Assembly: GCF_002151125.1 (NCBI RefSeq)
Contig: NZ_MDJZ01000017.1
Span: 1-64,000 of the forward strand
Reading direction: 5' to 3'
Origin: Clavibacter michiganensis
GTDB lineage: Bacteria > Actinomycetota > Actinomycetes > Actinomycetales > Microbacteriaceae
Length of the DNA stretch: 64,000 nucleotides
Each line of letters opens with the position of its first letter. The stretch's first letter is position 1. This document shows, in pieces, positions 1-64,000 of this stretch. Under the pieces are notes generated by a model. That model was given only the letters and a program-made list of their open reading frames with translations, was not told where the DNA came from and searched no databases. Both the position numbers and the translations under genes were made by a program.

Positions 1-133
1 GGATCATCACCCGCCAGAACAGCTCCGGAAGCTTTTCGCTCCCCGCCCGTTCCGGCGACAAGAGGAGACATTACGCGGACCACCCCACCCCCGCAAAACA
101 ACCCGCATCCCGGGCGTGTCGCGACGGTCGCGC

Positions 134-158
134 GCCGACGGTCCCGCGGACCGTCGGC
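134..158 (-). terminator. purH terminator hairpin
   Basis: A perfect 11-bp GC-rich inverted repeat with a 3-nt loop lies just downstream of the purH stop codon. There is no U-tract, which is common in high-GC actinobacteria. Bases 1-133 hold no gene I can support. Confidence 0.65.
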
Positions 159-165
159 TGCGACA

Positions 166-1794
166 TCAGTGGAAGAAGTGGCGCTCGCCCGTGAAGTACA
201 TGGCGACGCCGGCCGCGCGGGCCGCCTCGACGACCTCCTCGTCGCGGACCGAGCCCCCGGGCTGGACGACGGCGCGGACCCCGGCGTCGAGGAGGACCTG
301 CAGCCCGTCGGCGAAGGGGAAGAACGCATCCGAGGCCGCGACCGACCCGGCCGCACGTTCCCCTGCGCGCTGCACGGCGAGCTGGCAGGAGTCCACCCGG
401 TTGACCTGGCCCATGCCCACGCCGACGGACGCACCGTGGTGCGCGAGCAGGATCGCGTTCGACTTCACCGCGCGGCAGGCCTTCCAGGCGAACTCGAGGT
501 CCGCGAGCGTCTGGTCGTCGACGGGCTCGCCGGTCGCCAGGGTCCACGACTCGGAGAGCCGCGTGCCGTCCGTCGGGAACACGTCGCCGGACTGCACCAG
601 GTAGCCACCCGAGATCTGACGGGCCTCGAGCTCCTCGCGGTGGTACCCCTCCGGGAGGGTGAGCAGCCGCAGGTTCTTCTTCGTCTTCAGGAGCGTGAGC
701 GCGTCGTCGTCGAACCCGGGGGCCACGAGCACCTCGGTGAAGATCTCCTTCACCGTCTCCGCCATGCCGAGCGTGACCGTGCGGTTCGCGGCGATGACGC
801 CGCCGAACGCCGAGACCGGATCGCAGTCGTGCGCGCTGCGGTGCGCGGCGGCGATCGCGTCGACCGCTCTCGGGGCCGCGACGGCGATGCCGCAGGGATT
901 CGCGTGCTTGATGATGGCGACGGCCGGCTCCCGGAAGTCGTACGCGGCCCGGACCGCCGCGTCCGCGTCGACGAAGTTGTTGTAGGACATCTCCTTGCCG
1001 TGCAGCTGGACCGCCTGGGCGATGCCCGCGCCGTCGGCCCGGCGGTAGAGCGCCGCGTCCTGATGGGAGTTCTCGCCGTAGCGGAGCACCTGCGCGAGCT
1101 CGCCGCCGACGTCCCAGCTGTCGGGCCAGGTCGTGTCGCCGTCTGCGGCGACGGACCCGCCCCCGACGACCGCCGATCGGAAGTAGTCCGCGACTGCGCG
1201 GTCGTAGTCGGCCGTGTGCGTGAACGCCGCCGCCGCCAGCCGCCGCCGCTGCTCGAGGGTCGTGCCCCCGGAGCCGACCGCCGCGATCACCTCGTCGTAG
1301 CTCGACGGGGACACGACGATGGCCACGTTGGCGTGGTTCTTGGCCGATGCGCGCACCATGGCGGGGCCGCCGATGTCGATCTGCTCGATGACGTCGGACG
1401 CCGGGGCGCCCGAGGCCACGGTCTCGACGAACGGGTACAGGTTCACGACGACGAGCTGGAACGGCGCGATGCCCAGCTCGGCGAGCTGCACCTCGTGCGA
1501 CTCGAGGCGGAGGTCGGCCAGGAGTCCGGCGTGCACCGCGGGGTGCAGGGTCTTCACGCGCCCGTCGAGCGACTCCGGGAACCCCGTGACGTCCTGCACC
1601 TGGGTCACGGCGAAGCCCGCCTCCGCGATGGTGCTCGCCGTGGAACCGGTGGAGACGATCTCGACCCCGGCCTCGGCGAGCGCCCGCGCGAGCTCCAGCA
1701 GCCCGGTCTTGTCGCTGACGGAGACGAGCGCGCGTGCCACCCGGATCCCGTCTCGATCGCGGAACAGGGACGGGTCGTGACGGGGTCCGCTCAT
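166..1794 (-). CDS. purH: bifunctional AICAR transformylase/IMP cyclohydrolase
   Basis: PurH catalyses the last two steps of IMP synthesis: formyl transfer from 10-formyl-THF to AICAR, then ring closure to IMP, in the cytosol. The 542-aa protein has the normal length. An N-terminal MGS-like cyclohydrolase domain (about residues 18-150, with SVSDKTG at 25-31) is followed by the transformylase domain. The latter contains RYGENSHQ near 238-245 and the catalytic Lys296-His297 in KHANPCG; the C-terminal end carries [11 protein letters not shown]. The open frame runs much further upstream, but ATG at 1794 is chosen because it precedes the conserved N-terminus and overlaps the purN stop as ATGA, indicating translational coupling. 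It is the last gene of the perM-like/purN/purH group. Confidence 0.97.
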
Positions 1795-2384
1795 GCCGGG
1801 GACAGCTCCTTGAGGTCGATGGTGCCGAGGGAGATGGCGCGCACCGTGTCGACGAGGAGCCTGCGCTCCACGACCTTGATGCGCTCGTGCAGGGTGTGCT
1901 CGGTGTCGCCGGGTTCCACGGGCACGCGCTCCTGCGCGAGCACCGGCCCGGTGTCGACCCCGGTGTCGACGACGATGATGGACGCCCCGGAGCTCGTGGC
2001 CCCGGCCGCGATGGCGTCGCGGACGGCGTGGGCTCCCGGGAACTCGGGGAGGTACGCCGGGTGCGTGTTCACGATGCGGGGCGCGAAGGCCTCCACCGCG
2101 CGCGGCGGGAGGAGGCGCATGAAGCCGCTGAGGACCACGAGGTCGGGCTGCCAGCCGGCGATGGCCGCGGCGAGCTCGTCGCCCCAGGCCGCGCGGTCGG
2201 GGAAGCTCGCGAACGGCACGGTGAAGGTGGGGATGCCGCGCTCCTCGGCGAAGGCGAGCCCGTCCGCGTCGCGGTCGGCGCCGACGGCGATCACCCGGGC
2301 GGGGTAGTCCGCGTGCTCGGCCGCCTGCAGGAGGGCGTGGAGGTTGGTCCCGCTGCCGGAGATGAGGACGACCACGTTGAGCAC
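1791..2384 (-). CDS. purN: phosphoribosylglycinamide formyltransferase
   Basis: PurN transfers a formyl group from 10-formyl-THF to GAR, the third step of purine synthesis. The 197-aa product shows the phosphate-binding [10 protein letters not shown] near the N-terminus, the catalytic [12 protein letters not shown] segment (the N-x-H pair) and [10 protein letters not shown] with the catalytic Asp. Two in-frame GTG starts exist, at 2390 and 2384. I prefer 2384: it gives the usual [13 protein letters not shown] start and lies exactly 6 nt after a TAGGCT hexamer. Starting at 2390 would add two residues. Its stop overlaps the purH start by 4 nt. This is the folate-dependent PurN, not the formate-dependent PurT. 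Confidence 0.95.
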
Positions 2385-2390
2385 GGCCAC

Positions 2391-2396
2391 AGCCTA
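2391..2396 (-). promoter_or_regulatory. candidate -10 (TAGGCT) of leaderless purN
   Basis: TAGGCT lies 6 nt upstream of the GTG at 2384. Its first three bases are the TAG stop codon of the upstream DUF6350 gene. No clear -35 is visible. Confidence 0.4.
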
Positions 2397-3674
2397 TCCG
2401 CGTCCCTCGACGCTGCGCCGGACAAGGGGGGCCATGAGCCCGGACACGAACATGCCCGCCACGGAGGCGACGCCGATCTCGAGGAACGCGACCAGGAGGA
2501 TCCACCCGGCAGCCGGACCCACGTCCGCCAACCGGCCGGGGCCCGCCGCGCCTCCGGACAGGACCGCCAGCAGGGCGAGCGCGCCTGCGCCGACGAGGCC
2601 CATGCCGAGACCCGCGATGAGGAACCACGGCCAGCGTCGCGCCTCGGGCTCGGGGATCCGCGCCACCCGCGGCGAGAGCGCGACCGCCGCGACGAAGGAC
2701 ACGACCACGGGGACGAGGATGCCGAGGTAGCCGAGGTCGAACGCCCCCTGCGGCAGGACGCCCAGCACCGGCACCGACGGGATGGGGCCGACGGCCGTGC
2801 CGAGCGGCGAGATGGACGAGCCGGTGCCGAGCGCGAAGCCGGGCCCGATCAGCCAGGACGCCGCCCACATGACCAGGTTCGGCAGGAGCGCGATCTGCGC
2901 CAGCGTGAGCGCGACGCCGCCGACGATCCCCGTCTGCAGCGTCTCGTAGAGGGTGATCACGGTCGCGTACTGCAGGCCCAGCAGCACCGCGACCACGACG
3001 GCGGAGATCGCCACGACGGCGAAGGCCGCGGCGGCTCCCCCGCGGACGGCCGTCCCGGCGACGGAGACCGCGCCGTCCGGCAGGCGGTCGAGCGCATCCC
3101 GCGCGCTCCGGATGGCGCCGGCCGCCCGGCCCGACGACAGGGACGCGCCCCACCGGGCTGCCCGCGCGCGGTCGACGCGGGCGACGCCGCCGATGAGGAG
3201 GCCGAGCGCGAGGACCAGGGTCGGCAGGATCGCGCCCCGCGCGATGGCCGGCGCGATGCCCTCGTGCTGGACCGCGAGCGCGAGGCCGAGGGACAGGAGG
3301 GCCGTCGTGACGACGGCGGAGACCGCTCCGACGCCGGGGTGGTCGGTCTCGACGATGCGGCGTCCGGCGCGGATCCCGAGGAGCAGCGTGAGGAGGGCGA
3401 ACCCCAGGGGCGCGAGCGTGAGCGCGAAGGGCGCGTCGACGGGCGGCAGGCCGAGGGCGGTCGCGAGCGACGGATCCAGCGACGCCGCGAGCGGCACGCC
3501 GTGACCGAGGAGCCAGAGGTCGACGGCCGTGCGTGCGAAGACGCCCCAGTCGACCTGCAGGTCGTACTGACCGGCCCAGAGCGCGGTGAGCGGGACGAGG
3601 GGCAGGGCGACGCCGACCCCCACCACCAGGAGCGCCTCGAGTGCCGCGAACAGGGCGGTTGCGTGTCGGTTCAT
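2394..3674 (-). CDS. DUF6350 polytopic membrane protein (PerM-like)
   Basis: A 426-aa hydrophobic protein with roughly ten or more predicted transmembrane helices, long Ala/Val/Leu/Gly stretches and a charged loop around residues 165-200. I assign it to the actinobacterial DUF6350 family by composition and place: in M. tuberculosis the gene before purN-purH (Rv0955, PerM) is of this kind and has been linked to cell division. No catalytic motif is visible. Start ATG 3674 begins [19 protein letters not shown], placing a membrane segment at the very N-terminus. It has no Shine-Dalgarno sequence but does have a TAGGGT hexamer 9 nt upstream. The family assignment is likely; the function is inference. 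Confidence 0.8.
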
Positions 3675-3683
3675 GCCTCGACG

Positions 3684-3689
3684 ACCCTA
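3684..3689 (-). promoter_or_regulatory. candidate -10 (TAGGGT) of DUF6350 gene
   Basis: TAGGGT sits 9 nt before the ATG at 3674, which lacks a Shine-Dalgarno sequence. This is consistent with a leaderless or near-leaderless transcript. Confidence 0.4.
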
Positions 3690-3774
3690 CCGGCCGGGTC
3701 CCGCGCGACCGGTCCGAGCGCGGGCGCGCCGGGGCATCCGCCGGTCGATCCGACCGGGGAGGAGCCGCGGGCGT

Positions 3775-3813
3775 GACGACGGCCCGCATCCACCGGGGAT
3801 GCGGGCCGTCGTC
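3775..3813 (-). terminator. sucCD terminator
   Basis: A perfect 17-bp inverted repeat (gacgacggcccgcatcc and its complement) with a 5-nt loop begins about 21 nt beyond the sucD stop codon. Confidence 0.85.
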
Positions 3814-3834
3814 GTGCGCGCGAGCGCATCGTGC

Positions 3835-4722
3835 CTACAGGGCGGCGAAGACCTCGCGGAGGAGGTTGGCCGTCTCGGTCGGCGTCTTGCCGACCTTGAC
3901 GCCCGAGGCCTCGAGGGCCTCCTTCTTGCCCTGCGCCGTGCCGCTGCCGCCGGACACGATGGCGCCGGCGTGGCCCATCGTCTTGCCCTCGGGAGCGGTG
4001 AATCCGGCGACGTAGGCGACGACCGGCTTGGTGACGTGCGCCTTGATGTACTCGGCCGCGCGCTCCTCCGCGTCGCCGCCGATCTCGCCGATCATGACGA
4101 TGGCGCGCGTCTCCGGGTCGGCCTCGAACGCCTCGAGCGCGTCGATGTGCGTCGTGCCGATGATGGGGTCGCCGCCGATGCCGATGGCGGTCGAGATGCC
4201 GAGATCGCGCAGCTCGAACATCATCTGGTAGGTCAGCGTGCCCGACTTCGACACGAGGCCGATGGGGCCCGCCTCGGTGATCGTGGCCGGGATGATGCCC
4301 GCGTTCGACCTGCCGGGGCTGATGATGCCGGGGCAGTTCGGGCCGACGATGCGCGTCTTCCCGCCCGTGCTCTTGGCGTGCGACCAGAACTCGGCGGAGT
4401 CCTTGACCGGGATGCCCTCGGTGATGACGACCGCGAGCGGGATGGCCGCGTCGATGGCCTCGACCACCGCGCTCTTGGCGAATGCCGGCGGGACGAAGAT
4501 GACCGACACGTCGGCGCCCGTCTCGGCCATGGCCTCGGCGACCGAGCCGAAGATCGGGAGCTCGACGCCCTCGATCGTGACCGTGCTGCCCGCCTTGCGC
4601 GGGTTGACGCCGCCCACGACCTTGCTGCCGGACGCGAGCATGCGACCCGCGTGCTTGGTCCCCTCGGAGCCCGTGAGGCCCTGGACGATGATCCTGCTGT
4701 TCTCGTCGAGAAGAATCGACAT
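3835..4722 (-). CDS. sucD: succinyl-CoA synthetase alpha subunit
   Basis: The alpha subunit binds CoA and carries the phosphohistidine of succinyl-CoA synthetase in the TCA cycle. The 295-aa length is standard. It has an N-terminal CoA-binding Rossmann domain with [13 protein letters not shown] near 14-26, and a C-terminal ligase domain with the phospho-His at about residue 251 in [13 protein letters not shown]. The ATG at 4722 has an AGGA-type ribosome-binding site. It follows sucC by 27 nt as one operon that ends in a strong terminator. Confidence 0.97.
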
Positions 4723-4749
4723 GTACCTGTTCCTGTTCTCTCTCGGGAG

Positions 4750-5922
4750 TTAAGCGGCGGCCAGCTCGGCGGCCTTGTCAGCCGCCTCGTCCATGGTGCC
4801 GACGACGGTGACCAGGGGGTGCGCGCGCTCCTCGAGGATGCGGCGGCCCTCCTCGACGTTGTTGCCGTCGAGGCGGACGACGAGCGGCTTGGTGGCGGCG
4901 TCGCCCAGCTTGTCGAGCGCGCCGACGATGCCGTTCGCGACCGCGTCGCACGACGTGATGCCGCCGAAGACGTTGACGAAGACGCTCGTGACCTGCTCGT
5001 CGCCGAGGATGACGTCGAGACCCGCGGCCATGACCTCGGCCGACGCTCCGCCGCCGATGTCGAGGAAGTTCGCGGGGCGCACGCCACCGTGCGACTCGCC
5101 CGCGTAGCTGACGACGTCGAGCGTGGACATGACGAGCCCCGCGCCGTTGCCGATGATGCCGACCTGGCCGTCGAGCTTGACGTAGTTGAGGTCGGACTCC
5201 TTGGCCTTGGCCTCGAGGGGATCCGCGGCGGCCGCGTCCTCGAGGGCGGCGTGGCCCTCGTGACGGAAGCCGGCGTTCTCGTCGAGCGTGACCTTGCCGT
5301 CGAGGGCGATGACGTCGCCGGACTCGGTGAGCACGAGGGGGTTGACCTCGACGAGCGTCGCGTCCTCGTCCCGGTAGACCCACCAGAGGCGCTCGAACAC
5401 GGGCGCCACCTTGGCGATGAGCTCCTCGGGGAACGAGGCGGCGCGGGCGATCTCCTCGGCCTTCGCGGCGTCGATGCCGGCGACCGGGTCGATCTCGATG
5501 CGGGCGAGCGCCTCGGGCCGCGTGACGGCGAGCTCCTCGATCTCCATCCCGCCCTCGTAGCTGGCGAGGCAGAGGTACGAGCGCTCGGCGCGGTCGAGGA
5601 GGATCGAGAAGTAGAACTCCTCGGCGATGCGGGCACCGGCCGCCACCATCACGCGGTGCACGGTGTGCCCCTTGATGTCGAGCCCGAGGATGCCCTCGGC
5701 CGCCTCGAACGCCGCGTCGGCGCTCTGGGCGACCTTGACGCCGCCGGCCTTGCCGCGGCCTCCGGTCTTCACCTGCGCCTTCACGACGACGGTGCCGCCC
5801 AGCTTCTCGGCCGCGGCGCGCACCTCCTCGGCGGTGTCGGCGACGATCCCCGGGAGGACCGGGACGCCGTAGGACTCGAAGAGGTCCCTGGCCTGGTATT
5901 CGAAAAGATCCACGCGTGTCAT
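4750..5922 (-). CDS. sucC: succinyl-CoA synthetase beta subunit (ADP-forming)
   Basis: The beta subunit supplies the ATP-grasp nucleotide site and the succinate site of succinyl-CoA synthetase. The 390-aa protein shows [11 protein letters not shown] near the N-terminus, [16 protein letters not shown] (nucleotide binding), EVNPLVL (Mg-binding) and [16 protein letters not shown] in the C-terminal domain. ATG at 5922 is used. A GTG nine bases downstream (5913) would give the canonical VDLFEYQ start and is a real alternative; neither has a strong Shine-Dalgarno sequence. The 238 nt between it and the divergent gene at 6161 should hold both promoters; the only candidate I see is GATAGGCT (minus strand) at 6071-6078. 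Confidence 0.96.
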
Positions 5923-6160
5923 CCCATCCGCACCCGCGCCAGGCGGTTACGTGCGTCGTTCGAGGCTGCGGTGCCACGACCGTCTGGTGGCGGCACCCGG
6001 TGTGTTGCGGCTGGTCGACGCGCGTGCCGCCCACAGGGTGGAACGGTCCGCCGCGTCGACGACCGTGGAGAGCCTATCGGGTCGCGGGTCGGCCGGCCCG
6101 GGGGCGTTCGGGCCGTGCGCCGACGCGCTATCGGCGGCCCTGGGGAGGGAGACTGGGCGG

Positions 6161-6982
6161 ATGACGCCGAGGCCGCATCCCGCCCGCCGACCGGGCGGCG
6201 CCATCCGGGACATCGCGGGCGAGGGGATCCTCCTGGCGGCCGGAGCGCGGGCGATCCTCCTCCAGGTCGCCGACCCGTCCGTCGCCCGCGGCGTCGCCGA
6301 GCACAGCGACTTCGCGTCCCGGCCCCTCGACCGGCTGGAGGGCACGCTCGGCTACATCTACGCCGTCGTGTTCGGCTCGCCCGCGGAGGTCGCGCGCGCG
6401 CGGCGGATCGTCGGTCGCGCTCACGCTCCCGTCCGGTCGGCGGTCCCCGCGGCGGACGGATCCGCCCCCGCGTACAGCGCCTACGACCCCGAGCTGCAGC
6501 TGTGGGTCGCGGCGACGGTGTACCAGTCCGCGATCACCATGTTCGAGCTCTGCTTCGGTCCGCTCCCGGAGGAGTCCGCCGACAGGATCCACCGTCAGTA
6601 CGCCGTCCTCGGCACCGCGCTGCAGGTCCCGGAGGAGCTGTGGCCCGCCGACCGCGCGGCCTTCCGCGTCTACTGGGACGAGCGGATCGCGACCCTCGAG
6701 CCGACGGCCGACGCCCGGCGGGTCGCACGGACGCTGCTGGACCCCCGGGACGGACCCCCGGCGATCCGCGCCGTCATGCCGTTCGTCGCCCTCGTGACGG
6801 CGGGTCTCCTGCCGCCACGGATCCGGGCGGGCTTCGGGATGAGGTGGGACGCGCGCCTCGAGCGCCGCTACGCGCGCCTCCTCGCGCCCGTCCTCGCCGT
6901 GTACCGGGTGCTGCCGCGCGCCGTCCGCGAGGCGCCCCGGTCGGTGATCACGCGCAGGTACCGTCGGCGCAGCCCGGGATAG
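6161..6982 (+). CDS. oxygenase MpaB-family (DUF2236) protein
   Basis: The 273-aa product resembles the DUF2236/MpaB family of haem-dependent oxygenase-like proteins, which includes the latex-clearing protein Lcp. Family-like features are the N-terminal GEGILLAAGARAILLQVADP, the AEHSDF segment, the FxSPAEVARAR stretch and YDPELQLWVAATV followed by a hydrophobic helix. The physiological substrate is unknown. The frame is open back to 5951, but ATG 6161 is preferred: it has GGGAG about 10 nt upstream and begins just before the conserved region. It stands alone, divergent from sucC. Confidence 0.75.
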   Translation: MTPRPHPARRPGGAIRDIAGEGILLAAGARAILLQVADPSVARGVAEHSDFASRPLDRLEGTLGYIYAVVFGSPAEVARARRIVGRAHAPVRSAVPAADGSAPAYSAYDPELQLWVAATVYQSAITMFELCFGPLPEESADRIHRQYAVLGTALQVPEELWPADRAAFRVYWDERIATLEPTADARRVARTLLDPRDGPPAIRAVMPFVALVTAGLLPPRIRAGFGMRWDARLERRYARLLAPVLAVYRVLPRAVREAPRSVITRRYRRRSPG

Positions 6983-7085
6983 CGGACGCCCGGGCCGCTC
7001 CTGCACAGGCCGGCGGGCACCGGTCCCGTCCCCGGCTCCTCGCGCGGGGCACCCGATCGGATCCGGTGCGCCGCACTGTGCGGCC

Positions 7086-9068
7086 ATGACATGGATCACC
7101 TCGGCCCCTCCCTCCTCCTCTCCCCGACGGCACGACCGCCCACCACGGCGGCCGCGCGCTCCCCGGCTCGTGTCGGCGCTCGTGGGCGTCGGCCTCGCGC
7201 TGGGCTTCGCGGCGAGCGCCGCGCCTCCCGCGCAGGCGCTGAGCGCGGTCTCCCACGGCGTCGGGTACTCCTCGGGGGCGGACGGACGCTGGCTGGGCTC
7301 GTACCGGATGGACGACGGGCGGCTCGGCTTCTGCATCGATGTCGGGCTCGCCGCGCCGCCCGGCCACGCGTACGCGCCTGTCGCGGACGCGGGCACGTCG
7401 CCCGACGACCGCGCGCGGCTCGCCTACATCTCCCGGCGATGGGCCGGATCAGCGGATCCCGACGACGCCGCCGCCGGTCAGCTGGCGACGTGGAGCATCA
7501 CCGGACTGGGAGCGCATGACCTGTCCTGGTACGCGGCGCGGGCCGGCGATCGTGCCGCCGCCGTCGAGTCACGTGCCCGGGAGATGCTGGCCGAGGCCGG
7601 ATCCCGCGCCTCGCGCTCCGCGACCGCGGCCGCGACCGTGGCGCTCGGGGACGACGGGCACGGCACCGTGCGCGTGGACCTGCGCGCCGACCTCGTCGCG
7701 AGCGGGCAGACGGACGTCCCCGCCGGATCGCAGACGGGCACGGTCTCCCTCACCGGCGCCGTGTTCGACGACGGGAGCACGACGGCGCAGGTGGCGAACG
7801 GCACCCCGATGGCGCTGCGGGCGACGGGATCCGCCGCGGCGCTGCATGTGACGGCGAGCGCCGTCTTCACCTCGCTCCCCTACGGCGACGTCCTGGACGC
7901 GGTGGGCGACGGCGGCGCGTCCCAGCGGATGATCCTGGCCCGCCCCGCGGATGCCCGGGCCGAGGCGAGCGCGGACGCGCAGGCCCCGAGCCCGCTCCCC
8001 TTCGCGCCGCGCGTCGTCACCCGCACGTCGCAGTCCGTCGCGGGGATCGGCGACGAGCTCTCGGACGCGCTCAGCGTGTCCGCCGACCACGCGGCGCCCG
8101 CCGACCACGGCAGGCCGGCCACCTCCGACGGCTGGGGGCTGACCCGCCGGGAGGACGGCAGCCTGGTGCCCGTGCCGGTCATCGTCCGCAGCCGGCTGCT
8201 CGGGCCCTTCCCGGAGCAGGTCGGGCCCGAGCGCGACGACGCCCCCGCCGACGCCCCGCAGGTGTGCGAGGTCGCGACGCGCGTCGACCGCGGTCCGGGC
8301 GACTACGCCTCGCCCGCCTGCCGGCTCCCGTCCGGCGGCTTCTACACCTGGGTCGAGTCCATCTCGCCGGACGACACCGCGATCCCGGACGGACGAGCGC
8401 GGGTCCTGCCCTGGCGGTCGACCTTCGGCGCCGCCACCGAGACGTCGCAGGTCCCGCAGCCGCCGCGGATCACGACGACCATCGGGGCCCGGGAGATCAC
8501 GACGGGCGACTGCCAGACCGACACGCTGCACGCGGCGTCGTTCGTCGGGGTCGGCTCCGTGCCCGTGCACGTCCGCCTCGCGGGTCCGTTCCCGACGGCG
8601 CCCGCCGACGGCGAGCCCGTGCTCGTGCCGGACGACGGCGGCGCGGCCGGCCTCGCCTCGGACGTCGTCCTCACCGGCGACGGCGACGTGACCACGCCCT
8701 GCATGCGCGTCTCCTCGCCCGGCTGGTACGTCGCCGTGCTCGACAGCCCGGGCCGACCCGCCGGGGATGCGGACGGGGCAGCCATCGCGCCGTTCGCCGA
8801 TCACGTGGCGCACGCCGGCGAGACGTTCCACGCGGCCCCTCCGCCGGCCACCGACGTCCCCGCACCGCCCGCGCACGCCCAGCTCGCGATGACGGGCGGG
8901 GCACCCGGGATCGACGTGCCGGGTCCCGGTGGGACCGAGCGGGTGGGCGCGCAGCAGCTCGCATGCGCAGCGGCGACGATCGGCGCACTCGGAGCCGTGG
9001 GAGTCGGCATCCGCCGCACCGGCCGTCGCCGCGGGATCCCTAGAGCTTCTCGATGGGCGCGATCTTGA
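7086..9068 (+). CDS. secreted surface protein with LAMTG sortase signal
   Basis: The 660-aa product has an Arg-rich N-terminus, a hydrophobic h-region (SALVGVGLALGFAA) and an AQA-type cleavage site near residues 50-53, so it is a Sec or Tat substrate. The mature N-terminus (LGFCIDVGLA, ATWSITG) resembles the thioester-type adhesion domains of pilin-like surface proteins; this is a weak similarity. Beta-rich repeats follow, with paired Cys and SGGFYTWVES / SPGWYVAVLDS segments. LAMTG at 600-604, then a hydrophobic helix and an Arg-rich tail, is a cell-wall sorting signal of the LAXTG type used by class E sortases. No sortase gene is in the window. Its 3' end overlaps pcrA tail-to-tail by 29 bp. 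Substrate or adhesion role unknown. Confidence 0.85.
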   Translation: MTWITSAPPSSSPRRHDRPPRRPRAPRLVSALVGVGLALGFAASAAPPAQALSAVSHGVGYSSGADGRWLGSYRMDDGRLGFCIDVGLAAPPGHAYAPVADAGTSPDDRARLAYISRRWAGSADPDDAAAGQLATWSITGLGAHDLSWYAARAGDRAAAVESRAREMLAEAGSRASRSATAAATVALGDDGHGTVRVDLRADLVASGQTDVPAGSQTGTVSLTGAVFDDGSTTAQVANGTPMALRATGSAAALHVTASAVFTSLPYGDVLDAVGDGGASQRMILARPADARAEASADAQAPSPLPFAPRVVTRTSQSVAGIGDELSDALSVSADHAAPADHGRPATSDGWGLTRREDGSLVPVPVIVRSRLLGPFPEQVGPERDDAPADAPQVCEVATRVDRGPGDYASPACRLPSGGFYTWVESISPDDTAIPDGRARVLPWRSTFGAATETSQVPQPPRITTTIGAREITTGDCQTDTLHAASFVGVGSVPVHVRLAGPFPTAPADGEPVLVPDDGGAAGLASDVVLTGDGDVTTPCMRVSSPGWYVAVLDSPGRPAGDADGAAIAPFADHVAHAGETFHAAPPPATDVPAPPAHAQLAMTGGAPGIDVPGPGGTERVGAQQLACAAATIGALGAVGVGIRRTGRRRGIPRASRWARS

Positions 9069-11490
9069 TGAGCAGCCGCTTGCGACCCGCCGGGCCGTCG
9101 AACTGGACCTCGGCGATGCGCTTGCGTCCCTCGCCCGTGACGCCGGTCACCCGGCCGTCGCCGAAGTCCGTGTGGCGGATGCGGTCGCCGAAGGCGAGCT
9201 CGAGGTCGCCGTTGTCGCGCACCTGCCCGGTGACCGTGTTGGCCCACTGGGTCTTGGGGCGAGGAGGCGGCGGCAGGGCCGGGTCCTCGAATCCGCTCGA
9301 CGAGCGGGATCGGCCCCCGTAGCCGCCTCCCTCACGCCGGGCGTTCAGGGCGCGGGGTTGCGTGCCGCCGCGCGAGGTGGCCATGCCCGGCGACTGCTTC
9401 CAGTCGATGAGCTCAGCCGGGATCTCCTGCAGGTACCGGCTCGGCATGGCGACGTTGACCTCGCCGAACTGCGCCCGCGTCATGGCGAGCGAGATGAAGA
9501 GGCGGCGACGGGCGCGCGTGATGCCCACGTAGAACAGGCGCCGCTCCTCCGCCGGTCCGCCGGGCTCGTTCGCGGACATGCGGTGCGGCAGCAGGTCCTC
9601 CTCCACGCCCGTGAGGAACACCGAGTCGTACTCGAGGCCCTTCGCCGTGTGGAGGGTCATGAGGGACACGGTGCCGCTCGAGTCGTCGAGCTCGTCCGCC
9701 GCGGCGACGAGCGAGACCTCCGTGAGGAAGTCCACGAGCTGGCCCTCGGGGTTGTTGCGCGAGAACTCCTTCGTCACGGCGACGAGCTCCTCGACGTTCT
9801 CCGCGCGGGCCTCGTCCTGCGCGTCCTTGCTCGCCCGCAGCGCCTGCACGAGGCCGCTCTTCTCCAGCAGCGTGGTCACCAGGTCGCCGACGGAGGTCCG
9901 TCCTTCCGGCCGCTCCGGATCCAGGAGCAGCGCCACCTCGTCGAGCATCCGCGAGAGCGCGAGGATCGCCTGCGTCACCTTGGGTCCGAGGCCCAGCTCG
10001 GATGCGCGGCGCATGGCCTCGCGGAAGGTCACGCCGTGCGACTCCGCGAAGTTCGCGAGGGCGGTCTCCGTGGCCGGGCCGATGCCCCGCTTCGGGGTGT
10101 TGAGGATGCGGCGCAGCGCCAGCACGTCCGCGGGGTTCGCGACGGCGATCAGGTACGCCATGGCGTCCTTGATCTCCGCCCGCTCGTAGAACTTCGTGCC
10201 GCCCATGATGCGGTACGGCACGGCCGAGCGGATCAGGATCTCCTCGAGCGCCCGGGTCTGGGCGTTCGTCCGGTAGAACACCGCGATCTCGGAGTACGCG
10301 GTGCCCTCCTCGTGCAGCTTCTGGATCTCGTCGGCGACGAACTGCGCCTCGTCGTGCCCCGAGTACCCCGTGAAGCCGACGATCTTGTCGCCGTCGCCGA
10401 TGGAGGTCCACAGCTTCTTGTCCTTGCGGTCGAAGTTGTTCGAGATGACGGCGTTGGCGGCGGTGAGGATGTTCTGCGTCGACCGGTAGTTCTGCTCGAG
10501 GAGCACGACCCTCGACTGCGGGAAGTCGCGCTCGAACTCGGTGATGTTGCGGATGTCGGCACCGCGGAAGGCGTAGATGGACTGGTCGCTGTCGCCCACC
10601 ACGGTGAGCGACGCCCCGTCGATCCCGCCCATCCCGTTCGTGGACATGCGCGTGTCGACGGGCACGTCCTCCGGCGCCACCGCGCGCGTCAGCTCGCGGA
10701 TGAGGGAGTACTGGGCGTGGTTCGTGTCCTGGTACTCGTCCACCAGCACGTGCCGGAACCGCCGCTGGTAGAGCGCCGCGACCTTCGGGAACGCGCGGAA
10801 GAGGTAGACGGTCTGCCCGATGAGGTCGTCGAAGTCGAAGGCGTTGGCGGCCGCCAGCGAGCGCGTGTACTGCCGGAAGATCTCCACGAACATGGCCTCG
10901 GCCGGATCGTTGAAGTTGGCCGTCCGCGCGAACGTGTCCGCGTCCGACAGCTCGTTCTTGAGCTTCGAGATGCGGCCCGACACGGAGGAGACCGTGAAGC
11001 CGAGCGTGTCCGCGTCGAGCTGCTTGATGATCCGCTTGATGAGCACGCGGCTGTCGGCGGAGTCGTAGATGGTGAAGTTCTGCGTGAAGCCGAAGGCCTC
11101 CGCCTCCCGGCGCAGGATGCGGACGCACGCGGAGTGGAAGGTCGAGATCCACATGCCCTCGGACGCCTGGCCGAGCAGCGACTCGACGCGCTCGCGCATC
11201 TCGGCCGCGGCCTTGTTCGTGAAGGTGATGGCGAGGATCTGGCTCGGCCACGCCTCCCGGGACTCGATGAGGCTCGCGATGCGGTGGGTGAGCACCCGCG
11301 TCTTGCCGGAACCGGCACCGGCGACGATGAGGAGGGCGGGACCCCGGTACACGACGGCCTCGCGCTGCTCCGGGTTGAGGCCCTCCAGCAGCGGATCCTC
11401 GGGGGCTCCCGACCCTCCATCGGCACCCGACCGGCCGTCGAGGATGATCGGGGTGCTGGAGGGGCGAAGGGCGGCGGGGTCAGCACTCAT
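9040..11490 (-). CDS. pcrA: ATP-dependent DNA helicase PcrA/UvrD (SF1A)
   Basis: A 3'-5' superfamily 1A helicase for nucleotide-excision repair, replication restart and removal of recombination or transcription intermediates. At 816 aa it has all signature motifs in order: Q-motif LNPEQREAV, Walker A GAGSGKT, motif II VDEYQDTNHAQY, motif III GDSDQSIYAFRGAD, motif IV LEQNYRST, motif V TLHTAKGLEYDSVFL and motif VI YVGITRARRRL. A Tudor-like C-terminus (TGVTGEGRKRIAEVQF) is the module that in PcrA contacts RNA polymerase. ATG 11490 has no Shine-Dalgarno but a TAGGAT 10 nt upstream. Monocistronic; its last bases overlap the convergent surface-protein gene. Confidence 0.97.
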   Translation of the reverse strand: MSADPAALRPSSTPIILDGRSGADGGSGAPEDPLLEGLNPEQREAVVYRGPALLIVAGAGSGKTRVLTHRIASLIESREAWPSQILAITFTNKAAAEMRERVESLLGQASEGMWISTFHSACVRILRREAEAFGFTQNFTIYDSADSRVLIKRIIKQLDADTLGFTVSSVSGRISKLKNELSDADTFARTANFNDPAEAMFVEIFRQYTRSLAAANAFDFDDLIGQTVYLFRAFPKVAALYQRRFRHVLVDEYQDTNHAQYSLIRELTRAVAPEDVPVDTRMSTNGMGGIDGASLTVVGDSDQSIYAFRGADIRNITEFERDFPQSRVVLLEQNYRSTQNILTAANAVISNNFDRKDKKLWTSIGDGDKIVGFTGYSGHDEAQFVADEIQKLHEEGTAYSEIAVFYRTNAQTRALEEILIRSAVPYRIMGGTKFYERAEIKDAMAYLIAVANPADVLALRRILNTPKRGIGPATETALANFAESHGVTFREAMRRASELGLGPKVTQAILALSRMLDEVALLLDPERPEGRTSVGDLVTTLLEKSGLVQALRASKDAQDEARAENVEELVAVTKEFSRNNPEGQLVDFLTEVSLVAAADELDDSSGTVSLMTLHTAKGLEYDSVFLTGVEEDLLPHRMSANEPGGPAEERRLFYVGITRARRRLFISLAMTRAQFGEVNVAMPSRYLQEIPAELIDWKQSPGMATSRGGTQPRALNARREGGGYGGRSRSSSGFEDPALPPPPRPKTQWANTVTGQVRDNGDLELAFGDRIRHTDFGDGRVTGVTGEGRKRIAEVQFDGPAGRKRLLIKIAPIEKL

Positions 11491-11500
11491 GTCGGCATCG

Positions 11501-11506
11501 ATCCTA
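11501..11506 (-). promoter_or_regulatory. candidate -10 (TAGGAT) of pcrA
   Basis: TAGGAT ends 10 nt before the pcrA ATG, giving a leaderless or very short-leader mRNA. No Shine-Dalgarno sequence is present. Confidence 0.4.
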
Positions 11507-11626
11507 GGCGCTGCCCCCGACGCGCGACCGGGCTGAGCAGCGAGCCAGCGAGCCGAGCGGTGTCCCGTCCGACGGGCCGGCGGGCGAGCCGACCGGGCCG
11601 ACCGGCCTCGGCGCCGGAGCCCCGCC

Positions 11627-12691
11627 TCAGCGCACGACGGCCGCCGCGCGCCCCCCGACGAGCGCGACCGCGAGATCCGGGTGGTCGGCGAAGACGCCGT
11701 CGACGCCCGCGTCGAGGAGCCGGCCCCAGTGCGCGCCGTGGTCGCCGTGCGCCGACTTCGGCCCGGGCCCGCGGAGGGGCCGGGGCAGGAACGCGTTCTC
11801 GGGGCGCAGCGTCCAGGTGAAGACGGTCAGGCCGACGCGGTGCGCGCGCTCGACGAGGTCGGAGACCGGCGCGGGTGAGGATGCCCCCGCGCCGTCGGGT
11901 GCGCGGAACCCCACGGCCGGGCAGATCCGCTCGACGCCCACGCTGATTCCGTCCACCTCCTCGGCGAGCGCCGCGAGACCCCCGTCGGTCAGCTGCTCGT
12001 CGAACGTGACCGCGGCGTCGCCGTGCCGGGCGACCTCGTCCACCGCAGCGCCGCGTCCCTCGAGGAGGTACACCAGACGCGCCTCCACGCCGTGCGCCCG
12101 GACGCGCAGGAGCGCATCCCGCTCGAAGGACTCGATCGTGAGGCGCGATGCGTCATCCGCCCAGCCGTGCGCGCGGAGGTCGCGGGCGAACAGCTCGTCG
12201 AGCGGCAGGCCGAGCGCGGCGAAGTGCGTGGCGTGCTTGATCTCCGCGACCATGCCGAGCGGACGTCCGTGGCGCGCCGACTCCTGGTCGATGATCCGCA
12301 GCAGGTCGGGCAGCGAGAGCACGGTCTCCTCGTCGTCGTGGGTCGCGCTGTCCGGCCGCACCGCGGGGATCCGCTCCCGGCAGCGGAGCGTGCGGATCTC
12401 GGCCCACGTCATGTCCTCCGTGAACCAGCCGCTCCGCTCGACGCCGTCGACGAGCCGCGTGGTCCGCCGGTCGGCGAACTCCGGCCTGTCGGCCACGTCG
12501 GTCGTGCCGGCGAGCTCGTTCTCGTGCCGGATGACGAGCACGCCGTCCGAGGAGGCGACGAGGTCGGGTTCGACGGCGTCCGCGCCCTGCGCGAAGCCGA
12601 GCCGCACGGCGGCGGCGGAGTGCTCGGGGCGGTAGCCGCTGGCTCCGCGGTGGGCGATGACGAGGGGGCGGGGGCGAGGGGCGTGGTCCAC
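11627..12691 (-). CDS. glycerophosphodiester phosphodiesterase (GDPD)
   Basis: A TIM-barrel enzyme that hydrolyses glycerophosphodiesters to glycerol-3-phosphate and an alcohol. The 354-aa protein has the GDPD signature IAHRGASGYRPEHS at 12-25 (catalytic His) and the metal-binding EPDLVASSDGVLVIRHE, in which the second catalytic His follows. The C-terminal barrel strand carries VFTWTLRPENAFLP. No signal peptide is present, although the pattern (GYRPEHS rather than GxPENT) is nearer to periplasmic GlpQ forms; the protein is probably cytosolic. GTG start at 12691 with TAGCGT 7 nt upstream and no Shine-Dalgarno sequence. Single gene. Confidence 0.93.
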   Translation of the reverse strand: MDHAPRPRPLVIAHRGASGYRPEHSAAAVRLGFAQGADAVEPDLVASSDGVLVIRHENELAGTTDVADRPEFADRRTTRLVDGVERSGWFTEDMTWAEIRTLRCRERIPAVRPDSATHDDEETVLSLPDLLRIIDQESARHGRPLGMVAEIKHATHFAALGLPLDELFARDLRAHGWADDASRLTIESFERDALLRVRAHGVEARLVYLLEGRGAAVDEVARHGDAAVTFDEQLTDGGLAALAEEVDGISVGVERICPAVGFRAPDGAGASSPAPVSDLVERAHRVGLTVFTWTLRPENAFLPRPLRGPGPKSAHGDHGAHWGRLLDAGVDGVFADHPDLAVALVGGRAAAVVR

Positions 12692-12698
12692 GCGGGGG

Positions 12699-12704
12699 AC
12701 GCTA
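12699..12704 (-). promoter_or_regulatory. candidate -10 (TAGCGT) of leaderless GDPD gene
   Basis: TAGCGT lies 7 nt upstream of the GTG start at 12691. Confidence 0.45.
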
Positions 12705-12832
12705 CATGCGCCAGGTGGACGGCGAGCGCGTACTCATCCGAGGAAATACACGGCCCGGACGAGTGCTCTCCCAGCCTGGTCAGCTAAATTGGCCCACGAT
12801 CACGTTCAACCACCATTGAGAGTAGAAGGACC

Positions 12833-13636
12833 ATGGCCAACCCCACGTTCTCCAACAACCCGGTCTTCAACGGCCGGGGTGCGACGCCCACGAGGGATGT
12901 GACCCCGGAGAGCCTCGACGAGCTCTACAACCGCCCGTCGGCGACCTCGGCCGAGACCGACCGCATGACCTTCGAGGACACGACCGTCAAGACGGTCAGC
13001 CTGCTCGCCATCGTCATCGTCCTCGGCGCCGTCGCCTGGCTCTCGGGACCGCTCGCGCTCCCCCTGGCCATGCTCGGCGCCATCGGCGGCCTCGTGCTCG
13101 GCCTCGTCAACTCCTTCAAGAAGGAGCCCTCCGTCCCGCTCATCGTCGCGTACGCGGCGTTCGAGGGGCTGCTCGTCGGCGGTCTCTCGTACTTCATCGA
13201 CTCCATGTACCCCGGCGTGGCCACGCAGGCCGTCCTCGGCACCGCGGCTGTGTTCGTCACCGTCCTCCTGCTGTTCCGCAGCGGCAAGATCCGTGCGTCC
13301 GCGAAGGCCACGAAGATCTTCCTCATCGCCATGGTCGGCTACGGCCTGTTCTCGCTCGTCAACTTCGGCATGATGATCTTCGGGGCTACGGACAACGCCT
13401 GGGGTCTTCGCAGCGAGCCGATCTTCGGCATCCCGCTGGGCTTCTTCCTGGGCATCCTCGCCGTGTTCCTCGCGTCCTACTCCCTCGTGATGGACTTCGA
13501 CTTCATCCAGCGCGGCGTGCGCGCGGGCGCACCCCGCAAGTACGGCTGGACGGCGGCCTTCGGCCTCATCGTCACCATCGTGTGGCTGTACGTCGAGCTG
13601 CTCCGCCTGTTCGCGATCCTGCGCGGCAACGACTAG
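12833..13636 (+). CDS. Bax inhibitor-1/YccA family membrane protein
   Basis: A 267-aa integral membrane protein with about seven transmembrane helices after a polar N-terminus of some 55 residues (MANPTFSNNPVFNGRG start, typical of actinobacterial BI-1 proteins). Family features include FEGLLVGGLSYFIDSMYPGVATQAVLGTA and a late acidic segment SLVMDFDFIQRGV that matches the Asp-containing pore region of BI-1/YetJ calcium-leak channels. The role in bacteria is poorly defined (membrane stress, calcium leak). ATG 12833 has GAAGGA 5 nt upstream. Monogenic, ending in a bidirectional terminator shared with guaA. Confidence 0.93.
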   Translation: MANPTFSNNPVFNGRGATPTRDVTPESLDELYNRPSATSAETDRMTFEDTTVKTVSLLAIVIVLGAVAWLSGPLALPLAMLGAIGGLVLGLVNSFKKEPSVPLIVAYAAFEGLLVGGLSYFIDSMYPGVATQAVLGTAAVFVTVLLLFRSGKIRASAKATKIFLIAMVGYGLFSLVNFGMMIFGATDNAWGLRSEPIFGIPLGFFLGILAVFLASYSLVMDFDFIQRGVRAGAPRKYGWTAAFGLIVTIVWLYVELLRLFAILRGND

Positions 13637-13680
13637 CACCACCGCAGGTCCCCGGCACAGCACCGCGGACCGGCAGCACG

Positions 13681-13714
13681 ACGAAGGCCGCTCCCCGAGG
13701 GGAGCGGCCTTCGT
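13681..13714. terminator. bidirectional terminator between BI-1 gene and guaA
   Basis: A perfect 15-bp inverted repeat (acgaaggccgctccc, loop cgag, complement) lies between two convergent genes and can serve both strands. Confidence 0.9.
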
Positions 13715-13744
13715 CGTGTCAGCGCCGGGGCGCCTGAGGGAGGA

Positions 13745-15321
<1,577 letters not shown>

Positions 15322-15325
<4 letters not shown>

Positions 15326-15864
15326 GTGGTGGCCTCCGTGGTGGTGGTCGGGTCGATGGGTCGGGCTTCCGCGTCGTCGCGGTCGTCGGCGGCGGGCACC
15401 TTGCGGCGCGGCGCCTCGAGCTCCGCGATCGTCTCCCGCACCCGGCGGGCGATGCGCGCCTCCACGACGAAGGAGAGGAACGGCACGACGCCGCCCGCGG
15501 CGATGAGGATGAAGCGCGTGAACGACCAGCGCATCTTCTGCCAGAGCAGGAAGTCGCTGATGAGGTAGACCACGTAGATGTTGCCGTGGACGATCTGGAT
15601 CAGGAGGCTCAGGTTCGTGCCCGTGAGCGTGTCCGCCGGCGACAGCGCGAGGAAGCCGGACGGGCCGTTGAGCTCCAGCTCGTAGCCGGCGCCGGCCAGG
15701 TACTGCAGCGACCCGTCGACGAACTGGAAGCCCGGCAGGTACTTGATGCCCATCTCCACGACGAGGAGGAGGAGGAACGCGCCGGTGATGAACGCCATGA
15801 CGCGGTAGAAGCCGAGGACCCTCCGGATCTGCGGGATGTCGGAGCGCTTGAGTCCGTAGGCCAT
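15322..15864 (-). CDS. DUF3817 integral membrane protein
   Basis: A 180-aa membrane protein with three or four hydrophobic segments (residues about 20-42, 75-95, 105-125) and a charged C-terminal tail ending in a Thr/Glu/Ala run. [21 protein letters not shown] and [18 protein letters not shown] match the actinobacterial DUF3817 family, whose function is unknown. It sits immediately before guaA with overlapping stop and start. ATG 15864 has a TAGGAT hexamer 6 nt upstream that includes the surf1 stop codon. Confidence 0.85.
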
Positions 15865-15870
15865 GCGTGG

Positions 15871-15876
15871 ATCCTA
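15871..15876 (-). promoter_or_regulatory. candidate -10 (TAGGAT) for DUF3817-guaA
   Basis: TAGGAT is 6 nt from the ATG at 15864, and its TAG is the stop codon of the upstream surf1 gene (15874-15876). It would give guaA a promoter independent of surf1. Confidence 0.45.
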
Positions 15877-16875
15877 CCGGTCGGCGTCTGCGCGGCTCCC
15901 GGGCCGGCGCGCGTCGACGGCGTCGTCGCGGCCGCCCTCGGGGAGCGGCTCGTCGTCGTCGTCCTCGTCGTCGTCGTCGTCCTCGTCCTCGCGGTAGCCG
16001 GGCTGCTCGCGGGTCCACGTGTCGCGGACCGTCCGGTACCAGATCACGATCGCGAAGATCGCGAAGACCGCCCACTCGGCCGCGTAGAAGATGTTGAGCC
16101 AGTTGAGCTGCACGGCCTCGCTCGGCGGCGGCGAGTCGATGGACGCGAGACCCGCGACGGGCTCGGACGCGACGATGAAGCCGTTGTAGACGTCGCCGAC
16201 GTCGCCGGGCCAGAGGTTGATGAGCGCGGCGGTGCTGAGCCGGGTCATGCGCTCGGGGTCCTGGCCCTCGCCTGGGGGCTCGGGCTGCTCGCTCGGCAGG
16301 AAGCGGCCGACGACCTCCTGGACCCCGGTGGGCGATCCGTCGCCCGCGTTCAGCGATGCGGCGACGCCCGCCGCCGCCTCGTCGGTCGGGGCCCAGCCGA
16401 GCGCGACCGGGACGCTGTCGGGCAGCGCCTCGGGCGCGGGATCCGCGGGGGCGCCGTCGTCCGTGATGGCGAGGTGCCCCACGACCCAGGCGCCCGTGCG
16501 GCCGGCGTTGAGCCGGTCGGAGACGACGACGAAGTCGCCGGGGACGAGGGCACCCTGGACGGTCACCATGTGCCCGGCCGACCGGTCGGTGACGTAGCCC
16601 TGCGGCTCGACCAGCGTGCCGAGCGGCAGCGCCGTCTCGGTGTCGCGCTCGATGACGACGCCCGACTCGACCGCGCGCGCCAGCTGCCACTGGCCGAGCG
16701 CGGCGAAGCCCGCAGCGATGACCAGGGCGAGCGCCAGGAGCGCGACCGAGCGAGGGCGGCGGGCGACCTGGCCGATCGTGGGTCCGGGGGCGGCGGGGCC
16801 GCCCGGGCCGGATCCCGCTGGCGCGGCGTCGGGACGCGCGGCGGCGTCGGGGCGGGGGTCGGGTGCGTGCGTCAT
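15874..16875 (-). CDS. SURF1-family cytochrome oxidase biogenesis protein
   Basis: SURF1 proteins assist haem-copper oxidase assembly. The 333-aa product has the family layout: a Pro/Ala-rich N-terminus, a first transmembrane helix (about 42-62, followed by [10 protein letters not shown]), a large extracytoplasmic domain with [10 protein letters not shown] and [11 protein letters not shown], and a second helix near 255-275 ([20 protein letters not shown]). The GQWQL motif after helix 1 is characteristic. The C-terminus is unusual: an Asp/Glu run coded by a GTC/CTC trinucleotide tract at 15951-15991. ATG at 16875 overlaps the antiporter stop by one base (TGATG). Confidence 0.9.
15951..15991. 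repeat. trinucleotide tract coding an Asp/Glu run
   Basis: Near-perfect GTC/CTC trinucleotide repeats inside the 3' end of the SURF1 gene encode an acidic run (about 14 Asp/Glu). Replication slippage here would change length by whole codons. Confidence 0.7.
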
Positions 16876-18389
16876 CAGTAGTCGGGTTCCCGTTCGCGGG
16901 TGGGTGGTGTCCAGGTGTCGTGGTCGGACTGCTGGCCTGCCTGCTCGGCGCGGCGGTCGGGGGCGGGACGCGGGGCATCGGGGTCGGCGTCGCCGGCTGC
17001 GCCCGCGGCGGGCCGGTCGCGCGCGCCCTCCGCCTCGGGGCCGGTGCCCGGCGTCGTGCCGCGCGCCGCGGTTCCCGGCCGGGCTCCCGCCGCCGCGAGG
17101 CCGTCGTCGAAGGCGTCGGCCGGCACCTGCTCTCCGCGCTCGGCCGCCTCGAAGAGCGCGAGCGCGCCGGCCCGCTCGGCGTCGCGCGCGGCCTTCTCGA
17201 CCGCGCGCTTCGTGGCGGAGCGGTACCGCGTGGGCAGCACGGCCGTGCCGATGCGCACCGAGTTGGCGGCGAGCAGCGGACCCATGATCGCCATCACCAG
17301 CACGTAGAGGCCCGCGAACGGCTGGATCCGCTCGTCGAGCCCCGCCGACAGCGACAGCGTCGCGAGGATGAGCGCGAACTCGCCGCGGTTCTGCAGGATG
17401 AAGGCCGTGTTGATGCCGGCCTGGGCGCCGTACCCGTTGAGCCACGCGACGAACTGCCCGGCGATGAGGTTCAGCGTGAAGGTCATGACCACGGCGAGGA
17501 GCACCGGGACGACGACCGTGGGGAACTCCCCGGGATCCAGCGCCAGCCCGAAGTTCAAGAAGAAGAACGCGCCGAAGACGTCGCGCAGCGGGATGGCGAT
17601 CTGCTCGATGCGGTTGCGCACGCGCGTCGCGCCGAGCACGAGGCCGATGAGGAACGCGCCGATGGCGTCGGTGACGCCGAGCACCTCGCCGATGCCGCCG
17701 AACATGATCGCGAGCCCGAAGAACAGCACGGTGAAGAGCTCGACGTCGCGCGTGCGCAGGAACCGCGACAGGAACGCGCCGCCCTTCCGCGCCACCGTGA
17801 ACATCACCACGAGGAAGGCGAACGACACCGCCAGCTGGCCGACCACCGCCCAGGGCTCGGTCTGGCCGCTCAGCACGACCGACACGATCGCGAGGTAGAC
17901 GGCGATGAAGATGTCCTCGACGACGGTGACGCCGAGGATCATGGGCGTCTCGTCGTTGGCCAGGCGGTTGAGCTCGATGAGGAGCTTGGTGACGATGGCG
18001 CTCGAGGAGGTCGCCGTCATGCCCGCGATGATGAGCGCCTCGCGCGTGCCCCACCCGAGCGCGAAGCCGAACGCGAACCCGACGCCCATGTTGATGAGGA
18101 CGTACGAGCCGCCGGAGACGATGAGCTTGCCGGCGTTGCCGAAGAACTCGTCCTGGTCGAACTCCAGCCCGAGGTTGAACAGCAGGAGGATCAGGCCGAA
18201 GACGGCGATGAGCTCCATGTCGCCCGAGGCGAAGTCGAGCGGGAACCAGTCGACGTTCGGGCTCGCGAGGAGCCCGACGAGCATGTAGATGGGGATCGCG
18301 GGCAGGCCGATGCGCTTGCCGAGCTGGCCGAACGCGTAGGCGAGGACGAACAGCAGGCCGAGGACGATGAGGTCGTGGCCGTGGTGCAC
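16875..18389 (-). CDS. CPA2 cation:proton antiporter (KhtU/KefC-like)
   Basis: A 504-aa monovalent cation/proton antiporter. The first about 390 residues form a 12-13 helix CPA2 core with [14 protein letters not shown], the [12 protein letters not shown] loop, [15 protein letters not shown] and [13 protein letters not shown], the last carrying the acidic ion-binding residue. The last about 110 residues are low-complexity Ala/Asp/Pro/Arg and probably disordered; no RCK domain is fused. The adjacent upstream gene encodes an RCK_C protein, matching the two-component KhtT-KhtU K+/H+ efflux system of Bacillus. Na+ versus K+ specificity cannot be read from sequence. It starts 3 nt after that gene. 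Confidence 0.93.
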
Positions 18390-18392
18390 CCG

Positions 18393-18926
18393 CTACCCTC
18401 CGTCCGGCGCGGAGCCGGGCGCGGGACGGTGCGGGAACTCGCCCGTCCGGTAGAACGCGAAGGCCTTGGCGACCTTCTCGGGGGATCCGGCGACCACGAG
18501 CGTGTCGCCCGGGTAGACGGTGAAGTCGTCGGACGGCGCGGGATTGGCGGACTCGCCGCGGACGACGGCCACGACCGTGAGGCCGACGACCCCGCGCGAG
18601 GCGAGGTTGCCGAGCGCCTGGCCGGCGATGTGGTCGTCGTAGTCGACCGTGAACCAGTCGATGCTGAGGCCGGGGATCTGGTCGAGCTTGTCGATCGACT
18701 CCGTGATGCGCGTGCCGCCGAGCAGCTCCGCGAGGGTGTGCGCCTCGTCCTCGCTCAGGCGGAGCGAGACCTTCTGCGTGTCGGGCCCGTCCTGCTCCTC
18801 CGAGAAGGTGATGAGGTCGCTGTGGCCGGAGCGGTGCGCGATGACGCCGACCTTGCCCCCGTCGTCCGTGATGAAGGTGTGCAGCACGCCGACACCCGGC
18901 AGCTTGACGCGACGGACCTCCGCCAT
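18393..18926 (-). CDS. TrkA-C (RCK_C) regulatory protein, KhtT-like
   Basis: A 177-aa soluble protein with an N-terminal KhtT-like domain (RRVKLPGVGVLHTF, then GKVGVIAHRSG) and a C-terminal RCK_C domain around residues 85-165 containing DFTVYPGDTLVVAGSPE. It probably gates the antiporter encoded 3 nt downstream in response to a nucleotide ligand, as KhtT does. ATG 18926 has GGAGG 7 nt upstream, one of the clear Shine-Dalgarno starts here. Tight coupling to the antiporter gene supports the pairing. Confidence 0.92.
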   Translation of the reverse strand: MAEVRRVKLPGVGVLHTFITDDGGKVGVIAHRSGHSDLITFSEEQDGPDTQKVSLRLSEDEAHTLAELLGGTRITESIDKLDQIPGLSIDWFTVDYDDHIAGQALGNLASRGVVGLTVVAVVRGESANPAPSDDFTVYPGDTLVVAGSPEKVAKAFAFYRTGEFPHRPAPGSAPDGG

Positions 18927-19018
18927 GCGCGCACCTCCCTCTTCCTGTGGATCACAACGCGGGCCGTGCCCCGGGTGTTCCCGCCCGAGGACGGACGACC
19001 GGCGCTCGGGTGGACTGC

Positions 19019-20137
19019 CTACTTGCCGTACGGCGCGACGACGACCTCGACGCGCTGGAACTCCTTGAGGTCGGAGTAGCCGGTGGTGGCCATGGCGCGG
19101 CGCAGCGCGCCGACCAGGTTGGCGCTGCCGTCGGCCGTGGTGGACGGGCCGTAGAGGATCTGCTCGAGCGGCGCGACCTGGTCGACCCGCACGCGGTGGC
19201 CGCGGGGCAGCTCGGAGTGGTGCGCCTCGGCGCCCCAGTGGAAGCCCTGGCCGGGGGCGTCGGTCGCGCGGGCGAGCGTGGAGCCGAGCATGACCGCGTC
19301 GGCGCCGACCGCGATGGCCTTGACGATGTCGCCCGAGCTGCCGAGGCCGCCGTCGGCGATGACGTGCACGTAGCGGCCGCCGGACTCGTCCATGTAGTCG
19401 CGGCGAGCGCCGGCCACGTCGGAGAGCGCGGTGGCCATGGGCGCGTGGATCCCGAGGGTGGAGCGCGTGGTGGACGCCGCTCCCCCGCCGAACCCGACGA
19501 GCACGCCGGCCGCGCCCGTGCGCATGAGGTGCAGGGCCGCCGTGTACGTGGCCGCGCCGCCGACGATGACGGGCACGTCGAGCTCGTAGATGAACTTCTT
19601 GAGGTTGAGGGGCGCGGCCGCCTTCGAGACGTGCTCGGCGGAGACGGTGGTGCCGCGGATGACGAAGAGGTCGACGCCGGCCGCGACCACGGTCTCGTAG
19701 TGGTCGGCCGTGCGCTGGGGGGAGAGGGCAGCCGCGACGACGACGCCGGCCGCGCGGATCTCCGCGATGCGCGCCGTGATGAGCTCGGGCTTGATCGGCT
19801 CGGCGTAGATCTGCTGCATGCGGGCGGTGGCCGACTCGGGCGGCAGCGAGCGGATCTCCTCGAGCAGGCGCTCGGGGTGCTCGTACCGGGTCCAGAGGCC
19901 CTCGAGGTCGAGGACGCCGAGGCCGCCGAGGCGCCCCATCGCGATGGCCGTCGCCGGGGAGACCACGGAGTCCATGGGCGCCGCGAGGAACGGGATCTCG
20001 AACTGGTACGCGTCGATGGACCAGGAGACCGACACGTCCTGCGGGTCGCGCGTGCGCCTCGACGGGACGATGGCGATGTCGTCGAACGCGTACACACGGC
20101 GGGCCCGCTTGGCGCGGCCGATCTCTACATCACTCAC
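19019..20137 (-). CDS. guaB3: GuaB3 family IMP dehydrogenase-related protein
   Basis: A 372-aa TIM-barrel protein of the GuaB3 group, found in actinobacteria beside GuaB. It starts VSDVEIGRAKRARRVYAF, typical of this group. It lacks the two CBS domains of GuaB, and the loop that holds the catalytic Cys in IMPDH (GSICTTR in the guaB product here) reads GGAASTTR, with no Cys. It is therefore unlikely to work as a conventional IMPDH. GTG 20137 is preferred over 20143 because it matches the family start and lies exactly 6 nt after TAGGCT. Role unresolved; some related purine-nucleotide reaction is possible. Confidence 0.93.
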   Translation of the reverse strand: MSDVEIGRAKRARRVYAFDDIAIVPSRRTRDPQDVSVSWSIDAYQFEIPFLAAPMDSVVSPATAIAMGRLGGLGVLDLEGLWTRYEHPERLLEEIRSLPPESATARMQQIYAEPIKPELITARIAEIRAAGVVVAAALSPQRTADHYETVVAAGVDLFVIRGTTVSAEHVSKAAAPLNLKKFIYELDVPVIVGGAATYTAALHLMRTGAAGVLVGFGGGAASTTRSTLGIHAPMATALSDVAGARRDYMDESGGRYVHVIADGGLGSSGDIVKAIAVGADAVMLGSTLARATDAPGQGFHWGAEAHHSELPRGHRVRVDQVAPLEQILYGPSTTADGSANLVGALRRAMATTGYSDLKEFQRVEVVVAPYGK

Positions 20138-21227
20138 CCGCACAGCCTAGCGGCGGGCTCCTGCGCGACCGGCCCCCGCCCGGATCCGGGCGCACCGAGG
20201 AGCCGGCGCGCGCGGCACGCCGCTCGGGCTCCACGCCCGCGTGCAGCAGGAGCGCGCGCACCCGCCCGGCCGCCAGGACGTCCCTCTCGGTCGCGTCGAC
20301 GATGCGCCACCGCCCGCCTGCCCGCAGCCCCGCCGTCGGAACGTGGGCAGCGGCGGACGCGACCGGCCGCTGGCCGGTGATCCGCAGGCCGACCCGCTCC
20401 CCCGGCCAGGCGAGCGCGAGCCGCCCGTGGCCCTGCACGAGCACCCCGACGGCCGGTCGCGGGAGCCCCGTCTCCTCCGCGACGCCGCGGGCGACCGACT
20501 CGGCGGGACCGGCCGCCGCGCCGTCCGCCGCGTCGACCAGTCGCCCTGCGCGCCGGCTCCACGGGCCCGGCCCTCGCAGCTCCCGCTGCGCGTGGAGCTC
20601 CGCGTGGGTCGTGGCTACCGCCCGCCCGGCCGCGAGCGCGGCGTCGAGCGCGACCAGCCCGTGCGCGAACCAGCCCGGCGCAGGGACCGCGGCCGTGCGC
20701 ACGGCGAGCACGGCCGCATCGTGCGACGCCGCGAGCGCCGTCGCCGCGAGCCCCGGGAGGCGCACGCCGTCAGCGGCCAGCACGAGCGCCGAACGCCCGC
20801 CGGAGGGATCCCGCACGATGCGCGTCCCCGCCCGGCGACCCGGAGGCAGACCCGGCACGTCGAGCAGCGTCACCTGCTGCGGCCACGGCGCGAGGCGGGG
20901 CAGGCCGTGGACGGCCGCCGCCGACGGGCCGCCGAGCACGATCGGCGCGACGGAGACCCGGACCAGCGCGCGGATCCGCAGCAGGTGCCGCTCCCGCGCC
21001 GACACCCCCTCCCAGGAGACGCGCTCCACGTGGATCCCCGCCCGCAGCCGCACCAGCTCGCCGCGCGCCTCGGCCCGGGCGACGGCGGCCGCGGCCGCGC
21101 GCTCCTCCGCGCCGACGGGATCCGCCGGGGACGCGGGCGCGCTCCCCGAGAGGATCAGCGCCACCGCGGGTGGCCCGAGCGCCGTCGCCTCGAGGGGATG
21201 GGAGGCGGGCGGCGGGGGCGGTGGCAT
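20130..21227 (-). CDS. AbiEi antitoxin/DUF559-like protein, orphan
   Basis: A 365-aa Ala/Arg/Gly-rich protein. The N-terminal half resembles AbiEi-type winged-helix proteins common in actinobacteria (ARGELVRLRAGIHVE, then GGPSAAAVHGLPRLAPWP). The C-terminal half has the layout of DUF559/Vsr-like endonuclease-fold proteins (ESVARGVAEETGLPRP). No AbiEii toxin partner is adjacent, so it is not a toxin-antitoxin pair here. The frame is open to 21350, but that would run into the guaB terminator; ATG 21227 is used. Its last 8 nt overlap the 5' end of guaB3. Function unknown; family assignment is moderate. Confidence 0.7.
   Translation of the reverse strand: MPPPPPPASHPLEATALGPPAVALILSGSAPASPADPVGAEERAAAAAVARAEARGELVRLRAGIHVERVSWEGVSARERHLLRIRALVRVSVAPIVLGGPSAAAVHGLPRLAPWPQQVTLLDVPGLPPGRRAGTRIVRDPSGGRSALVLAADGVRLPGLAATALAASHDAAVLAVRTAAVPAPGWFAHGLVALDAALAAGRAVATTHAELHAQRELRGPGPWSRRAGRLVDAADGAAAGPAESVARGVAEETGLPRPAVGVLVQGHGRLALAWPGERVGLRITGQRPVASAAAHVPTAGLRAGGRWRIVDATERDVLAAGRVRALLLHAGVEPERRAARAGSSVRPDPGGGRSRRSPPLGCAGE
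20144..20149 (-). promoter_or_regulatory. candidate -10 (TAGGCT) of leaderless guaB3
   Basis: TAGGCT is 6 nt upstream of the GTG at 20137, which is why that start is preferred over the GTG at 20143. Confidence 0.45.
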
Positions 21228-21327
21228 GCGTGCAGTGTCGCGCCCGGGCCGGCTCGGGGATCCGCCCGACCGAGAACCGCCGGACGCGCGTCCGGAGACG
21301 CGCCCTGTGAGGGAGAGCCCGGACGCA

Positions 21328-21360
21328 CGAGGGGCCGGTGCGCACGGCACCGGCCCCTCG
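21328..21360 (-). terminator. guaB terminator
   Basis: A 14-bp perfect stem with a 5-nt loop (cgaggggccggtgc / gcaccggcccctcg) lies 35 nt beyond the guaB stop. Confidence 0.85.
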
Positions 21361-21394
21361 TCGCCACCGCGCGGAGGCCGCGCGGCTCACCGCA

Positions 21395-22966
<1,572 letters not shown>

Positions 22967-23134
22967 TTAACGGCCGCGATCCCGCGCTATTCCCGCCGTA
23001 GCACGCCGCCACGCGGCACAGGCCGGAAACATCCAGGACATAATCAGCACGTACTGTCAACCAACGTCGTCCTGACGGTAGTCGCGGCGCCTGCGCGGAA
23101 CTCACCATCCGCCGGCTCCCCCTATGGAGGTCTA

Positions 23135-24592
23135 GTGATAGCCACTGGTTCGGCCGGAGCACGCGCGCAGCGCTTGTGGGCCCTGATTCTCGCGGTGGCT
23201 TTCGCCTGCACCGCACTTCTCCTCTCGGCCCCGGCGGCCGCCCACGCGGATCCACGCGCGGCGCCCCAGGCCGTCGACCCGGCCGCGGCCGAGCAGTCCC
23301 TGCTCGTGTGGGTCCGGGCGGATGCCGACAAGACCGGCATCGCCGGGGTCACCGTGACGGTCTCGGGCGGCGGCGGCGACGCCACCGGCACGACCGGTCC
23401 GGACGGCAAGGCGGAGGTCGGCCTCAGCGCGCCGGGCTCCTTCACGGTCGAGGTGGACGAGTCGACCATCCCCGAAGGGGCCGGCGTCCCCCGCGCGGGC
23501 TCCAGCCCCCGGGAGATCGACGTGGCGGCGGGGAACAAGAACGTCCCCGCCTTCTTCTTCATCTCCCCGGACGGCGCGGCGGCCGGATCCGCTCCCGCGC
23601 CGAGCGCCAGCACCGGTGCGGGCACGGGAACCTCCACCGGCGGCGAGACCGCCGCGCCGGACACGGAGACGGGCACCGTCACCGCCACGGCGGAGCCCGT
23701 GACCGAGAACAACTTCTGGAAGATCTTCTGGCCCAAGGTGGTGACGGGCCTGATCTTCGGCCTGCTGCTCGCCCTCGCGGCGATCGGCCTCTCCCTCATC
23801 TACGGCACCACGGGGCTCAACAACTTCGCGCACGGCGAGCTGGTCACCTTCGGCGCGCTCATGGCGTACCTCTTCAGCAACGTGCTGGGGCTCAACCCGG
23901 TGCTCGCGATCGTGATCACAGTGGTCCTCGGCGGGGCGTTCGGGTTCGCGCAGGACGCGGCGATCTGGAAGCCGCTGCGGAAGAGGCGCCTCGGGCTCGT
24001 GCCGCTGATGATCGTCACCATCGGCCTGTCGCTCGCGCTGCGCTACCTCTTCCAGTTCATCTTCGGCGCCGACCGCCTGACGCTCCCCAACAGCCCCGCG
24101 CCGTTCCTGGTGGTCGGGCCGGTGAGCCTCAAGTTCACTGACGTCGCCGGCGCGATCGTCTCGATCGTGCTGCTCCTGGCGGTCGCGTACGTGCTGCTGT
24201 ACACGAAGATCGGCAAGGCCACCCGCGCCGTGTCCGACAACCGCTCGCTCGCGGCGGCGTCGGGCATCGACGTGGAGGGCGTGATCCGCGTGGTCTGGAT
24301 CGGCGGCGCCGCGCTGGCGGCCCTGTCCGGCGTCTTCATCGCCTACTACCAGTCGCTGCGCTGGGACACGGGCGCGTCCATCCTGCTGCTCGTCTTCTCC
24401 GCCGTCGTCCTGGGCGGCCTGGGGACGGCGTTCGGCGCGCTCATCGGCTCGATCGTGATCGGCGTCTTCATCAACGTCAGCACCATGGTCCTGCCCGAGA
24501 ACATGAAGTACGTGGCCGCTCTCGTGGTCATGATCGTCATCCTGCTCATCAGGCCCCAGGGCATCCTGGGTCGGAAAGATCGGATCGGTTAG
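23135..24592 (+). CDS. livH: branched-chain amino acid ABC permease LivH with secreted N-terminal domain
   Basis: Inner-membrane permease of a branched-chain amino acid importer, 485 aa rather than the usual 290-310. Residues about 1-45 form a signal peptide (LWALILAVAFACTALLLS, AHA cleavage site). Residues about 55-145 form an Ig/SpaA-like or carboxypeptidase-regulatory-like beta domain (VTVTVSGGGG, GPDGKAEVGLSAPGSFTVEV). A Thr/Ala/Gly linker follows, then eight or so helices from residue 200 with LIYGTTGLNNFAHGELVTFG. GTG 23135 has GGAGG 4 nt upstream. A CATAAT at 23039-23044 is a possible -10. First gene of livHMGF. Confidence 0.92.
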   Translation: MIATGSAGARAQRLWALILAVAFACTALLLSAPAAAHADPRAAPQAVDPAAAEQSLLVWVRADADKTGIAGVTVTVSGGGGDATGTTGPDGKAEVGLSAPGSFTVEVDESTIPEGAGVPRAGSSPREIDVAAGNKNVPAFFFISPDGAAAGSAPAPSASTGAGTGTSTGGETAAPDTETGTVTATAEPVTENNFWKIFWPKVVTGLIFGLLLALAAIGLSLIYGTTGLNNFAHGELVTFGALMAYLFSNVLGLNPVLAIVITVVLGGAFGFAQDAAIWKPLRKRRLGLVPLMIVTIGLSLALRYLFQFIFGADRLTLPNSPAPFLVVGPVSLKFTDVAGAIVSIVLLLAVAYVLLYTKIGKATRAVSDNRSLAAASGIDVEGVIRVVWIGGAALAALSGVFIAYYQSLRWDTGASILLLVFSAVVLGGLGTAFGALIGSIVIGVFINVSTMVLPENMKYVAALVVMIVILLIRPQGILGRKDRIG

Positions 24593-24598
24593 CCGCGC

Positions 24599-25570
24599 AT
24601 GAACTCCAACTTCATCTTCCTGGCGCTCGGCGAGATCTTCTCGCCGACCACCGCGGCGTACGCGCTCGCGACCGTCGGCCTCGTGATCCACTTCGGCTTC
24701 ACGGGCCTGCTCAACTTCGGCCAGGCCGGCTTCATGGCCATCGGCGGCTACGCGTTCGCCATCACGGCGGTCATGTACGACTGGCCCGTCTGGGCGTCGC
24801 TGCTCGCGGCGATCGTCGCGTCCACGGTGTTCGCGCTCATCCTCGGAATACCGACGCTCAGGCTCCGGGCCGACTACCTCAGCATCGTGACCATCGCGGC
24901 CGCGGAGATCATCCGGTTGAGCGTCAAGACGCCCGAGTTCTCGGACGTCACGGGCGGCTCCGAGGGCATCAACGGCGCGGCCATCGGCTTCAACGAGCTG
25001 AACCCGCTGCCCGAGGGCCGCTTCGGCGCGGGCGTGCTCACCTACTCCTCCGACCAGTGGTGGATCCGCATCGTGGGCTGGGGCCTCGTGGGCATCGCGT
25101 GCCTGCTGGTCTTCCTCCTCATGCGCAGCCCCTGGGGCCGCGTGCTGAAGGGCGTGCGCGAGGACGAGGACGCGGTCCGCGCGCTCGGCAAGAACGTCTA
25201 CTCCTACAAGATGCAGGCGCTCGTGCTCGGCGGCGTGTTCGGCGGGCTCGCGGGCGTGGTCTTCATCCTCCCGAGGTCGCTGCAGCCCGACAACTACGGC
25301 ACGCAGCTCACGTTCTTCCTCTACACGATCATGCTGCTGGGAGGCGCTGCCACGATCTTCGGGCCGGTCATCGGCTCGATCATCTTCTGGGTCACGCTGT
25401 CGCTCTCGGACGGCCTGCTCAGCCTCGCGGTCACGAACGACTGGCTGCCCATCTCGAGCACCCAGCAGGGCCCGATCCGCTTCATCATCGTGGGCGTCGC
25501 GCTCATGCTGCTCGTGATCTTCCGACCACAGGGCATCTTCGGGAAGAAGAAGGAGACGCACTTTGCCTGA
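24599..25570 (+). CDS. livM: branched-chain amino acid ABC permease LivM
   Basis: Second membrane subunit of the Liv importer. 323 aa, about ten hydrophobic segments, with the LivM-type FTGLLNFGQAGFMAIGGYAF near residue 35-55, LRADYLSIVTIAAAEIIRL, and the cytoplasmic coupling-loop RVLKGVREDEDAVRALGKNV. It begins 6 nt after livH and its 3' end overlaps livG by 8 nt. No extra domain is present, unlike the LivH partner. Confidence 0.96.
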   Translation: MNSNFIFLALGEIFSPTTAAYALATVGLVIHFGFTGLLNFGQAGFMAIGGYAFAITAVMYDWPVWASLLAAIVASTVFALILGIPTLRLRADYLSIVTIAAAEIIRLSVKTPEFSDVTGGSEGINGAAIGFNELNPLPEGRFGAGVLTYSSDQWWIRIVGWGLVGIACLLVFLLMRSPWGRVLKGVREDEDAVRALGKNVYSYKMQALVLGGVFGGLAGVVFILPRSLQPDNYGTQLTFFLYTIMLLGGAATIFGPVIGSIIFWVTLSLSDGLLSLAVTNDWLPISSTQQGPIRFIIVGVALMLLVIFRPQGIFGKKKETHFA

Positions 25571-26486
25571 CAAGACCCCGGTCTCGGCCATCCTCGACGG
25601 CGATGCCGGTCCGGGCTGCGCCAAGAAGGACCCCATCATCGTCGCGCACGGCGTCAGCCGGCAGTTCGGCGGCCTGAAGGCGGTCGACGTCGACCATCTC
25701 GAGATCCCCCGCGGCTCCATCACGGCCCTCATCGGCCCGAACGGCGCCGGCAAGACCACGTTCTTCAACCTGCTGACCGGCTTCGACAAGCCGAACACCG
25801 GCACGTGGGAGTTCTCGGGCAAGGACCTCGCCGGGATGAGCGCGTTCCGCGTCGCCCGCCTCGGCATGGTGCGCACGTTCCAGCTCACCAAGGCCCTCGG
25901 CGGCATGACGGTGCTGGAGAACATGCGCCTCGGCGCCACCGGCCAGGGCGGCGAGAGCTTCTTCGCCGCGCTGATCCGCCCCCTCTGGAAGAGGAAGGAG
26001 GAGGAGATCACCGACCGCGCGCGCACCCTCCTCAAGAAGTTCAAGCTCGACGCCAAGGAGGAGGACTACGCGGACAGCCTCTCCGGCGGCCAGCGGAAGC
26101 TCCTCGAGATGGCGCGCGCGCTCATGACGAAGCCGGATCTCGTGATGCTCGACGAGCCGATGGCCGGGGTCAACCCGGCGCTGACGCAGTCGCTGCTCCA
26201 CCACATCCTCGACCTCAAGACCGAGGGCATGACCGTGCTGTTCGTCGAGCACGACATGCACATGGTCAACGAGATCGCGGACTGGGTCGTCGTCATGGCC
26301 GAGGGACGCATCGTCGCCGAGGGCCCGCCCTCGACCGTGATGAGCGACCCGGCCGTCATCGACGCCTACCTCGGCGCCCACCACGACACCGACCTCGGCA
26401 CCCTCACGGGCCAGCGCGAGGTGGCGAAGGACATGGAGTCCGACCTCGTCAAGGACGAGATCGAGAAGGAAGCGGCAGACAAGTGA
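25563..26486 (+). CDS. livG: branched-chain amino acid ABC ATPase LivG
   Basis: One of the two ATPases of the Liv importer. The 307-aa protein has Walker A GPNGAGKTT, the LivG-specific VRTFQLTKALGGMTVLENM, the signature LSGGQRKLLEMARALM, Walker B VMLDEPMAGVNP and the H-loop VEHDM. The start is a TTG at 25563, preceded 7 nt upstream by AAGGAG lying inside the livM end, so the genes are translationally coupled. The C-terminus carries a charged tail of about 30 residues beyond the usual end (EVAKDMESDLVKDEIEKEA). Confidence 0.96.
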   Translation: MPDKTPVSAILDGDAGPGCAKKDPIIVAHGVSRQFGGLKAVDVDHLEIPRGSITALIGPNGAGKTTFFNLLTGFDKPNTGTWEFSGKDLAGMSAFRVARLGMVRTFQLTKALGGMTVLENMRLGATGQGGESFFAALIRPLWKRKEEEITDRARTLLKKFKLDAKEEDYADSLSGGQRKLLEMARALMTKPDLVMLDEPMAGVNPALTQSLLHHILDLKTEGMTVLFVEHDMHMVNEIADWVVVMAEGRIVAEGPPSTVMSDPAVIDAYLGAHHDTDLGTLTGQREVAKDMESDLVKDEIEKEAADK

Positions 26487-27241
26487 CGACAGAGCGGGTC
26501 CTCCAGACCACCGACCTCCACGCGGGCTACCTGCCCGGGGTCAACATCCTCAACGGGTGCAACGTCCACGTCGACAAGGGCGAGCTGGTGGGCATCATCG
26601 GCCCGAACGGCGCGGGCAAGTCCACGCTGCTGAAGGCCATCTTCGGGCAGGTGAACATCCGCGGCGGCAGCATCGAGCTGAACGGCCAGGACATCACGGG
26701 GCTCAAGGCCGACAAGCTCGTGTCGCGCGGTGTCGGCATGGTGCCGCAGAACAACAACGTGTTCCCCACGCTCACCATCGACGAGAACCTGCAGATGGGC
26801 GCGTACCAGAAGCCGAAGATGTACAAGGAGCGGCTCGCGTTCGTCACCGACCTGTTCCCGGAGCTCGGCAAGCGGCTCAAGCAACGCGCCGGATCCCTCT
26901 CGGGCGGCGAGCGCCAGATGGTCGCCATGTCGCGCGCGCTCATGATGGATCCGACGGTGCTGCTGCTCGACGAGCCGAGCGCCGGCCTGTCCCCCGTGCG
27001 CCAGGACGAGACGTTCATCAACGTGGCGCAGATCAACCGCGCGGGCGTCTCCGTGATGATCGTGGAGCAGAACGCCCGCCGCGCGCTCCAGATCTGCGAC
27101 CGCGGCTACGTGCTCGACCAGGGCAAGGACGCGTACGAGGGCCGCGGGCGCGAGCTCATGAACGACCCGAAGGTGATCGAGCTGTACCTCGGCACGCTCG
27201 CCGCCGACCAGGAGAAGGCCAAGGCGGCGCCCCAGCCCTGA
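26483..27241 (+). CDS. livF: branched-chain amino acid ABC ATPase LivF
   Basis: Second ATPase of the Liv importer, 252 aa. It shows Walker A GPNGAGKST, the Q-loop VPQNNNVFPTLTIDENLQMG, signature LSGGERQMVAMSRALM, Walker B LLLDEPSAGLSP and VEQNARRAL. The GTG start at 26483 overlaps the livG stop as GTGA. It is the last gene of the plus-strand liv operon. The 305 nt between it and the convergent binding-protein gene hold only two terminators, one for each direction. Confidence 0.96.
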   Translation: MTTERVLQTTDLHAGYLPGVNILNGCNVHVDKGELVGIIGPNGAGKSTLLKAIFGQVNIRGGSIELNGQDITGLKADKLVSRGVGMVPQNNNVFPTLTIDENLQMGAYQKPKMYKERLAFVTDLFPELGKRLKQRAGSLSGGERQMVAMSRALMMDPTVLLLDEPSAGLSPVRQDETFINVAQINRAGVSVMIVEQNARRALQICDRGYVLDQGKDAYEGRGRELMNDPKVIELYLGTLAADQEKAKAAPQP

Positions 27242-27260
27242 TCCCGACCCACGCACGACG

Positions 27261-27292
27261 CGACGCGGCATCCCCTCGGGGGTGCCGCGTCG
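27261..27292 (+). terminator. livHMGF terminator
   Basis: A 14-15 bp stem (cgacgcggcatcccc with one G-T pair) and a very small loop lie 20 nt after the livF stop. Confidence 0.75.
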
Positions 27293-27497
27293 TCGTATGC
27301 GCGGGTCGGGCTCTCGCGGGCGGCGACCGCGCAAGCAGGGCGGACCGGGGCACCGGTCCACCCACCGCGGCAGCGTGGGTGCACGGCCTCCTGACCCGGT
27401 GCCAGCCGCGTCCTCTCTCCGGCAGGCTCGCACGCCCGCTGACCGTCATCCTGCGCCCTGGCGAGCACGCGAGCGGAGCCGCGCCCGCGCACGCCGA

Positions 27498-27525
27498 AGG
27501 GCCCGGTCCATGCGGACCGGGCCCT
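27498..27525 (-). terminator. terminator of the Liv binding-protein gene
   Basis: A perfect 12-bp stem with loop atgc (agggcccggtcc / ggaccgggccct) lies 22 nt past the stop codon at 27547. Confidence 0.85.
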
Positions 27526-27546
27526 CAGCCGTGCGTGGTGCGGGTG

Positions 27547-28827
27547 CTAGTCGAGCTTGCCGTAGACCTGCTCGGAGAAGGTGCGCGTGTTGCCCTCTCC
27601 GTACTTGTAGACGGAGACGTACGCCTCGGTCGGGTCGCCGTTCTCATCGAACGTGATCGGGCCGGAGAGGCCGTCGTAGTCGATGTCGGTGCCGGCCTCG
27701 ATGAGCTCGGCGCAGTCCGCGAACGACTCGCACTTCTCCCCGCCCTCGGAGACCGACTGGAGGTTGTCCTTGATGGTGGCCCCGTCGGTCGCCCCGCCCT
27801 GGAGCGCGGCGAGCGCGAGGAGCACGGTGCCGTCGTACGACTCCGCGGAGTAGCTGAACACCGAGAGCTCGGGGTCCCCGTCGGCCTTCACCATGTCCTG
27901 GAGACGCTGCTGGAAGTCCTCCTTCGCCTCGACGCCGGGGTTCGTGAACTGCGCCCCCGCGATGTCGACGTTGGTGTCGTCCTCGGTGATGACGCCGTAG
28001 TTGCCGTCCGTGCCGTAGAAGTTGTTGAAGTCGAAGCCCTTGGACGCCAGCTGGTCGGCGATGGTCTTGATCTCGTCGAACGAGATCACGACGAGCGCGT
28101 CGGGGTTCGGCGCGAGCACCGAGGTGATGGCGCTGTTGAAGTCCGTCGCGGACGGCTCGAAGACGCTCTCGGCCGCGATGGTGGCGCCGCCCTCCTCGAG
28201 CGTCTTCTTGATGTTCTCCTGGAGGCCCGTGCCGTAGGCGTCGTTCATGTAGAGGATCGAGACGTTGGTCTTGCCGTCCTGGAGGATCTTGGTGCCGAGG
28301 ATGCGGCCCTGGAGCACGTCCGACGGGGCGGTGCGCCAGAAGTAGCCGTCGTCCGCGTAGTCGGTGAAGTCGGGCGAGGTGTTCGCCGGCGACAGCTGCA
28401 CGACGCCGGCCTGCGTGACCTGGTCGATGAAGGTCTTCGAGACGCCGGAGGACGCGGCGCCGACGATGGCGCTGTTCCCGTCCGCGATGAGCGAGGTGGC
28501 CGACTGGCTCGCGATGTCGGTCGTGGTGTCGCCCGAGTCCTTGTCCGTGACGGTGACCTGGATGCCGGCGGCAGCCTCGTTGATGTCCTGCTCCGCGAGG
28601 TGCACGCCCGCGAACTCGGGCGGGCCGAGGACCGCGAGGGAACCCGTCTGCGGCAGGATCGTGCCGATCTTCAGGTCGAGGTCGCCCGACTCGGTGGTGC
28701 CGCCGCTGGTGCCGCCGCCGGAGCAGCCGGCGAGGACGAGGGCGCCGGCCGCCGCGATGGTGATCGCGCTGAGGGCCGTGCGGGCGGGTCGTGAGCGGGA
28801 GGCCGAAGCCCTGCCGAATGCGCTCAT
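27547..28827 (-). CDS. livK: ABC substrate-binding lipoprotein (Liv-type)
   Basis: Periplasmic-binding-protein-like lipoprotein (type I fold, Peripla_BP_6/LivJ-K family), 426 aa. After a short basic N-terminus and hydrophobic stretch, the lipobox LVLAGC near residues 28-33 gives lipid anchoring to the outer face of the membrane; a Ser/Gly/Thr linker follows. The mature part begins DLKIGTILPQTGSLA, the usual first strand of this fold. ATG 28827 is chosen over upstream codons because AAGGAG lies 4 nt before it. It converges on livHMGF and presumably delivers branched-chain amino acids or related ligands to it. It has its own promoter and terminator. Confidence 0.93.
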   Translation of the reverse strand: MSAFGRASASRSRPARTALSAITIAAAGALVLAGCSGGGTSGGTTESGDLDLKIGTILPQTGSLAVLGPPEFAGVHLAEQDINEAAAGIQVTVTDKDSGDTTTDIASQSATSLIADGNSAIVGAASSGVSKTFIDQVTQAGVVQLSPANTSPDFTDYADDGYFWRTAPSDVLQGRILGTKILQDGKTNVSILYMNDAYGTGLQENIKKTLEEGGATIAAESVFEPSATDFNSAITSVLAPNPDALVVISFDEIKTIADQLASKGFDFNNFYGTDGNYGVITEDDTNVDIAGAQFTNPGVEAKEDFQQRLQDMVKADGDPELSVFSYSAESYDGTVLLALAALQGGATDGATIKDNLQSVSEGGEKCESFADCAELIEAGTDIDYDGLSGPITFDENGDPTEAYVSVYKYGEGNTRTFSEQVYGKLD

Positions 28828-28906
28828 GGTGCTCCTTATGGATGTGTGTGGTGATGCTCGGGAATGTGATGCATGAGGCACGCGAATGCGCGCCTCGCCT
28901 GGTGCG

Positions 28907-28935
28907 ACCCTATGGCGCGGATGAGACGGGCACAA
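28907..28935 (-). promoter_or_regulatory. promoter of the Liv binding-protein gene
   Basis: Minus strand: -35 TTGTGC (28930-28935), 17-nt spacer, -10 TAGGGT (28907-28912). The leader would be about 75 nt and ends in a good ribosome-binding site. Confidence 0.5.
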
Positions 28936-28955
28936 TGCATCGGCATTTCCGTCGT

Positions 28956-28976
28956 GTAACGCGACCCGATCGTTAC
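28956..28976. promoter_or_regulatory. inverted repeat GTAACG-N9-CGTTAC, candidate operator
   Basis: A perfect 6-bp dyad with a 9-nt spacer, centred about 33 bp upstream of the -35 box of the binding-protein promoter. Its position suits an activator or repressor site; no regulator gene is adjacent. Confidence 0.45.
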
Positions 28977-29005
28977 CATTCGGAGAAAGCGCGACGGGAT
29001 CCGAA

Positions 29006-29959
29006 TCAGATGCCCTCGACGACCGCCGGATCCCTCTGCACGGGCACCCGGGTCGAGATGCGGCGGCGCGACACCCGGAGCATGTCGACCGTGAGCAGGA
29101 CGAGCGCCGCCCACACGATCGCGAAACCCGCCCAGCGCTCGGGCGGCATGGCCTCGTGCATCACGAAGACGCCGAATCCGAATTGCAGGAGCGGCGCCAG
29201 GTACTGCGTGAGCCCGATCACCGAGAGGGGCAGGCGCCCGGCGGCGAACCCGAAGAGGAGGAGCGGCCCGGCGGTGACGACGCCGGTGCTGACCAGCAGG
29301 AGCGTGTGCCCGAGCGAGACCGTGCCGATGGTGAGCCCGGCGCCCGCGCCCGTGATCACGAGCATGGTCGTGGCGGCGGGGACGAGCCACGCGGTCTCGA
29401 GCGCCAGGCCCGAGAGCGCGTCCGCTCCGCCGCTCACGCGCTTCTTCACGAGCCCGTAGAGCCCGAAGGACCCGGCGAGCGCGAGCGACACCCAGGGCAG
29501 CTGCCCGTAGCCGATCGCGATGACCGCCACGGCCACCGCGGACAGGCCGACGGCCGCCGACTGCAGCGGACGGAGGCCCTCGCGCAGGAGGATCACGCCG
29601 AGCAGCACCGTGACGATCGGGTTGATGAAGTAGCCGAGCGCCGTCTCGACCACGTGGCCGGAGAGCGTGCCGTAGACGTAGACGGTCCAGTTGACGAGGA
29701 TCAGGTGGCCGGCGAGCCCGAGACCGAGCAGGATCCGCGGCCGCCGGACGATGGCGACCACGCGCGACCAGCGCCTCGCGGCCGTGATGACGAGGGCGCA
29801 GACGACGAGCGAGAAGAGGATCCGCCAGCCGACGATCTCGAACGCGCCCGCCGGCACGAGGAGCAGGAAGAAGACGGGAAGGACGCCCCACAGCCCGTAC
29901 GCGCCGACCGCGGCGATGAGGCCGGTGCGGGTCGAGGACTCGGGGGCGGGGCGCGTCAC
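29006..29959 (-). CDS. rarD: RarD/EamA-family permease
   Basis: A 317-aa drug/metabolite transporter superfamily protein with ten predicted helices in two EamA repeats. RarD-type features are the N-terminal GLIAAVGAYGLWGVLPVFF, LVNWTVYVYGTLSGHVVETALGYFINP around residues 88-115 and GLTQYLAPLLQF in the second half. Substrate unknown. The GTG start at 29959 has TAGCCT 6 nt upstream and no Shine-Dalgarno sequence. It lies upstream of the binding-protein gene on the same strand but is separated by 178 nt holding that gene's own promoter. Confidence 0.92.
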   Translation of the reverse strand: MTRPAPESSTRTGLIAAVGAYGLWGVLPVFFLLLVPAGAFEIVGWRILFSLVVCALVITAARRWSRVVAIVRRPRILLGLGLAGHLILVNWTVYVYGTLSGHVVETALGYFINPIVTVLLGVILLREGLRPLQSAAVGLSAVAVAVIAIGYGQLPWVSLALAGSFGLYGLVKKRVSGGADALSGLALETAWLVPAATTMLVITGAGAGLTIGTVSLGHTLLLVSTGVVTAGPLLLFGFAAGRLPLSVIGLTQYLAPLLQFGFGVFVMHEAMPPERWAGFAIVWAALVLLTVDMLRVSRRRISTRVPVQRDPAVVEGI

Positions 29960-29965
29960 CTCACG

Positions 29966-29971
29966 AGGCTA
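29966..29971 (-). promoter_or_regulatory. candidate -10 (TAGCCT) of leaderless rarD
   Basis: TAGCCT ends 6 nt before the GTG at 29959. Confidence 0.45.
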
Positions 29972-30069
29972 GCGGCGCGGCGGGTCGGCTGCCCGCGGCG
30001 GGCGGTGCCCGCAGCGGCTCGGTGCCCGCGGCGGCCCAGCTCCCCTGATGCACCCGGGCCCGGACGCAC

Positions 30070-30102
30070 GGGAGCCCGGCCGAACGCGTCGGCCGGGCTC
30101 CC
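30070..30102 (-). terminator. groES terminator
   Basis: A 14-bp perfect stem (gggagcccggccga) with a 5-nt loop begins about 30 nt after the groES stop. It indicates a monocistronic groES transcript. Confidence 0.85.
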
Positions 30103-30131
30103 GGGTGGTGCGGTGTCGCTGGTGCGGAGCG

Positions 30132-30428
30132 TCAGCGCTCGATGACGGCGAGCACGTCGCGCGCCGAGAGGACGAGGAGGTCCTGGCCGTCGTACTTGAC
30201 CTCGGTTCCGCCGTACTTGGAGTAGATGACCTTGTCGCCCACGGCGACGTCGAGCGGGACGCGGTTGCCGTTGTCGTCGATGCGGCCGGGGCCCACGGCC
30301 ACGACCTCGCCCTCCTGCGGCTTCTCCTTGGCGGTGTCGGGGATGACCAGACCAGACGCGGTGGTCTGCTCGGCTTCGACCTGCTGGATGACGATGCGAT
30401 CCTCGAGCGGCTTGATGGAGACCGACAC
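30132..30428 (-). CDS. groES: co-chaperonin GroES
   Basis: The 98-aa GroES forms the heptameric lid of the GroEL folding chamber. It has [11 protein letters not shown] at the start, the mobile-loop region [18 protein letters not shown] (about 20-37), the roof segment and the closing strand [18 protein letters not shown] 30428 has GGAAGAGG upstream. No groEL follows: the gene ends in a terminator, so GroEL must be encoded elsewhere. Two CIRCE operators in the promoter region indicate HrcA repression and heat induction. Confidence 0.98.
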
Positions 30429-30467
30429 GGTTGACCTCTTCCTTCGTGACTAAGGGACAAGACTTCG

Positions 30468-30494
30468 TTGGCAATCTCCCGGGGAGAGTGCCAG
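30468..30494. promoter_or_regulatory. CIRCE operator, promoter-distal copy (5' leader)
   Basis: TTGGCAATC-N9-GAGTGCCAG, compared with the consensus TTAGCACTC-N9-GAGTGCTAA. Spacing is exactly 9 nt; two mismatches per arm. It lies downstream of the groES -10, in the leader. Confidence 0.7.
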
Positions 30495-30499
30495 GTGAG

Positions 30500-30529
30500 A
30501 TTCTACGGGCCGCGCTTGCACTCGCGCAA
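30500..30529 (-). promoter_or_regulatory. groES promoter
   Basis: Minus strand: -35 TTGCGC (30524-30529), 18-nt spacer, -10 TAGAAT (30500-30505). The -35 lies inside the central spacer of the second CIRCE copy. Confidence 0.6.
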
Positions 30530-30541
30530 CGCGAGTGCCAA
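30515..30541. promoter_or_regulatory. CIRCE operator overlapping the groES -35
   Basis: CTTGCACTC-N9-GAGTGCCAA, with spacer gcgcaacgc: two mismatches in the first arm and one in the second against the consensus. Binding by HrcA would occlude the -35 box. Confidence 0.85.
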
Positions 30542-30561
30542 TCCGCGCGGAGGCGCCCCGG

Positions 30562-30567
30562 TACGGT
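30562..30567 (+). promoter_or_regulatory. candidate -10 (TACGGT) of leaderless methyltransferase gene
   Basis: TACGGT ends 6 nt before the ATG at 30574. The promoter would be back to back with the CIRCE-controlled groES promoter. Confidence 0.35.
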
Positions 30568-30573
30568 GGGCGG

Positions 30574-31776
30574 ATGGATCAGACCGACCTCCGCGAGGTG
30601 CTCTCGCTCGAGGGGCTCCGCCTGCTCGACTCCCTCCCCGCGCCCGCGCCGGGGGACGACATGGTGCGGATGGTGAGCGCGCTGCGCGGCGAGGGACACT
30701 CCCCCGCGCTCGTCTCCGCCGTCCTCACGCAGTCGCGCCTGCGCGCGAAGGCCAGGGGCAAGTTCGGCGACTTCGCGGAGCGCATGCTCTTCACCGAGGC
30801 CGGGCTCGAGCAGGCGACGCGCCTCCCTGTCGCCGCGCAGCACGCGGGGCGCTTCCAGCAGGCGGGCGTCGCGCACGTGGCCGACCTCGGCTGCGGGATC
30901 GGCGGGGACGCGATGGCCATGGCGGCCATCGGGATCCGCGTCACGGCCGTCGAGCGCGACGAGGTGACCGCGGCGGTCGCCGGCTGGAACCTGGCGCCGT
31001 TCCCCGAGGCCGAGGTCGAGCAGGGCACGGCCGAGGCGTTCGACGCCGGGCGCGTCGACGGCGTGTACCTCGACCCGGCCAGGCGCACGGACGGGCACTC
31101 CTCCACGCGCCGCATCTCGGATCCGGACGCGTACTCCCCCACCCTCTCCGCCGCGTTCGAGCTGGCCGCCGGACGGGCCGCGGGCATCAAGCTCGGGCCG
31201 GGCCTCGACCGCGACCTCATCCCCGCGGAGGCGGAGGCGCAGTGGGTGTCGGTCGACGGGCAGGCCGTCGAGATGGGCCTGTGGTTCGGGCCGACGCGGC
31301 GCGACGGCGTGCGGCGGGCGGCGCTCGTGATCGGCGGCGGGACGCAGGCGGAGCTCACGGCGGCGGCCGACAGCGAGGACGCCGAGCTCGGCGAGCTGGG
31401 CGCGCACCTCTACGAGCCGGACGGCGCCGTGATCCGCGCCCGCCTCATCGGCGACCTCGCGCGCTCGCTCGACGGGCGGATGGTCGGCGAGGGCATCGCG
31501 TGGATCACGTCCGAGCGCGAGCAGGCGACGCCGTTCGCGCGCGGCTTCCGGGTGCGGGAGGTGCTGCCGCTCGACGAGCAGCGGCTCAAGCGCGAGCTGC
31601 GGGCGCGCGGGATCGGGACGCTGGAGATCAAGAAGCGCGGGGTCGACGTGGACCCGGCCAGGCTGCGCACGCGGCTGCAGCTGAAGGGCGACGGCTCGGC
31701 GACGCTCATCGCGACGCGGGTCGGCGGGCGGCGCGTCGCGATCCTCGCGGACCGGCACGGGGTCGCCGCGGGCTGA
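30574..31776 (+). CDS. class I SAM-dependent methyltransferase with THUMP-like C-terminus
   Basis: A 400-aa protein with a central SAM-binding Rossmann domain: motif I VADLGCGIGGDAMAMAA, then VTAVERDE as the acidic post-motif, and YLDPARRT in place of the usual motif IV. The C-terminal portion (RTRLQLKGDGSATLIATR) resembles the THUMP-like domain that accompanies this actinobacterial family. An RNA or nucleotide substrate is plausible but not demonstrated; close relatives are generally annotated only as methyltransferases. ATG 30574 is preferred over an upstream ATG at 30535, which would lie within the CIRCE element. Confidence 0.88.
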   Translation: MDQTDLREVLSLEGLRLLDSLPAPAPGDDMVRMVSALRGEGHSPALVSAVLTQSRLRAKARGKFGDFAERMLFTEAGLEQATRLPVAAQHAGRFQQAGVAHVADLGCGIGGDAMAMAAIGIRVTAVERDEVTAAVAGWNLAPFPEAEVEQGTAEAFDAGRVDGVYLDPARRTDGHSSTRRISDPDAYSPTLSAAFELAAGRAAGIKLGPGLDRDLIPAEAEAQWVSVDGQAVEMGLWFGPTRRDGVRRAALVIGGGTQAELTAAADSEDAELGELGAHLYEPDGAVIRARLIGDLARSLDGRMVGEGIAWITSEREQATPFARGFRVREVLPLDEQRLKRELRARGIGTLEIKKRGVDVDPARLRTRLQLKGDGSATLIATRVGGRRVAILADRHGVAAG

Positions 31777-31799
31777 CGCCTGCGCGGCTCCCGCACACG

Positions 31800-31835
31800 A
31801 CGACGCGGCCGCCCCCGAGGGGACGGCCGCGTCGT
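31800..31835. terminator. bidirectional terminator between methyltransferase and DUF4190 genes
   Basis: A stem of at least 11 bp (acgacgcggcc / ggccgcgtcgt) extended by G-C pairs across one mismatch sits between two convergent stops. Confidence 0.75.
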
Positions 31836-31854
31836 GTCGTGCGGGTGGTGCGGG

Positions 31855-32280
31855 TTACGGCGCCGTCGGGATCGGGGTGCCGTTGATCTCGCCGGTCTGG
31901 ATCGCGGTGTTCACGAAGACGACGACGAACAGGACCACGAGGATGCTGACCAGCACGCCGACGATGCCGGTGATGATGCCGGTGAGCCAGAAGCCCTTGG
32001 TGCCGGGGTTGCGCTTGCGCGCGAGGACACCCGTGATGATCGCGGCGATGCCCACGAAGAACGTGAGGAACCACAGCGGCAGGGACAGCAGGACGGAGAC
32101 GATGCCGAGCACCATCGACGTGATGGCGAGGCCCTTCTTGGGCGCACCGCCCTGGCCGGGCTGGTAGGGCGCCGCGTAGGGCGAGTCGGAGCCGGCGGCG
32201 GGAGCGGCCGGGTAGGCGGGCTGGCTCGGCGCGGGCGGGAAGCCGTCGTTGGAGCGGTCCGGGTTCTGCGGATCGGTCAT
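31855..32280 (-). CDS. DUF4190 small membrane protein
   Basis: A 141-aa protein with a Pro/Ala/Tyr-rich, cytoplasmic-looking N-terminus of about 50 residues (PAPSQPAYPAAPAAG, YAAPYQPGQGG) and two transmembrane helices near 53-85 and 98-122. GLAITSMVLGIVSVLLSLPL matches the DUF4190 family of actinobacterial membrane proteins, whose function is unknown. ATG 32280 has AAAGGA 8 nt upstream. The following 104 nt up to tsaD contain only a small hairpin. Confidence 0.85.
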   Translation of the reverse strand: MTDPQNPDRSNDGFPPAPSQPAYPAAPAAGSDSPYAAPYQPGQGGAPKKGLAITSMVLGIVSVLLSLPLWFLTFFVGIAAIITGVLARKRNPGTKGFWLTGIITGIVGVLVSILVVLFVVVFVNTAIQTGEINGTPIPTAP

Positions 32281-32384
32281 TGTCGTTCCTTTCGTCCCTG
32301 GGAACATACCGTGATGCGTGCCCCGGGATTCTCCCGTTCGGGAAATAGCCGCGAAAGGTCCCCGCAATGGGGGCGCCGCGCCGC

Positions 32385-34000
<1,616 letters not shown>

Positions 34001-34004
<4 letters not shown>

Positions 34005-34618
34005 GAGGTGACCCGCTTGGGGCCCGCGGAGAGGGTGACGTCGGGCGAGCGGAGGTAGAGCGCCTCGTCGGCCGCGAAGGGCAGGTCGAGCTCGTCCATC
34101 CGGCGGGCGACCTGCGCGAGGGCTGCCGCGCGCACCCCGGCGGCGTCGACGCGGTGGTCGGCGGAGGGCACGTCGTCGGGCTTGCTCAAGCCGGGGCCCG
34201 CGGTGCGCTCGGCGACGCCGCCGTCGACGGGGGCGCGGTAGACGGACCAGTACAGCTCGCGGCGGCGCGCGTCGGTGACGACCACGAGGGATCCGGTGCC
34301 GCCCGACGCGTAGTGGTCGTGGGCGACGGCGTCGTGGCTGACCACGGGGATCACGCGCACGTCGAGCCCGGTCGCGAGGACGCGGGCCGCGGCGATGCCG
34401 ACGCGGAGGCCGGTGAAGGGACCGGGGCCCATGCCCGCGACGACGGCGCGGACGTCGCACCGGTCGATGCCGGACGCCGTGAGGCACTCGTCGAGCAGCG
34501 TGCCGATGACCTCGGCGTGCCGCATGGTGTCGGCCTCCTGGCATTCAGCGAGCACGCGGCCGTCGGGGTCGATGACGGCGACGCCCGTGCCGGCGGAGGT
34601 GTCGATCGCGAGGAGCAC
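34001..34618 (-). CDS. tsaB: t6A complex dimerisation subunit TsaB
   Basis: TsaB is the inactive ASKHA-fold paralogue that pairs with TsaD in t6A synthesis. The 205-aa protein has [15 protein letters not shown] at the start and [20 protein letters not shown] near 66-85, the typical TsaB signature. GTG 34618 is preceded by TAGACT 6 nt upstream and no Shine-Dalgarno sequence, so the gene may start a new leaderless transcript although it lies only 9 nt after alr-tsaE. Its stop overlaps the rimI-tsaD start. Confidence 0.95.
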
Positions 34619-34624
34619 TGGACG

Positions 34625-34630
34625 AGTCTA
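34625..34630 (-). promoter_or_regulatory. candidate -10 (TAGACT) of leaderless tsaB
   Basis: TAGACT begins with the TAG stop codon of alr-tsaE (34628-34630) and ends 6 nt before the tsaB GTG. Confidence 0.4.
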
Positions 34631-36307
34631 GGCGTGGGGGCGCGCGCGGAGCCGCCGGATGCGGACGGTGCGGGGCTCGTCGGGGGCGGCGTCCGGATCC
34701 CGGTCGGCGTCCGCGTCGTCGGACGCGTCGGGATCCCCGTCGCCGGCGCCCGTGGGCCGCGCGATCCGGAGGTCCCACCACTGGTCCGCGACGCCGTCGA
34801 GCTTGCCCTCGCCCCACTCGACCACCACGACGGAGCGCGCGAAGTCGATGTCGAGGTCGTCGAGCTCGCGGGCGTCCGCCAGGCGGTAGGCGTCCACGTG
34901 CACGAGCGGCGGCCCGTCGACCAGGCTCGGATGCGTGCGCGCGAGCACGAACGTCGGGCTCGTGACGGGACCGCGGACGCCGAGCCCGTCGCCGAGCCCG
35001 CGGGTGAACGTGGTCTTGCCGGCGCCGAGCGGGCCGGACAGGACGACGAGGTCGCCGGCGCCGAGCTCGCGCGCGACGGCGCGGCCGAGCTCCTCCATGT
35101 CGTCGGTGGTCGCGACGGGGACGAGCTCGTCGGAGAGGACCTCCTCGGCCGGCCCGTCGCCGCCCGCCCGCTCGTGCAGGTGCACCCGATCGACGCGCGG
35201 ACCCACCCGGGTCACGATCTCGTCGCCGATGGTCTCGGCCCAGCCGGCCCACTCCTCGGCCGTGGGCTCGCCGCGGTCGCCGGGGCCGAGGATCACCGCG
35301 GTGTCGCCGACCTCGACGGGCAGGTCGCCCACGTCGAGCACGAGCTGATCCATGGCGATGCGGCCGGCGACGGGGAAGCGGCGGCCGTTCAGGAGCACGG
35401 AGGCGCGCGGGGCGGCGATGCGCGGGATCCCGTCGGCGTACCCCAGCGGCACGAGCGCGAGCGTCGACGGCCCGGTCGTCCGGTGGTCGAGCCCGTAGGA
35501 GACGCCGTGGCCGGCCGCGACGCGCTTGACGGAGACGACGTCGGCCTCGAGCGTCATCGCCGGGATCAGGCCGAGGTCGCGGCCGGAGCGGTCGTCGAAG
35601 GGCGAGATGCCGTAGACGGCGATGCCGAAGCGGACCATGTCGAAGCGGGCGGCGGGCAGGCGGATCCCAGCGGAGCTCGCGGCGAGGTGCTTCTCCACGG
35701 GCCGCGCGCCGAGCTCCTCGGCGACGCGCACGGCCTCGTGGAAGCGCGCGAGCGCGGCGTCGTCGTCCTCGGGCGAGGCGTCGGCGAGGTGCGACCAGAC
35801 CGCGTGCAGGGTCAGCTCGCCCGCGGCGTCGGCCGCGACCGCCGCGCGCACCAGGTCGGGCCACGCTTCCGGCGTGGCGCCGTTGCGGCTGAGGCCCGTG
35901 TCGGCCTTGAGGTGCACGCGGGCGCGGATCCCCGTGGCGCGTCCCGCGGCGGCGATGCGCTCCAGCTCCCACAGCGCCGAGACGCCGAGGTCGATGCCCT
36001 CCTCGACCGCCTGGCGGAAGTCCGTGTCGACGCCGTGCAGCCAGGCGAGGAGGCGGGCCGTGATGCCGGCGCGGCGGAGCTCGACGGCGGATCCCACGTC
36101 GAGCACCGCGAGGCTCTCGGCGCCGGCCTCGAGGGCGGCGCGCGCGACCTGGAGGGCGCCGTGCCCGTACGCGTCGGCCTTCACGGCGACCATCGTGCGC
36201 GCGGGGGCGGCGAGCGCCGCGAGCGTGCGGACGTTGTGGCGGATGGCGTCGAGGCCGACCACGGCGCGGCGGCCGGGCGACAGGGGTGCGGGGACGATGT
36301 CGCTCAC
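34628..36307 (-). CDS. alr: alanine racemase-TsaE fusion
   Basis: A 559-aa bifunctional frame. Residues 1-375 are a PLP-dependent alanine racemase making D-alanine for peptidoglycan: PLP lysine K43 in VKADAYGHG, catalytic Tyr271 in VSYG, FGIAVYGISP and AMDQLVLDVGD. Residues about 396-515 are TsaE, the ATPase of the t6A complex: Walker A GPLGAGKT at 425-432, TSPTFVLART, HVDAYRL and VVEWGEGKLD. A 25-residue linker joins them; the tail is Asp/Arg-rich. The GTG at 36307 overlaps the preceding alr stop as GTGA. No internal ribosome-binding site supports a separate tsaE. Both sites look intact. Confidence 0.93.
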   Translation of the reverse strand: MSDIVPAPLSPGRRAVVGLDAIRHNVRTLAALAAPARTMVAVKADAYGHGALQVARAALEAGAESLAVLDVGSAVELRRAGITARLLAWLHGVDTDFRQAVEEGIDLGVSALWELERIAAAGRATGIRARVHLKADTGLSRNGATPEAWPDLVRAAVAADAAGELTLHAVWSHLADASPEDDDAALARFHEAVRVAEELGARPVEKHLAASSAGIRLPAARFDMVRFGIAVYGISPFDDRSGRDLGLIPAMTLEADVVSVKRVAAGHGVSYGLDHRTTGPSTLALVPLGYADGIPRIAAPRASVLLNGRRFPVAGRIAMDQLVLDVGDLPVEVGDTAVILGPGDRGEPTAEEWAGWAETIGDEIVTRVGPRVDRVHLHERAGGDGPAEEVLSDELVPVATTDDMEELGRAVARELGAGDLVVLSGPLGAGKTTFTRGLGDGLGVRGPVTSPTFVLARTHPSLVDGPPLVHVDAYRLADARELDDLDIDFARSVVVVEWGEGKLDGVADQWWDLRIARPTGAGDGDPDASDDADADRDPDAAPDEPRTVRIRRLRARPHA

Positions 36308-37461
36308 GCGCCGTACCTCCGGGTCACGCGGCCGGCCACGCGCGTGACGATCTCGTAGCCGATGGTGCCGGTCGCCTCGGCCCACTCCTCCACCGCGGGG
36401 GCGCCCGTCGCGGGATCCCCGAACAGCACGGCGTCGTCGCCGACCGCCACCGGGGTGCCGTCGACGACGCCGTCGCCCACGTCGACCACGAACTGATCCA
36501 TCGCGATCCGGCCGCTCACGCGGAAGCGGGCGCCGTGGATCGCGACGGGCGCGCGGTTGCTCGCGAGCCGAGGCACGCCGTCGGCGAAGCCGAGCGAGAC
36601 GAGCGCGAGCGTGGTGGCGCGGGTGGTGCGGTACGTGTAGCCGTAGGAGACGCCGGTGTCCGCGGGCACGCGCTTCACCGCGACGACGCTGCCGACGAGG
36701 GTCATGGCGGGCACGAGACCGAGGTCGGCGGACGTGACGCCGTCGAGCGGCGAGATGCCGTAGATCCCGATGCCGAGGCGGACCATGTCGAGGCGGGCGT
36801 CCGGCACGCGCAGGGCGCCGGCGGTCGCGGCCAGGTGGCGGATCCCGGGCTCGAGCCCCGCGGCACGCACCACGTCGACCGCGGCGTGGAACGCGCGCAC
36901 CTGGGCCAGGTCCTCCTCCTCGCCGGCGTTGGCGAGGTGGCTGAAGACGCCGCCGAGGTGGATCGCGCCCTCCGCGACGAGCGCGGCGACCTCGGCGACG
37001 ACGCCCGGCCACTCCGCCGGCGTCACGCCGTTGCGCCCGAGGCCGGTGTCGACCTTGAGGTGCACCTCGGCGGGGCGCCCGAGGCGCCGCGCGGCGTCGG
37101 CGACCTCGCGCACCTGGCGCAGGCTGTTGAGCCCCAGGTCGACGCCGGCCTCGATCGCCGTCGCGAAGTCCGCGCCGGGCGCGTGCATCCAGGTGAGGAT
37201 CGGCGCGCCGATGCCGGCGGCCCGCAGCGCGAGCGCCTCGCGGACGTCGACCACGCCGAGCCGGTCGGCCCCGCCCGCGAGCGCGGCGCGCGCCGACGCG
37301 ACCGCGCCGTGCCCGTAGCCGTCGGCCTTGACGACCGCCATCACGAGCGGCGCGCCCGTGGCCGCGCGCAGCGTGCGGACGTTCGCGGAGATCGCGTCGG
37401 CGTCGATGCGCGCCTCGCGGCGGAGGGCCGTCGGCGCCTGCAGCGTGGCCTCGTCCGTCAT
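36304..37461 (-). CDS. alr: alanine racemase, first of a tandem pair
   Basis: A complete 385-aa fold-type III alanine racemase: PLP lysine K45 in [10 protein letters not shown], catalytic Tyr273 in [23 protein letters not shown] and [11 protein letters not shown]. It is clearly related to the N-terminal part of the next gene and probably arose with it by tandem duplication. Both keep their catalytic residues but differ after VSYG (YTYRTTRA here, LDHRTTGP there). ATG 37461 overlaps the acpS stop as ATGA. Whether both use alanine cannot be told from sequence. Confidence 0.95.
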
Positions 37462-37817
37462 GCGCCCTCCCCCTCGGTCACCACGAACGCGGTCGCGAGG
37501 CCGGCGTCGTGGCTCATGCTCAGGTGGATCCGCGTCACGCCCCGGGCGGCCGCGACCTCGGCGACGACCCCGGCCACCCGGAACGACGGGTCGCCGTGGT
37601 CGTCGCGCACGACCTCCATGTCCTGCCAGCTGATCCCGCCGGGTCCGCCGAGCGCCTTGATCAGCGCCTCCTTGGCCGCGAACCGGGCCGCGAGCGAGCG
37701 CACGGGCAGGCTGCGCTCGGCGGGCGCGAACAGGCGCGGCACGAGGCCCGGAGTGCGCTCGGCGCTCCGGGCGAACCGCGCCACGTCGACCACGTCGACG
37801 CCGATGCCCCTGATCAC
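37458..37817 (-). CDS. acpS: holo-[acyl-carrier-protein] synthase
   Basis: AcpS transfers 4'-phosphopantetheine from CoA to a serine of acyl carrier protein. The 119-aa length is standard. It shows [17 protein letters not shown] at the N-terminus (Mg-binding Asp8), [14 protein letters not shown] in the middle (Mg-binding Glu) and [16 protein letters not shown] near the end. The GTG start at 37817 lies 10 nt after glmS on the same transcript. Confidence 0.95.
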
Positions 37818-37827
37818 GCGCGGCCGG

Positions 37828-39678
37828 TCACTCGACCGTGACGGACTTCGCGAGGTTGCGCGGCTGGTCGACGTCGAGTCCCTTGGCCGCGGCGAGCTCC
37901 ATCGCGAAGATCTGCAGCGGCGTGACGGCGAGGAGCGGCTCGAACAGCGGCGCGGCGAGCGGGATCGGGATGACCTCGTCGGCGTGCGGCAGCACGAACG
38001 CGTCCCCCTGCTCGGCGATCGCGATGACGCGGGCGCCGCGCGCGCGGATCTCCTCGATGTTCGAGATGACCTTCTTGTGCAGCGCGAGCTGGTGCGTCGG
38101 GCTCGGCACCACGACGAACACGGGCTGGCCCGGCTCGATGAGGGCGATGGGCCCGTGCTTCAGCTCGCCGGCCGCGAAGCCCTCGGCGTGGATGTACGCG
38201 AGCTCCTTGAGCTTCAGCGCGCCCTCGAGCGCGACCGGGAAGCCGACGTTCCGCCCGAGGAAGAGGACGGCGCGCGTGTCCGCCATCCACTTCGCGAGCT
38301 GGCTGATCTTCTCGCCCTGCTCCACGACGGTGGCGAGCTTCTCCGGGATGGCGAGGAGCTCCTCCGTGTTCGCCACGATCTCGTCGGCCGACAGCGTGCC
38401 GCGGATCCGCGCCAGGTGCAGCCCGAAGAGGTACAGCGCCGCCACCTGCGCGACGAACGCCTTCGTGGACGCCACGGCGACCTCGGGGCCGGCGTGCGTG
38501 TAGACGACGGCCTCCGACTCGCGGGGGATGGTGGCGCCCTGCGTGTTGCAGATCGACAGCACCCGGGCGCCGGCCTCGCGGGCGAACCGCACGGCGAGCA
38601 GCGTGTCCATGGTCTCGCCGGACTGGCTGATGGAGATCACGAGCGTCGTCGCGTCGAGCACCGGGTCGCGGTAGCGGAACTCGTGCGCGAGCTCGACCTC
38701 GACGGGCACGCGCGCCCACTTCTCGATGGCGTACTTGCCGAGGATCCCGGAGTACGCGGCGGTGCCGCACGCGACGATGACGATGCGGGAGATGTCCGCG
38801 AGGTCGGCCTCGCCGATCGCGTCGAGGTCGGGCAGCACCACGACGCCGTCGACGATGCGGCCGCGGAGGGTGTTCGCGACGGCATCCGGGCCCTCGCTGA
38901 TCTCCTTCGCCATGAAGCTCGACCAGCCGCCCTTCTCGGATGCGGAGGCGTCCCAGGCGATCTCGAACTCGTGCGTCTCGACGGGCGCGCCGTGGAAGTC
39001 GGTGACGGTGACGGAGTCCGGGCGGATGGCGACCATCTGGTCCTGCCCGATGGCGACGGCGCGGCGCGTGAACTCCACGAACGCGGCGACGTCGGATCCG
39101 AGGAAGTTCTCGCCCTCGCCGAGCCCGATGACGAGCGGCGAGTTGCGGCGGGCGCCGACCACGAGGCCGGGCTGGTCGCGGTGCACCGCGAGGAGCGTGA
39201 ACGCCCCCTCCAGCCGGCTGACCGTGTTGCGGAACGCCTGCTCGAGGTCGTGCGTGATGCCGTACTCGCGCCCGAGCAGCTGCGCGGCGACCTCGGTGTC
39301 CGTGTCGCTGTGGAACTCGTAGCCGTCCGCGAGGAGGTCGTCCTTGAGCTCCGCGAAGTTCTCGATGATCCCGTTGTGGATGAGGGCGAGCTTGCCGTCG
39401 TCGCCCAGGTGCGGGTGCGCGTTGCGGTCGGTGGGGCCGCCGTGCGTGGCCCAGCGTGTGTGGCCGATGCCGGTGGATCCGTTGGGCAGCGGCGACGCCT
39501 CCAGGTCCTCCAGGAGGCGGTCGAGCTTGCCCGCGCGCTTGCGGACGCCCAGCGTCCCGTCCGCGTCGAGCACGGCCACGCCCGCGGAGTCGTATCCGCG
39601 GTACTCCAGCCTCCGCAGCCCTCCGAGGAGGACCTCGAGGCTCCTGGCCTCACCGACGTAACCCACGATTCCGCACAT
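37828..39678 (-). CDS. glmS: glucosamine-6-phosphate synthase (isomerising)
   Basis: GlmS makes glucosamine-6-P from fructose-6-P and glutamine, the first step to UDP-GlcNAc. The 616-aa protein starts MCGIVGYVG, so Cys2 becomes the N-terminal nucleophile of the class II glutaminase domain; HTRWATHG and NGIIENF follow. Two SIS sugar-isomerase domains fill the C-terminal half ([34 protein letters not shown]) and the sequence ends [12 protein letters not shown] 39678 is fixed by the need for Cys2. TAAACT lies 8 nt upstream and there is no Shine-Dalgarno. No glmS ribozyme is expected or seen. Confidence 0.97.
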
Positions 39679-39686
39679 GGGGCCCG

Positions 39687-39692
39687 AGTTTA
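39687..39692 (-). promoter_or_regulatory. candidate -10 (TAAACT) of leaderless glmS
   Basis: TAAACT ends 8 nt before the glmS ATG. It lies 81 nt from the divergent coaA -10. Confidence 0.45.
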
Positions 39693-39772
39693 CCGTCGGG
39701 GATCCGCGTTCCCCTGCGCGGCCCGCGCGCCGGGCGCGCCCCGCCGACCGCCCGACCCGCCCGACCCGCCCG

Positions 39773-39778
39773 TAGGAT
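39773..39778 (+). promoter_or_regulatory. candidate -10 (TAGGAT) of leaderless coaA
   Basis: TAGGAT ends 9 nt before the coaA ATG, which has no Shine-Dalgarno sequence. Confidence 0.45.
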
Positions 39779-39787
39779 CGATCCGAC

Positions 39788-40747
39788 ATGCCAGACACCG
39801 CGACGGGATCCCCGACGAGCCACGCCCACGTCTCCCCCTTCGTGGAGATCGCCCGTGCCGACTGGGCGGCCCTCGCCCCCGCCACGCACCTCCCGCTCCG
39901 GGAGACCGAGCTCATCCAGCTGCGCGGGATCGGCGACCGGCTCGACATGCGCGAGGTCGAGGACGTCTACCTGCCGCTCAGCCGCCTGCTGAACCTCTAC
40001 GTCACGGGCACGAAGAAGCTGCACCGCGACACGAGCGCGTTCCTCGGCGAGCGGGCCAAGAGCACGCCGTTCGTCATCGGCGTGGCCGGATCCGTGGCGG
40101 TCGGCAAGTCCACCGTCGCCCGCCTGCTCCGCGAGATGCTGGCGCGCTGGGACGACACCCCGCGCGTCGAGCTCGTGACCACCGACGGCTTCCTGCACCC
40201 GAACGCGGAGCTCGAGCGCCGCGGCCTCATGGAGCGGAAGGGCTTCCCGGAGTCGTACGACCGGCGGGCCCTGCTGCGGTTCGTCACGCAGGTCAAGAGC
40301 GGCGTGCCCGAGGTGCGCGCGCCGTTCTACTCGCACCTCGCCTACGACATCGTGCCGGGCGCCGAGGTCGTCGTCCGCCAGCCGGACGTGCTGATCATCG
40401 AGGGCCTCAACGTGCTGCAGCCGGCGGCGTCCGGCGCGAAGCTCGCCGTGAGCGACCTCTTCGACTTCTCGATCTACGTGGACGCGCGCACCCACGACAT
40501 CGCGCAGTGGTACGAGGAGCGCTTCCTCAGCCTCCAGCGCGGCGCGTTCAGCAACCCGCGCTCGTACTTCCACCGGTACGCGGAGCTCAGCCCGGCCGAG
40601 GCCGTGGAGCGCGCGCGGCGGATCTGGTCGACCATCAACGAGCCGAACCTCGAGCAGAACATCCGCCCCACCCGCTCGCGCGCGACCCTCGTGCTGCGGA
40701 AGGACGCCGACCACTCGGTCGCGAACGTCCTGCTGCGCAAGCTCTGA
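39788..40747 (+). CDS. coaA: type I pantothenate kinase
   Basis: CoaA phosphorylates pantothenate with ATP, the rate-limiting step of CoA synthesis. The 319-aa protein has the P-loop GSVAVGKS at 101-108, [36 protein letters not shown] and the C-terminal [21 protein letters not shown], all typical of the bacterial type I enzyme. It is the only plus-strand gene between 31.8 and 54.8 kb, set between divergent glmS and convergent glmM. Confidence 0.97.
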
Positions 40748-40780
40748 CCCGCGCGGTCGGCGCCGCGGTCGGCGCCCGGG

Positions 40781-42130
40781 CTAGATGGCGAGGCGCTCGG
40801 TGACGAGCGCGGCGAGCTCCTCGGCGTGCCGCTCGGCGGTCGCCTGGTCGGCGGCCTCCACCATCACGCGGATCATCGGCTCGGTGCCCGACGCCCGCAT
40901 GAGGATGCGGCCGGTGTCGCCGAGCTCGGCCTCCGCGCGCGCGACGGCGGCGTTCAGCTCGGCGTCGTCGCCCACGCGCTCGCGGTCGACGCCGCGGACG
41001 TTGATCATCACCTGCGGGTAGACGGTCATGACCGAGGCGAGCTCGCGGAGGCTCCTGCCGGTCGCCGCCATCTCGCCGAGCAGCTGGATCCCCGTGAGGA
41101 TGCCGTCGCCGGTCGTCGCGTGCTCCGCGATGACGAGGTGCCCGGACTGCTCGCCGCCGAGGGAGTAGCCGCCCTCGTTCATGGCCTCGAGCACGTAGCG
41201 GTCGCCGACGCGCGTCTGCAGCACCGTGATGTCGTTCTCGGCCATCGCGATGCGGAGGCCGAGGTTGCTCATCACGGTCGCGACCAGCGTGCGCTCGACC
41301 AGCAGGCCGCGGCGGGCCATGGACAGCGCGAGGACGGCCATGATCTGGTCGCCGTCGATGATGGCGCCGGTGTGGTCGACCGCGAGGCAGCGGTCGGCGT
41401 CGCCGTCGTGCGCGATGCCCACGTCGGCGCCGTGCGCGAGGACGGCCTCGGCCAGGAGGTCGAGGTGCGTCGACCCCACGCGGTCGTTGATGTTCATGCC
41501 GTCGGGGTCGTTGCCGATGACGGTGACGCGGGCGCCCGCGTCGGTGAAGACCTCGGGGCTGATGCCGGCCGCCGCGCCGTGCGCGCAGTCGAGGACCACG
41601 TGGATCCCGTCGAGCCGGTGCTGCAGCGTGCCGAGGAGGTGGAGGACGTAGCGGTCCTCGGCGTCCGCGAAGCGGCGGATGCGGCCGACGTCGGCTCCCG
41701 TGGGGAGCAGGACGGGCTCGCTGAGCTGCGCCTCGATGCGGTCCTCGAGCTCATCGGCGAGCTTCCGTCCGCCCGCGGCGAAGAACTTGATCCCGTTGTC
41801 GGGAGCGGGGTTGTGCGACGCGGAGATCATCACGCCGAAGTCGGCGTCGAAGTCCGCGATGAGGTACGCCGTGGCCGGCGTCGGGATGACCCCGGCGTCG
41901 AACACGTCGACGCCGGAGCTCGCGAGGCCGGCGGCCACGGCCGCCGCGATGAACTCGCCGGAGACGCGGGGATCCCGGGCGACGACCGCGACGGGTCGTC
42001 GTCCGGAATCCCGGGCGTCCTGGCCGAGCACGTGCGCGGCGGCCTGGGCCAGGCGCAGGGCGAGGTCCGCGGTGATGGTCTCGCCGTTGGCGAGTCCGCG
42101 GACGCCGTCCGTGCCGAAGAGCCGGGGCAT
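40781..42130 (-). CDS. glmM: phosphoglucosamine mutase
   Basis: GlmM converts glucosamine-6-P to glucosamine-1-P for UDP-GlcNAc, following GlmS. The 449-aa protein has FGTDGVRG at the N-terminus, the phosphoserine loop SASHNP (Ser105), the Mg loop [15 protein letters not shown] as the sugar-binding loop and [14 protein letters not shown] as the phosphate-binding loop. It follows rpsI by 23 nt and may be cotranscribed with rplM-rpsI. The 33-nt gap to convergent coaA contains a GGCGCC-based hairpin. Confidence 0.97.
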
Positions 42131-42153
42131 GGCTGCCGGTGTGCCCGAGCGCC

Positions 42154-42639
42154 TTAGCGCTTCGAGAACTGCGGCGCCTTGCGGGCCTTCTTGAGTCCGG
42201 CCTTCTTGCGCTCCTTGACGCGCGCGTCGCGGCTGAGGAAGCCGTTCTTCTTCAGCGTCGCGCGGTTGTTCTCCTCGTCGATCTCGTTGAGGGCGCGGGC
42301 GATGCCGAGGCGCAGGGCGCCGGCCTGGCCGGAGGGGCCGCCGCCGGAGATGCGCGCGACGACGTCGTAGCTGCCGAGGAGGTCGAGCACCTTGAACGGG
42401 TCGTTCACGAGCTGCTGGTGCAGCTTGTTGGGGAAGTAGTCCGCGAACTCACGGCCGTTGACCGTGATGCTGCCGGAGCCGGGGACGAGGCGCACGCGGG
42501 CGATGGCCTGCTTGCGTCGTCCGACGGCGCCGCCGGACACGTTGAGGACCGCGCGGGGGGCCTTGGGGGCCTCCTCGTTCGGGGTCTCGGTCGAGAAGCT
42601 CTCGGGAGCCACGTCGAGGGAGTCTGAGATCTGAGCCAC
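42154..42639 (-). CDS. rpsI: 30S ribosomal protein S9
   Basis: S9 sits in the small-subunit head with its C-terminal tail reaching the P-site. The 161-aa form has an acidic/Ser-rich N-terminal extension of about 32 residues before the conserved [20 protein letters not shown]. It ends with the basic tail [12 protein letters not shown]. The GTG at 42639 is preceded by AGAAGGA. It follows rplM as in most bacteria. Confidence 0.97.
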
Positions 42640-42689
42640 TGGGTTCGATTCCTTCTGAGGTCTTTGGTCGTCGCTGTCGGCAGCCGGGG

Positions 42690-43136
42690 CTACTGAGCGA
42701 CCTGGCCGAGGATGTACGGGGTGGGCTGCTGGGCAGCGTGGGGGTGCTCGGGGCCCGCGTAGACCTTGAGCTTCTTCAGCTGCGCCGCACCCAGCGAGTT
42801 CTTCGGCAGCATGCCGCGGATGGCCTTCTCGACCGCGCGCGTGGGGTGCTTCTCGAGCATCTCGACGTAGGTCATCGAGGAGAGGCCGCCCGGGTAGCCG
42901 GAGTGGCGGTAGGCCAGCTTCTTCTCGAGCTTCTGGCCCGTCAGCGCCACCTTGTCGGCGTTGACGATGATCACGAAGTCGCCCATGTCCATGTGGGGGG
43001 CGAACGTGGCCTTGTGCTTGCCGCGCAGCAGCGCGGCGGCGTGGCTGGCGAGACGGCCGAGGACGATGTCCTGGGCGTCGATGACGACCCAGTCGTGCTG
43101 GACCTCACTGGCCTTGGGGGAATAGGTGCGCGTCAT
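42690..43136 (-). CDS. rplM: 50S ribosomal protein L13
   Basis: L13 is an early-assembly large-subunit protein. The 148-aa product shows [32 protein letters not shown] and [10 protein letters not shown]. The frame is open to 43295, but ATG 43136 gives the conserved MTRTYSPK start with a GAAGG ribosome-binding site. A 120-nt leader runs back to a promoter that overlaps the truA 3' end. Confidence 0.97.
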
Positions 43137-43266
43137 TGATCTGACTGCCTTCTTTTCGAGGTGAGATGGTCGTGGATCCCGCTCCGTGGGCGTTCTGACG
43201 AGAACGCATCCGGTGGAGGGCTCAACCTTGTACGTCGTCGCACGCGGACGTGCAGACAACCGGTTC

Positions 43267-43295
43267 AGAGTACGCGATCCCGGCCCGTCAGGCAA
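43267..43295 (-). promoter_or_regulatory. rplM-rpsI promoter
   Basis: Minus strand: -35 TTGCCT (43290-43295), 17-nt spacer, -10 TACTCT (43267-43272). It closely resembles the infA promoter, including GGGAT in the spacer. It overlaps the last codons of truA. Confidence 0.65.
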
Positions 43296-44277
43296 TCCCG
43301 GGCGTGTCGGCCAGCCGGGCGAGGTCGCGCGCGGCCACCTCGGCGCCCTCGGACACCGGATCCACCTCGTGCGCGCCGCGCCGTGCCCGGGTGATCTCGT
43401 TCCGCGCCGCGAGCTCCTCGTCCGGCGGGTAGCCGACGCGCTCGAGCACGAGGCCCCGCGCGGGCATCACGGTGAACTCGCTCGTCCGCTCCCGCAGCTC
43501 CAGCAGCTGGCGCAGCCGGGCGACGCCCACCCTGCCGGCGGCGGCCGCGACGCACGCGCCGACGAGCGCACGCACCATGCTGTGGCAGAAGGCGTCCGCC
43601 CGCACGACCGCCTCGAGCGCGCCGTCGGCCGCCCGCGTCCACGTCAGCACCTGCAGGGTGCGGATGGTGGACGCGCCCTCACGGGGCTTGCAGTAGGCCG
43701 CGAAGTCGTGGAGGCCGAGGAGCGCGTCAGCCGCCTCCTGCAGCACGCGCGGGTCCAGCGCCGCCGGGACCTCGACCGTGCGGTGCCGCTGGAGCGGGTC
43801 GCGGGGGCCGGAGGCGTCGGAGATCCGGTAGCGGTACGCCCGCCAGGTCGCGGAGAAGCGCGCGTCGAAGCCCGCGGGCGCGGGCGCGCAGGCGAGCACG
43901 ACGACGTCGGAGCGCGCGCCGAGCACGCCGTTCAGCCGGCGCGCGAGGGCGGCGGCGGCGCGCTCCGCGGACGGGACGTGCGGCGGCCGACCCGCGTCCG
44001 CGTCGGCCGCACGGCCCCGCGGCGCCCGGTCGAGGGAGGCGATCTGCGCGTCCGCGAGGTCGAGGTGGGCGACCTGGCCGGTCGCGTGGACGCCCGCGTC
44101 GGTGCGGCCGGCGACCACGAGCGTCGGCGCGGGAGGCGTCCGGGCGAGCAGCTGCGCGAGCGCGTCCTCGAGGACGCCCTGCACGGTGCGGAGACCCGGC
44201 TGCTTGGCCCAGCCGGCGAATCCCGTGCCGTCGTACGCGACGTCGAGGCGGACGCGCGCGCCGCCGTCCTCCGTCAT
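43288..44277 (-). CDS. truA: tRNA pseudouridine(38-40) synthase
   Basis: TruA isomerises uridines 38-40 in the anticodon arm. The 329-aa protein has [18 protein letters not shown], the catalytic Asp60 in [11 protein letters not shown], and [11 protein letters not shown] near residue 238. It is longer than E. coli TruA (270 aa) through a charged insertion around 82-110 and a C-terminal tail of about 30 residues. ATG 44277 overlaps the stop of the GNAT gene as ATGA. Confidence 0.95.
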
Positions 44278-45365
44278 CGGGCGGCGGATCCCCGCGGCCG
44301 GGTCGTCCCGACCTCCCGCTCGTGCACGGCCGTGCGCGTGGCCTGCGTGAACCCGACGTGCTCGTACAGGTCGAGCGCGCCCGTGGGGCTGTCGTAGTCG
44401 ACGTCGAGGACCGCGCGCTGGAGGCCCTCGGCGCGGAAGCCCGCGAACGCCGCCGACAGCAGCGCCTGGGCGAGCCGGCGGCCGCGGAACTCGCGGCGCA
44501 CGCCGACGAGGCCGATGTACGCGGACGAGTAGCCGGCGGCTTCCCAGTGGTCCGGGTACACCTCCGCCAGCGCGAAGCCGGCGACGACCGCGTCCTCGCC
44601 GTCACCGGTCACCGCGATGACCGACAGGTCGCCGCGCGCGGTCGGCAGCGACAGGAACGCCTCCCAGCGCTCGACGCTGATGGGCTCGGATCCCCAGTGA
44701 TCCCGGAACACCTCGTTCTTGGCCTGGCGCGTGCGCTCCCACCACTCGCGGGAGACCGGGATCAGCCGCAGGCCCTCGGGGGACGGGACCTCGGGGAGGT
44801 CGGCTGCGAGGTCACGGTGCATCTCGACGAAGTAGCGGCCGATGCCGAACCCCCGCGACGCGAGGAGCGCCGCGGCGCCCGCGTCCTCCGCCCGGGCCTC
44901 GGTCGACAGGCGCGTCGGGACGGGCTCCTCGACGTGCGCGGCGGGCTGGGCGACCGCGAGCTTCTGCGTCGCCCGGGCGATCTGCCAGTCGAGCAGGCGT
45001 CCGCCGATGCCCGTGCGCCGGAGGTCGGGTCGGACGGCGCCGGAGACGTCCGCGCGCACGACGGCCTCGTCGTCGGGCTTGACGATCGCGTGGCCCTCCG
45101 CGGCGAGGCGGCCGTCGGCGTCCACGGCCACGATGCCGTCGCGGGCGACGTCCACGTAGGAGAACCCGAGCGCCATGGCGATCTCCTCACGGGAGGCGCG
45201 GTACTCGGGGTGGTCGGCGTCCGCGACCGCGCTCTGCAGCTCCACGAGCGCATCGACGTCGTCGAGCGACATGGCGCGCCACGTGATGCCGTCGGGGCCC
45301 TCGGGGAGCGGGATCGCGGTGGTGGAGGAGGCGTCGTCCGGCATGGTCGTGCTGCTGTCGGTCAT
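44274..45365 (-). CDS. tandem-GNAT acetyltransferase
   Basis: A 363-aa protein with two GNAT modules. The first (about 20-150) has AVRPDLRRTGIGGRLLDWQ as its acetyl-CoA segment; the second (about 195-350) has VRREFRGRRLAQALLSAAF and YEHVGFTQ near the end. The layout recalls mycothiol synthase MshD, but the sequence is not enough to assign it, so no substrate is given. ATG 45365 is preferred to the upstream ATG at 45395 because TACCCT lies exactly 6 nt before it. Translationally coupled to truA. Confidence 0.88.
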   Translation of the reverse strand: MTDSSTTMPDDASSTTAIPLPEGPDGITWRAMSLDDVDALVELQSAVADADHPEYRASREEIAMALGFSYVDVARDGIVAVDADGRLAAEGHAIVKPDDEAVVRADVSGAVRPDLRRTGIGGRLLDWQIARATQKLAVAQPAAHVEEPVPTRLSTEARAEDAGAAALLASRGFGIGRYFVEMHRDLAADLPEVPSPEGLRLIPVSREWWERTRQAKNEVFRDHWGSEPISVERWEAFLSLPTARGDLSVIAVTGDGEDAVVAGFALAEVYPDHWEAAGYSSAYIGLVGVRREFRGRRLAQALLSAAFAGFRAEGLQRAVLDVDYDSPTGALDLYEHVGFTQATRTAVHEREVGTTRPRGSAAR

Positions 45366-45371
45366 CCGTCC

Positions 45372-45377
45372 AGGGTA
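45372..45377 (-). promoter_or_regulatory. candidate -10 (TACCCT) of leaderless GNAT-truA
   Basis: TACCCT ends 6 nt before the ATG at 45365. Confidence 0.4.
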
Positions 45378-45419
45378 GCGGGGCGCCGGCGGCATCTCCC
45401 GAGCCCTGCGGCGGACGCG

Positions 45420-45456
45420 CGAGAGCCCCCGTCGCGCGGGGCGACGGGGGCTCTCG
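45420..45456 (-). terminator. terminator of the infA-rplQ operon
   Basis: A perfect 16-bp stem (cgagagcccccgtcgc) with a 5-nt loop starts 13 nt after the rplQ stop. Confidence 0.9.
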
Positions 45457-45469
45457 GGTGATGCGGGCG

Positions 45470-46033
45470 CTACTTGTCGGACTTCTCCGCGGCGTCGGCC
45501 TCGACCTCGGCGGCGGCCTCGTCGGTCGCCTCCGCGGGGGTCTCGTCGGTGTGCTCGACGGCGTCGGTCTCCTCGACGGGGACCTCGGACTCCTCGGCCT
45601 CCACCTCGGCGACCGGGGCCGCGGCGGCCGGAGCCGTCGCGGTCGTGGTGCGCGAGGAGCGGACCTTCGGGGTCACGGGCTCGAGCACGAGCTCGATCTG
45701 CACCATGGGGGCGTTGTCGCCCTTGCGGAAGCCGAGCTTGGTGATGCGCGTGTAGCCGCCGTCGCGCTCGGCGACGAGGGGCGCGATCTCCGTGAAGAGC
45801 TCGTGCACGACGCTCTTCGAGGGGATGATCCCCATGACGCGGCGGCGGGCGTGCAGGTCGCCGCGCTTGGCGAACGTCACGAGGCGCTCGGCGACGGGAC
45901 GCAGGCGCTTGGCCTTCGTCTCGGTCGTCTTGATGGACTTGTGCTCGAAGAGGCTCTGGGCCAGGTTCGCGAGCATGAGGCGCTCGTGCGCCGGGCCGCC
46001 TCCGAGGCGGGGACCCTTGGTGGGCTTGGGCAT
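45470..46033 (-). CDS. rplQ: 50S ribosomal protein L17
   Basis: L17 lies near the exit tunnel of the large subunit. Residues 1-120 are the conserved core ([34 protein letters not shown]). The remaining about 65 residues are an Ala/Glu/Asp/Thr-rich acidic extension, absent from E. coli L17 but seen in actinobacteria. ATG 46033; last gene of the infA-rpmJ-rpsM-rpsK-rpoA-rplQ transcript. Confidence 0.97.
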
Positions 46034-46085
46034 GGTCTTGTCTCCGTAGGTGTCGAAAGAAGGCGTACGGCCGAGGCCGGACGGA

Positions 46086-47081
46086 TCAGTTGGTGGTGGT
46101 CTCGTCCTCGTCGTAGCTGTAGTAGTGCGCGCCGTCGAAGCCGGGGACGGCGTCCTTCAGCGACAGACCGAGCTCGACCAGCTTGTCCTTGACCTCATCC
46201 ACCGACTTCTGTCCGAAGTTGCGGATGTTCATGAGCTGCGTCTCCGAGAGGGCGACGAGCTCGCTGACGTTGTTGATGCCCTCGCGCTTGAGGCAGTTGT
46301 ACGACCGGACCGAGAGGTCGAGGTCCTCGATGGGCATCGACAGCTCGGAGCTGAGGACGGCGTCGACCGGCGCGGGGCCGATCTCGATGCCCTCGGCGGC
46401 CGAGTTGAGCTCGCGCGCCAGGCCGAACAGCTCGGTGAGCGTGCGACCGGCGGATGCGATGGCGTCGCGCGGCGTGATGGCCGACTTCGTCTCGACGTCG
46501 ACCACCAGGCGGTCGAAGTCGGTGCGCTCGCCGGCACGGGTGGCCTCGACGCGGTAGGTGACCTTGAGCACGGGCGAGTAGATCGAGTCGACCGGGATCT
46601 GGCCGGCCTCGCTGAACTCGCTGCGGTTCTGGGTCGCGGAGACGTAGCCGCGGCCGCGCTCGATCGTGAGCTCCAGCTCGAACTTCGCCTTCTCGTTGAG
46701 CGTGGCGATGACGAGCTCGGGGTTGTGGATCTCGACGCCGGCCGGAGCCGAGATGTCGGCAGCCGTGACCTGGCCCGCACCCTGCTTGCGCAGGTACGCG
46801 GTGATCGGCTCGTCGTGCTCGCTGGAGACGACGAGGCCCTTGATGTTGAGGATGATCTCGGTCACGTCCTCCTTCACGCCGGGGACGGTGCTGAACTCGT
46901 GCAGCACGCCGTCGATCCGGATGCTGGTGACGGCCGCGCCGGGGATGGACGAGAGGAGGGTGCGGCGGAGCGAGTTGCCGAGCGTGTAGCCGAAGCCGGG
47001 CTCGAGCGGCTCGATGACGAACCGCGAGCGGAACTCCGAGATCTGCTCCTCGGTGAGGGTGGGGCGCTGCGCAATGAGCAC
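46086..47081 (-). CDS. rpoA: RNA polymerase alpha subunit
   Basis: RpoA nucleates polymerase assembly and contacts promoters and activators. The 331-aa protein has the N-terminal assembly domain ([20 protein letters not shown]) and the C-terminal domain ([34 protein letters not shown]). The GTG start at 47081 gives the usual [13 protein letters not shown]-terminus, with AAAGGA 9 nt upstream. The frame runs on to 47177 but upstream codons are not conserved. A long spacer with stable hairpins separates it from rpsK. Confidence 0.97.
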
Positions 47082-47184
47082 TGTGTTGTTTCCTTTCGGC
47101 GAGGCGACCGATATATGACGCCTGCGATGCCCCCCGGGTGGCGGCCCGGGCGGGTAGAGATTTGGTCGATCGGACACACGGCGG

Positions 47185-47233
47185 ATCGGCCGACGCCGTC
47201 CCCTCCTGGTGGAGCGGGACGGCAGCGGCCGAT
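47185..47233 (-). other. large hairpin in the rpsK-rpoA gap
   Basis: An 18-position inverted repeat (16 Watson-Crick pairs, one G-U in the RNA, one mismatch) with a 13-nt loop begins 9 nt after the rpsK stop. It may be a partial terminator, processing site or attenuator. This is the place where most actinobacteria carry rpsD. Confidence 0.75.
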
Positions 47234-47242
47234 CAGCGCGCG

Positions 47243-47641
47243 CTAGACGCGGCGGCGCTTGGGCGGGCGGCAGCCGTTGTGCGCCTGCGGGGTGACGTCG
47301 TTGATCGAGCCCACCTCGAGGCCGGCGGCCTGGAGCGAGCGGATCGCGGTCTCACGGCCGGAGCCGGGTCCCTTGACGAACACGTCGACCTTCTTCATGC
47401 CGTGCTCCTGCGCCTGGCGGGCGGCCGACTCAGCGGCGAGCTGCGCGGCGAACGGCGTCGACTTGCGCGACCCGTTGTAGCCGACGACGCCCGAGGACGC
47501 CCAGCTGATGACGGCGCCGGTCGGGTCCGTGATCGAGACGATGGTGTTGTTGAAGGTGCTCTTGATGTGGGCCTGGCCCACGGCGATGTTCTTCTTGTCC
47601 TTGCGGCGCGGCTTGCGAACAGCCGACTTGGGTGCTGCCAT
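47243..47641 (-). CDS. rpsK: 30S ribosomal protein S11
   Basis: S11 forms the small-subunit platform near the E-site. The 132-aa protein has [40 protein letters not shown] and the basic end [13 protein letters not shown] 47641 with AGGAGAAT upstream. It lies 43 nt downstream of rpsM. Confidence 0.98.
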
Positions 47642-47684
47642 GGAATTCTCCTGTGTCTACGGGTGGCGAGGCGCGGGCCGAGGC

Positions 47685-48059
47685 CTAGCGCGCCTTCTTC
47701 TTGCCGGCTACGGTGCGCTTCGGGCCCTTGCGGGTACGAGCGTTGGTCTTCGTGCGCTGCCCGTGGACAGGGAGGCCGCGGCGGTGGCGGATGCCCTCGT
47801 AGCTGCCGATCTCGACCTTGCGGCGGATGTCGGCGGCCACCTCGCGGCGGAGGTCGCCCTCCACCTTGAAGTTCCCGTCGATGTAGTCGCGGAGGGCGAT
47901 GAGCTGGTCGTCGCTCAGGTCCTTGACGCGGATGTTCTTGTCGATGCCGGTGTCCTCGAGGGTCTTGACGCTCGAGGTGCGGCCGACGCCGTAGATGTAC
48001 GTGAGTGCGATCTCGACGCGCTTGTCGCGCGGGAGGTCGACGCCTGCTAGACGTGCCAT
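47685..48059 (-). CDS. rpsM: 30S ribosomal protein S13
   Basis: S13 bridges the small-subunit head to 50S and to P-site tRNA. The 124-aa product shows [21 protein letters not shown]... pattern, [12 protein letters not shown]-like helix region and the basic [18 protein letters not shown] tail. ATG 48059 with CAGGAGAAG upstream. A 154-nt spacer before it (back to rpmJ) contains a CATCGG/CCGATG stem at about 48105-48123. Confidence 0.98.
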
Positions 48060-48213
48060 TGAGGCTTCTCCTGGTGATGGATGGAGGTCTGCAGCAGAGC
48101 CTGTGCATCGGCCTCCGACCGATGGTGTCCCCCGGATCCCTCAGGACCCCGGCTTCCGGCGCTGCTGTCGTGCTCTTCTTATGTGGTGCGGTGGTGCCGT
48201 GCGATCGTGCTGA

Positions 48214-48327
48214 CTAGCCCTGGACCTGCTTGTGTCGCGGGTTCTCGCAGATGATGCGCACGCGGCCGTTGCGTCGGATGACCTTGCACTTCTCGCAGAT
48301 CCTCTTGACGCTGGGGTTGACCTTCAT
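48214..48327 (-). CDS. rpmJ: 50S ribosomal protein L36
   Basis: A 37-aa protein starting [15 protein letters not shown] and ending NPRHKQVQG. It has the zinc-binding C-x2-C...C-x4-H pattern (Cys11, Cys14, Cys27, His32), so it is the zinc-containing C+ form. ATG 48327 with GGAAGC just upstream. It lies 71 nt after infA. Confidence 0.97.
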
Positions 48328-48398
48328 GATGCTTCCTTGCTTTCGTTCTCGCTGGCCTCGTGCCTCCGCGGATGCGGGGCCGTTCCTTCGCAGCAGGC

Positions 48399-48620
48399 CT
48401 ACTTGTAGCGGTAGACGATCCGGCCGCGGGTGAGGTCGTACGGGCTCAGCTCCACGATCACGCGGTCCTCGGGGAGGATGCGGATGTAGTGCTGACGCAT
48501 CTTGCCCGAGATGTGGGCGAGGACCTTGTGCCCGTTGCTCAGCTCAACGCGGAACATCGCGTTCGGCAGAGCTTCGACAACTCCGCCTTCGATCTCGATG
48601 ACGCCGTCTTTCTTGGCCAT
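48399..48620 (-). CDS. infA: translation initiation factor IF-1
   Basis: IF-1 binds the ribosomal A-site during initiation. The 73-aa OB-fold protein ([50 protein letters not shown]) has standard length. ATG 48620 has only a weak ribosome-binding site. It begins the transcript that continues to rplQ, about 100 nt after a good promoter. Confidence 0.98.
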
Positions 48621-48726
48621 ATACTCACTGTCGCTAGAGGTGGTGTCTGCTGTTCGTGCGGATGCGCATCATGGTGAAGCGCAGGTGCCCGTGGCACGCC
48701 GGGAGGCGGCTGAGCACCAAGGGTCG

Positions 48727-48755
48727 AGAGTACGGCATCCCCGGGCGTGTCGCAA
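48727..48755 (-). promoter_or_regulatory. infA operon promoter
   Basis: Minus strand: -35 TTGCGA (48750-48755), 17-nt spacer, -10 TACTCT (48727-48732). The GGGATGCCGTACTCT stretch nearly repeats the rplM promoter. The leader is about 100 nt. Confidence 0.65.
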
Positions 48756-48809
48756 TTCTCCCCGCGTGTCGCGGGCGGATCCGCGGATCCTGCGCTAGCG
48801 GGACGCACG

Positions 48810-48839
48810 ACGGGCCGGACGGTCACCCGCCCGGCCCGT
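48810..48839 (-). terminator. mtl operon terminator
   Basis: A 9-bp GC stem (acgggccgg / ccggcccgt) encloses a 12-nt loop with a second small dyad. It lies 13 nt beyond the mtlD stop and separates mtlD from the infA promoter. Confidence 0.6.
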
Positions 48840-48852
48840 GCTGGTGCATCCG

Positions 48853-50022
48853 CTACGCGCGATGACGCGGGGCGCTCCGGTGGTCCGCCTGCGCGGCGTC
48901 GACGAGGGCGACGAGGTCGGCGGTCAGCGGGTGCTGGTCCGTGAGACCCGTCACGCGCCGCACCAGGTCGGCGGCCGTGTCCGTCGCGAGCAGGCCCTGC
49001 AGCTCGAGCGCCTGCGGGTCGCCCGCCGGGTCGAAGCGGAGCGCCTGGCCCATCGCGCGCACCAGGGCGTCGTGCGGGAGGCCGCGCTCGGCGAGCTGCG
49101 ACGCGGGGCCGACGAACCGCTCCTCGCGGGAGAGCTTGCGCAGCGGCTGGCGGCCGACGCGCTCGACGGTGTCCGCGAGCGCCGCGTTGGCGAAGCGCGC
49201 GAGGTTCTTCTCGCGGTACGCCGTCTGCTCGGCCTCGTCGAGCCCGTGCTTCGCGACGAGCAGCGCGCTCGTCTCCTCGAGCACCTGCCGCACCTCGTCG
49301 GCGACCTCGGGGATCGCCATCGCGTCCGACTGGCTCACGGCGCCGCGCGCGTACCCGTGGTAGGCGACGGTCGCGTGGCCGGTGTTGACCGTGAAGAGCT
49401 TGCGCTCGATGTAGGGCGCGAGGTCGTCGACGAACGTGGCGCCGGGGATCTCGGGCACGGCGTCGCCGAACGGCGCGCGCTCCACGACCCACTCCGAGAA
49501 GTCCTCCACGGTGACGTCGAGGCCCGCCGCGGGATCCTGGTTCGGCACGATGCGGTCGACGGCCGTGTTCGCGAAGACCGCGCGGGTGAGCGCCTCGGCC
49601 TCGTCCCCGAGCGCGGCCTGGATCTCGGCGCGGAGCGTGTCCGTCGCGTTGATCGCGTTCTCGCACGCCATCACCGCGACCGGGCCGAGGTCGGCGGACC
49701 GCGCGCGGAGGCCGGCGGCGATCGCGGGCGCGACGAAGCGGAGGATGTTCGGGCCGACCGCGGTGGTGACGACGTCGGCGGTCGCGATCTCGGCGATCAG
49801 CGCCTCGCCGTCGGCCGCGCTGTCGATCGCGCGGAAGCCCGTGACGGTCCAGTCGCGCGCGTGCGGCCCCACCTCGGTGACCCGGTAGGAGTCGGCGGAG
49901 GCGAGGTGGCCGATGAGCTCGGCGTTGACGTCGGCGAACACGACCTCGTAGCCGGCCTCGTGCAGGATCAGCCCGACGAAGCCGCGCCCGATGTTGCCGG
50001 CGCCGAAGTGGACGGCCTTCAC
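48853..50022 (-). CDS. mtlD: mannitol-1-phosphate 5-dehydrogenase
   Basis: MtlD oxidises mannitol-1-P to fructose-6-P with NAD+, bringing PTS-imported mannitol into glycolysis. The 389-aa protein has an N-terminal Rossmann fold ([17 protein letters not shown]) and the long-chain dehydrogenase C-terminal domain with [20 protein letters not shown] (catalytic Lys region). GTG 50022 overlaps the mtlF stop as GTGA. Last gene of the block. Confidence 0.96.
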
Positions 50023-50456
50023 GCCTCGTTCACCTCGGCGAGGAGCGCGTACAGCGCCTGGGCGTCGGGGGCGTCGAGGAGCTTCTGCACCTCGTCGTCG
50101 TCGCTGAAGATGATCGCGATCTTGCTGAGGATGTCGAGGTGCCCGTTGTCCTTGCCGGCGATGCCGACGACGAAGCGGACCTCGTTGCCCGCCCAGTCGA
50201 TGGGGGCGTCGTAGCGGACGAAGGAGAGGGCGGAGTCGAGGATCGTGTCCTTGCCCTCGTTGGTGCCGTGCGGGATGGCGAGCAGGTTGCCCATGTAGGT
50301 CGAGACGGTCTTCTCGCGCTCGAGCATGGACCCCTCGTACTCGGGGGTGACGGCGCCCGCGGCGACGAGGATGCCCGCCGCCTCGGCGATGGCCTCCTCC
50401 ACGCTCGCGGCGGTGCCGCCGACGCGGATCTGGGCGGGTTCGAGGACGTTCGACAT
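50019..50456 (-). CDS. mtlF: mannitol-specific PTS EIIA
   Basis: A 145-aa separate EIIA of the mannitol/fructose type, which relays phosphate from HPr to the EIIB domain of MtlA. The phosphorylated His63 lies in [17 protein letters not shown] 50456 with GGAGCAAC upstream. Separation of EIIA from EIICB is common in Gram-positive organisms. It follows mtlA across 113 nt containing two strong hairpins. Confidence 0.95.
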
Positions 50457-50483
50457 GTTGCTCCTGACGTGTGTGCGGGGTGC

Positions 50484-50519
50484 GGGGCCGGGCCGTGCCT
50501 TCCAGCATGGCCCGGCCCC
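50484..50519 (-). terminator. hairpin upstream of mtlF
   Basis: An 11-bp perfect stem (ggggccgggcc / ggcccggcccc) with a 14-nt loop lies between mtlA and mtlF. Possible attenuator or mRNA-stability element. Confidence 0.55.
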
Positions 50520-50538
50520 CGCGACTGCGGTGGTGCGG

Positions 50539-50563
50539 CGGGTCCGCCTCGAGGGCGGACCCG
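50539..50563 (-). terminator. terminator-like hairpin after mtlA
   Basis: A perfect 10-bp stem (cgggtccgcc) with loop tcgag starts 6 nt beyond the mtlA stop. It probably causes partial termination before mtlF-mtlD. Confidence 0.65.
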
Positions 50564-50569
50564 AGGGGA

Positions 50570-52093
50570 TCAGCCCTCCGAGCGCTGCTTCTGGACCAGC
50601 TCCACGATCTCGTCGTAGCGCGGCGAGTTCATGAAGTTGTCGACGGAGACGTGCTCCGAGGACGGGCTCTTCTGGCGCGCCCGGTCGGTGAGCTCGCGCT
50701 GGGTGATCACGAGGTCGGCCGTGCCGTCGAGGGCGGCGATGGCCTTGTTGACGACCGTGACGTCGGTGACGCCGGCCTTCTTCATCTTGTTGCGGAGGAC
50801 CGAGGCTCCCATGGCGGACGAGCCCATCCCGGCGTCGCAGGCGAAGACGATGTCCTGGATGCGGGTGGCCGTGGCCGTGCCGCCGTCCGTGCTGGACGCG
50901 CCGTCGGAGAGGCCGCCGACCGTGCCCGCGGTGCCGGTCTCGGCGCCGAGCCCGGAGAGGATCGAGGACTCCTTGCCCTTGTTGGCCTGCGTGGCCTGGA
51001 CCGCGGCGCCGAAGTCGCCGGAGCCCTTCTTGCCTGTGCGGAGGATGACCGCCGCGACGACGAAGGTGACGGCCGCGGAGATGATGACCGAGAGGATCAC
51101 GCCGAGGAAGCTGTTGCGCTCGGTCTGGCCGAGCACGGCGATGATGCTGCCGGGCGAGGCGGGGCCGCGGAGGCCGGAATCGAACGCGACGTTGGTCGCG
51201 ACGCCCGAGGCGCCACCCGCGATGACCGCGAGGAACAGGAGCGGCTTCGAGAGGACGTACGGGAAGTAGATCTCGTGGATGCCGCCGACGAACTGGATGA
51301 GGATCGCGCCGGGGGCGGTGGAGCGGGCAGCGCCCGCGCCGAAGATCGCGAACGCGAGGAGCACGCCGAGGCCGGGGCCGGGGTTCGCCTCGAGCAGGAA
51401 CAGGATGCTCTTGCCGTTCTCGAGCGCCTCGGTCGTGCCGAGCGGGGTGAGGATGCCCTGGTTGATGGCGTTGTTGAGGAACAGCACCTTGGCGGGCTCG
51501 ATCACGATGCTCGTGATGGGCAGCAGGTTGTTGTTCACCAGGAAGGCGACGCCGTCGCCGAGGCGGGCGGTGATCCAGGTGATGACGGGCGTGAGGAGGA
51601 AGTACGCGCCGATCGCGAACACCGCGCCGAGGATCCCGGCGGAGAAGTTGTTGACGAGCATCTCGAAGCCGGGGCGGATCCGGTCGATCCAGAGCCGCTC
51701 GATGACCTTCAGCAGGTACGCCGCGAGCGGGCCCGTGATCATGGCGCCGAGGAACATCGGGCTGCCGCCGTCGAAGTACGGGTCGCCGACGGTGCCCGCT
51801 ATGACGCCCATGGTGGCGATGCTCGCCACCACGCCGCCGCGCGTGTCGTAGACCATGCGGCCACCGGTGTTCGCGATGAGCAGCGGGAGGAGGAAGAACA
51901 GCACCGGGTTGACCAGGCTGGCGAGATCGGCGTTCGGCAGGTAGCCGTCCGGGATGAACAGGGCCGTGAGGAGGCCCCAGGCGATGAACGCCGCGATGTT
52001 CGGCATGATCATGCCGCTGAGGAACGTGCCGAACTTCTGCACGCCGGTGCGCACGGACTGTCCCGTGCTGCGGGTGGGTGACGTCGTCGTCAT
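50570..52093 (-). CDS. mtlA: mannitol-specific PTS EIICB
   Basis: Membrane mannitol permease and phosphotransferase, 507 aa. The EIIC domain (about 15-345, several helices) has [26 protein letters not shown]-like substrate region ([11 protein letters not shown]) and [16 protein letters not shown], which contains the GIHE motif. A linker of about 60 residues leads to an EIIB domain with the phosphorylated Cys419 in [14 protein letters not shown]. There is no fused EIIA; that is mtlF. ATG 52093 has AGGAG 10 nt upstream. Confidence 0.96.
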
Positions 52094-52119
52094 GGGGGTG
52101 GTGCTCCTGTCGTGGTGGT

Positions 52120-52141
52120 GGCGGGCCTGCTGCGGCCCGCC
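52120..52141 (-). terminator. hairpin in the ptsI-mtlA gap
   Basis: An 8-bp perfect stem (ggcgggcc / ggcccgcc) with a 6-nt loop lies about 10 nt before the mtlA ribosome-binding site. Terminator or attenuator. The surrounding 116 nt are rich in GGTGGTG repeats and hold no gene. Confidence 0.45.
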
Positions 52142-52209
52142 GTGCTGCGGTGGTGGGGGATGTGCGGTGGTGCGGTGGAGAGGGCCGTGCGGGTGGTCGG
52201 CGGTGCGGG

Positions 52210-53880
52210 TCAGACGGTGGCGGACGCCGACGCCGCGGTGACCGCGGCGCGCGCCTCGACGGCGCTGTCGGCGGCGAGGGCGACGGCGGCCAGGGCCTCC
52301 GCCTCCTCGCGCGTGTGGAGGGCGAGCTCGGCGCGCACGTCGGCGAGGGCCGCGGGCGACATCGAGAGGCTGGTGGCTCCGAGGCCGACGAGCACGACGG
52401 CGAGCAGCGGGTCGGCCGCCGCCTCGCCGCAGATCCCGACGGGCTTGCCCAGCGCGCGGCCGGCGGTGCCGACCTCCTGCACGAGGCGGAGGACGGCGGG
52501 GTGCCACGGGTCCTGGAACGCGGCCACGGACCCCAGCAGCCGGTCGGCCGCGAGCGTGTACTGCGTGAGGTCGTTGGTGCCGATGCTCGCGAAGTCGGCG
52601 TTGGCGAGGATGCGGTCGGCCAGGAGCGCGGAGGACGGGACCTCCACCATCACGCCGACGGTCGTGAGGCCGAGCTCGCGGCCGAGGGCCGTGAAGTAGC
52701 GCGCCTCCTCGACGGTCGAGACCATGGGCGCCATGACCCACAGGTCGGCGTCGGTGGCGGCGTCGGCCTGCGCGAGCGCGGTGAGCTGGTCGCGGAGGAT
52801 CTGCTCGTTGGCGCGGAGGGCCCGGAGGCCGCGGAGACCGAGCGCCGGGTTCTCCTCGTCGGCGTCGTTGAGGAAGCTCAGCGGCTTGTCGGCGCCGGCG
52901 TCGAGCGCGCGGACGACGACCTTCTGTCCGGGGAACGCCTCGAGCAGGCGCGTGTAGTGCTCGCGCTGCTCGTCGACCGTCGGCGCGCTGGTGGCGTCGA
53001 GGAAGAGGAACTCGGTGCGGAAGAGGCCGACGCCCTCGGCGCCCTTCTCGACCGCGTCGGCCGCGCCGTCGGCGGATCCGAGGTTGGCCAGCAGGGGGAT
53101 CGTCGTGCCGTCGGACAGCGCCCCCGGTCCGGTGGGCACGTCGACGCGTGCCTTCCGGGCCGCGATGGCGTCGCGCGCGGCGGACTCCTCCTCGGGCGTC
53201 GGGTCGACGGTGACGGCGCCCGTGAGCGCATCGACCACGACGGTCTCGCCGTCGGCGAGGTCCTTCGCGTCCGCGACGCCGACGACCGCGACGATCGCCT
53301 TCTCGCGGGCGAGGATCGCGGTGTGCGACGTGGGTCCACCGTCGGTCGTGATGAGCGCGAGCACCTTGTCGAGGTCGAGCAGCGCGGTGTCGGCAGGGGC
53401 GAGGTCGCGGGCGACGAGCACGAACGCGTGGTCGGGATCCGGGACGCCCGGCGCGGCGACGCCCTGCAGGTGCGCGACGACGCGCTGGGAGACGTCGTCG
53501 AGGTCGGTGGCGCGCTCCCCCATGTAGCCGCCCATGCTGAGGAGCAGGTCGCGGAAGCCCGCGAACGCCTCGTGCACGGCGCGCTCGGCGGTGCGGCCCG
53601 TGGCGAGGCGCGCGGCGATGTCGTCGACGAGCGTCGGGTCCTCGGCCATGAAGGCCTGCGCCTCGAGCACGTCCTTCGCGGCGCCGCCGGCCTTCTCCCC
53701 GCGGATGCGGATGTCGGCCGCGGTCGCGGCGAGCGATGCGCTCACGCGGATGCGCTCCTCGTCGGCGGTGAGGGTGCTCGGGGTGTCCGCGGGCTCGGGC
53801 AGCGGGTCGGGCATGCGGATGACGGGACCGACGGCGGATCCCCGGCCGATGCCGATGCCGTTCAGGGTGCGGGAGCTCAT
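52210..53880 (-). CDS. ptsI: PTS enzyme I
   Basis: EI takes phosphate from phosphoenolpyruvate and passes it to HPr. The 556-aa protein has the phosphohistidine domain with His186 in GGPTSHTAILARE and the PEP-binding barrel with FRTEFLFL, ALDAGADKPL, LRALRANEQILRDQL-type segments, SIGTNDLTQYTLAADR and ICGEAAADP near the C-terminus. ATG 53880 overlaps the ptsH stop as ATGA. Its presence in the mtl block gives the block its own energy-coupling proteins. Confidence 0.97.
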   Translation of the reverse strand: MSSRTLNGIGIGRGSAVGPVIRMPDPLPEPADTPSTLTADEERIRVSASLAATAADIRIRGEKAGGAAKDVLEAQAFMAEDPTLVDDIAARLATGRTAERAVHEAFAGFRDLLLSMGGYMGERATDLDDVSQRVVAHLQGVAAPGVPDPDHAFVLVARDLAPADTALLDLDKVLALITTDGGPTSHTAILAREKAIVAVVGVADAKDLADGETVVVDALTGAVTVDPTPEEESAARDAIAARKARVDVPTGPGALSDGTTIPLLANLGSADGAADAVEKGAEGVGLFRTEFLFLDATSAPTVDEQREHYTRLLEAFPGQKVVVRALDAGADKPLSFLNDADEENPALGLRGLRALRANEQILRDQLTALAQADAATDADLWVMAPMVSTVEEARYFTALGRELGLTTVGVMVEVPSSALLADRILANADFASIGTNDLTQYTLAADRLLGSVAAFQDPWHPAVLRLVQEVGTAGRALGKPVGICGEAAADPLLAVVLVGLGATSLSMSPAALADVRAELALHTREEAEALAAVALAADSAVEARAAVTAASASATV

Positions 53881-54143
53881 GCGGCGTCCAGGTCGGACTC
53901 GAGGAGCGTCGCGAGGTCGGTGACGACCTGCTCCGCGTTCTCGCCCTCGGCCGAGACGACGACCTCGTCGCCCGTGTCGACGCCCAGGGAGATCACGCCG
54001 AGGATGCTGGCGGCGTTGACGCTGCGGTCGCCCTTGGCGAGCTGCACGGGGATCCCGGCCTTCGCGGCGGCCTGCGTGAACAGCGAGGCGGGGCGGGCGT
54101 GCAGCCCGTGCGACGAGGCGATGGTGACGGTGCGTTCTGCCAT
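53877..54143 (-). CDS. ptsH: HPr phosphocarrier protein
   Basis: HPr shuttles phosphate from EI to EIIA. The 88-aa protein has the active His15 in SSHGLHARPAS. Ser46 is present in NAASILGV, the position phosphorylated by HPr kinase in Firmicutes, although actinobacteria generally lack that regulation. ATG 54143 has AAGGAG 5 nt upstream; the frame extends to 54191 without conserved residues. Confidence 0.96.
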   Translation of the reverse strand: MAERTVTIASSHGLHARPASLFTQAAAKAGIPVQLAKGDRSVNAASILGVISLGVDTGDEVVVSAEGENAEQVVTDLATLLESDLDAA

Positions 54144-54159
54144 GGTGGCTCCTTCGGTC

Positions 54160-54177
54160 GGCCCCGTCGTCGGGGCC
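54160..54177 (-). terminator. hairpin between the EIIB gene and ptsH
   Basis: A 7-bp stem (ggccccg) with a 4-nt loop lies a few bases before the ptsH ribosome-binding site. It may lower or regulate read-through. Confidence 0.4.
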
Positions 54178-54235
54178 CTGGTGGCGGTCATCGTGCGGTG
54201 CTGCGGGTCGTGCGGGGGCGGCGCGGGCGCCGGGT

Positions 54236-54616
54236 TCAGGCGACGGGCGGGGATCCGCCGAGAGGGCGGCCGTGCAGCCCCGGCGCGAGGCGGAGCGAGC
54301 GGGCGCCCTGGCGCATGGCGGCGACGGCCCGGTCGAGCGCGGCGCGCGCGCCCTCGGGGCGGGAGGCGTCGGCGTCGAGGAGGACGGCGGTCGCGCCCTC
54401 GTCGGCGGCCGCGGCGCGCACGGCCTCGAGCCGGTCGGCGAGGTGCGCGCCGAGGAGGACGACGTCCATGCCGGCGGCGTCGAGGCGCACCTGGGCGAGG
54501 GATCCGGCGACGGCCTCGATCTGGAGCCCGTCGGCCTCGGCGAGGGCGCGGAGGCGCTGGGCGAGGAAGGTGCTGGATGCGCCGGAGCCGCAGACGACGA
54601 GGATCCTCCCGGTCAT
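54236..54616 (-). CDS. orphan PTS EIIB (lactose/cellobiose type)
   Basis: A 126-aa protein with the P-loop-like phosphocysteine motif of the EIIB lactose/cellobiose fold: RILVVCGSGASSTFLAQRL, with Cys9. VVLLGAHLADRLEAV resembles the LLGPQ-type region of that family. No matching EIIC or EIIA is nearby, and MtlA has its own EIIB, so its partner is unknown; a regulatory role towards the PRD regulator is possible. ATG 54616 has GAGGAGG 6 nt upstream. First gene of the minus-strand block, divergent from mtlR. Confidence 0.82.
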   Translation of the reverse strand: MTGRILVVCGSGASSTFLAQRLRALAEADGLQIEAVAGSLAQVRLDAAGMDVVLLGAHLADRLEAVRAAAADEGATAVLLDADASRPEGARAALDRAVAAMRQGARSLRLAPGLHGRPLGGSPPVA

Positions 54617-54826
54617 GCTGTGCCTCCTCGCGTCGTCGCTGGTCGTCCCATCGTGCTCCGCGGAGGGAGCCCGGTGCCAGCAGATCCTCTTCCGCGGGGT
54701 AGGAAGACGACGCCCCCGTGCGCCCGAGCGGGCATCGCCCGCGGGTCCGGATGGTTGACTCGTCCGTACACGGGCCCCGCTCCGACCGCCATCCGCGGTC
54801 GCGAGCCGCCGCGCAGGGAGACGACG

Positions 54827-56833
54827 ATGCTGAGCGACAACCAGGAGAGGCTGCTGGACTACCTGTCCACCGCCGACCGCTGGGTCGAGGCCGGCGAGCT
54901 CGCGGACCGCCTCGGCGTCACCACGCGCAGCGTCCGCACCTACGTCCAGGCGGTGCGGGAGCGCTCGACCGTCGGCATCGCCTCCTCCCCCGACGGCTAC
55001 CGCATCGACGCCGGGAGCTACGCGCGGCACCTCGGGGCCCGGATGTCCGCGGATCCGCAGGGCACGCCCCGGGACCGGCTGCACGCGCTCGTCCGCCGCC
55101 TCGGTGACGCGCCCGACGGCCTCGACGTCTTCGCTCTCGCGGGCGAGCTGCACGTGAGCGAGTCCACGGTCGAGGCCGACCTCCGCAAGGTGCGCGCGCT
55201 CGTCGAGGACGCCGGGCTCGCCCTCCGCCGCACCGGCTCCACCGTCGTCCTCGAGGGCTCGGAGCGCGACTTCCGCCGCCTGCTGTCGCGCATGTTCCGC
55301 GACGAGAGCGCGCAGGGCTTCCTGCCGCTCGAGACGGTGCAGCGGGAGTTCGCGTCCGACTCGCTCCGCGCCTTCAAGACGGACCTCGTCCGCGAGCTCA
55401 CGGAGGGCGGCTTCTTCGTCAACGAGTACGGCGTCGACAACGTGCTGCTGCACGTGGCGATCGCGGTCGACCGGCTCGCGCGGTCGCCGCGGCGGCCGGA
55501 CGGCGACGCGGATCCCGCCGCCGGGGGCGCGCTCGACGCCGAGCACGCGCACGTGCACGCCTCCTCCGAGGACGCCTCCTCCGAGGACGCGTCCGCCGTG
55601 CCCGCCGTCGACCCCACCGCCCTGGCGATCCGCGAGGTGCTCGCCCGCCTCCTCGCCGCGCACTTCGACGTGCCGGTGCCGGCCGGCGACGTCGCCTACC
55701 TCGCGTTGCTCGTCCGCACGCGGGTCGTCACCCCCGGCAACGAGCAGTCGCTCGCCACCGTGATGCGCGAGCACGTCGTCGAGAGCGACCTCGACGTGGT
55801 GCGCGCCATCGTCCGCCGGGTGAAGCAGGAGTACCTGGTGGACCTCGAGGACGAGGACTTCACGGTCCGCTTCTCGCTGCACCTCGGCAACCTCGTGGCC
55901 CGCGCCGCCGACCGGTCGTTCTCCCGCAACCCGCTGGCCCGCTCCATCAAGACCAGCTACCCGATGACGTACGAGATCGCGGTGTTCATCGCGAGCGAGG
56001 TGCAGCGGAGGCGGGGCATCGCGATCAACGACGACGAGATCGCCTACATCGCCCTCCACGTGGGATCTCACCGGGAGCGCGTCGCCCGGCGCGACGACCG
56101 GGTCGCGTGCGCGCTCGTGTGCCCGAACTACTACGACCTGCACCAGATCATGCGGCAGCGCATCGAGCAGGCGCTCGGGGCGGACATCAGCGTCGACGCG
56201 GTCGTGACTCGCACCGACGTCGATGCGGACGTCCTCGGCGTGCAGCTCGTGATCGACGCGACCGGCACGCGTCCGCCCGGCGATGACGTCGTGGTGGTCC
56301 AGCCGCTGCCGACGCCCGACGACATCGAGTCGATCCGCCGAGCCGTCGCCCGCGTCCGCCGGCACGCGCGCCGCAGCTCGATGAAGCACGACCTGCTGCG
56401 CTTCCTCGACGAGTCGCTCTTCTTCCGCGACCTGCACGCGCCCGACGAGGAGGCGATGATCCGGCTGCTCGGTCAGCGGATGGTGGAGCAGGGCATCATC
56501 GAGCCCGAGTACATCGACGGCGCCATCGAGCGGGAGCGCCTCTCGTCGACCGCGTTCACCGACACGCTCGCCGTGCCGCACTCGCTCGCCATGACCGCGC
56601 ACCGCACGGCCATCGCCATCGTGGTGAACGACGAGGCGATGCAGTGGGGCGGCAACCGCGTGCACGTCGTCGCGCTCGTCGCCTTCAGCGCGAGCGGCCG
56701 CACGAGCTTCCAGCACGTGTTCGACCAGTTCGTCGAGGTCTTCTCCGACCACCGCGACGTGCAGGCGATCATGCGGGCGTCGGGATCCCACGGCTCCTTC
56801 ATCGAGGAGCTCGTGCACGTCATGGACACCTGA
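54827..56833 (+). CDS. mtlR: BglG/MtlR-type PRD transcriptional regulator
   Basis: A 668-aa regulator controlled by PTS phosphorylation. Order: winged HTH (about 5-60; LADRLGVTTRSVRTYVQAV), second HTH (about 80-140), two PRD domains (about 180-410), EIIB-like domain (about 420-510) and EIIA domain (about 520-665), with phospho-His585 in LAVPHSLAMT. This is the MtlR layout; such proteins activate mtl operons by DNA binding. PRD1 contains a low-complexity insertion (HASSEDASSEDAS) coded by a 15-nt repeat. ATG 54827 has GGGAG 6 nt upstream. Divergent from the EIIB-ptsHI-mtl genes it probably controls. Confidence 0.92.
   Translation: MLSDNQERLLDYLSTADRWVEAGELADRLGVTTRSVRTYVQAVRERSTVGIASSPDGYRIDAGSYARHLGARMSADPQGTPRDRLHALVRRLGDAPDGLDVFALAGELHVSESTVEADLRKVRALVEDAGLALRRTGSTVVLEGSERDFRRLLSRMFRDESAQGFLPLETVQREFASDSLRAFKTDLVRELTEGGFFVNEYGVDNVLLHVAIAVDRLARSPRRPDGDADPAAGGALDAEHAHVHASSEDASSEDASAVPAVDPTALAIREVLARLLAAHFDVPVPAGDVAYLALLVRTRVVTPGNEQSLATVMREHVVESDLDVVRAIVRRVKQEYLVDLEDEDFTVRFSLHLGNLVARAADRSFSRNPLARSIKTSYPMTYEIAVFIASEVQRRRGIAINDDEIAYIALHVGSHRERVARRDDRVACALVCPNYYDLHQIMRQRIEQALGADISVDAVVTRTDVDADVLGVQLVIDATGTRPPGDDVVVVQPLPTPDDIESIRRAVARVRRHARRSSMKHDLLRFLDESLFFRDLHAPDEEAMIRLLGQRMVEQGIIEPEYIDGAIERERLSSTAFTDTLAVPHSLAMTAHRTAIAIVVNDEAMQWGGNRVHVVALVAFSASGRTSFQHVFDQFVEVFSDHRDVQAIMRASGSHGSFIEELVHVMDT
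55559..55588 (+). repeat. 15-nt tandem repeat in mtlR
   Basis: Two exact copies of gcctcctccgaggac followed by a degenerate third. They encode repeated ASSED units in the PRD1 insertion. Confidence 0.8.
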
Positions 56834-56893
56834 CCGGCCCTCTCCCGGGTCCGGCGCTCCCGCCCTGCGCTCAGCGGCGCGGGCGCCCGGCGA

Positions 56894-57730
56894 TCAGGGC
56901 GCGACGGGCGTGACGCCGAGGGGGACGAGTCGCGAGGCCCCGCCGTCTGCGAGCGTGAGCACCCAGATGCCGCGCGCGTGCACCGCGACGCTGTGCTCCC
57001 AGTGCGAGGCCATGCTGCCGTCGACGGTCGCGACGGTCCAGTCGTCGTCGAGGACGCGCGTCTCCGCCTCGCCGTCGGTGATCATCGGCTCGATCGCGAC
57101 GACGAGGCCCGGCTTCACCGCGGGGCCCTTGCCGCGCACGCGGTAGTTGAAGACGGGCGGATCCTCGTGCATGCTCCGGCCGATGCCGTGGCCCGTGTAG
57201 TCCATGACGATGCCGAACGACCCGGCCGCCTCGACGCTCTCCTCGACGGCCTCGCCCACCTCGTTGAGGTGCGACGCGGTCGCGAGCCGGGCGATGCCGG
57301 CCCAGAGCGCATCCGCCGTGACGCGGGACAGGCGCTCGCGGGCCTCGACGACGTCGGGACGCGCGGGATCCGGCACCACGACCGTCATGGCGGAGTCGCC
57401 GTTCCAGCCGTCGATCTCCGCGCCGCTGTCCACCGAGACGATGTCGCCCGGCTGCAGCACGCGGTCGCCGGGGATGCCGTGCACGACCTCGTCGTTGACG
57501 GAGACGCACACCGTGTGGCGGTAGCCCGGCACGAGCTGGAAGTTCGAGCGCCCGCCGAGCGCGCGGATGGCGGCGTCGGCGGCGACGTCGAGCTCACCCG
57601 TCGTGACACCCGGGGCGATGAGCTCGCGCACCGCGTCGAGGGACGCGGCGGTCGCGAGGCCGGGCGCCACCATGCGGCGGATCTCGTCCGGGGTCTTGTA
57701 GATCCCCGGCGTGCGGCGGAGCGCGCCCAC
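56894..57730 (-). CDS. map: methionine aminopeptidase, type I
   Basis: Map removes initiator methionine from nascent proteins. The 278-aa pita-bread fold protein has the metal ligands in SVDSGAEIDGWNGDSA (two Asp), YTGHGIGRSMHEDP (His) and VAIEPMI (Glu). ATG/GTG region: GTG 57730 is used, 4 nt after adk. The 60-nt gap to convergent mtlR is GC-rich with weak hairpins. It is the last gene of the spc operon here. Confidence 0.96.
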   Translation of the reverse strand: MGALRRTPGIYKTPDEIRRMVAPGLATAASLDAVRELIAPGVTTGELDVAADAAIRALGGRSNFQLVPGYRHTVCVSVNDEVVHGIPGDRVLQPGDIVSVDSGAEIDGWNGDSAMTVVVPDPARPDVVEARERLSRVTADALWAGIARLATASHLNEVGEAVEESVEAAGSFGIVMDYTGHGIGRSMHEDPPVFNYRVRGKGPAVKPGLVVAIEPMITDGEAETRVLDDDWTVATVDGSMASHWEHSVAVHARGIWVLTLADGGASRLVPLGVTPVAP

Positions 57731-57734
57731 GTCT

Positions 57735-58337
57735 CTACGCGCGGCCGGCGTCGGAGGAGGGACGGACGCCGCGACCGGAGAGGGCCGTGCGGATGCGCGC
57801 GGCGACCTCGTCGATCTCTCCCAGCCCGTCGACCTCGAGGAGCAGCCCGCGCTCGCGGTACACCGCGATGAGGGGGCTGGTCTCGCGGACGTAGACCTCC
57901 TGTCGGTGGCGGATCTCGGCCTCGCCGTCGTCGGCGCGGCCCTGCTCCTCGGCGCGGCGGGTGAGCCGGGCGACGACCTCCTCCTCGTCCGCGACGAGCT
58001 GGATCACGGCGTCGAGCTCCTGGCCCCACCCCTGCAGCAGCTCCTCCAGGTACGCGACCTGGTCGAGCGTGCGCGGGTAGCCGTCGAGCAGGAAGCCCCC
58101 CTGCGCGTCCTCCTCCTGGAGGCGCGCGGTGATTAGCCGGTTGGTGAGCTCGTCCGGCACGTAGTCGCCCGCGTCGACGAGAGCCTGCACCTGCTGGCCG
58201 AGCTCCGTGCGGTCCTTGATGTTCTGCCGGAAGATGTCGCCCGTGGAGACGTCCGGGATCCCGAACTCCTCCGCGATGCGCTTCGCCTGCGTGCCCTTGC
58301 CCGCACCGGGCGGGCCGACGATGAGGAGCCGGGTCAC
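57735..58337 (-). CDS. adk: adenylate kinase
   Basis: Adk interconverts ATP + AMP and 2 ADP. The 200-aa protein is the short-lid form without zinc-binding cysteines. It has the P-loop [21 protein letters not shown] (AMP site) and [13 protein letters not shown] 58337 overlaps the secY stop as GTGA. The secY-adk-map order is the standard end of the spc operon. Confidence 0.97.
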
Positions 58338-59656
58338 TTCAGCAGCCCCTCGTAGTGCCGCTGCTGCAGCTGCGAGTCGATCTGCTTCACCGTCTCGAGG
58401 CCGACGCCGACGACGATCAGGATGCTCGCGCCGCCGAACGGGAAGTTCTGGTTGGCGCCGACGAGCGACAGGGCGATGAGCGGCAGGAGCGCGATGAGCC
58501 CGAGGTACAGCGAGCCCGGCAGCGTGATGCGCGTGAGCACGTAGTCGAGGTACTCCGCCGTCGGGCGTCCCGCGCGGATGCCGGGGATGAAGCCGCCGTA
58601 CTTCTTCATGTTGTCGGCGACCTCCTCCGGGTTGAAGGTGATGGCGACGTAGAAGTACGTGAAGCCGACGATGAGCAGGAAGTACATCGCCATGTAGAGC
58701 GGGTGGTCGCCCGTGGTGAGGTTGTCGGTGATCCACTGGACCCACGGCGCCGGCGGCTGGCCGACGGGCGGCTGGTTGAACTGCGCGACCAGGGCGGGCA
58801 GGTACAGCAGCGACGACGCGAAGATGACGGGCACGACGCCGGCCATGTTCACCTTGATGGGGATGTAGGTGTTGTTGCCGCCGTAGGTGCGGCGGCCGAC
58901 CATGCGCTTGGCGTACTGGACGGGGATCCGACGCTGCGACTGCTCGACGTAGACGACGGCGGCGACGACGAGGAGCCCGACCAGGATGACGAGGGCGAAG
59001 ACCTCCCAGCCGCGGCTCTGCTGGATCGCGAGGAGCGAGGTGGGGAACGCGGCGGCGACCGACGTGAAGATGAGGAGCGACATGCCGTTGCCGATGCCGC
59101 GCTCGGTGATGAGCTCGCCCATCCACATGATGAGGCCGGTGCCGGCGGTCATCGTGATGACCATGAGCATGATCGCGTACCAGGCGTCGTTCGTGATGAG
59201 CTGCGTGCAGGCGCTGACGTTGGTCTGGCCGAAGAGCGCACCGCTGCGCGCGACCGTGATGAGCGTCGTGGACTGGAGCACCGCGAGGGCGATCGTGAGG
59301 TAGCGCGTGTACTGCGTGAGCTTGGCCTGGCCGGACTGGCCCTCCTTGTAGAGGGTGTCGAAGTGCGGGATGACCACGCGGAGCAGCTGGACGATGATCG
59401 ACGCCGTGATGTACGGCATGATGCCCAGCGCGAAGATGGAGAGCTTCAGCAGCGCTCCGCCGCTGAAGAGGTTGACGAGCTCGTAGAGGCCCGAGGTGCC
59501 CTGGTTCGCCGCGAGGCACGACTGCACGTTGGCGAAGTCGACGAACGGCGCCGGGATGAAGGATCCGAGGCGGAAGAGGGCGATGATGCCCAGCGTGAAC
59601 CCGATCTTGCGACGCAGATCGGGGGTGCGGAAGATCCTGACGACGGCGCTCAACAC
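58334..59656 (-). CDS. secY: protein translocase subunit SecY
   Basis: SecY is the channel of the Sec translocon. The 440-aa protein has ten transmembrane helices, the start [31 protein letters not shown] before the plug region, [15 protein letters not shown] in helix 2 and [19 protein letters not shown] in helix 10. GTG 59656 is chosen; the adjacent TTG (59653) is an alternative, and the upstream open frame is a spacer. It lies 124 nt after rplO. Confidence 0.97.
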
Positions 59657-59780
59657 GGAGGGTGTCCTGCTTTCTGTGGGAGGTCCGCCGGGAGGCGGGG
59701 GTCGGGCCGACCCGATGCGGCCCCAGGTGCCGGTAGGGGCGGTCGGTTTCCCGACCGCCCCTCCCGTGCGTCCTGCAGTG

Positions 59781-60356
59781 CTACTTGACGGAGCCGCCTG
59801 CTGCGACGATCTTCTCCGCAGCGGAGCCGGAGACCTTGTCGACAGCAACCGTCAGCTTAACCGAGATGTCGCCGTCCCCGAGGACCTTGACCTTCTCGTT
59901 CTTGCGCACGGCACCCTTGGCGACCAGGTCGCTCGTGGTGACGTCGCCGCCGTCGGGGTAGAGCACGGCGAGCTTCTCCAGGTTCACGACCTGGTACTCG
60001 ACGCGGAACGGGTTCTTGAACCCGCGGAGCTTCGGGGTGCGCATGTGCAGCGGCATCTGCCCACCCTCGAAGCCGACGCGGACCGTGTAGCGGGCCTTCG
60101 TGCCCTTGGTGCCACGACCCGCGGTCTTGCCCTTCGAGCCCTCACCGCGGCCGACACGCTGGCGTGCCTTCTTGGCCCCGGCGGCGGGACGGAGGTGGTG
60201 GACCTTGAGGACCTGCTCGCGCTTGACCGTCTCCGTCTGGCCGACCGTGGTCGTCTCAGCGGAGGCGGCGGCGGCCGCAGGGGCCTTCGCGGTCTTCTTG
60301 GGTGCGGCCTTGGGCGCCTTCACAGGCGCCTCGGCCGACTCGTTCTTCTCAGCCAT
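59781..60356 (-). CDS. rplO: 50S ribosomal protein L15
   Basis: A 191-aa L15 with an Ala/Lys/Pro-rich N-terminal extension of about 48 residues before the usual start [20 protein letters not shown]. Core signatures: [19 protein letters not shown] and [21 protein letters not shown] 60356 overlaps the rpmD stop by one base (TGATG). Confidence 0.97.
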
Positions 60357-60538
60357 CAGTCGATCTCCTCCACCTTCACCAGGTGCGCGACGGTGTTGAC
60401 GTAGCCGCGGTTCTGGGCGTTGTCCTCTCGGACCACCACGGCACCGATGCGACGGAGCCCGAGGCTCCGCAGGGTGTCGCGCTGGTTCTGCTTCTCGCTG
60501 ATCTTGGACTTGATCTGCGTCACTCGGAGCTGAGCCAT
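60356..60538 (-). CDS. rpmD: 50S ribosomal protein L30
   Basis: The 60-aa L30 ([42 protein letters not shown]) has standard length. ATG 60538 overlaps the rpsE stop (TGATG). Confidence 0.97.
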
Positions 60539-61242
60539 CAGACACCTGCCTTCGCGTCGGCCTCGGCACGCTGGGCGCGGAGGATGCGGGCCGGGACGAC
60601 CTGCTCCAGCTCGAGCCCACGACGAGCTGCGACGGCGCGCGGCTCCTCGAGCTGCTTGAGCGCCTCGACCGTGGCGTGCACGATGTTGATCGTGTTCGAC
60701 GAGCCGAGCGACTTGCTCAGCACGTCGTGGATGCCGGCGCACTCGAGCACCGCGCGGACGGGGCCACCGGCGATGACGCCGGTACCCGCGGACGCGGGAC
60801 GCAGGAGGACGACTCCGGCGGAGGCCTCACCCTGCACGGCGTGCGGGATGGTCAGGCCGATGCGGGGGACGCGGAAGAAGTTCTTCTTCGCCTCCTCGAC
60901 CCCCTTGGAGATGGCGGTCGGGACCTCGCGGGCCTTGCCGTAGCCGACGCCGACCAGTCCGTTGCCGTCTCCGACGATCACGAGCGCGGTGAAGCTGAAG
61001 CGACGACCGCCCTTGACGACCTTGGACACGCGGTTGATGGTGACGACGCGCTCCAGGAACTGGCTCTTGTCGGCATCACGGCCGCCGCGGCTGTCGCGGC
61101 CGCCCTGGTTCCGGTCACGCCCGCCACGACGGCCCTCGCGGCCCTCGTTCTGCGCGGGTGCGGTGGACGCCGCGGTCTCGACGGGCGTCTCCGCCACTGC
61201 CACGACCTCGGGCTCCTTGTTGTTGTTCTCGGCTGCGCTCAC
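60538..61242 (-). CDS. rpsE: 30S ribosomal protein S5
   Basis: A 234-aa S5 with an N-terminal extension of about 58 residues, first acidic/Ala and then Arg/Gly ([20 protein letters not shown]), before the conserved [20 protein letters not shown]. The core ends [15 protein letters not shown]5 contributes to decoding fidelity and mRNA entry. ATG 61242 overlaps the rplR stop as ATGA. Confidence 0.97.
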
Positions 61243-61610
61243 AGGCTCAGACCACCCTCTCGAGCTCCTTCGGCGATGGCCGCGACGCGTCCTGCGTAGC
61301 GGTTGCCACCACGATCGAATACGACGCTCTCCACGCCGGCCGCCTTGGCGCGCTCGGCGACGAGCTCGCCGACCTTGCGCGACTTGGCGGTCTTGTCGCC
61401 GTCGAACGTGCGCATGTCGGCCTCGAGGGTCGACGCGGACGCGACGGTGTGACCACGGCTGTCATCCACGACCTGCACGAAGACGTGACGGGCCGAACGG
61501 GTGACGACCAGGCGCGGACGCAGCTCGGTGCCCTCGACCTTCTTGCGCAGGCGTGCGTGCCTGCGGCCGCGGGCGGCGGACTTGCTTTTTCCTCTAACTC
61601 CGAGAGCCAT
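61239..61610 (-). CDS. rplR: 50S ribosomal protein L18
   Basis: The 123-aa L18 binds 5S rRNA. It begins [24 protein letters not shown]-like residues and has [20 protein letters not shown] and [20 protein letters not shown] 61610 is preferred for the conserved MALG start; a GTG at 61616 that overlaps the rplF stop as GTGA would add two residues. Confidence 0.96.
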
Positions 61611-61612
61611 GA

Positions 61613-62149
61613 TCACTTACCACTCTTTCCGGCCTTGCGGCGAACGTTCTCGCCGGCGTAGCGGACGCCCTTGCCCTTGTAGGGCTCGGGCTTGCGAATC
61701 TTGCGGATGTTGGCGGCCGTCTCGCCGACGAGCTGCTTGTCGATGCCGACGACGGTCATCTTGTTGACGCCCTCGACGGTGAAGCTGATGCCCTCGGGCG
61801 CCTCGACGTACACGGGGTGCGAGAAGCCGAGCGCGAACTCGACGCCCTTGTCCTTGATCGCGACGCGGTAACCCGTGCCGACGATCTCGAGGCCCTTGGT
61901 GTAGCCCGTGGTGACGCCGATGATCTGGTTGGCGATGAGGCTGCGCGTGAGGCCGTGGAGCGAGCGCGACTCGCGCTCGTCGTCGGGACGGGTGACGAGC
62001 ACCTGTCCGTCCTGGACCTCGGCGCGGATCGGCTGGGCGATGGTGAGGCTCAGCTCGCCCTTGGGGCCCTTGGTCGTGACGACCTGGCCGGTGACGGTGA
62101 CGTCGACCCCTGCGGGGACGTCGATGGGGAGTCTTCCGATGCGGGACAT
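61613..62149 (-). CDS. rplF: 50S ribosomal protein L6
   Basis: The 178-aa L6 has [17 protein letters not shown], the two L6 repeats and the C-terminal signature [20 protein letters not shown] 62149 is 4 nt after the rpsH stop; the frame extends to 62257 through rpsH codons only. Confidence 0.97.
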
Positions 62150-62153
62150 GTCG

Positions 62154-62552
62154 TTACCACACGTAGGCGAGGACTTCCCCACCCACGCCCTTCTTCGCAG
62201 CCTGGCGGTCCGTGAGGAGCCCCGAGGAGGTGGACAGGATGGCGACCCCGAGGCCACCGAGGACCTGGGGGATCTCCGCGGACTTCGCGTACACGCGGAG
62301 GCCGGGCTTCGACACGCGCTTGATGCCCCGGATGGAGCGCTCGCGGTCCGGGCCGAACTTGAGGCTGAGCGTCAGCGTCTGGCCGACGCGGGCGTCCGCG
62401 ACGTCCCAGCCGGCGATGAAGCCCTCGGACTTGAGGATGTCGGCGATGTGCGACTTGAGCTTGGAGTGCGGCATGGAGACCGTGTCGTGGTGCGCGGAGT
62501 TCGCGTTCCGGAGTCGGGTCAGCATGTCAGCGACCGGGTCGGTCATTGTCAT
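62154..62552 (-). CDS. rpsH: 30S ribosomal protein S8
   Basis: The 132-aa S8 ([28 protein letters not shown]-terminal [20 protein letters not shown]) binds central-domain 16S rRNA and in E. coli represses the spc operon. Two starts are possible, ATG 62552 or ATG 62546; the first is given. A 129-nt spacer with a strong hairpin, but no rpsN, separates it from rplE. Confidence 0.97.
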
Positions 62553-62618
62553 ATCTGGTGGTGCCTCTCTCGCCTGGTTTCGTTCATCCGGACACGGATG
62601 ACGACCTGTGGTGGTGGC

Positions 62619-62644
62619 GGCGCCGGGCGGAGGTGCCCGGCGCC
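62619..62644 (-). other. hairpin in the rplE-rpsH gap
   Basis: A perfect 10-bp stem (ggcgccgggc / gcccggcgcc) with a 6-nt loop lies where rpsN normally stands. Possible partial terminator, mRNA-processing site or regulatory element. Confidence 0.7.
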
Positions 62645-62681
62645 GATCGTGCGGTGGTGCTGGTCGTGCGGGTGGTGCTGG

Positions 62682-63278
62682 TTACGGCGTGTTCTCGGGC
62701 GTCTGGAACGGGAAGCCGAGCGCCTTGAGCAGCGCGCGCCCCTCGTCGTCCGTCCGAGCGGTCGTGACGACCGTGATGTCCATGCCGCGGACCCGGTCGA
62801 TGCGGTCCTGGTCGATCTCGTGGAACATGGACTGCTCGTTGAGACCGAACGTGTAGTTGCCGTTGCCGTCGAACTGCTTCGGGCTGAGCCCGCGGAAGTC
62901 GCGGATGCGGGGCAGGGCGAGGGACAGCAGCCGGTCGAGGAACTCCCACATGCGGTCGCCGCGCAGCGTCACGTGGGTGCCGATGGCCTGGCCCTCACGC
63001 AGCTTGAACTGGGCGATCGACTTGCGGGCCTTCGTGACCTGCGGCTTCTGGCCCGTGATCTTGGTGAGGTCGGCGACCGCGCCGTCGATGATCTTGCCGT
63101 CGCGAGCCGCGTCGCCGACGCCCATGTTCACGACGATCTTCGTGAGCCCGGGCACCTGGTGCACGTTCGTGAAGCCGAGATCAGCGGTCAGCTGGCTGAC
63201 GATCTCGGAGCGGTACTTCTGCTTCAGGCGCGGGAGCTGCGTGCCCTCGGCCGTGCCAGCGGTTGCGGTGTCGGTCAT
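62682..63278 (-). CDS. rplE: 50S ribosomal protein L5
   Basis: The 198-aa L5 binds 5S rRNA and contacts P-site tRNA. Conserved parts: [44 protein letters not shown] and [20 protein letters not shown] short Thr/Ala N-terminal extension is present. ATG 63278 is 2 nt after the rplX stop. Confidence 0.97.
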
Positions 63279-63280
63279 TG

Positions 63281-63640
63281 CTAGAGGTCCTTACCTGACT
63301 TCTTGGCGTAGCGGACGCGGACGGTCTTGGAGACGCCGTCCTTCTCGACCTGCTCGGTCCGGAAGCCGACTCGCGTGGGCTTCTTGGACTCGGGGTCGAC
63401 GAGCGCGACGTTGGAGATGTGGATGGGCGCCTCGACGGTCTCGATGCCGCCGGTCTTGGAGCCGCGCTGCGTCTGGCCGACGCGGACGTGCTTCGTGATG
63501 AAGTTCACGCCCTCGACGACGACGCGGTTGCGCTCGACCAGGACGGACAGGACGCGGCCCTGCTTGCCCCGGTCGCCGCCCTTGGCCTGCGTGCGACCCG
63601 TGATGACCTGCACGAGGTCACCCTTCTTGATGTTCGCCAT
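63281..63640 (-). CDS. rplX: 50S ribosomal protein L24
   Basis: The 119-aa L24 is an assembly-initiator protein: [13 protein letters not shown] (KOW motif), [15 protein letters not shown] and [20 protein letters not shown] 63640 is 2 nt after rplN. Confidence 0.97.
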
Positions 63641-63642
63641 GA

Positions 63643-64000
63643 CTAAATGACCTCCGGTGCCAGCGAGATGATCTTCATGAACTTCTTGTCCCGGAGCTCG
63701 CGGCCCACCGGTCCGAAGATGCGGGTGCCGCGGGGCTCCCCGTTGCTGTTCAGGATGACGGCGGCGTTCTCGTCGAACTTGATGTACGAGCCGTCGGGAC
63801 GGCGCGTCTCCTTCTTGGTGCGGACGATGACGGCCTTGACGACCTCGCCCTTCTTGACGTTTCCGCCGGGGATCGCGTCCTTGACGGTCGCGACGATGAT
63901 GTCACCGAGGCCGGCGTAGCGGCGACCCGAGCCACCGAGCACGCGGATGGTCAAGATCTCCTTGGCACCCGTGTTGTCGGCGATCTTGAGGCGGGATTCC
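63643..64000 (-). CDS. rplN: 50S ribosomal protein L14 (5' end cut by the window)
   Basis: 118 residues are visible, from [16 protein letters not shown] at the window edge to the end [13 protein letters not shown]. The full protein is normally about 122 aa, so only about four codons are missing. Internal ATG codons are not the true start because the conserved ADNTGA segment lies upstream of them. First visible gene of the spc operon. Confidence 0.97.

Follow-up and report, generated by a model that had tools for sequence, protein, structure and literature searches.

TANNNT hexamers and predicted leaderless genes in Clavibacter michiganensis

Twelve genes in a 64,000-nucleotide stretch of Clavibacter michiganensis DNA (the window; contig NZ_MDJZ01000017.1) carry a TANNNT hexamer shortly before the start codon. 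According to our analysis, leaderless transcription is very probably the best explanation of this pattern, and the best reading of our counts is a predicted leaderless share of about 15-17% of genes; the strict leaderless scheme holds, as a prediction, for the nine of these genes whose gap is 6-8 nt. We further posit that the distance from -10 element to start codon is a gene-specific setting under selection (6-7 nt in most genes, mostly 7 across the class in glmS, and, in pcrA across the order, 8-10 together with a -3 purine, which would amount to a conserved 3-nt leader), and that operon-internal leaderless promoters are built from the upstream gene's stop codon, whose TAG or TAA would serve as the TA, or whose T as the last T, of the hexamer. 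We regard the chances of this two-part proposal as evenly balanced.

In the proposed mechanism, TANNNT would be the -10 element of a housekeeping-type promoter, and transcription would begin at the start codon's first base. The purine on which RNA polymerase would start, 7-8 nt (at most 9) beyond the hexamer, is supplied by ATG or GTG, and the mRNA would then begin with AUG or GUG and presumably be initiated by the 70S ribosome without Shine-Dalgarno (SD) pairing. Position, spacing, start-codon class, SD absence, genomic frequency and conservation are observed here; where transcription begins, and initiation by the 70S ribosome, are inferred.

Hexamers, spacing and start codons

A preliminary description of the window had named twelve genes with a TANNNT hexamer 6-10 nt before the start, and all twelve hexamers are present at these genes. 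The gap, counted as the nucleotides between hexamer and start codon, is exactly 6 in seven of them, as had been stated (purN, DUF3817, guaB3, rarD, the methyltransferase, tsaB and GNAT), and the other gaps lie within the described range: 7 at GDPD, 8 at glmS, 9 at DUF6350 and coaA, and 10 at pcrA. The predicted -10 boxes and their genes are as follows:

2391-2396, minus: purN -10 box TAGGCT, gap 6 to GTG 2382-2384; its TAG is the DUF6350 stop codon (2394-2396)
1791-2384, minus: purN (Formyl_trans_N); start GTG 2384, not 2390
3684-3689, minus: DUF6350 -10 box TAGGGT, gap 9 to ATG 3674; purine at -3
2394-3674, minus: DUF6350 gene
11501-11506, minus: pcrA -10 box TAGGAT, gap 10 to ATG 11490; predicted 3-nt leader GAC
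9040-11490, minus: pcrA/uvrD helicase gene
12699-12704, minus: GDPD -10 box TAGCGT, gap 7 to GTG 12691
11627-12691, minus: GDPD (glycerophosphodiester phosphodiesterase) gene
15871-15876, minus: DUF3817 -10 box TAGGAT, gap 6; its TAG is also the stop of SURF1 (15874-15876)
15322-15864, minus: DUF3817 gene
20144-20149, minus: guaB3 -10 box TAGGCT, gap 6 to GTG 20135-20137
19019-20137, minus: guaB3 (IMPDH family); start GTG 20137, not 20143
29966-29971, minus: rarD/EamA -10 box TAGCCT, gap 6 to GTG 29959
29006-29959, minus: rarD/EamA-type transporter gene
30562-30567, plus: methyltransferase -10 box TACGGT, gap 6 to ATG 30574
30574-31776, plus: methyltransferase (Thump_like) gene
34625-34630, minus: tsaB -10 box TAGACT, gap 6 to GTG 34618; its TAG is the upstream gene's stop codon
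34001-34618, minus: tsaB gene (matches Pfam TsaD)
39687-39692, minus: glmS -10 box TAAACT, gap 8 to ATG 39676-39678
37828-39678, minus: glmS; start set by MCGIVG
39773-39778, plus: coaA -10 box TAGGAT, gap 9 to ATG 39788; purine at -3
39788-40747, plus: coaA gene (Pfam PRK family)
45372-45377, minus: GNAT -10 box TACCCT, gap 6 to ATG 45365
44274-45365, minus: GNAT acetyltransferase gene; start 45365, not 45395

The claim that chance would not give this clustering is borne out: TANNNT stands exactly 6 nt before an in-frame ATG or GTG in 7 of the 63 called window genes, where the genome background predicts about 0.27 (Poisson 1.8e-8). A rougher count of the pattern TANNNTN6RTG, which ignores gene context, is only suggestive of gap-6 enrichment, with 7 matches in the window against a shuffle mean of 3.28 and 5 of 100 shuffles reaching 7. 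The preliminary description had also proposed looking genome-wide for enrichment at 6-7 nt, the absence of which it took as refutation, and over about 42% of the genome (1.263 Mb, 1155 genes called with our own simple caller) the enrichment is strong. Hexamers at gaps 6, 7, 8, 9 and 10 number 137, 50, 15, 14 and 6, with a background mean of 5.0 per gap (over gaps 0-4 and 12-25). The excess amounts to 177 genes (15%) at gaps 6-7 and to a small surplus of 20 at gaps 8-10 (35/1155 against 15 expected). The two 400-kb halves of the first sample agree (together gap 6 in 83/704 and gap 7 in 29/704 genes), a further 400 kb gave 47/388 and 20/388, and the peak recurs in all three samples of this genome and in the four other genomes examined.

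In the own-genome sample the peak is limited to in-frame ATG and GTG starts; among the 704 genes none was seen out of frame or before TTG, CTG, ATT or ACG, and TTG starts have the hexamer at gap 6 in 0/70 and at gap 7 in one case. The whole-genome pattern count is 299, against 41 for the reversed control, and this crude control showed no excess in 4 of 59 relatives (G022, G030, G032 and G056). The upstream neighbour is divergent in 62/117 hexamer genes, compared with 166/596 others.

The hexamer had been said to decide three starts, and the orthologues agree. Within the genus both candidate GTGs of purN and of guaB3 are kept, while outside it the two purN orthologues keep only the gap-6 GTG and all seven guaB3 orthologues have GTG at gap 6; for GNAT, the gap-6 hexamer before the start at 45365 recurs in 8/8 orthologues found. 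GlmS begins MCGIVG, in which Cys2 becomes the N-terminal catalytic residue. A longer frame starting at 39948 was rejected: the additional N-terminal part is antisense to the intergenic gap and the beginning of coaA, and several genomes of the genus have it as a piece of its own. Among named actinobacterial glmS loci (from the best 80 of 592 hits), 75/79 have the hexamer at gap 6-8; these loci were found partly by a peptide pattern in which Pro precedes Met, a choice that might enrich for CC ahead of the ATG and not for the hexamer. In the class, 59 of the 69 genomes holding the start motif carry the hexamer, always at gap 6-8 with 4-12 allowed. Across the phylum the pattern occurs in 76/396 genomes, which is not a rate among start-motif holders (class: 69 holders).

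Shine-Dalgarno sites, promoter context and conservation

Two initiation modes coexist, as had been proposed. SD 4-mers precede 324/622 other genes and 10/120 hexamer genes, where they are no commoner than before internal codons (1071/9143); SD 5-mers precede 160/622 and 0/120, respectively. The strong SD sites described at guaB and at the khtT-like gene (18393-18926) are 5-mer sites in both cases. The best TTGACA match at spacing 15-20, sought as a -35 element before the 120 hexamer genes, is no better than shifted controls, and TTG occurs at the candidate -35 position in at most 2/120 per spacing. The base choice just before the start codon weakly favours the leaderless reading: at gap-7 sites purines make up 24% and 22% of the last bases, compared with 197/622 (32%) of other genes, and at gap-8 sites (15 and 17) a purine stands at -2 in 13% and 12%, against 265/622 other genes, and at -1 in 40% and 12%.

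Outside the genus, the hexamer is kept in 55/63 orthologues of the twelve genes with glmS anchored at its true start, and in 6/116 orthologues of other window genes. The first count falls to 49/63 if the glmS start is taken from the caller, which placed it at 39579, so that glmS scored 0/6 instead of 6/6. Hexamers are absent outside the genus from 3/7 methyltransferase, 2/6 coaA, 1/6 tsaB, 1/6 rarD and 1/7 DUF3817 orthologues, and the initiation mode therefore appears to switch. The leaderless reading of the preliminary description is thus supported, at the level of predicted starts, by the genome-wide 6-7 nt peak and by the conservation of most calls.

The hexamers might instead be disguised SD sites serving conventional translation, as those at pcrA, DUF3817, coaA and DUF6350 (TAGGAT or TAGGGT) contain AGGA or AGGG at about normal SD spacing and an SD-like 4-mer lies within 22/120 hexamers. 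We consider this scarcely credible and reject SD mimicry as a general account: the match is set by T, A and the last T with uninformative middle letters of mixed C and G, in orthologues of these genes the hexamer reads TAAACT, TACCCT, TAGACT and TATCGT, and SD sites are otherwise rare before hexamer genes. Nor is an SD motif kept 5-10 nt before the start, since the SD-looking letters are lost outside the genus. A further alternative, that TANNNT is a real promoter element before mRNAs that are leadered or begin at other sites, the fixed spacing being incidental, draws on purN, DUF3817 and tsaB, which follow same-strand genes at short distance and could be transcribed from promoters further upstream. 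It is very improbable, because incidental placement would not confine a promoter to 6-7 nt before in-frame ATG and GTG.

Shared stop codons and wider gaps

Upstream of purN, DUF3817 and tsaB, the TAG stop codon of the preceding gene supplies the TA of the hexamer. The preliminary description had counted these three like the others; their hexamers stand, but the overlap needed a control of its own. In all own-genome data, TA-type stops 9-10 nt upstream are followed by the needed T in 14/16 cases, against 13/94 at other distances, and TA stops make up 16/22 of the stops at 9-10 nt, against 94/476 elsewhere. The first sample revealed this pattern only in hindsight, which makes the count partly post hoc; the later sample alone gives the T in 3/4 against 5/43 (Fisher 0.013), and four other genomes give 3/4 against 9/48. 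At tsaE-tsaB, TsaE's own TAG or TAA starts the hexamer in 7/26 genomes outside the genus (G044, in which the TAG closes a 123-codon frame with no similarity to TsaE, was left out), and in one later set seven of eight genomes without the hexamer have a TGA-ended long frame, the eighth showing none. Conservation of the TAG within the genus was discarded as evidence: nearly all stop codons are conserved there (7/7 for most window genes), and it proves nothing.

The TAG might alternatively be only a stop codon and the TANNNT match due to chance, helped by a TA that comes free so that one T completes it. The late recognition of the pattern, the single TAG at 9-10 nt in G006, which lacks the needed T, the shifted register or lost overlap of DUF3817 and purN outside the genus, and the 19/26 genomes without register-0 sharing at tsaB, five of which have the hexamer behind a TGA-ended long frame, all favour chance. 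Set against them are the excess of the needed T and of TA stops at 9-10 nt, its recurrence in the later sample and the other genomes, and the tsaE-tsaB stops, and we judge the chance reading improbable. Under shared use of the stop codon, an operon-internal leaderless promoter would take its TA from the upstream TAG and need one further T, and purN, DUF3817 and tsaB could be read in two ways, from the operon mRNA with a start 9 nt downstream of the stop and from a leaderless mRNA of their own.

The wider-gap genes qualify the original claim that all twelve genes are leaderless, which stands for the nine with gaps of 6-8; pcrA, DUF6350 and coaA (gap 9-10) fall outside that spacing and more likely have a 3-nt leader. 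The pcrA hexamer is present in 32/35 genomes, always at gap 8 (2), 9 (14) or 10 (16), and absent in 3 of 20 newly added genomes. A purine stands at -3 in 23/25 pcrA cases (own genus counted once), which are not independent because the genomes are related, against 276/622 other own-genome genes; together, gap and purine lead us to predict a conserved 3-nt leader. DUF6350 has gap 9-10 in 10/10, and coaA has gap 8-9 within the genus and gap 7-9 or no hexamer outside it. Most likely, transcription of these three genes would begin at the purine 3 nt before the ATG. Strict leaderlessness, with the -10 element unusually far (9-10 nt) from the start point, is possible for them but rather unlikely. Published distances reach 9 nt in S. 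lividans (PMC8079986) and 11 in C. glutamicum (PMC3890552), but in S. lividans 88.7% of the spacers measure 5-7 nt (PMC8079986), and the pcrA purine at -3 argues for the leader.

Relation to known leaderless genes and significance

Leaderless genes are established for actinobacteria, and the present predicted genes are further cases (Zheng, 2011; PMC3160421). That study placed the first T of TANNNT about 12 bp upstream of the start codon, in about 20% of genes and in 86/89 actinobacterial genomes, alongside SD-led genes. The position agrees here (gap 6-7 in eight of twelve, 8 in glmS, and the genome peak at the same place), and the genes likewise use only ATG or GTG, lack SD sites and keep the hexamer in orthologues. 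Its main text contains no mention of Microbacteriaceae, Clavibacter or Leifsonia, and neither stop-codon sharing nor gene-specific spacing was found in the parts consulted. Mycobacteria have TANNNT without a -35 motif and 26% leaderless transcripts (Cortes, 2013; PMC3898074), with ATG or GTG at the 5' end (Shell, 2015; PMC4633059); another map gives 24%, with leader lengths correlated between orthologues (Martini, 2019; PMC6448022). The features agree with ours, measured there and only predicted here, and a stop-codon -10 box was not found in the consulted parts of the three papers. In S. lividans TAnnnT lies on average 6.3 nt from the start point and 17% of transcripts are leaderless (PMC8079986), and in C. 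glutamicum 33% (PMC3890552); both use ATG and GTG as here, with a weak -35 motif that was not detected here. Stop codons also overlap SD sites, shaping stop-codon use and spacer length (PMC2784483): in both cases the stop codon shares letters with the next gene's initiation signal, translational there and a predicted promoter -10 box here. In the literature searched, neither a stop codon doubling as -10 box nor a conserved pcrA 3-nt leader was found in print, and, judged by title, none of the papers listed on leaderless genes in Microbacteriaceae is a transcript map.

The hexamer signal settles the likely start codons of purN, guaB3, GNAT and glmS, and spacing alone may predict the initiation mode in Microbacteriaceae. 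In Bacillus-type bacteria glmS is led by a self-cleaving ribozyme; glmS is predicted to lack any leader here, and its control would therefore have to lie elsewhere. A 3-nt pcrA leader, if true, would mean that the mRNA no longer begins with the AUG, which may lower translation; it would offer a conserved natural experiment on the effect of a few nucleotides before the AUG. If stop codons do serve as promoters, stop-codon identity would carry regulatory information: a change from TAG to TGA would leave the upstream protein unaltered and yet abolish the promoter of the downstream gene, and stop-codon choice in these GC-rich genomes would partly reflect promoter selection.

Spacing of the hexamer in the window and the genome

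The source genome comprises 3.02 Mb on 18 contigs, with a GC content of 72% in the window. By GlmS, its closest named relatives are Microbacteriaceae, namely Rathayibacter (78%), Cryobacterium, Microbacterium and Frigoribacterium, in a scan of named genomes (best 80 of 592) whose records possibly lack this genome and very near ones. Genes were called with our own coding-potential script, the hexamer playing no part in start choice, and Pfam fits the gene names ('rarD' to EamA, tsaB to TsaD, coaA to the PRK family). All twelve TANNNT hexamers claimed in the preliminary description were found in their places. The gap between hexamer and start codon is indeed 6 nt in seven of them (purN, DUF3817, guaB3, rarD, methyltransferase, tsaB, GNAT); it is 7 in GDPD, 8 in glmS, 9 in DUF6350 and coaA, and 10 in pcrA. 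Seven gap-6 genes among the 63 of the window, against about 0.27 expected (Poisson 1.8e-8), bear out the claim that this spacing exceeds chance.

The same description had named enrichment at 6-7 nt as the genome-wide test. Across three samples and the window (n = 1155 genes), gaps 6, 7, 8, 9 and 10 were found in 137, 50, 15, 14 and 6 genes, over a background averaging 5.0 genes at gaps 0-4 and 12-25. Counted before in-frame ATG or GTG, gaps 6 and 7 occurred in 43 and 12 genes of the first 400 kb (350 genes), 40 and 17 of the second sample (354 genes), and 47 and 20 of the third (388 genes). In the first two samples, no TANNNT peak preceded out-of-frame ATG/GTG or TTG, CTG, ATT and ACG start codons. 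The pattern TANNNTN6ATG matched 299 times in the genome vs 41 for its reverse; the ratio was 4.0 to 12.5 in 17/17 same-genus genomes, and by this crude control 4/59 relatives showed no excess. The gap 6-7 peak is also present in four relatives (G006, G024, G037, G047).

Composition was assessed on 120 genes with gap 6 or 7, out of 767. Consistent with the proposed lack of a Shine-Dalgarno (SD) sequence, SD 4-mers precede 10/120 of them vs 324/622 other genes (internal ATG/GTG, 1071/9143), and SD 5-mers 0/120, compared with 160/622 and 349/9143. The upstream neighbour is divergent for 62/117 hexamer genes vs 166/596 others. The middle three letters carry little information, and no -35 element was detected upstream of hexamer genes. 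A requirement for transcription to start on the start codon would be expected to disfavour purines immediately upstream of it. At gap 8, base -2 is a purine in 13% of 15 sites here and 12% of 17 sites in four other genomes (baseline 265/622), and base -1 in 40% and 12%; at gap 7, base -1 is a purine in 24% of 50 and 22% of 36 sites, little lower than the baseline of 197/622. This scarcity weakly favours transcription starting on the start codon.

Two of the hexamer genes lie beside further elements:
30469-30493 and 30516-30540: CIRCE-like inverted repeats, each with one mismatch to the consensus
30132-30428, minus strand: Cpn10/groES gene
20130-21350, minus strand, and 20302-21456, plus strand: opposed long frames upstream of guaB3, both without a Pfam match

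Both repeats (2 found, with 0.5 expected when as many as 3 mismatches to the consensus are allowed) lie between the Cpn10/groES gene and the methyltransferase gene divergent from it, and the second stops 21 nt short of the methyltransferase -10 box.

Conservation beyond the genus, glmS and pcrA

Orthologues were compared across seven genomes from the genus and seven from outside it, six of the latter belonging to the family and the seventh to a different family in its order. Most orthologues of the twelve genes are preceded by the hexamer, which outside the genus is kept while its middle letters and flanks differ. It occurs at 49/63 non-genus orthologues (seven genomes), or 55/63 once glmS is anchored at its true start, compared with 6/116 orthologues of the remaining window genes; at control gaps of 13-17 the counts were 0/63 and 3/116. 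Those six comprise one orthologue of guaB and five of the following genes:
43288-44277: PseudoU_synth_1 gene, TANNNT at gap 6-8 in 3/4 non-genus orthologues
6161-6982: MPAB_Lcp_cat gene, TANNNT at gap 6-8 in 2/2 non-genus orthologues

Since these orthologues carry the hexamer and the three genes here do not, the initiation mode may switch between genera.

For glmS, 75/79 named actinobacterial loci (from the best 80 of 592) look leaderless, with gap 6 in 8, gap 7 in 65 and gap 8 in 2. Among class genomes holding its start motif, 59/69 have the hexamer, at gaps (read off the listing) of 6 in 14, 7 in 38 and 8 in 7, and at no other gap, though 4-12 were permitted. Motifs without hexamer occur at named loci L235, L251, L255 and L262 and in genomes G494, G495, G514, G515, G527, G528, G530, G542, G544 and G554. 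The Streptomyces loci L251 and L262 share a ACAGGGGTT stretch before the ATG in place of the hexamer. In families f31 and f66, from other classes of the phylum, TANNNT, where present at a glmS start motif, stands mostly at gap 9, not 6-8, perhaps a lineage-specific spacing.

The pcrA gap is 9 or 10 throughout the genus, in six other family genomes and in G037, a further relative. A hexamer precedes the pcrA ATG in 17 of 20 additional genomes from the order, at gap 8 in two, 9 in nine and 10 in six, and never at 6 or 7; overall it is found in 32/35 genomes. Base -3 is a purine in 23/25 genomes (own genus counted once) vs 276/622 other genes here, the genomes being related and some of the 25 of one genus, hence not independent trials. 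Transcription of pcrA would start on this purine, about 7-8 nt past the hexamer, which predicts a 3-nt leader. Within the genus, coaA and DUF6350 appear to resemble pcrA.

Stop codons as a proposed part of the -10 box

At purN, DUF3817 and tsaB the hexamer begins in the upstream TAG stop. In the first sample this sharing is post hoc, because it was noticed after spikes in stop-to-start distance at 9 and 10 nt; there, 12/16 such pairs have TAG, with the T in place in 11/12 (control 6/38). In a later 400 kb, 4/6 pairs at 9-10 nt have a TA-type stop, with the T in 3/4 vs 5/43 at other distances (Fisher 0.013). Over all data from this genome, TA stops make up 16/22 at 9-10 nt vs 94/476 elsewhere (3e-7), with the T in place in 14/16 vs 13/94 (1e-8). 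Fourteen of 87 hexamers before same-strand genes coincide in start position with the upstream stop; every other offset from -40 to 60 holds at most 3. Four other genomes gave the T in 3/4 TA stops at 9-10 nt (control 9/48).

Within the genus TAG is retained at all three junctions, which is no evidence for sharing because most stop codons are retained there too. Beyond it, the stop of TsaE itself supplies the TA of the tsaB hexamer in 7/26 genomes (blastp) from seven genera, as TAG in G018, G019, G063 and G045 and as TAA in G023, G037 and G067. In G064 the T of the TsaE stop is instead the last T of the hexamer, a second register found beyond the genus for DUF3817 in four genomes and purN in one, and not seen in sampled genes of this genome and four others. 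In one set of 20 genomes, tsaB is preceded by a gap 6-7 hexamer in 12, five times behind a long frame ending only in TGA; seven of the eight without hexamer have a TGA-ended long frame near the start and one has none. We infer that in a GC-rich genome TA is obtained most cheaply from a stop codon. Two fusions adjoin tsaB:
34628-36307: alanine racemase + TsaE (Pfam)
32385-34004: GNAT domain + TsaD (Pfam), on the other side

Relation to published leaderless genes

In open-licence literature, no report of leaderless genes sharing a promoter with a stop codon was located, 'leaderless' with 'Microbacteriaceae' gave no title on the subject, and 'glmS' with 'leaderless' gave no actinobacterial glmS title among the matches listed. 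Overlap of stop codons with SD sites is already published (PMC2784483). As the preliminary description noted, leaderless mRNAs are known in actinobacteria; leaderless genes with TANNNT are published as a general phenomenon (Zheng 2011, PMC3160421; review, PMC9031893), with mycobacterial transcripts (Cortes 2013, PMC3898074; Shell 2015, PMC4633059; Martini 2019, PMC6448022) and start-site maps of C. glutamicum (PMC3890552) and S. lividans (PMC8079986). Overall, the original observation is confirmed, and its interpretation is supported. The phenomenon is already known for the phylum, and the twelve genes are new predicted members.
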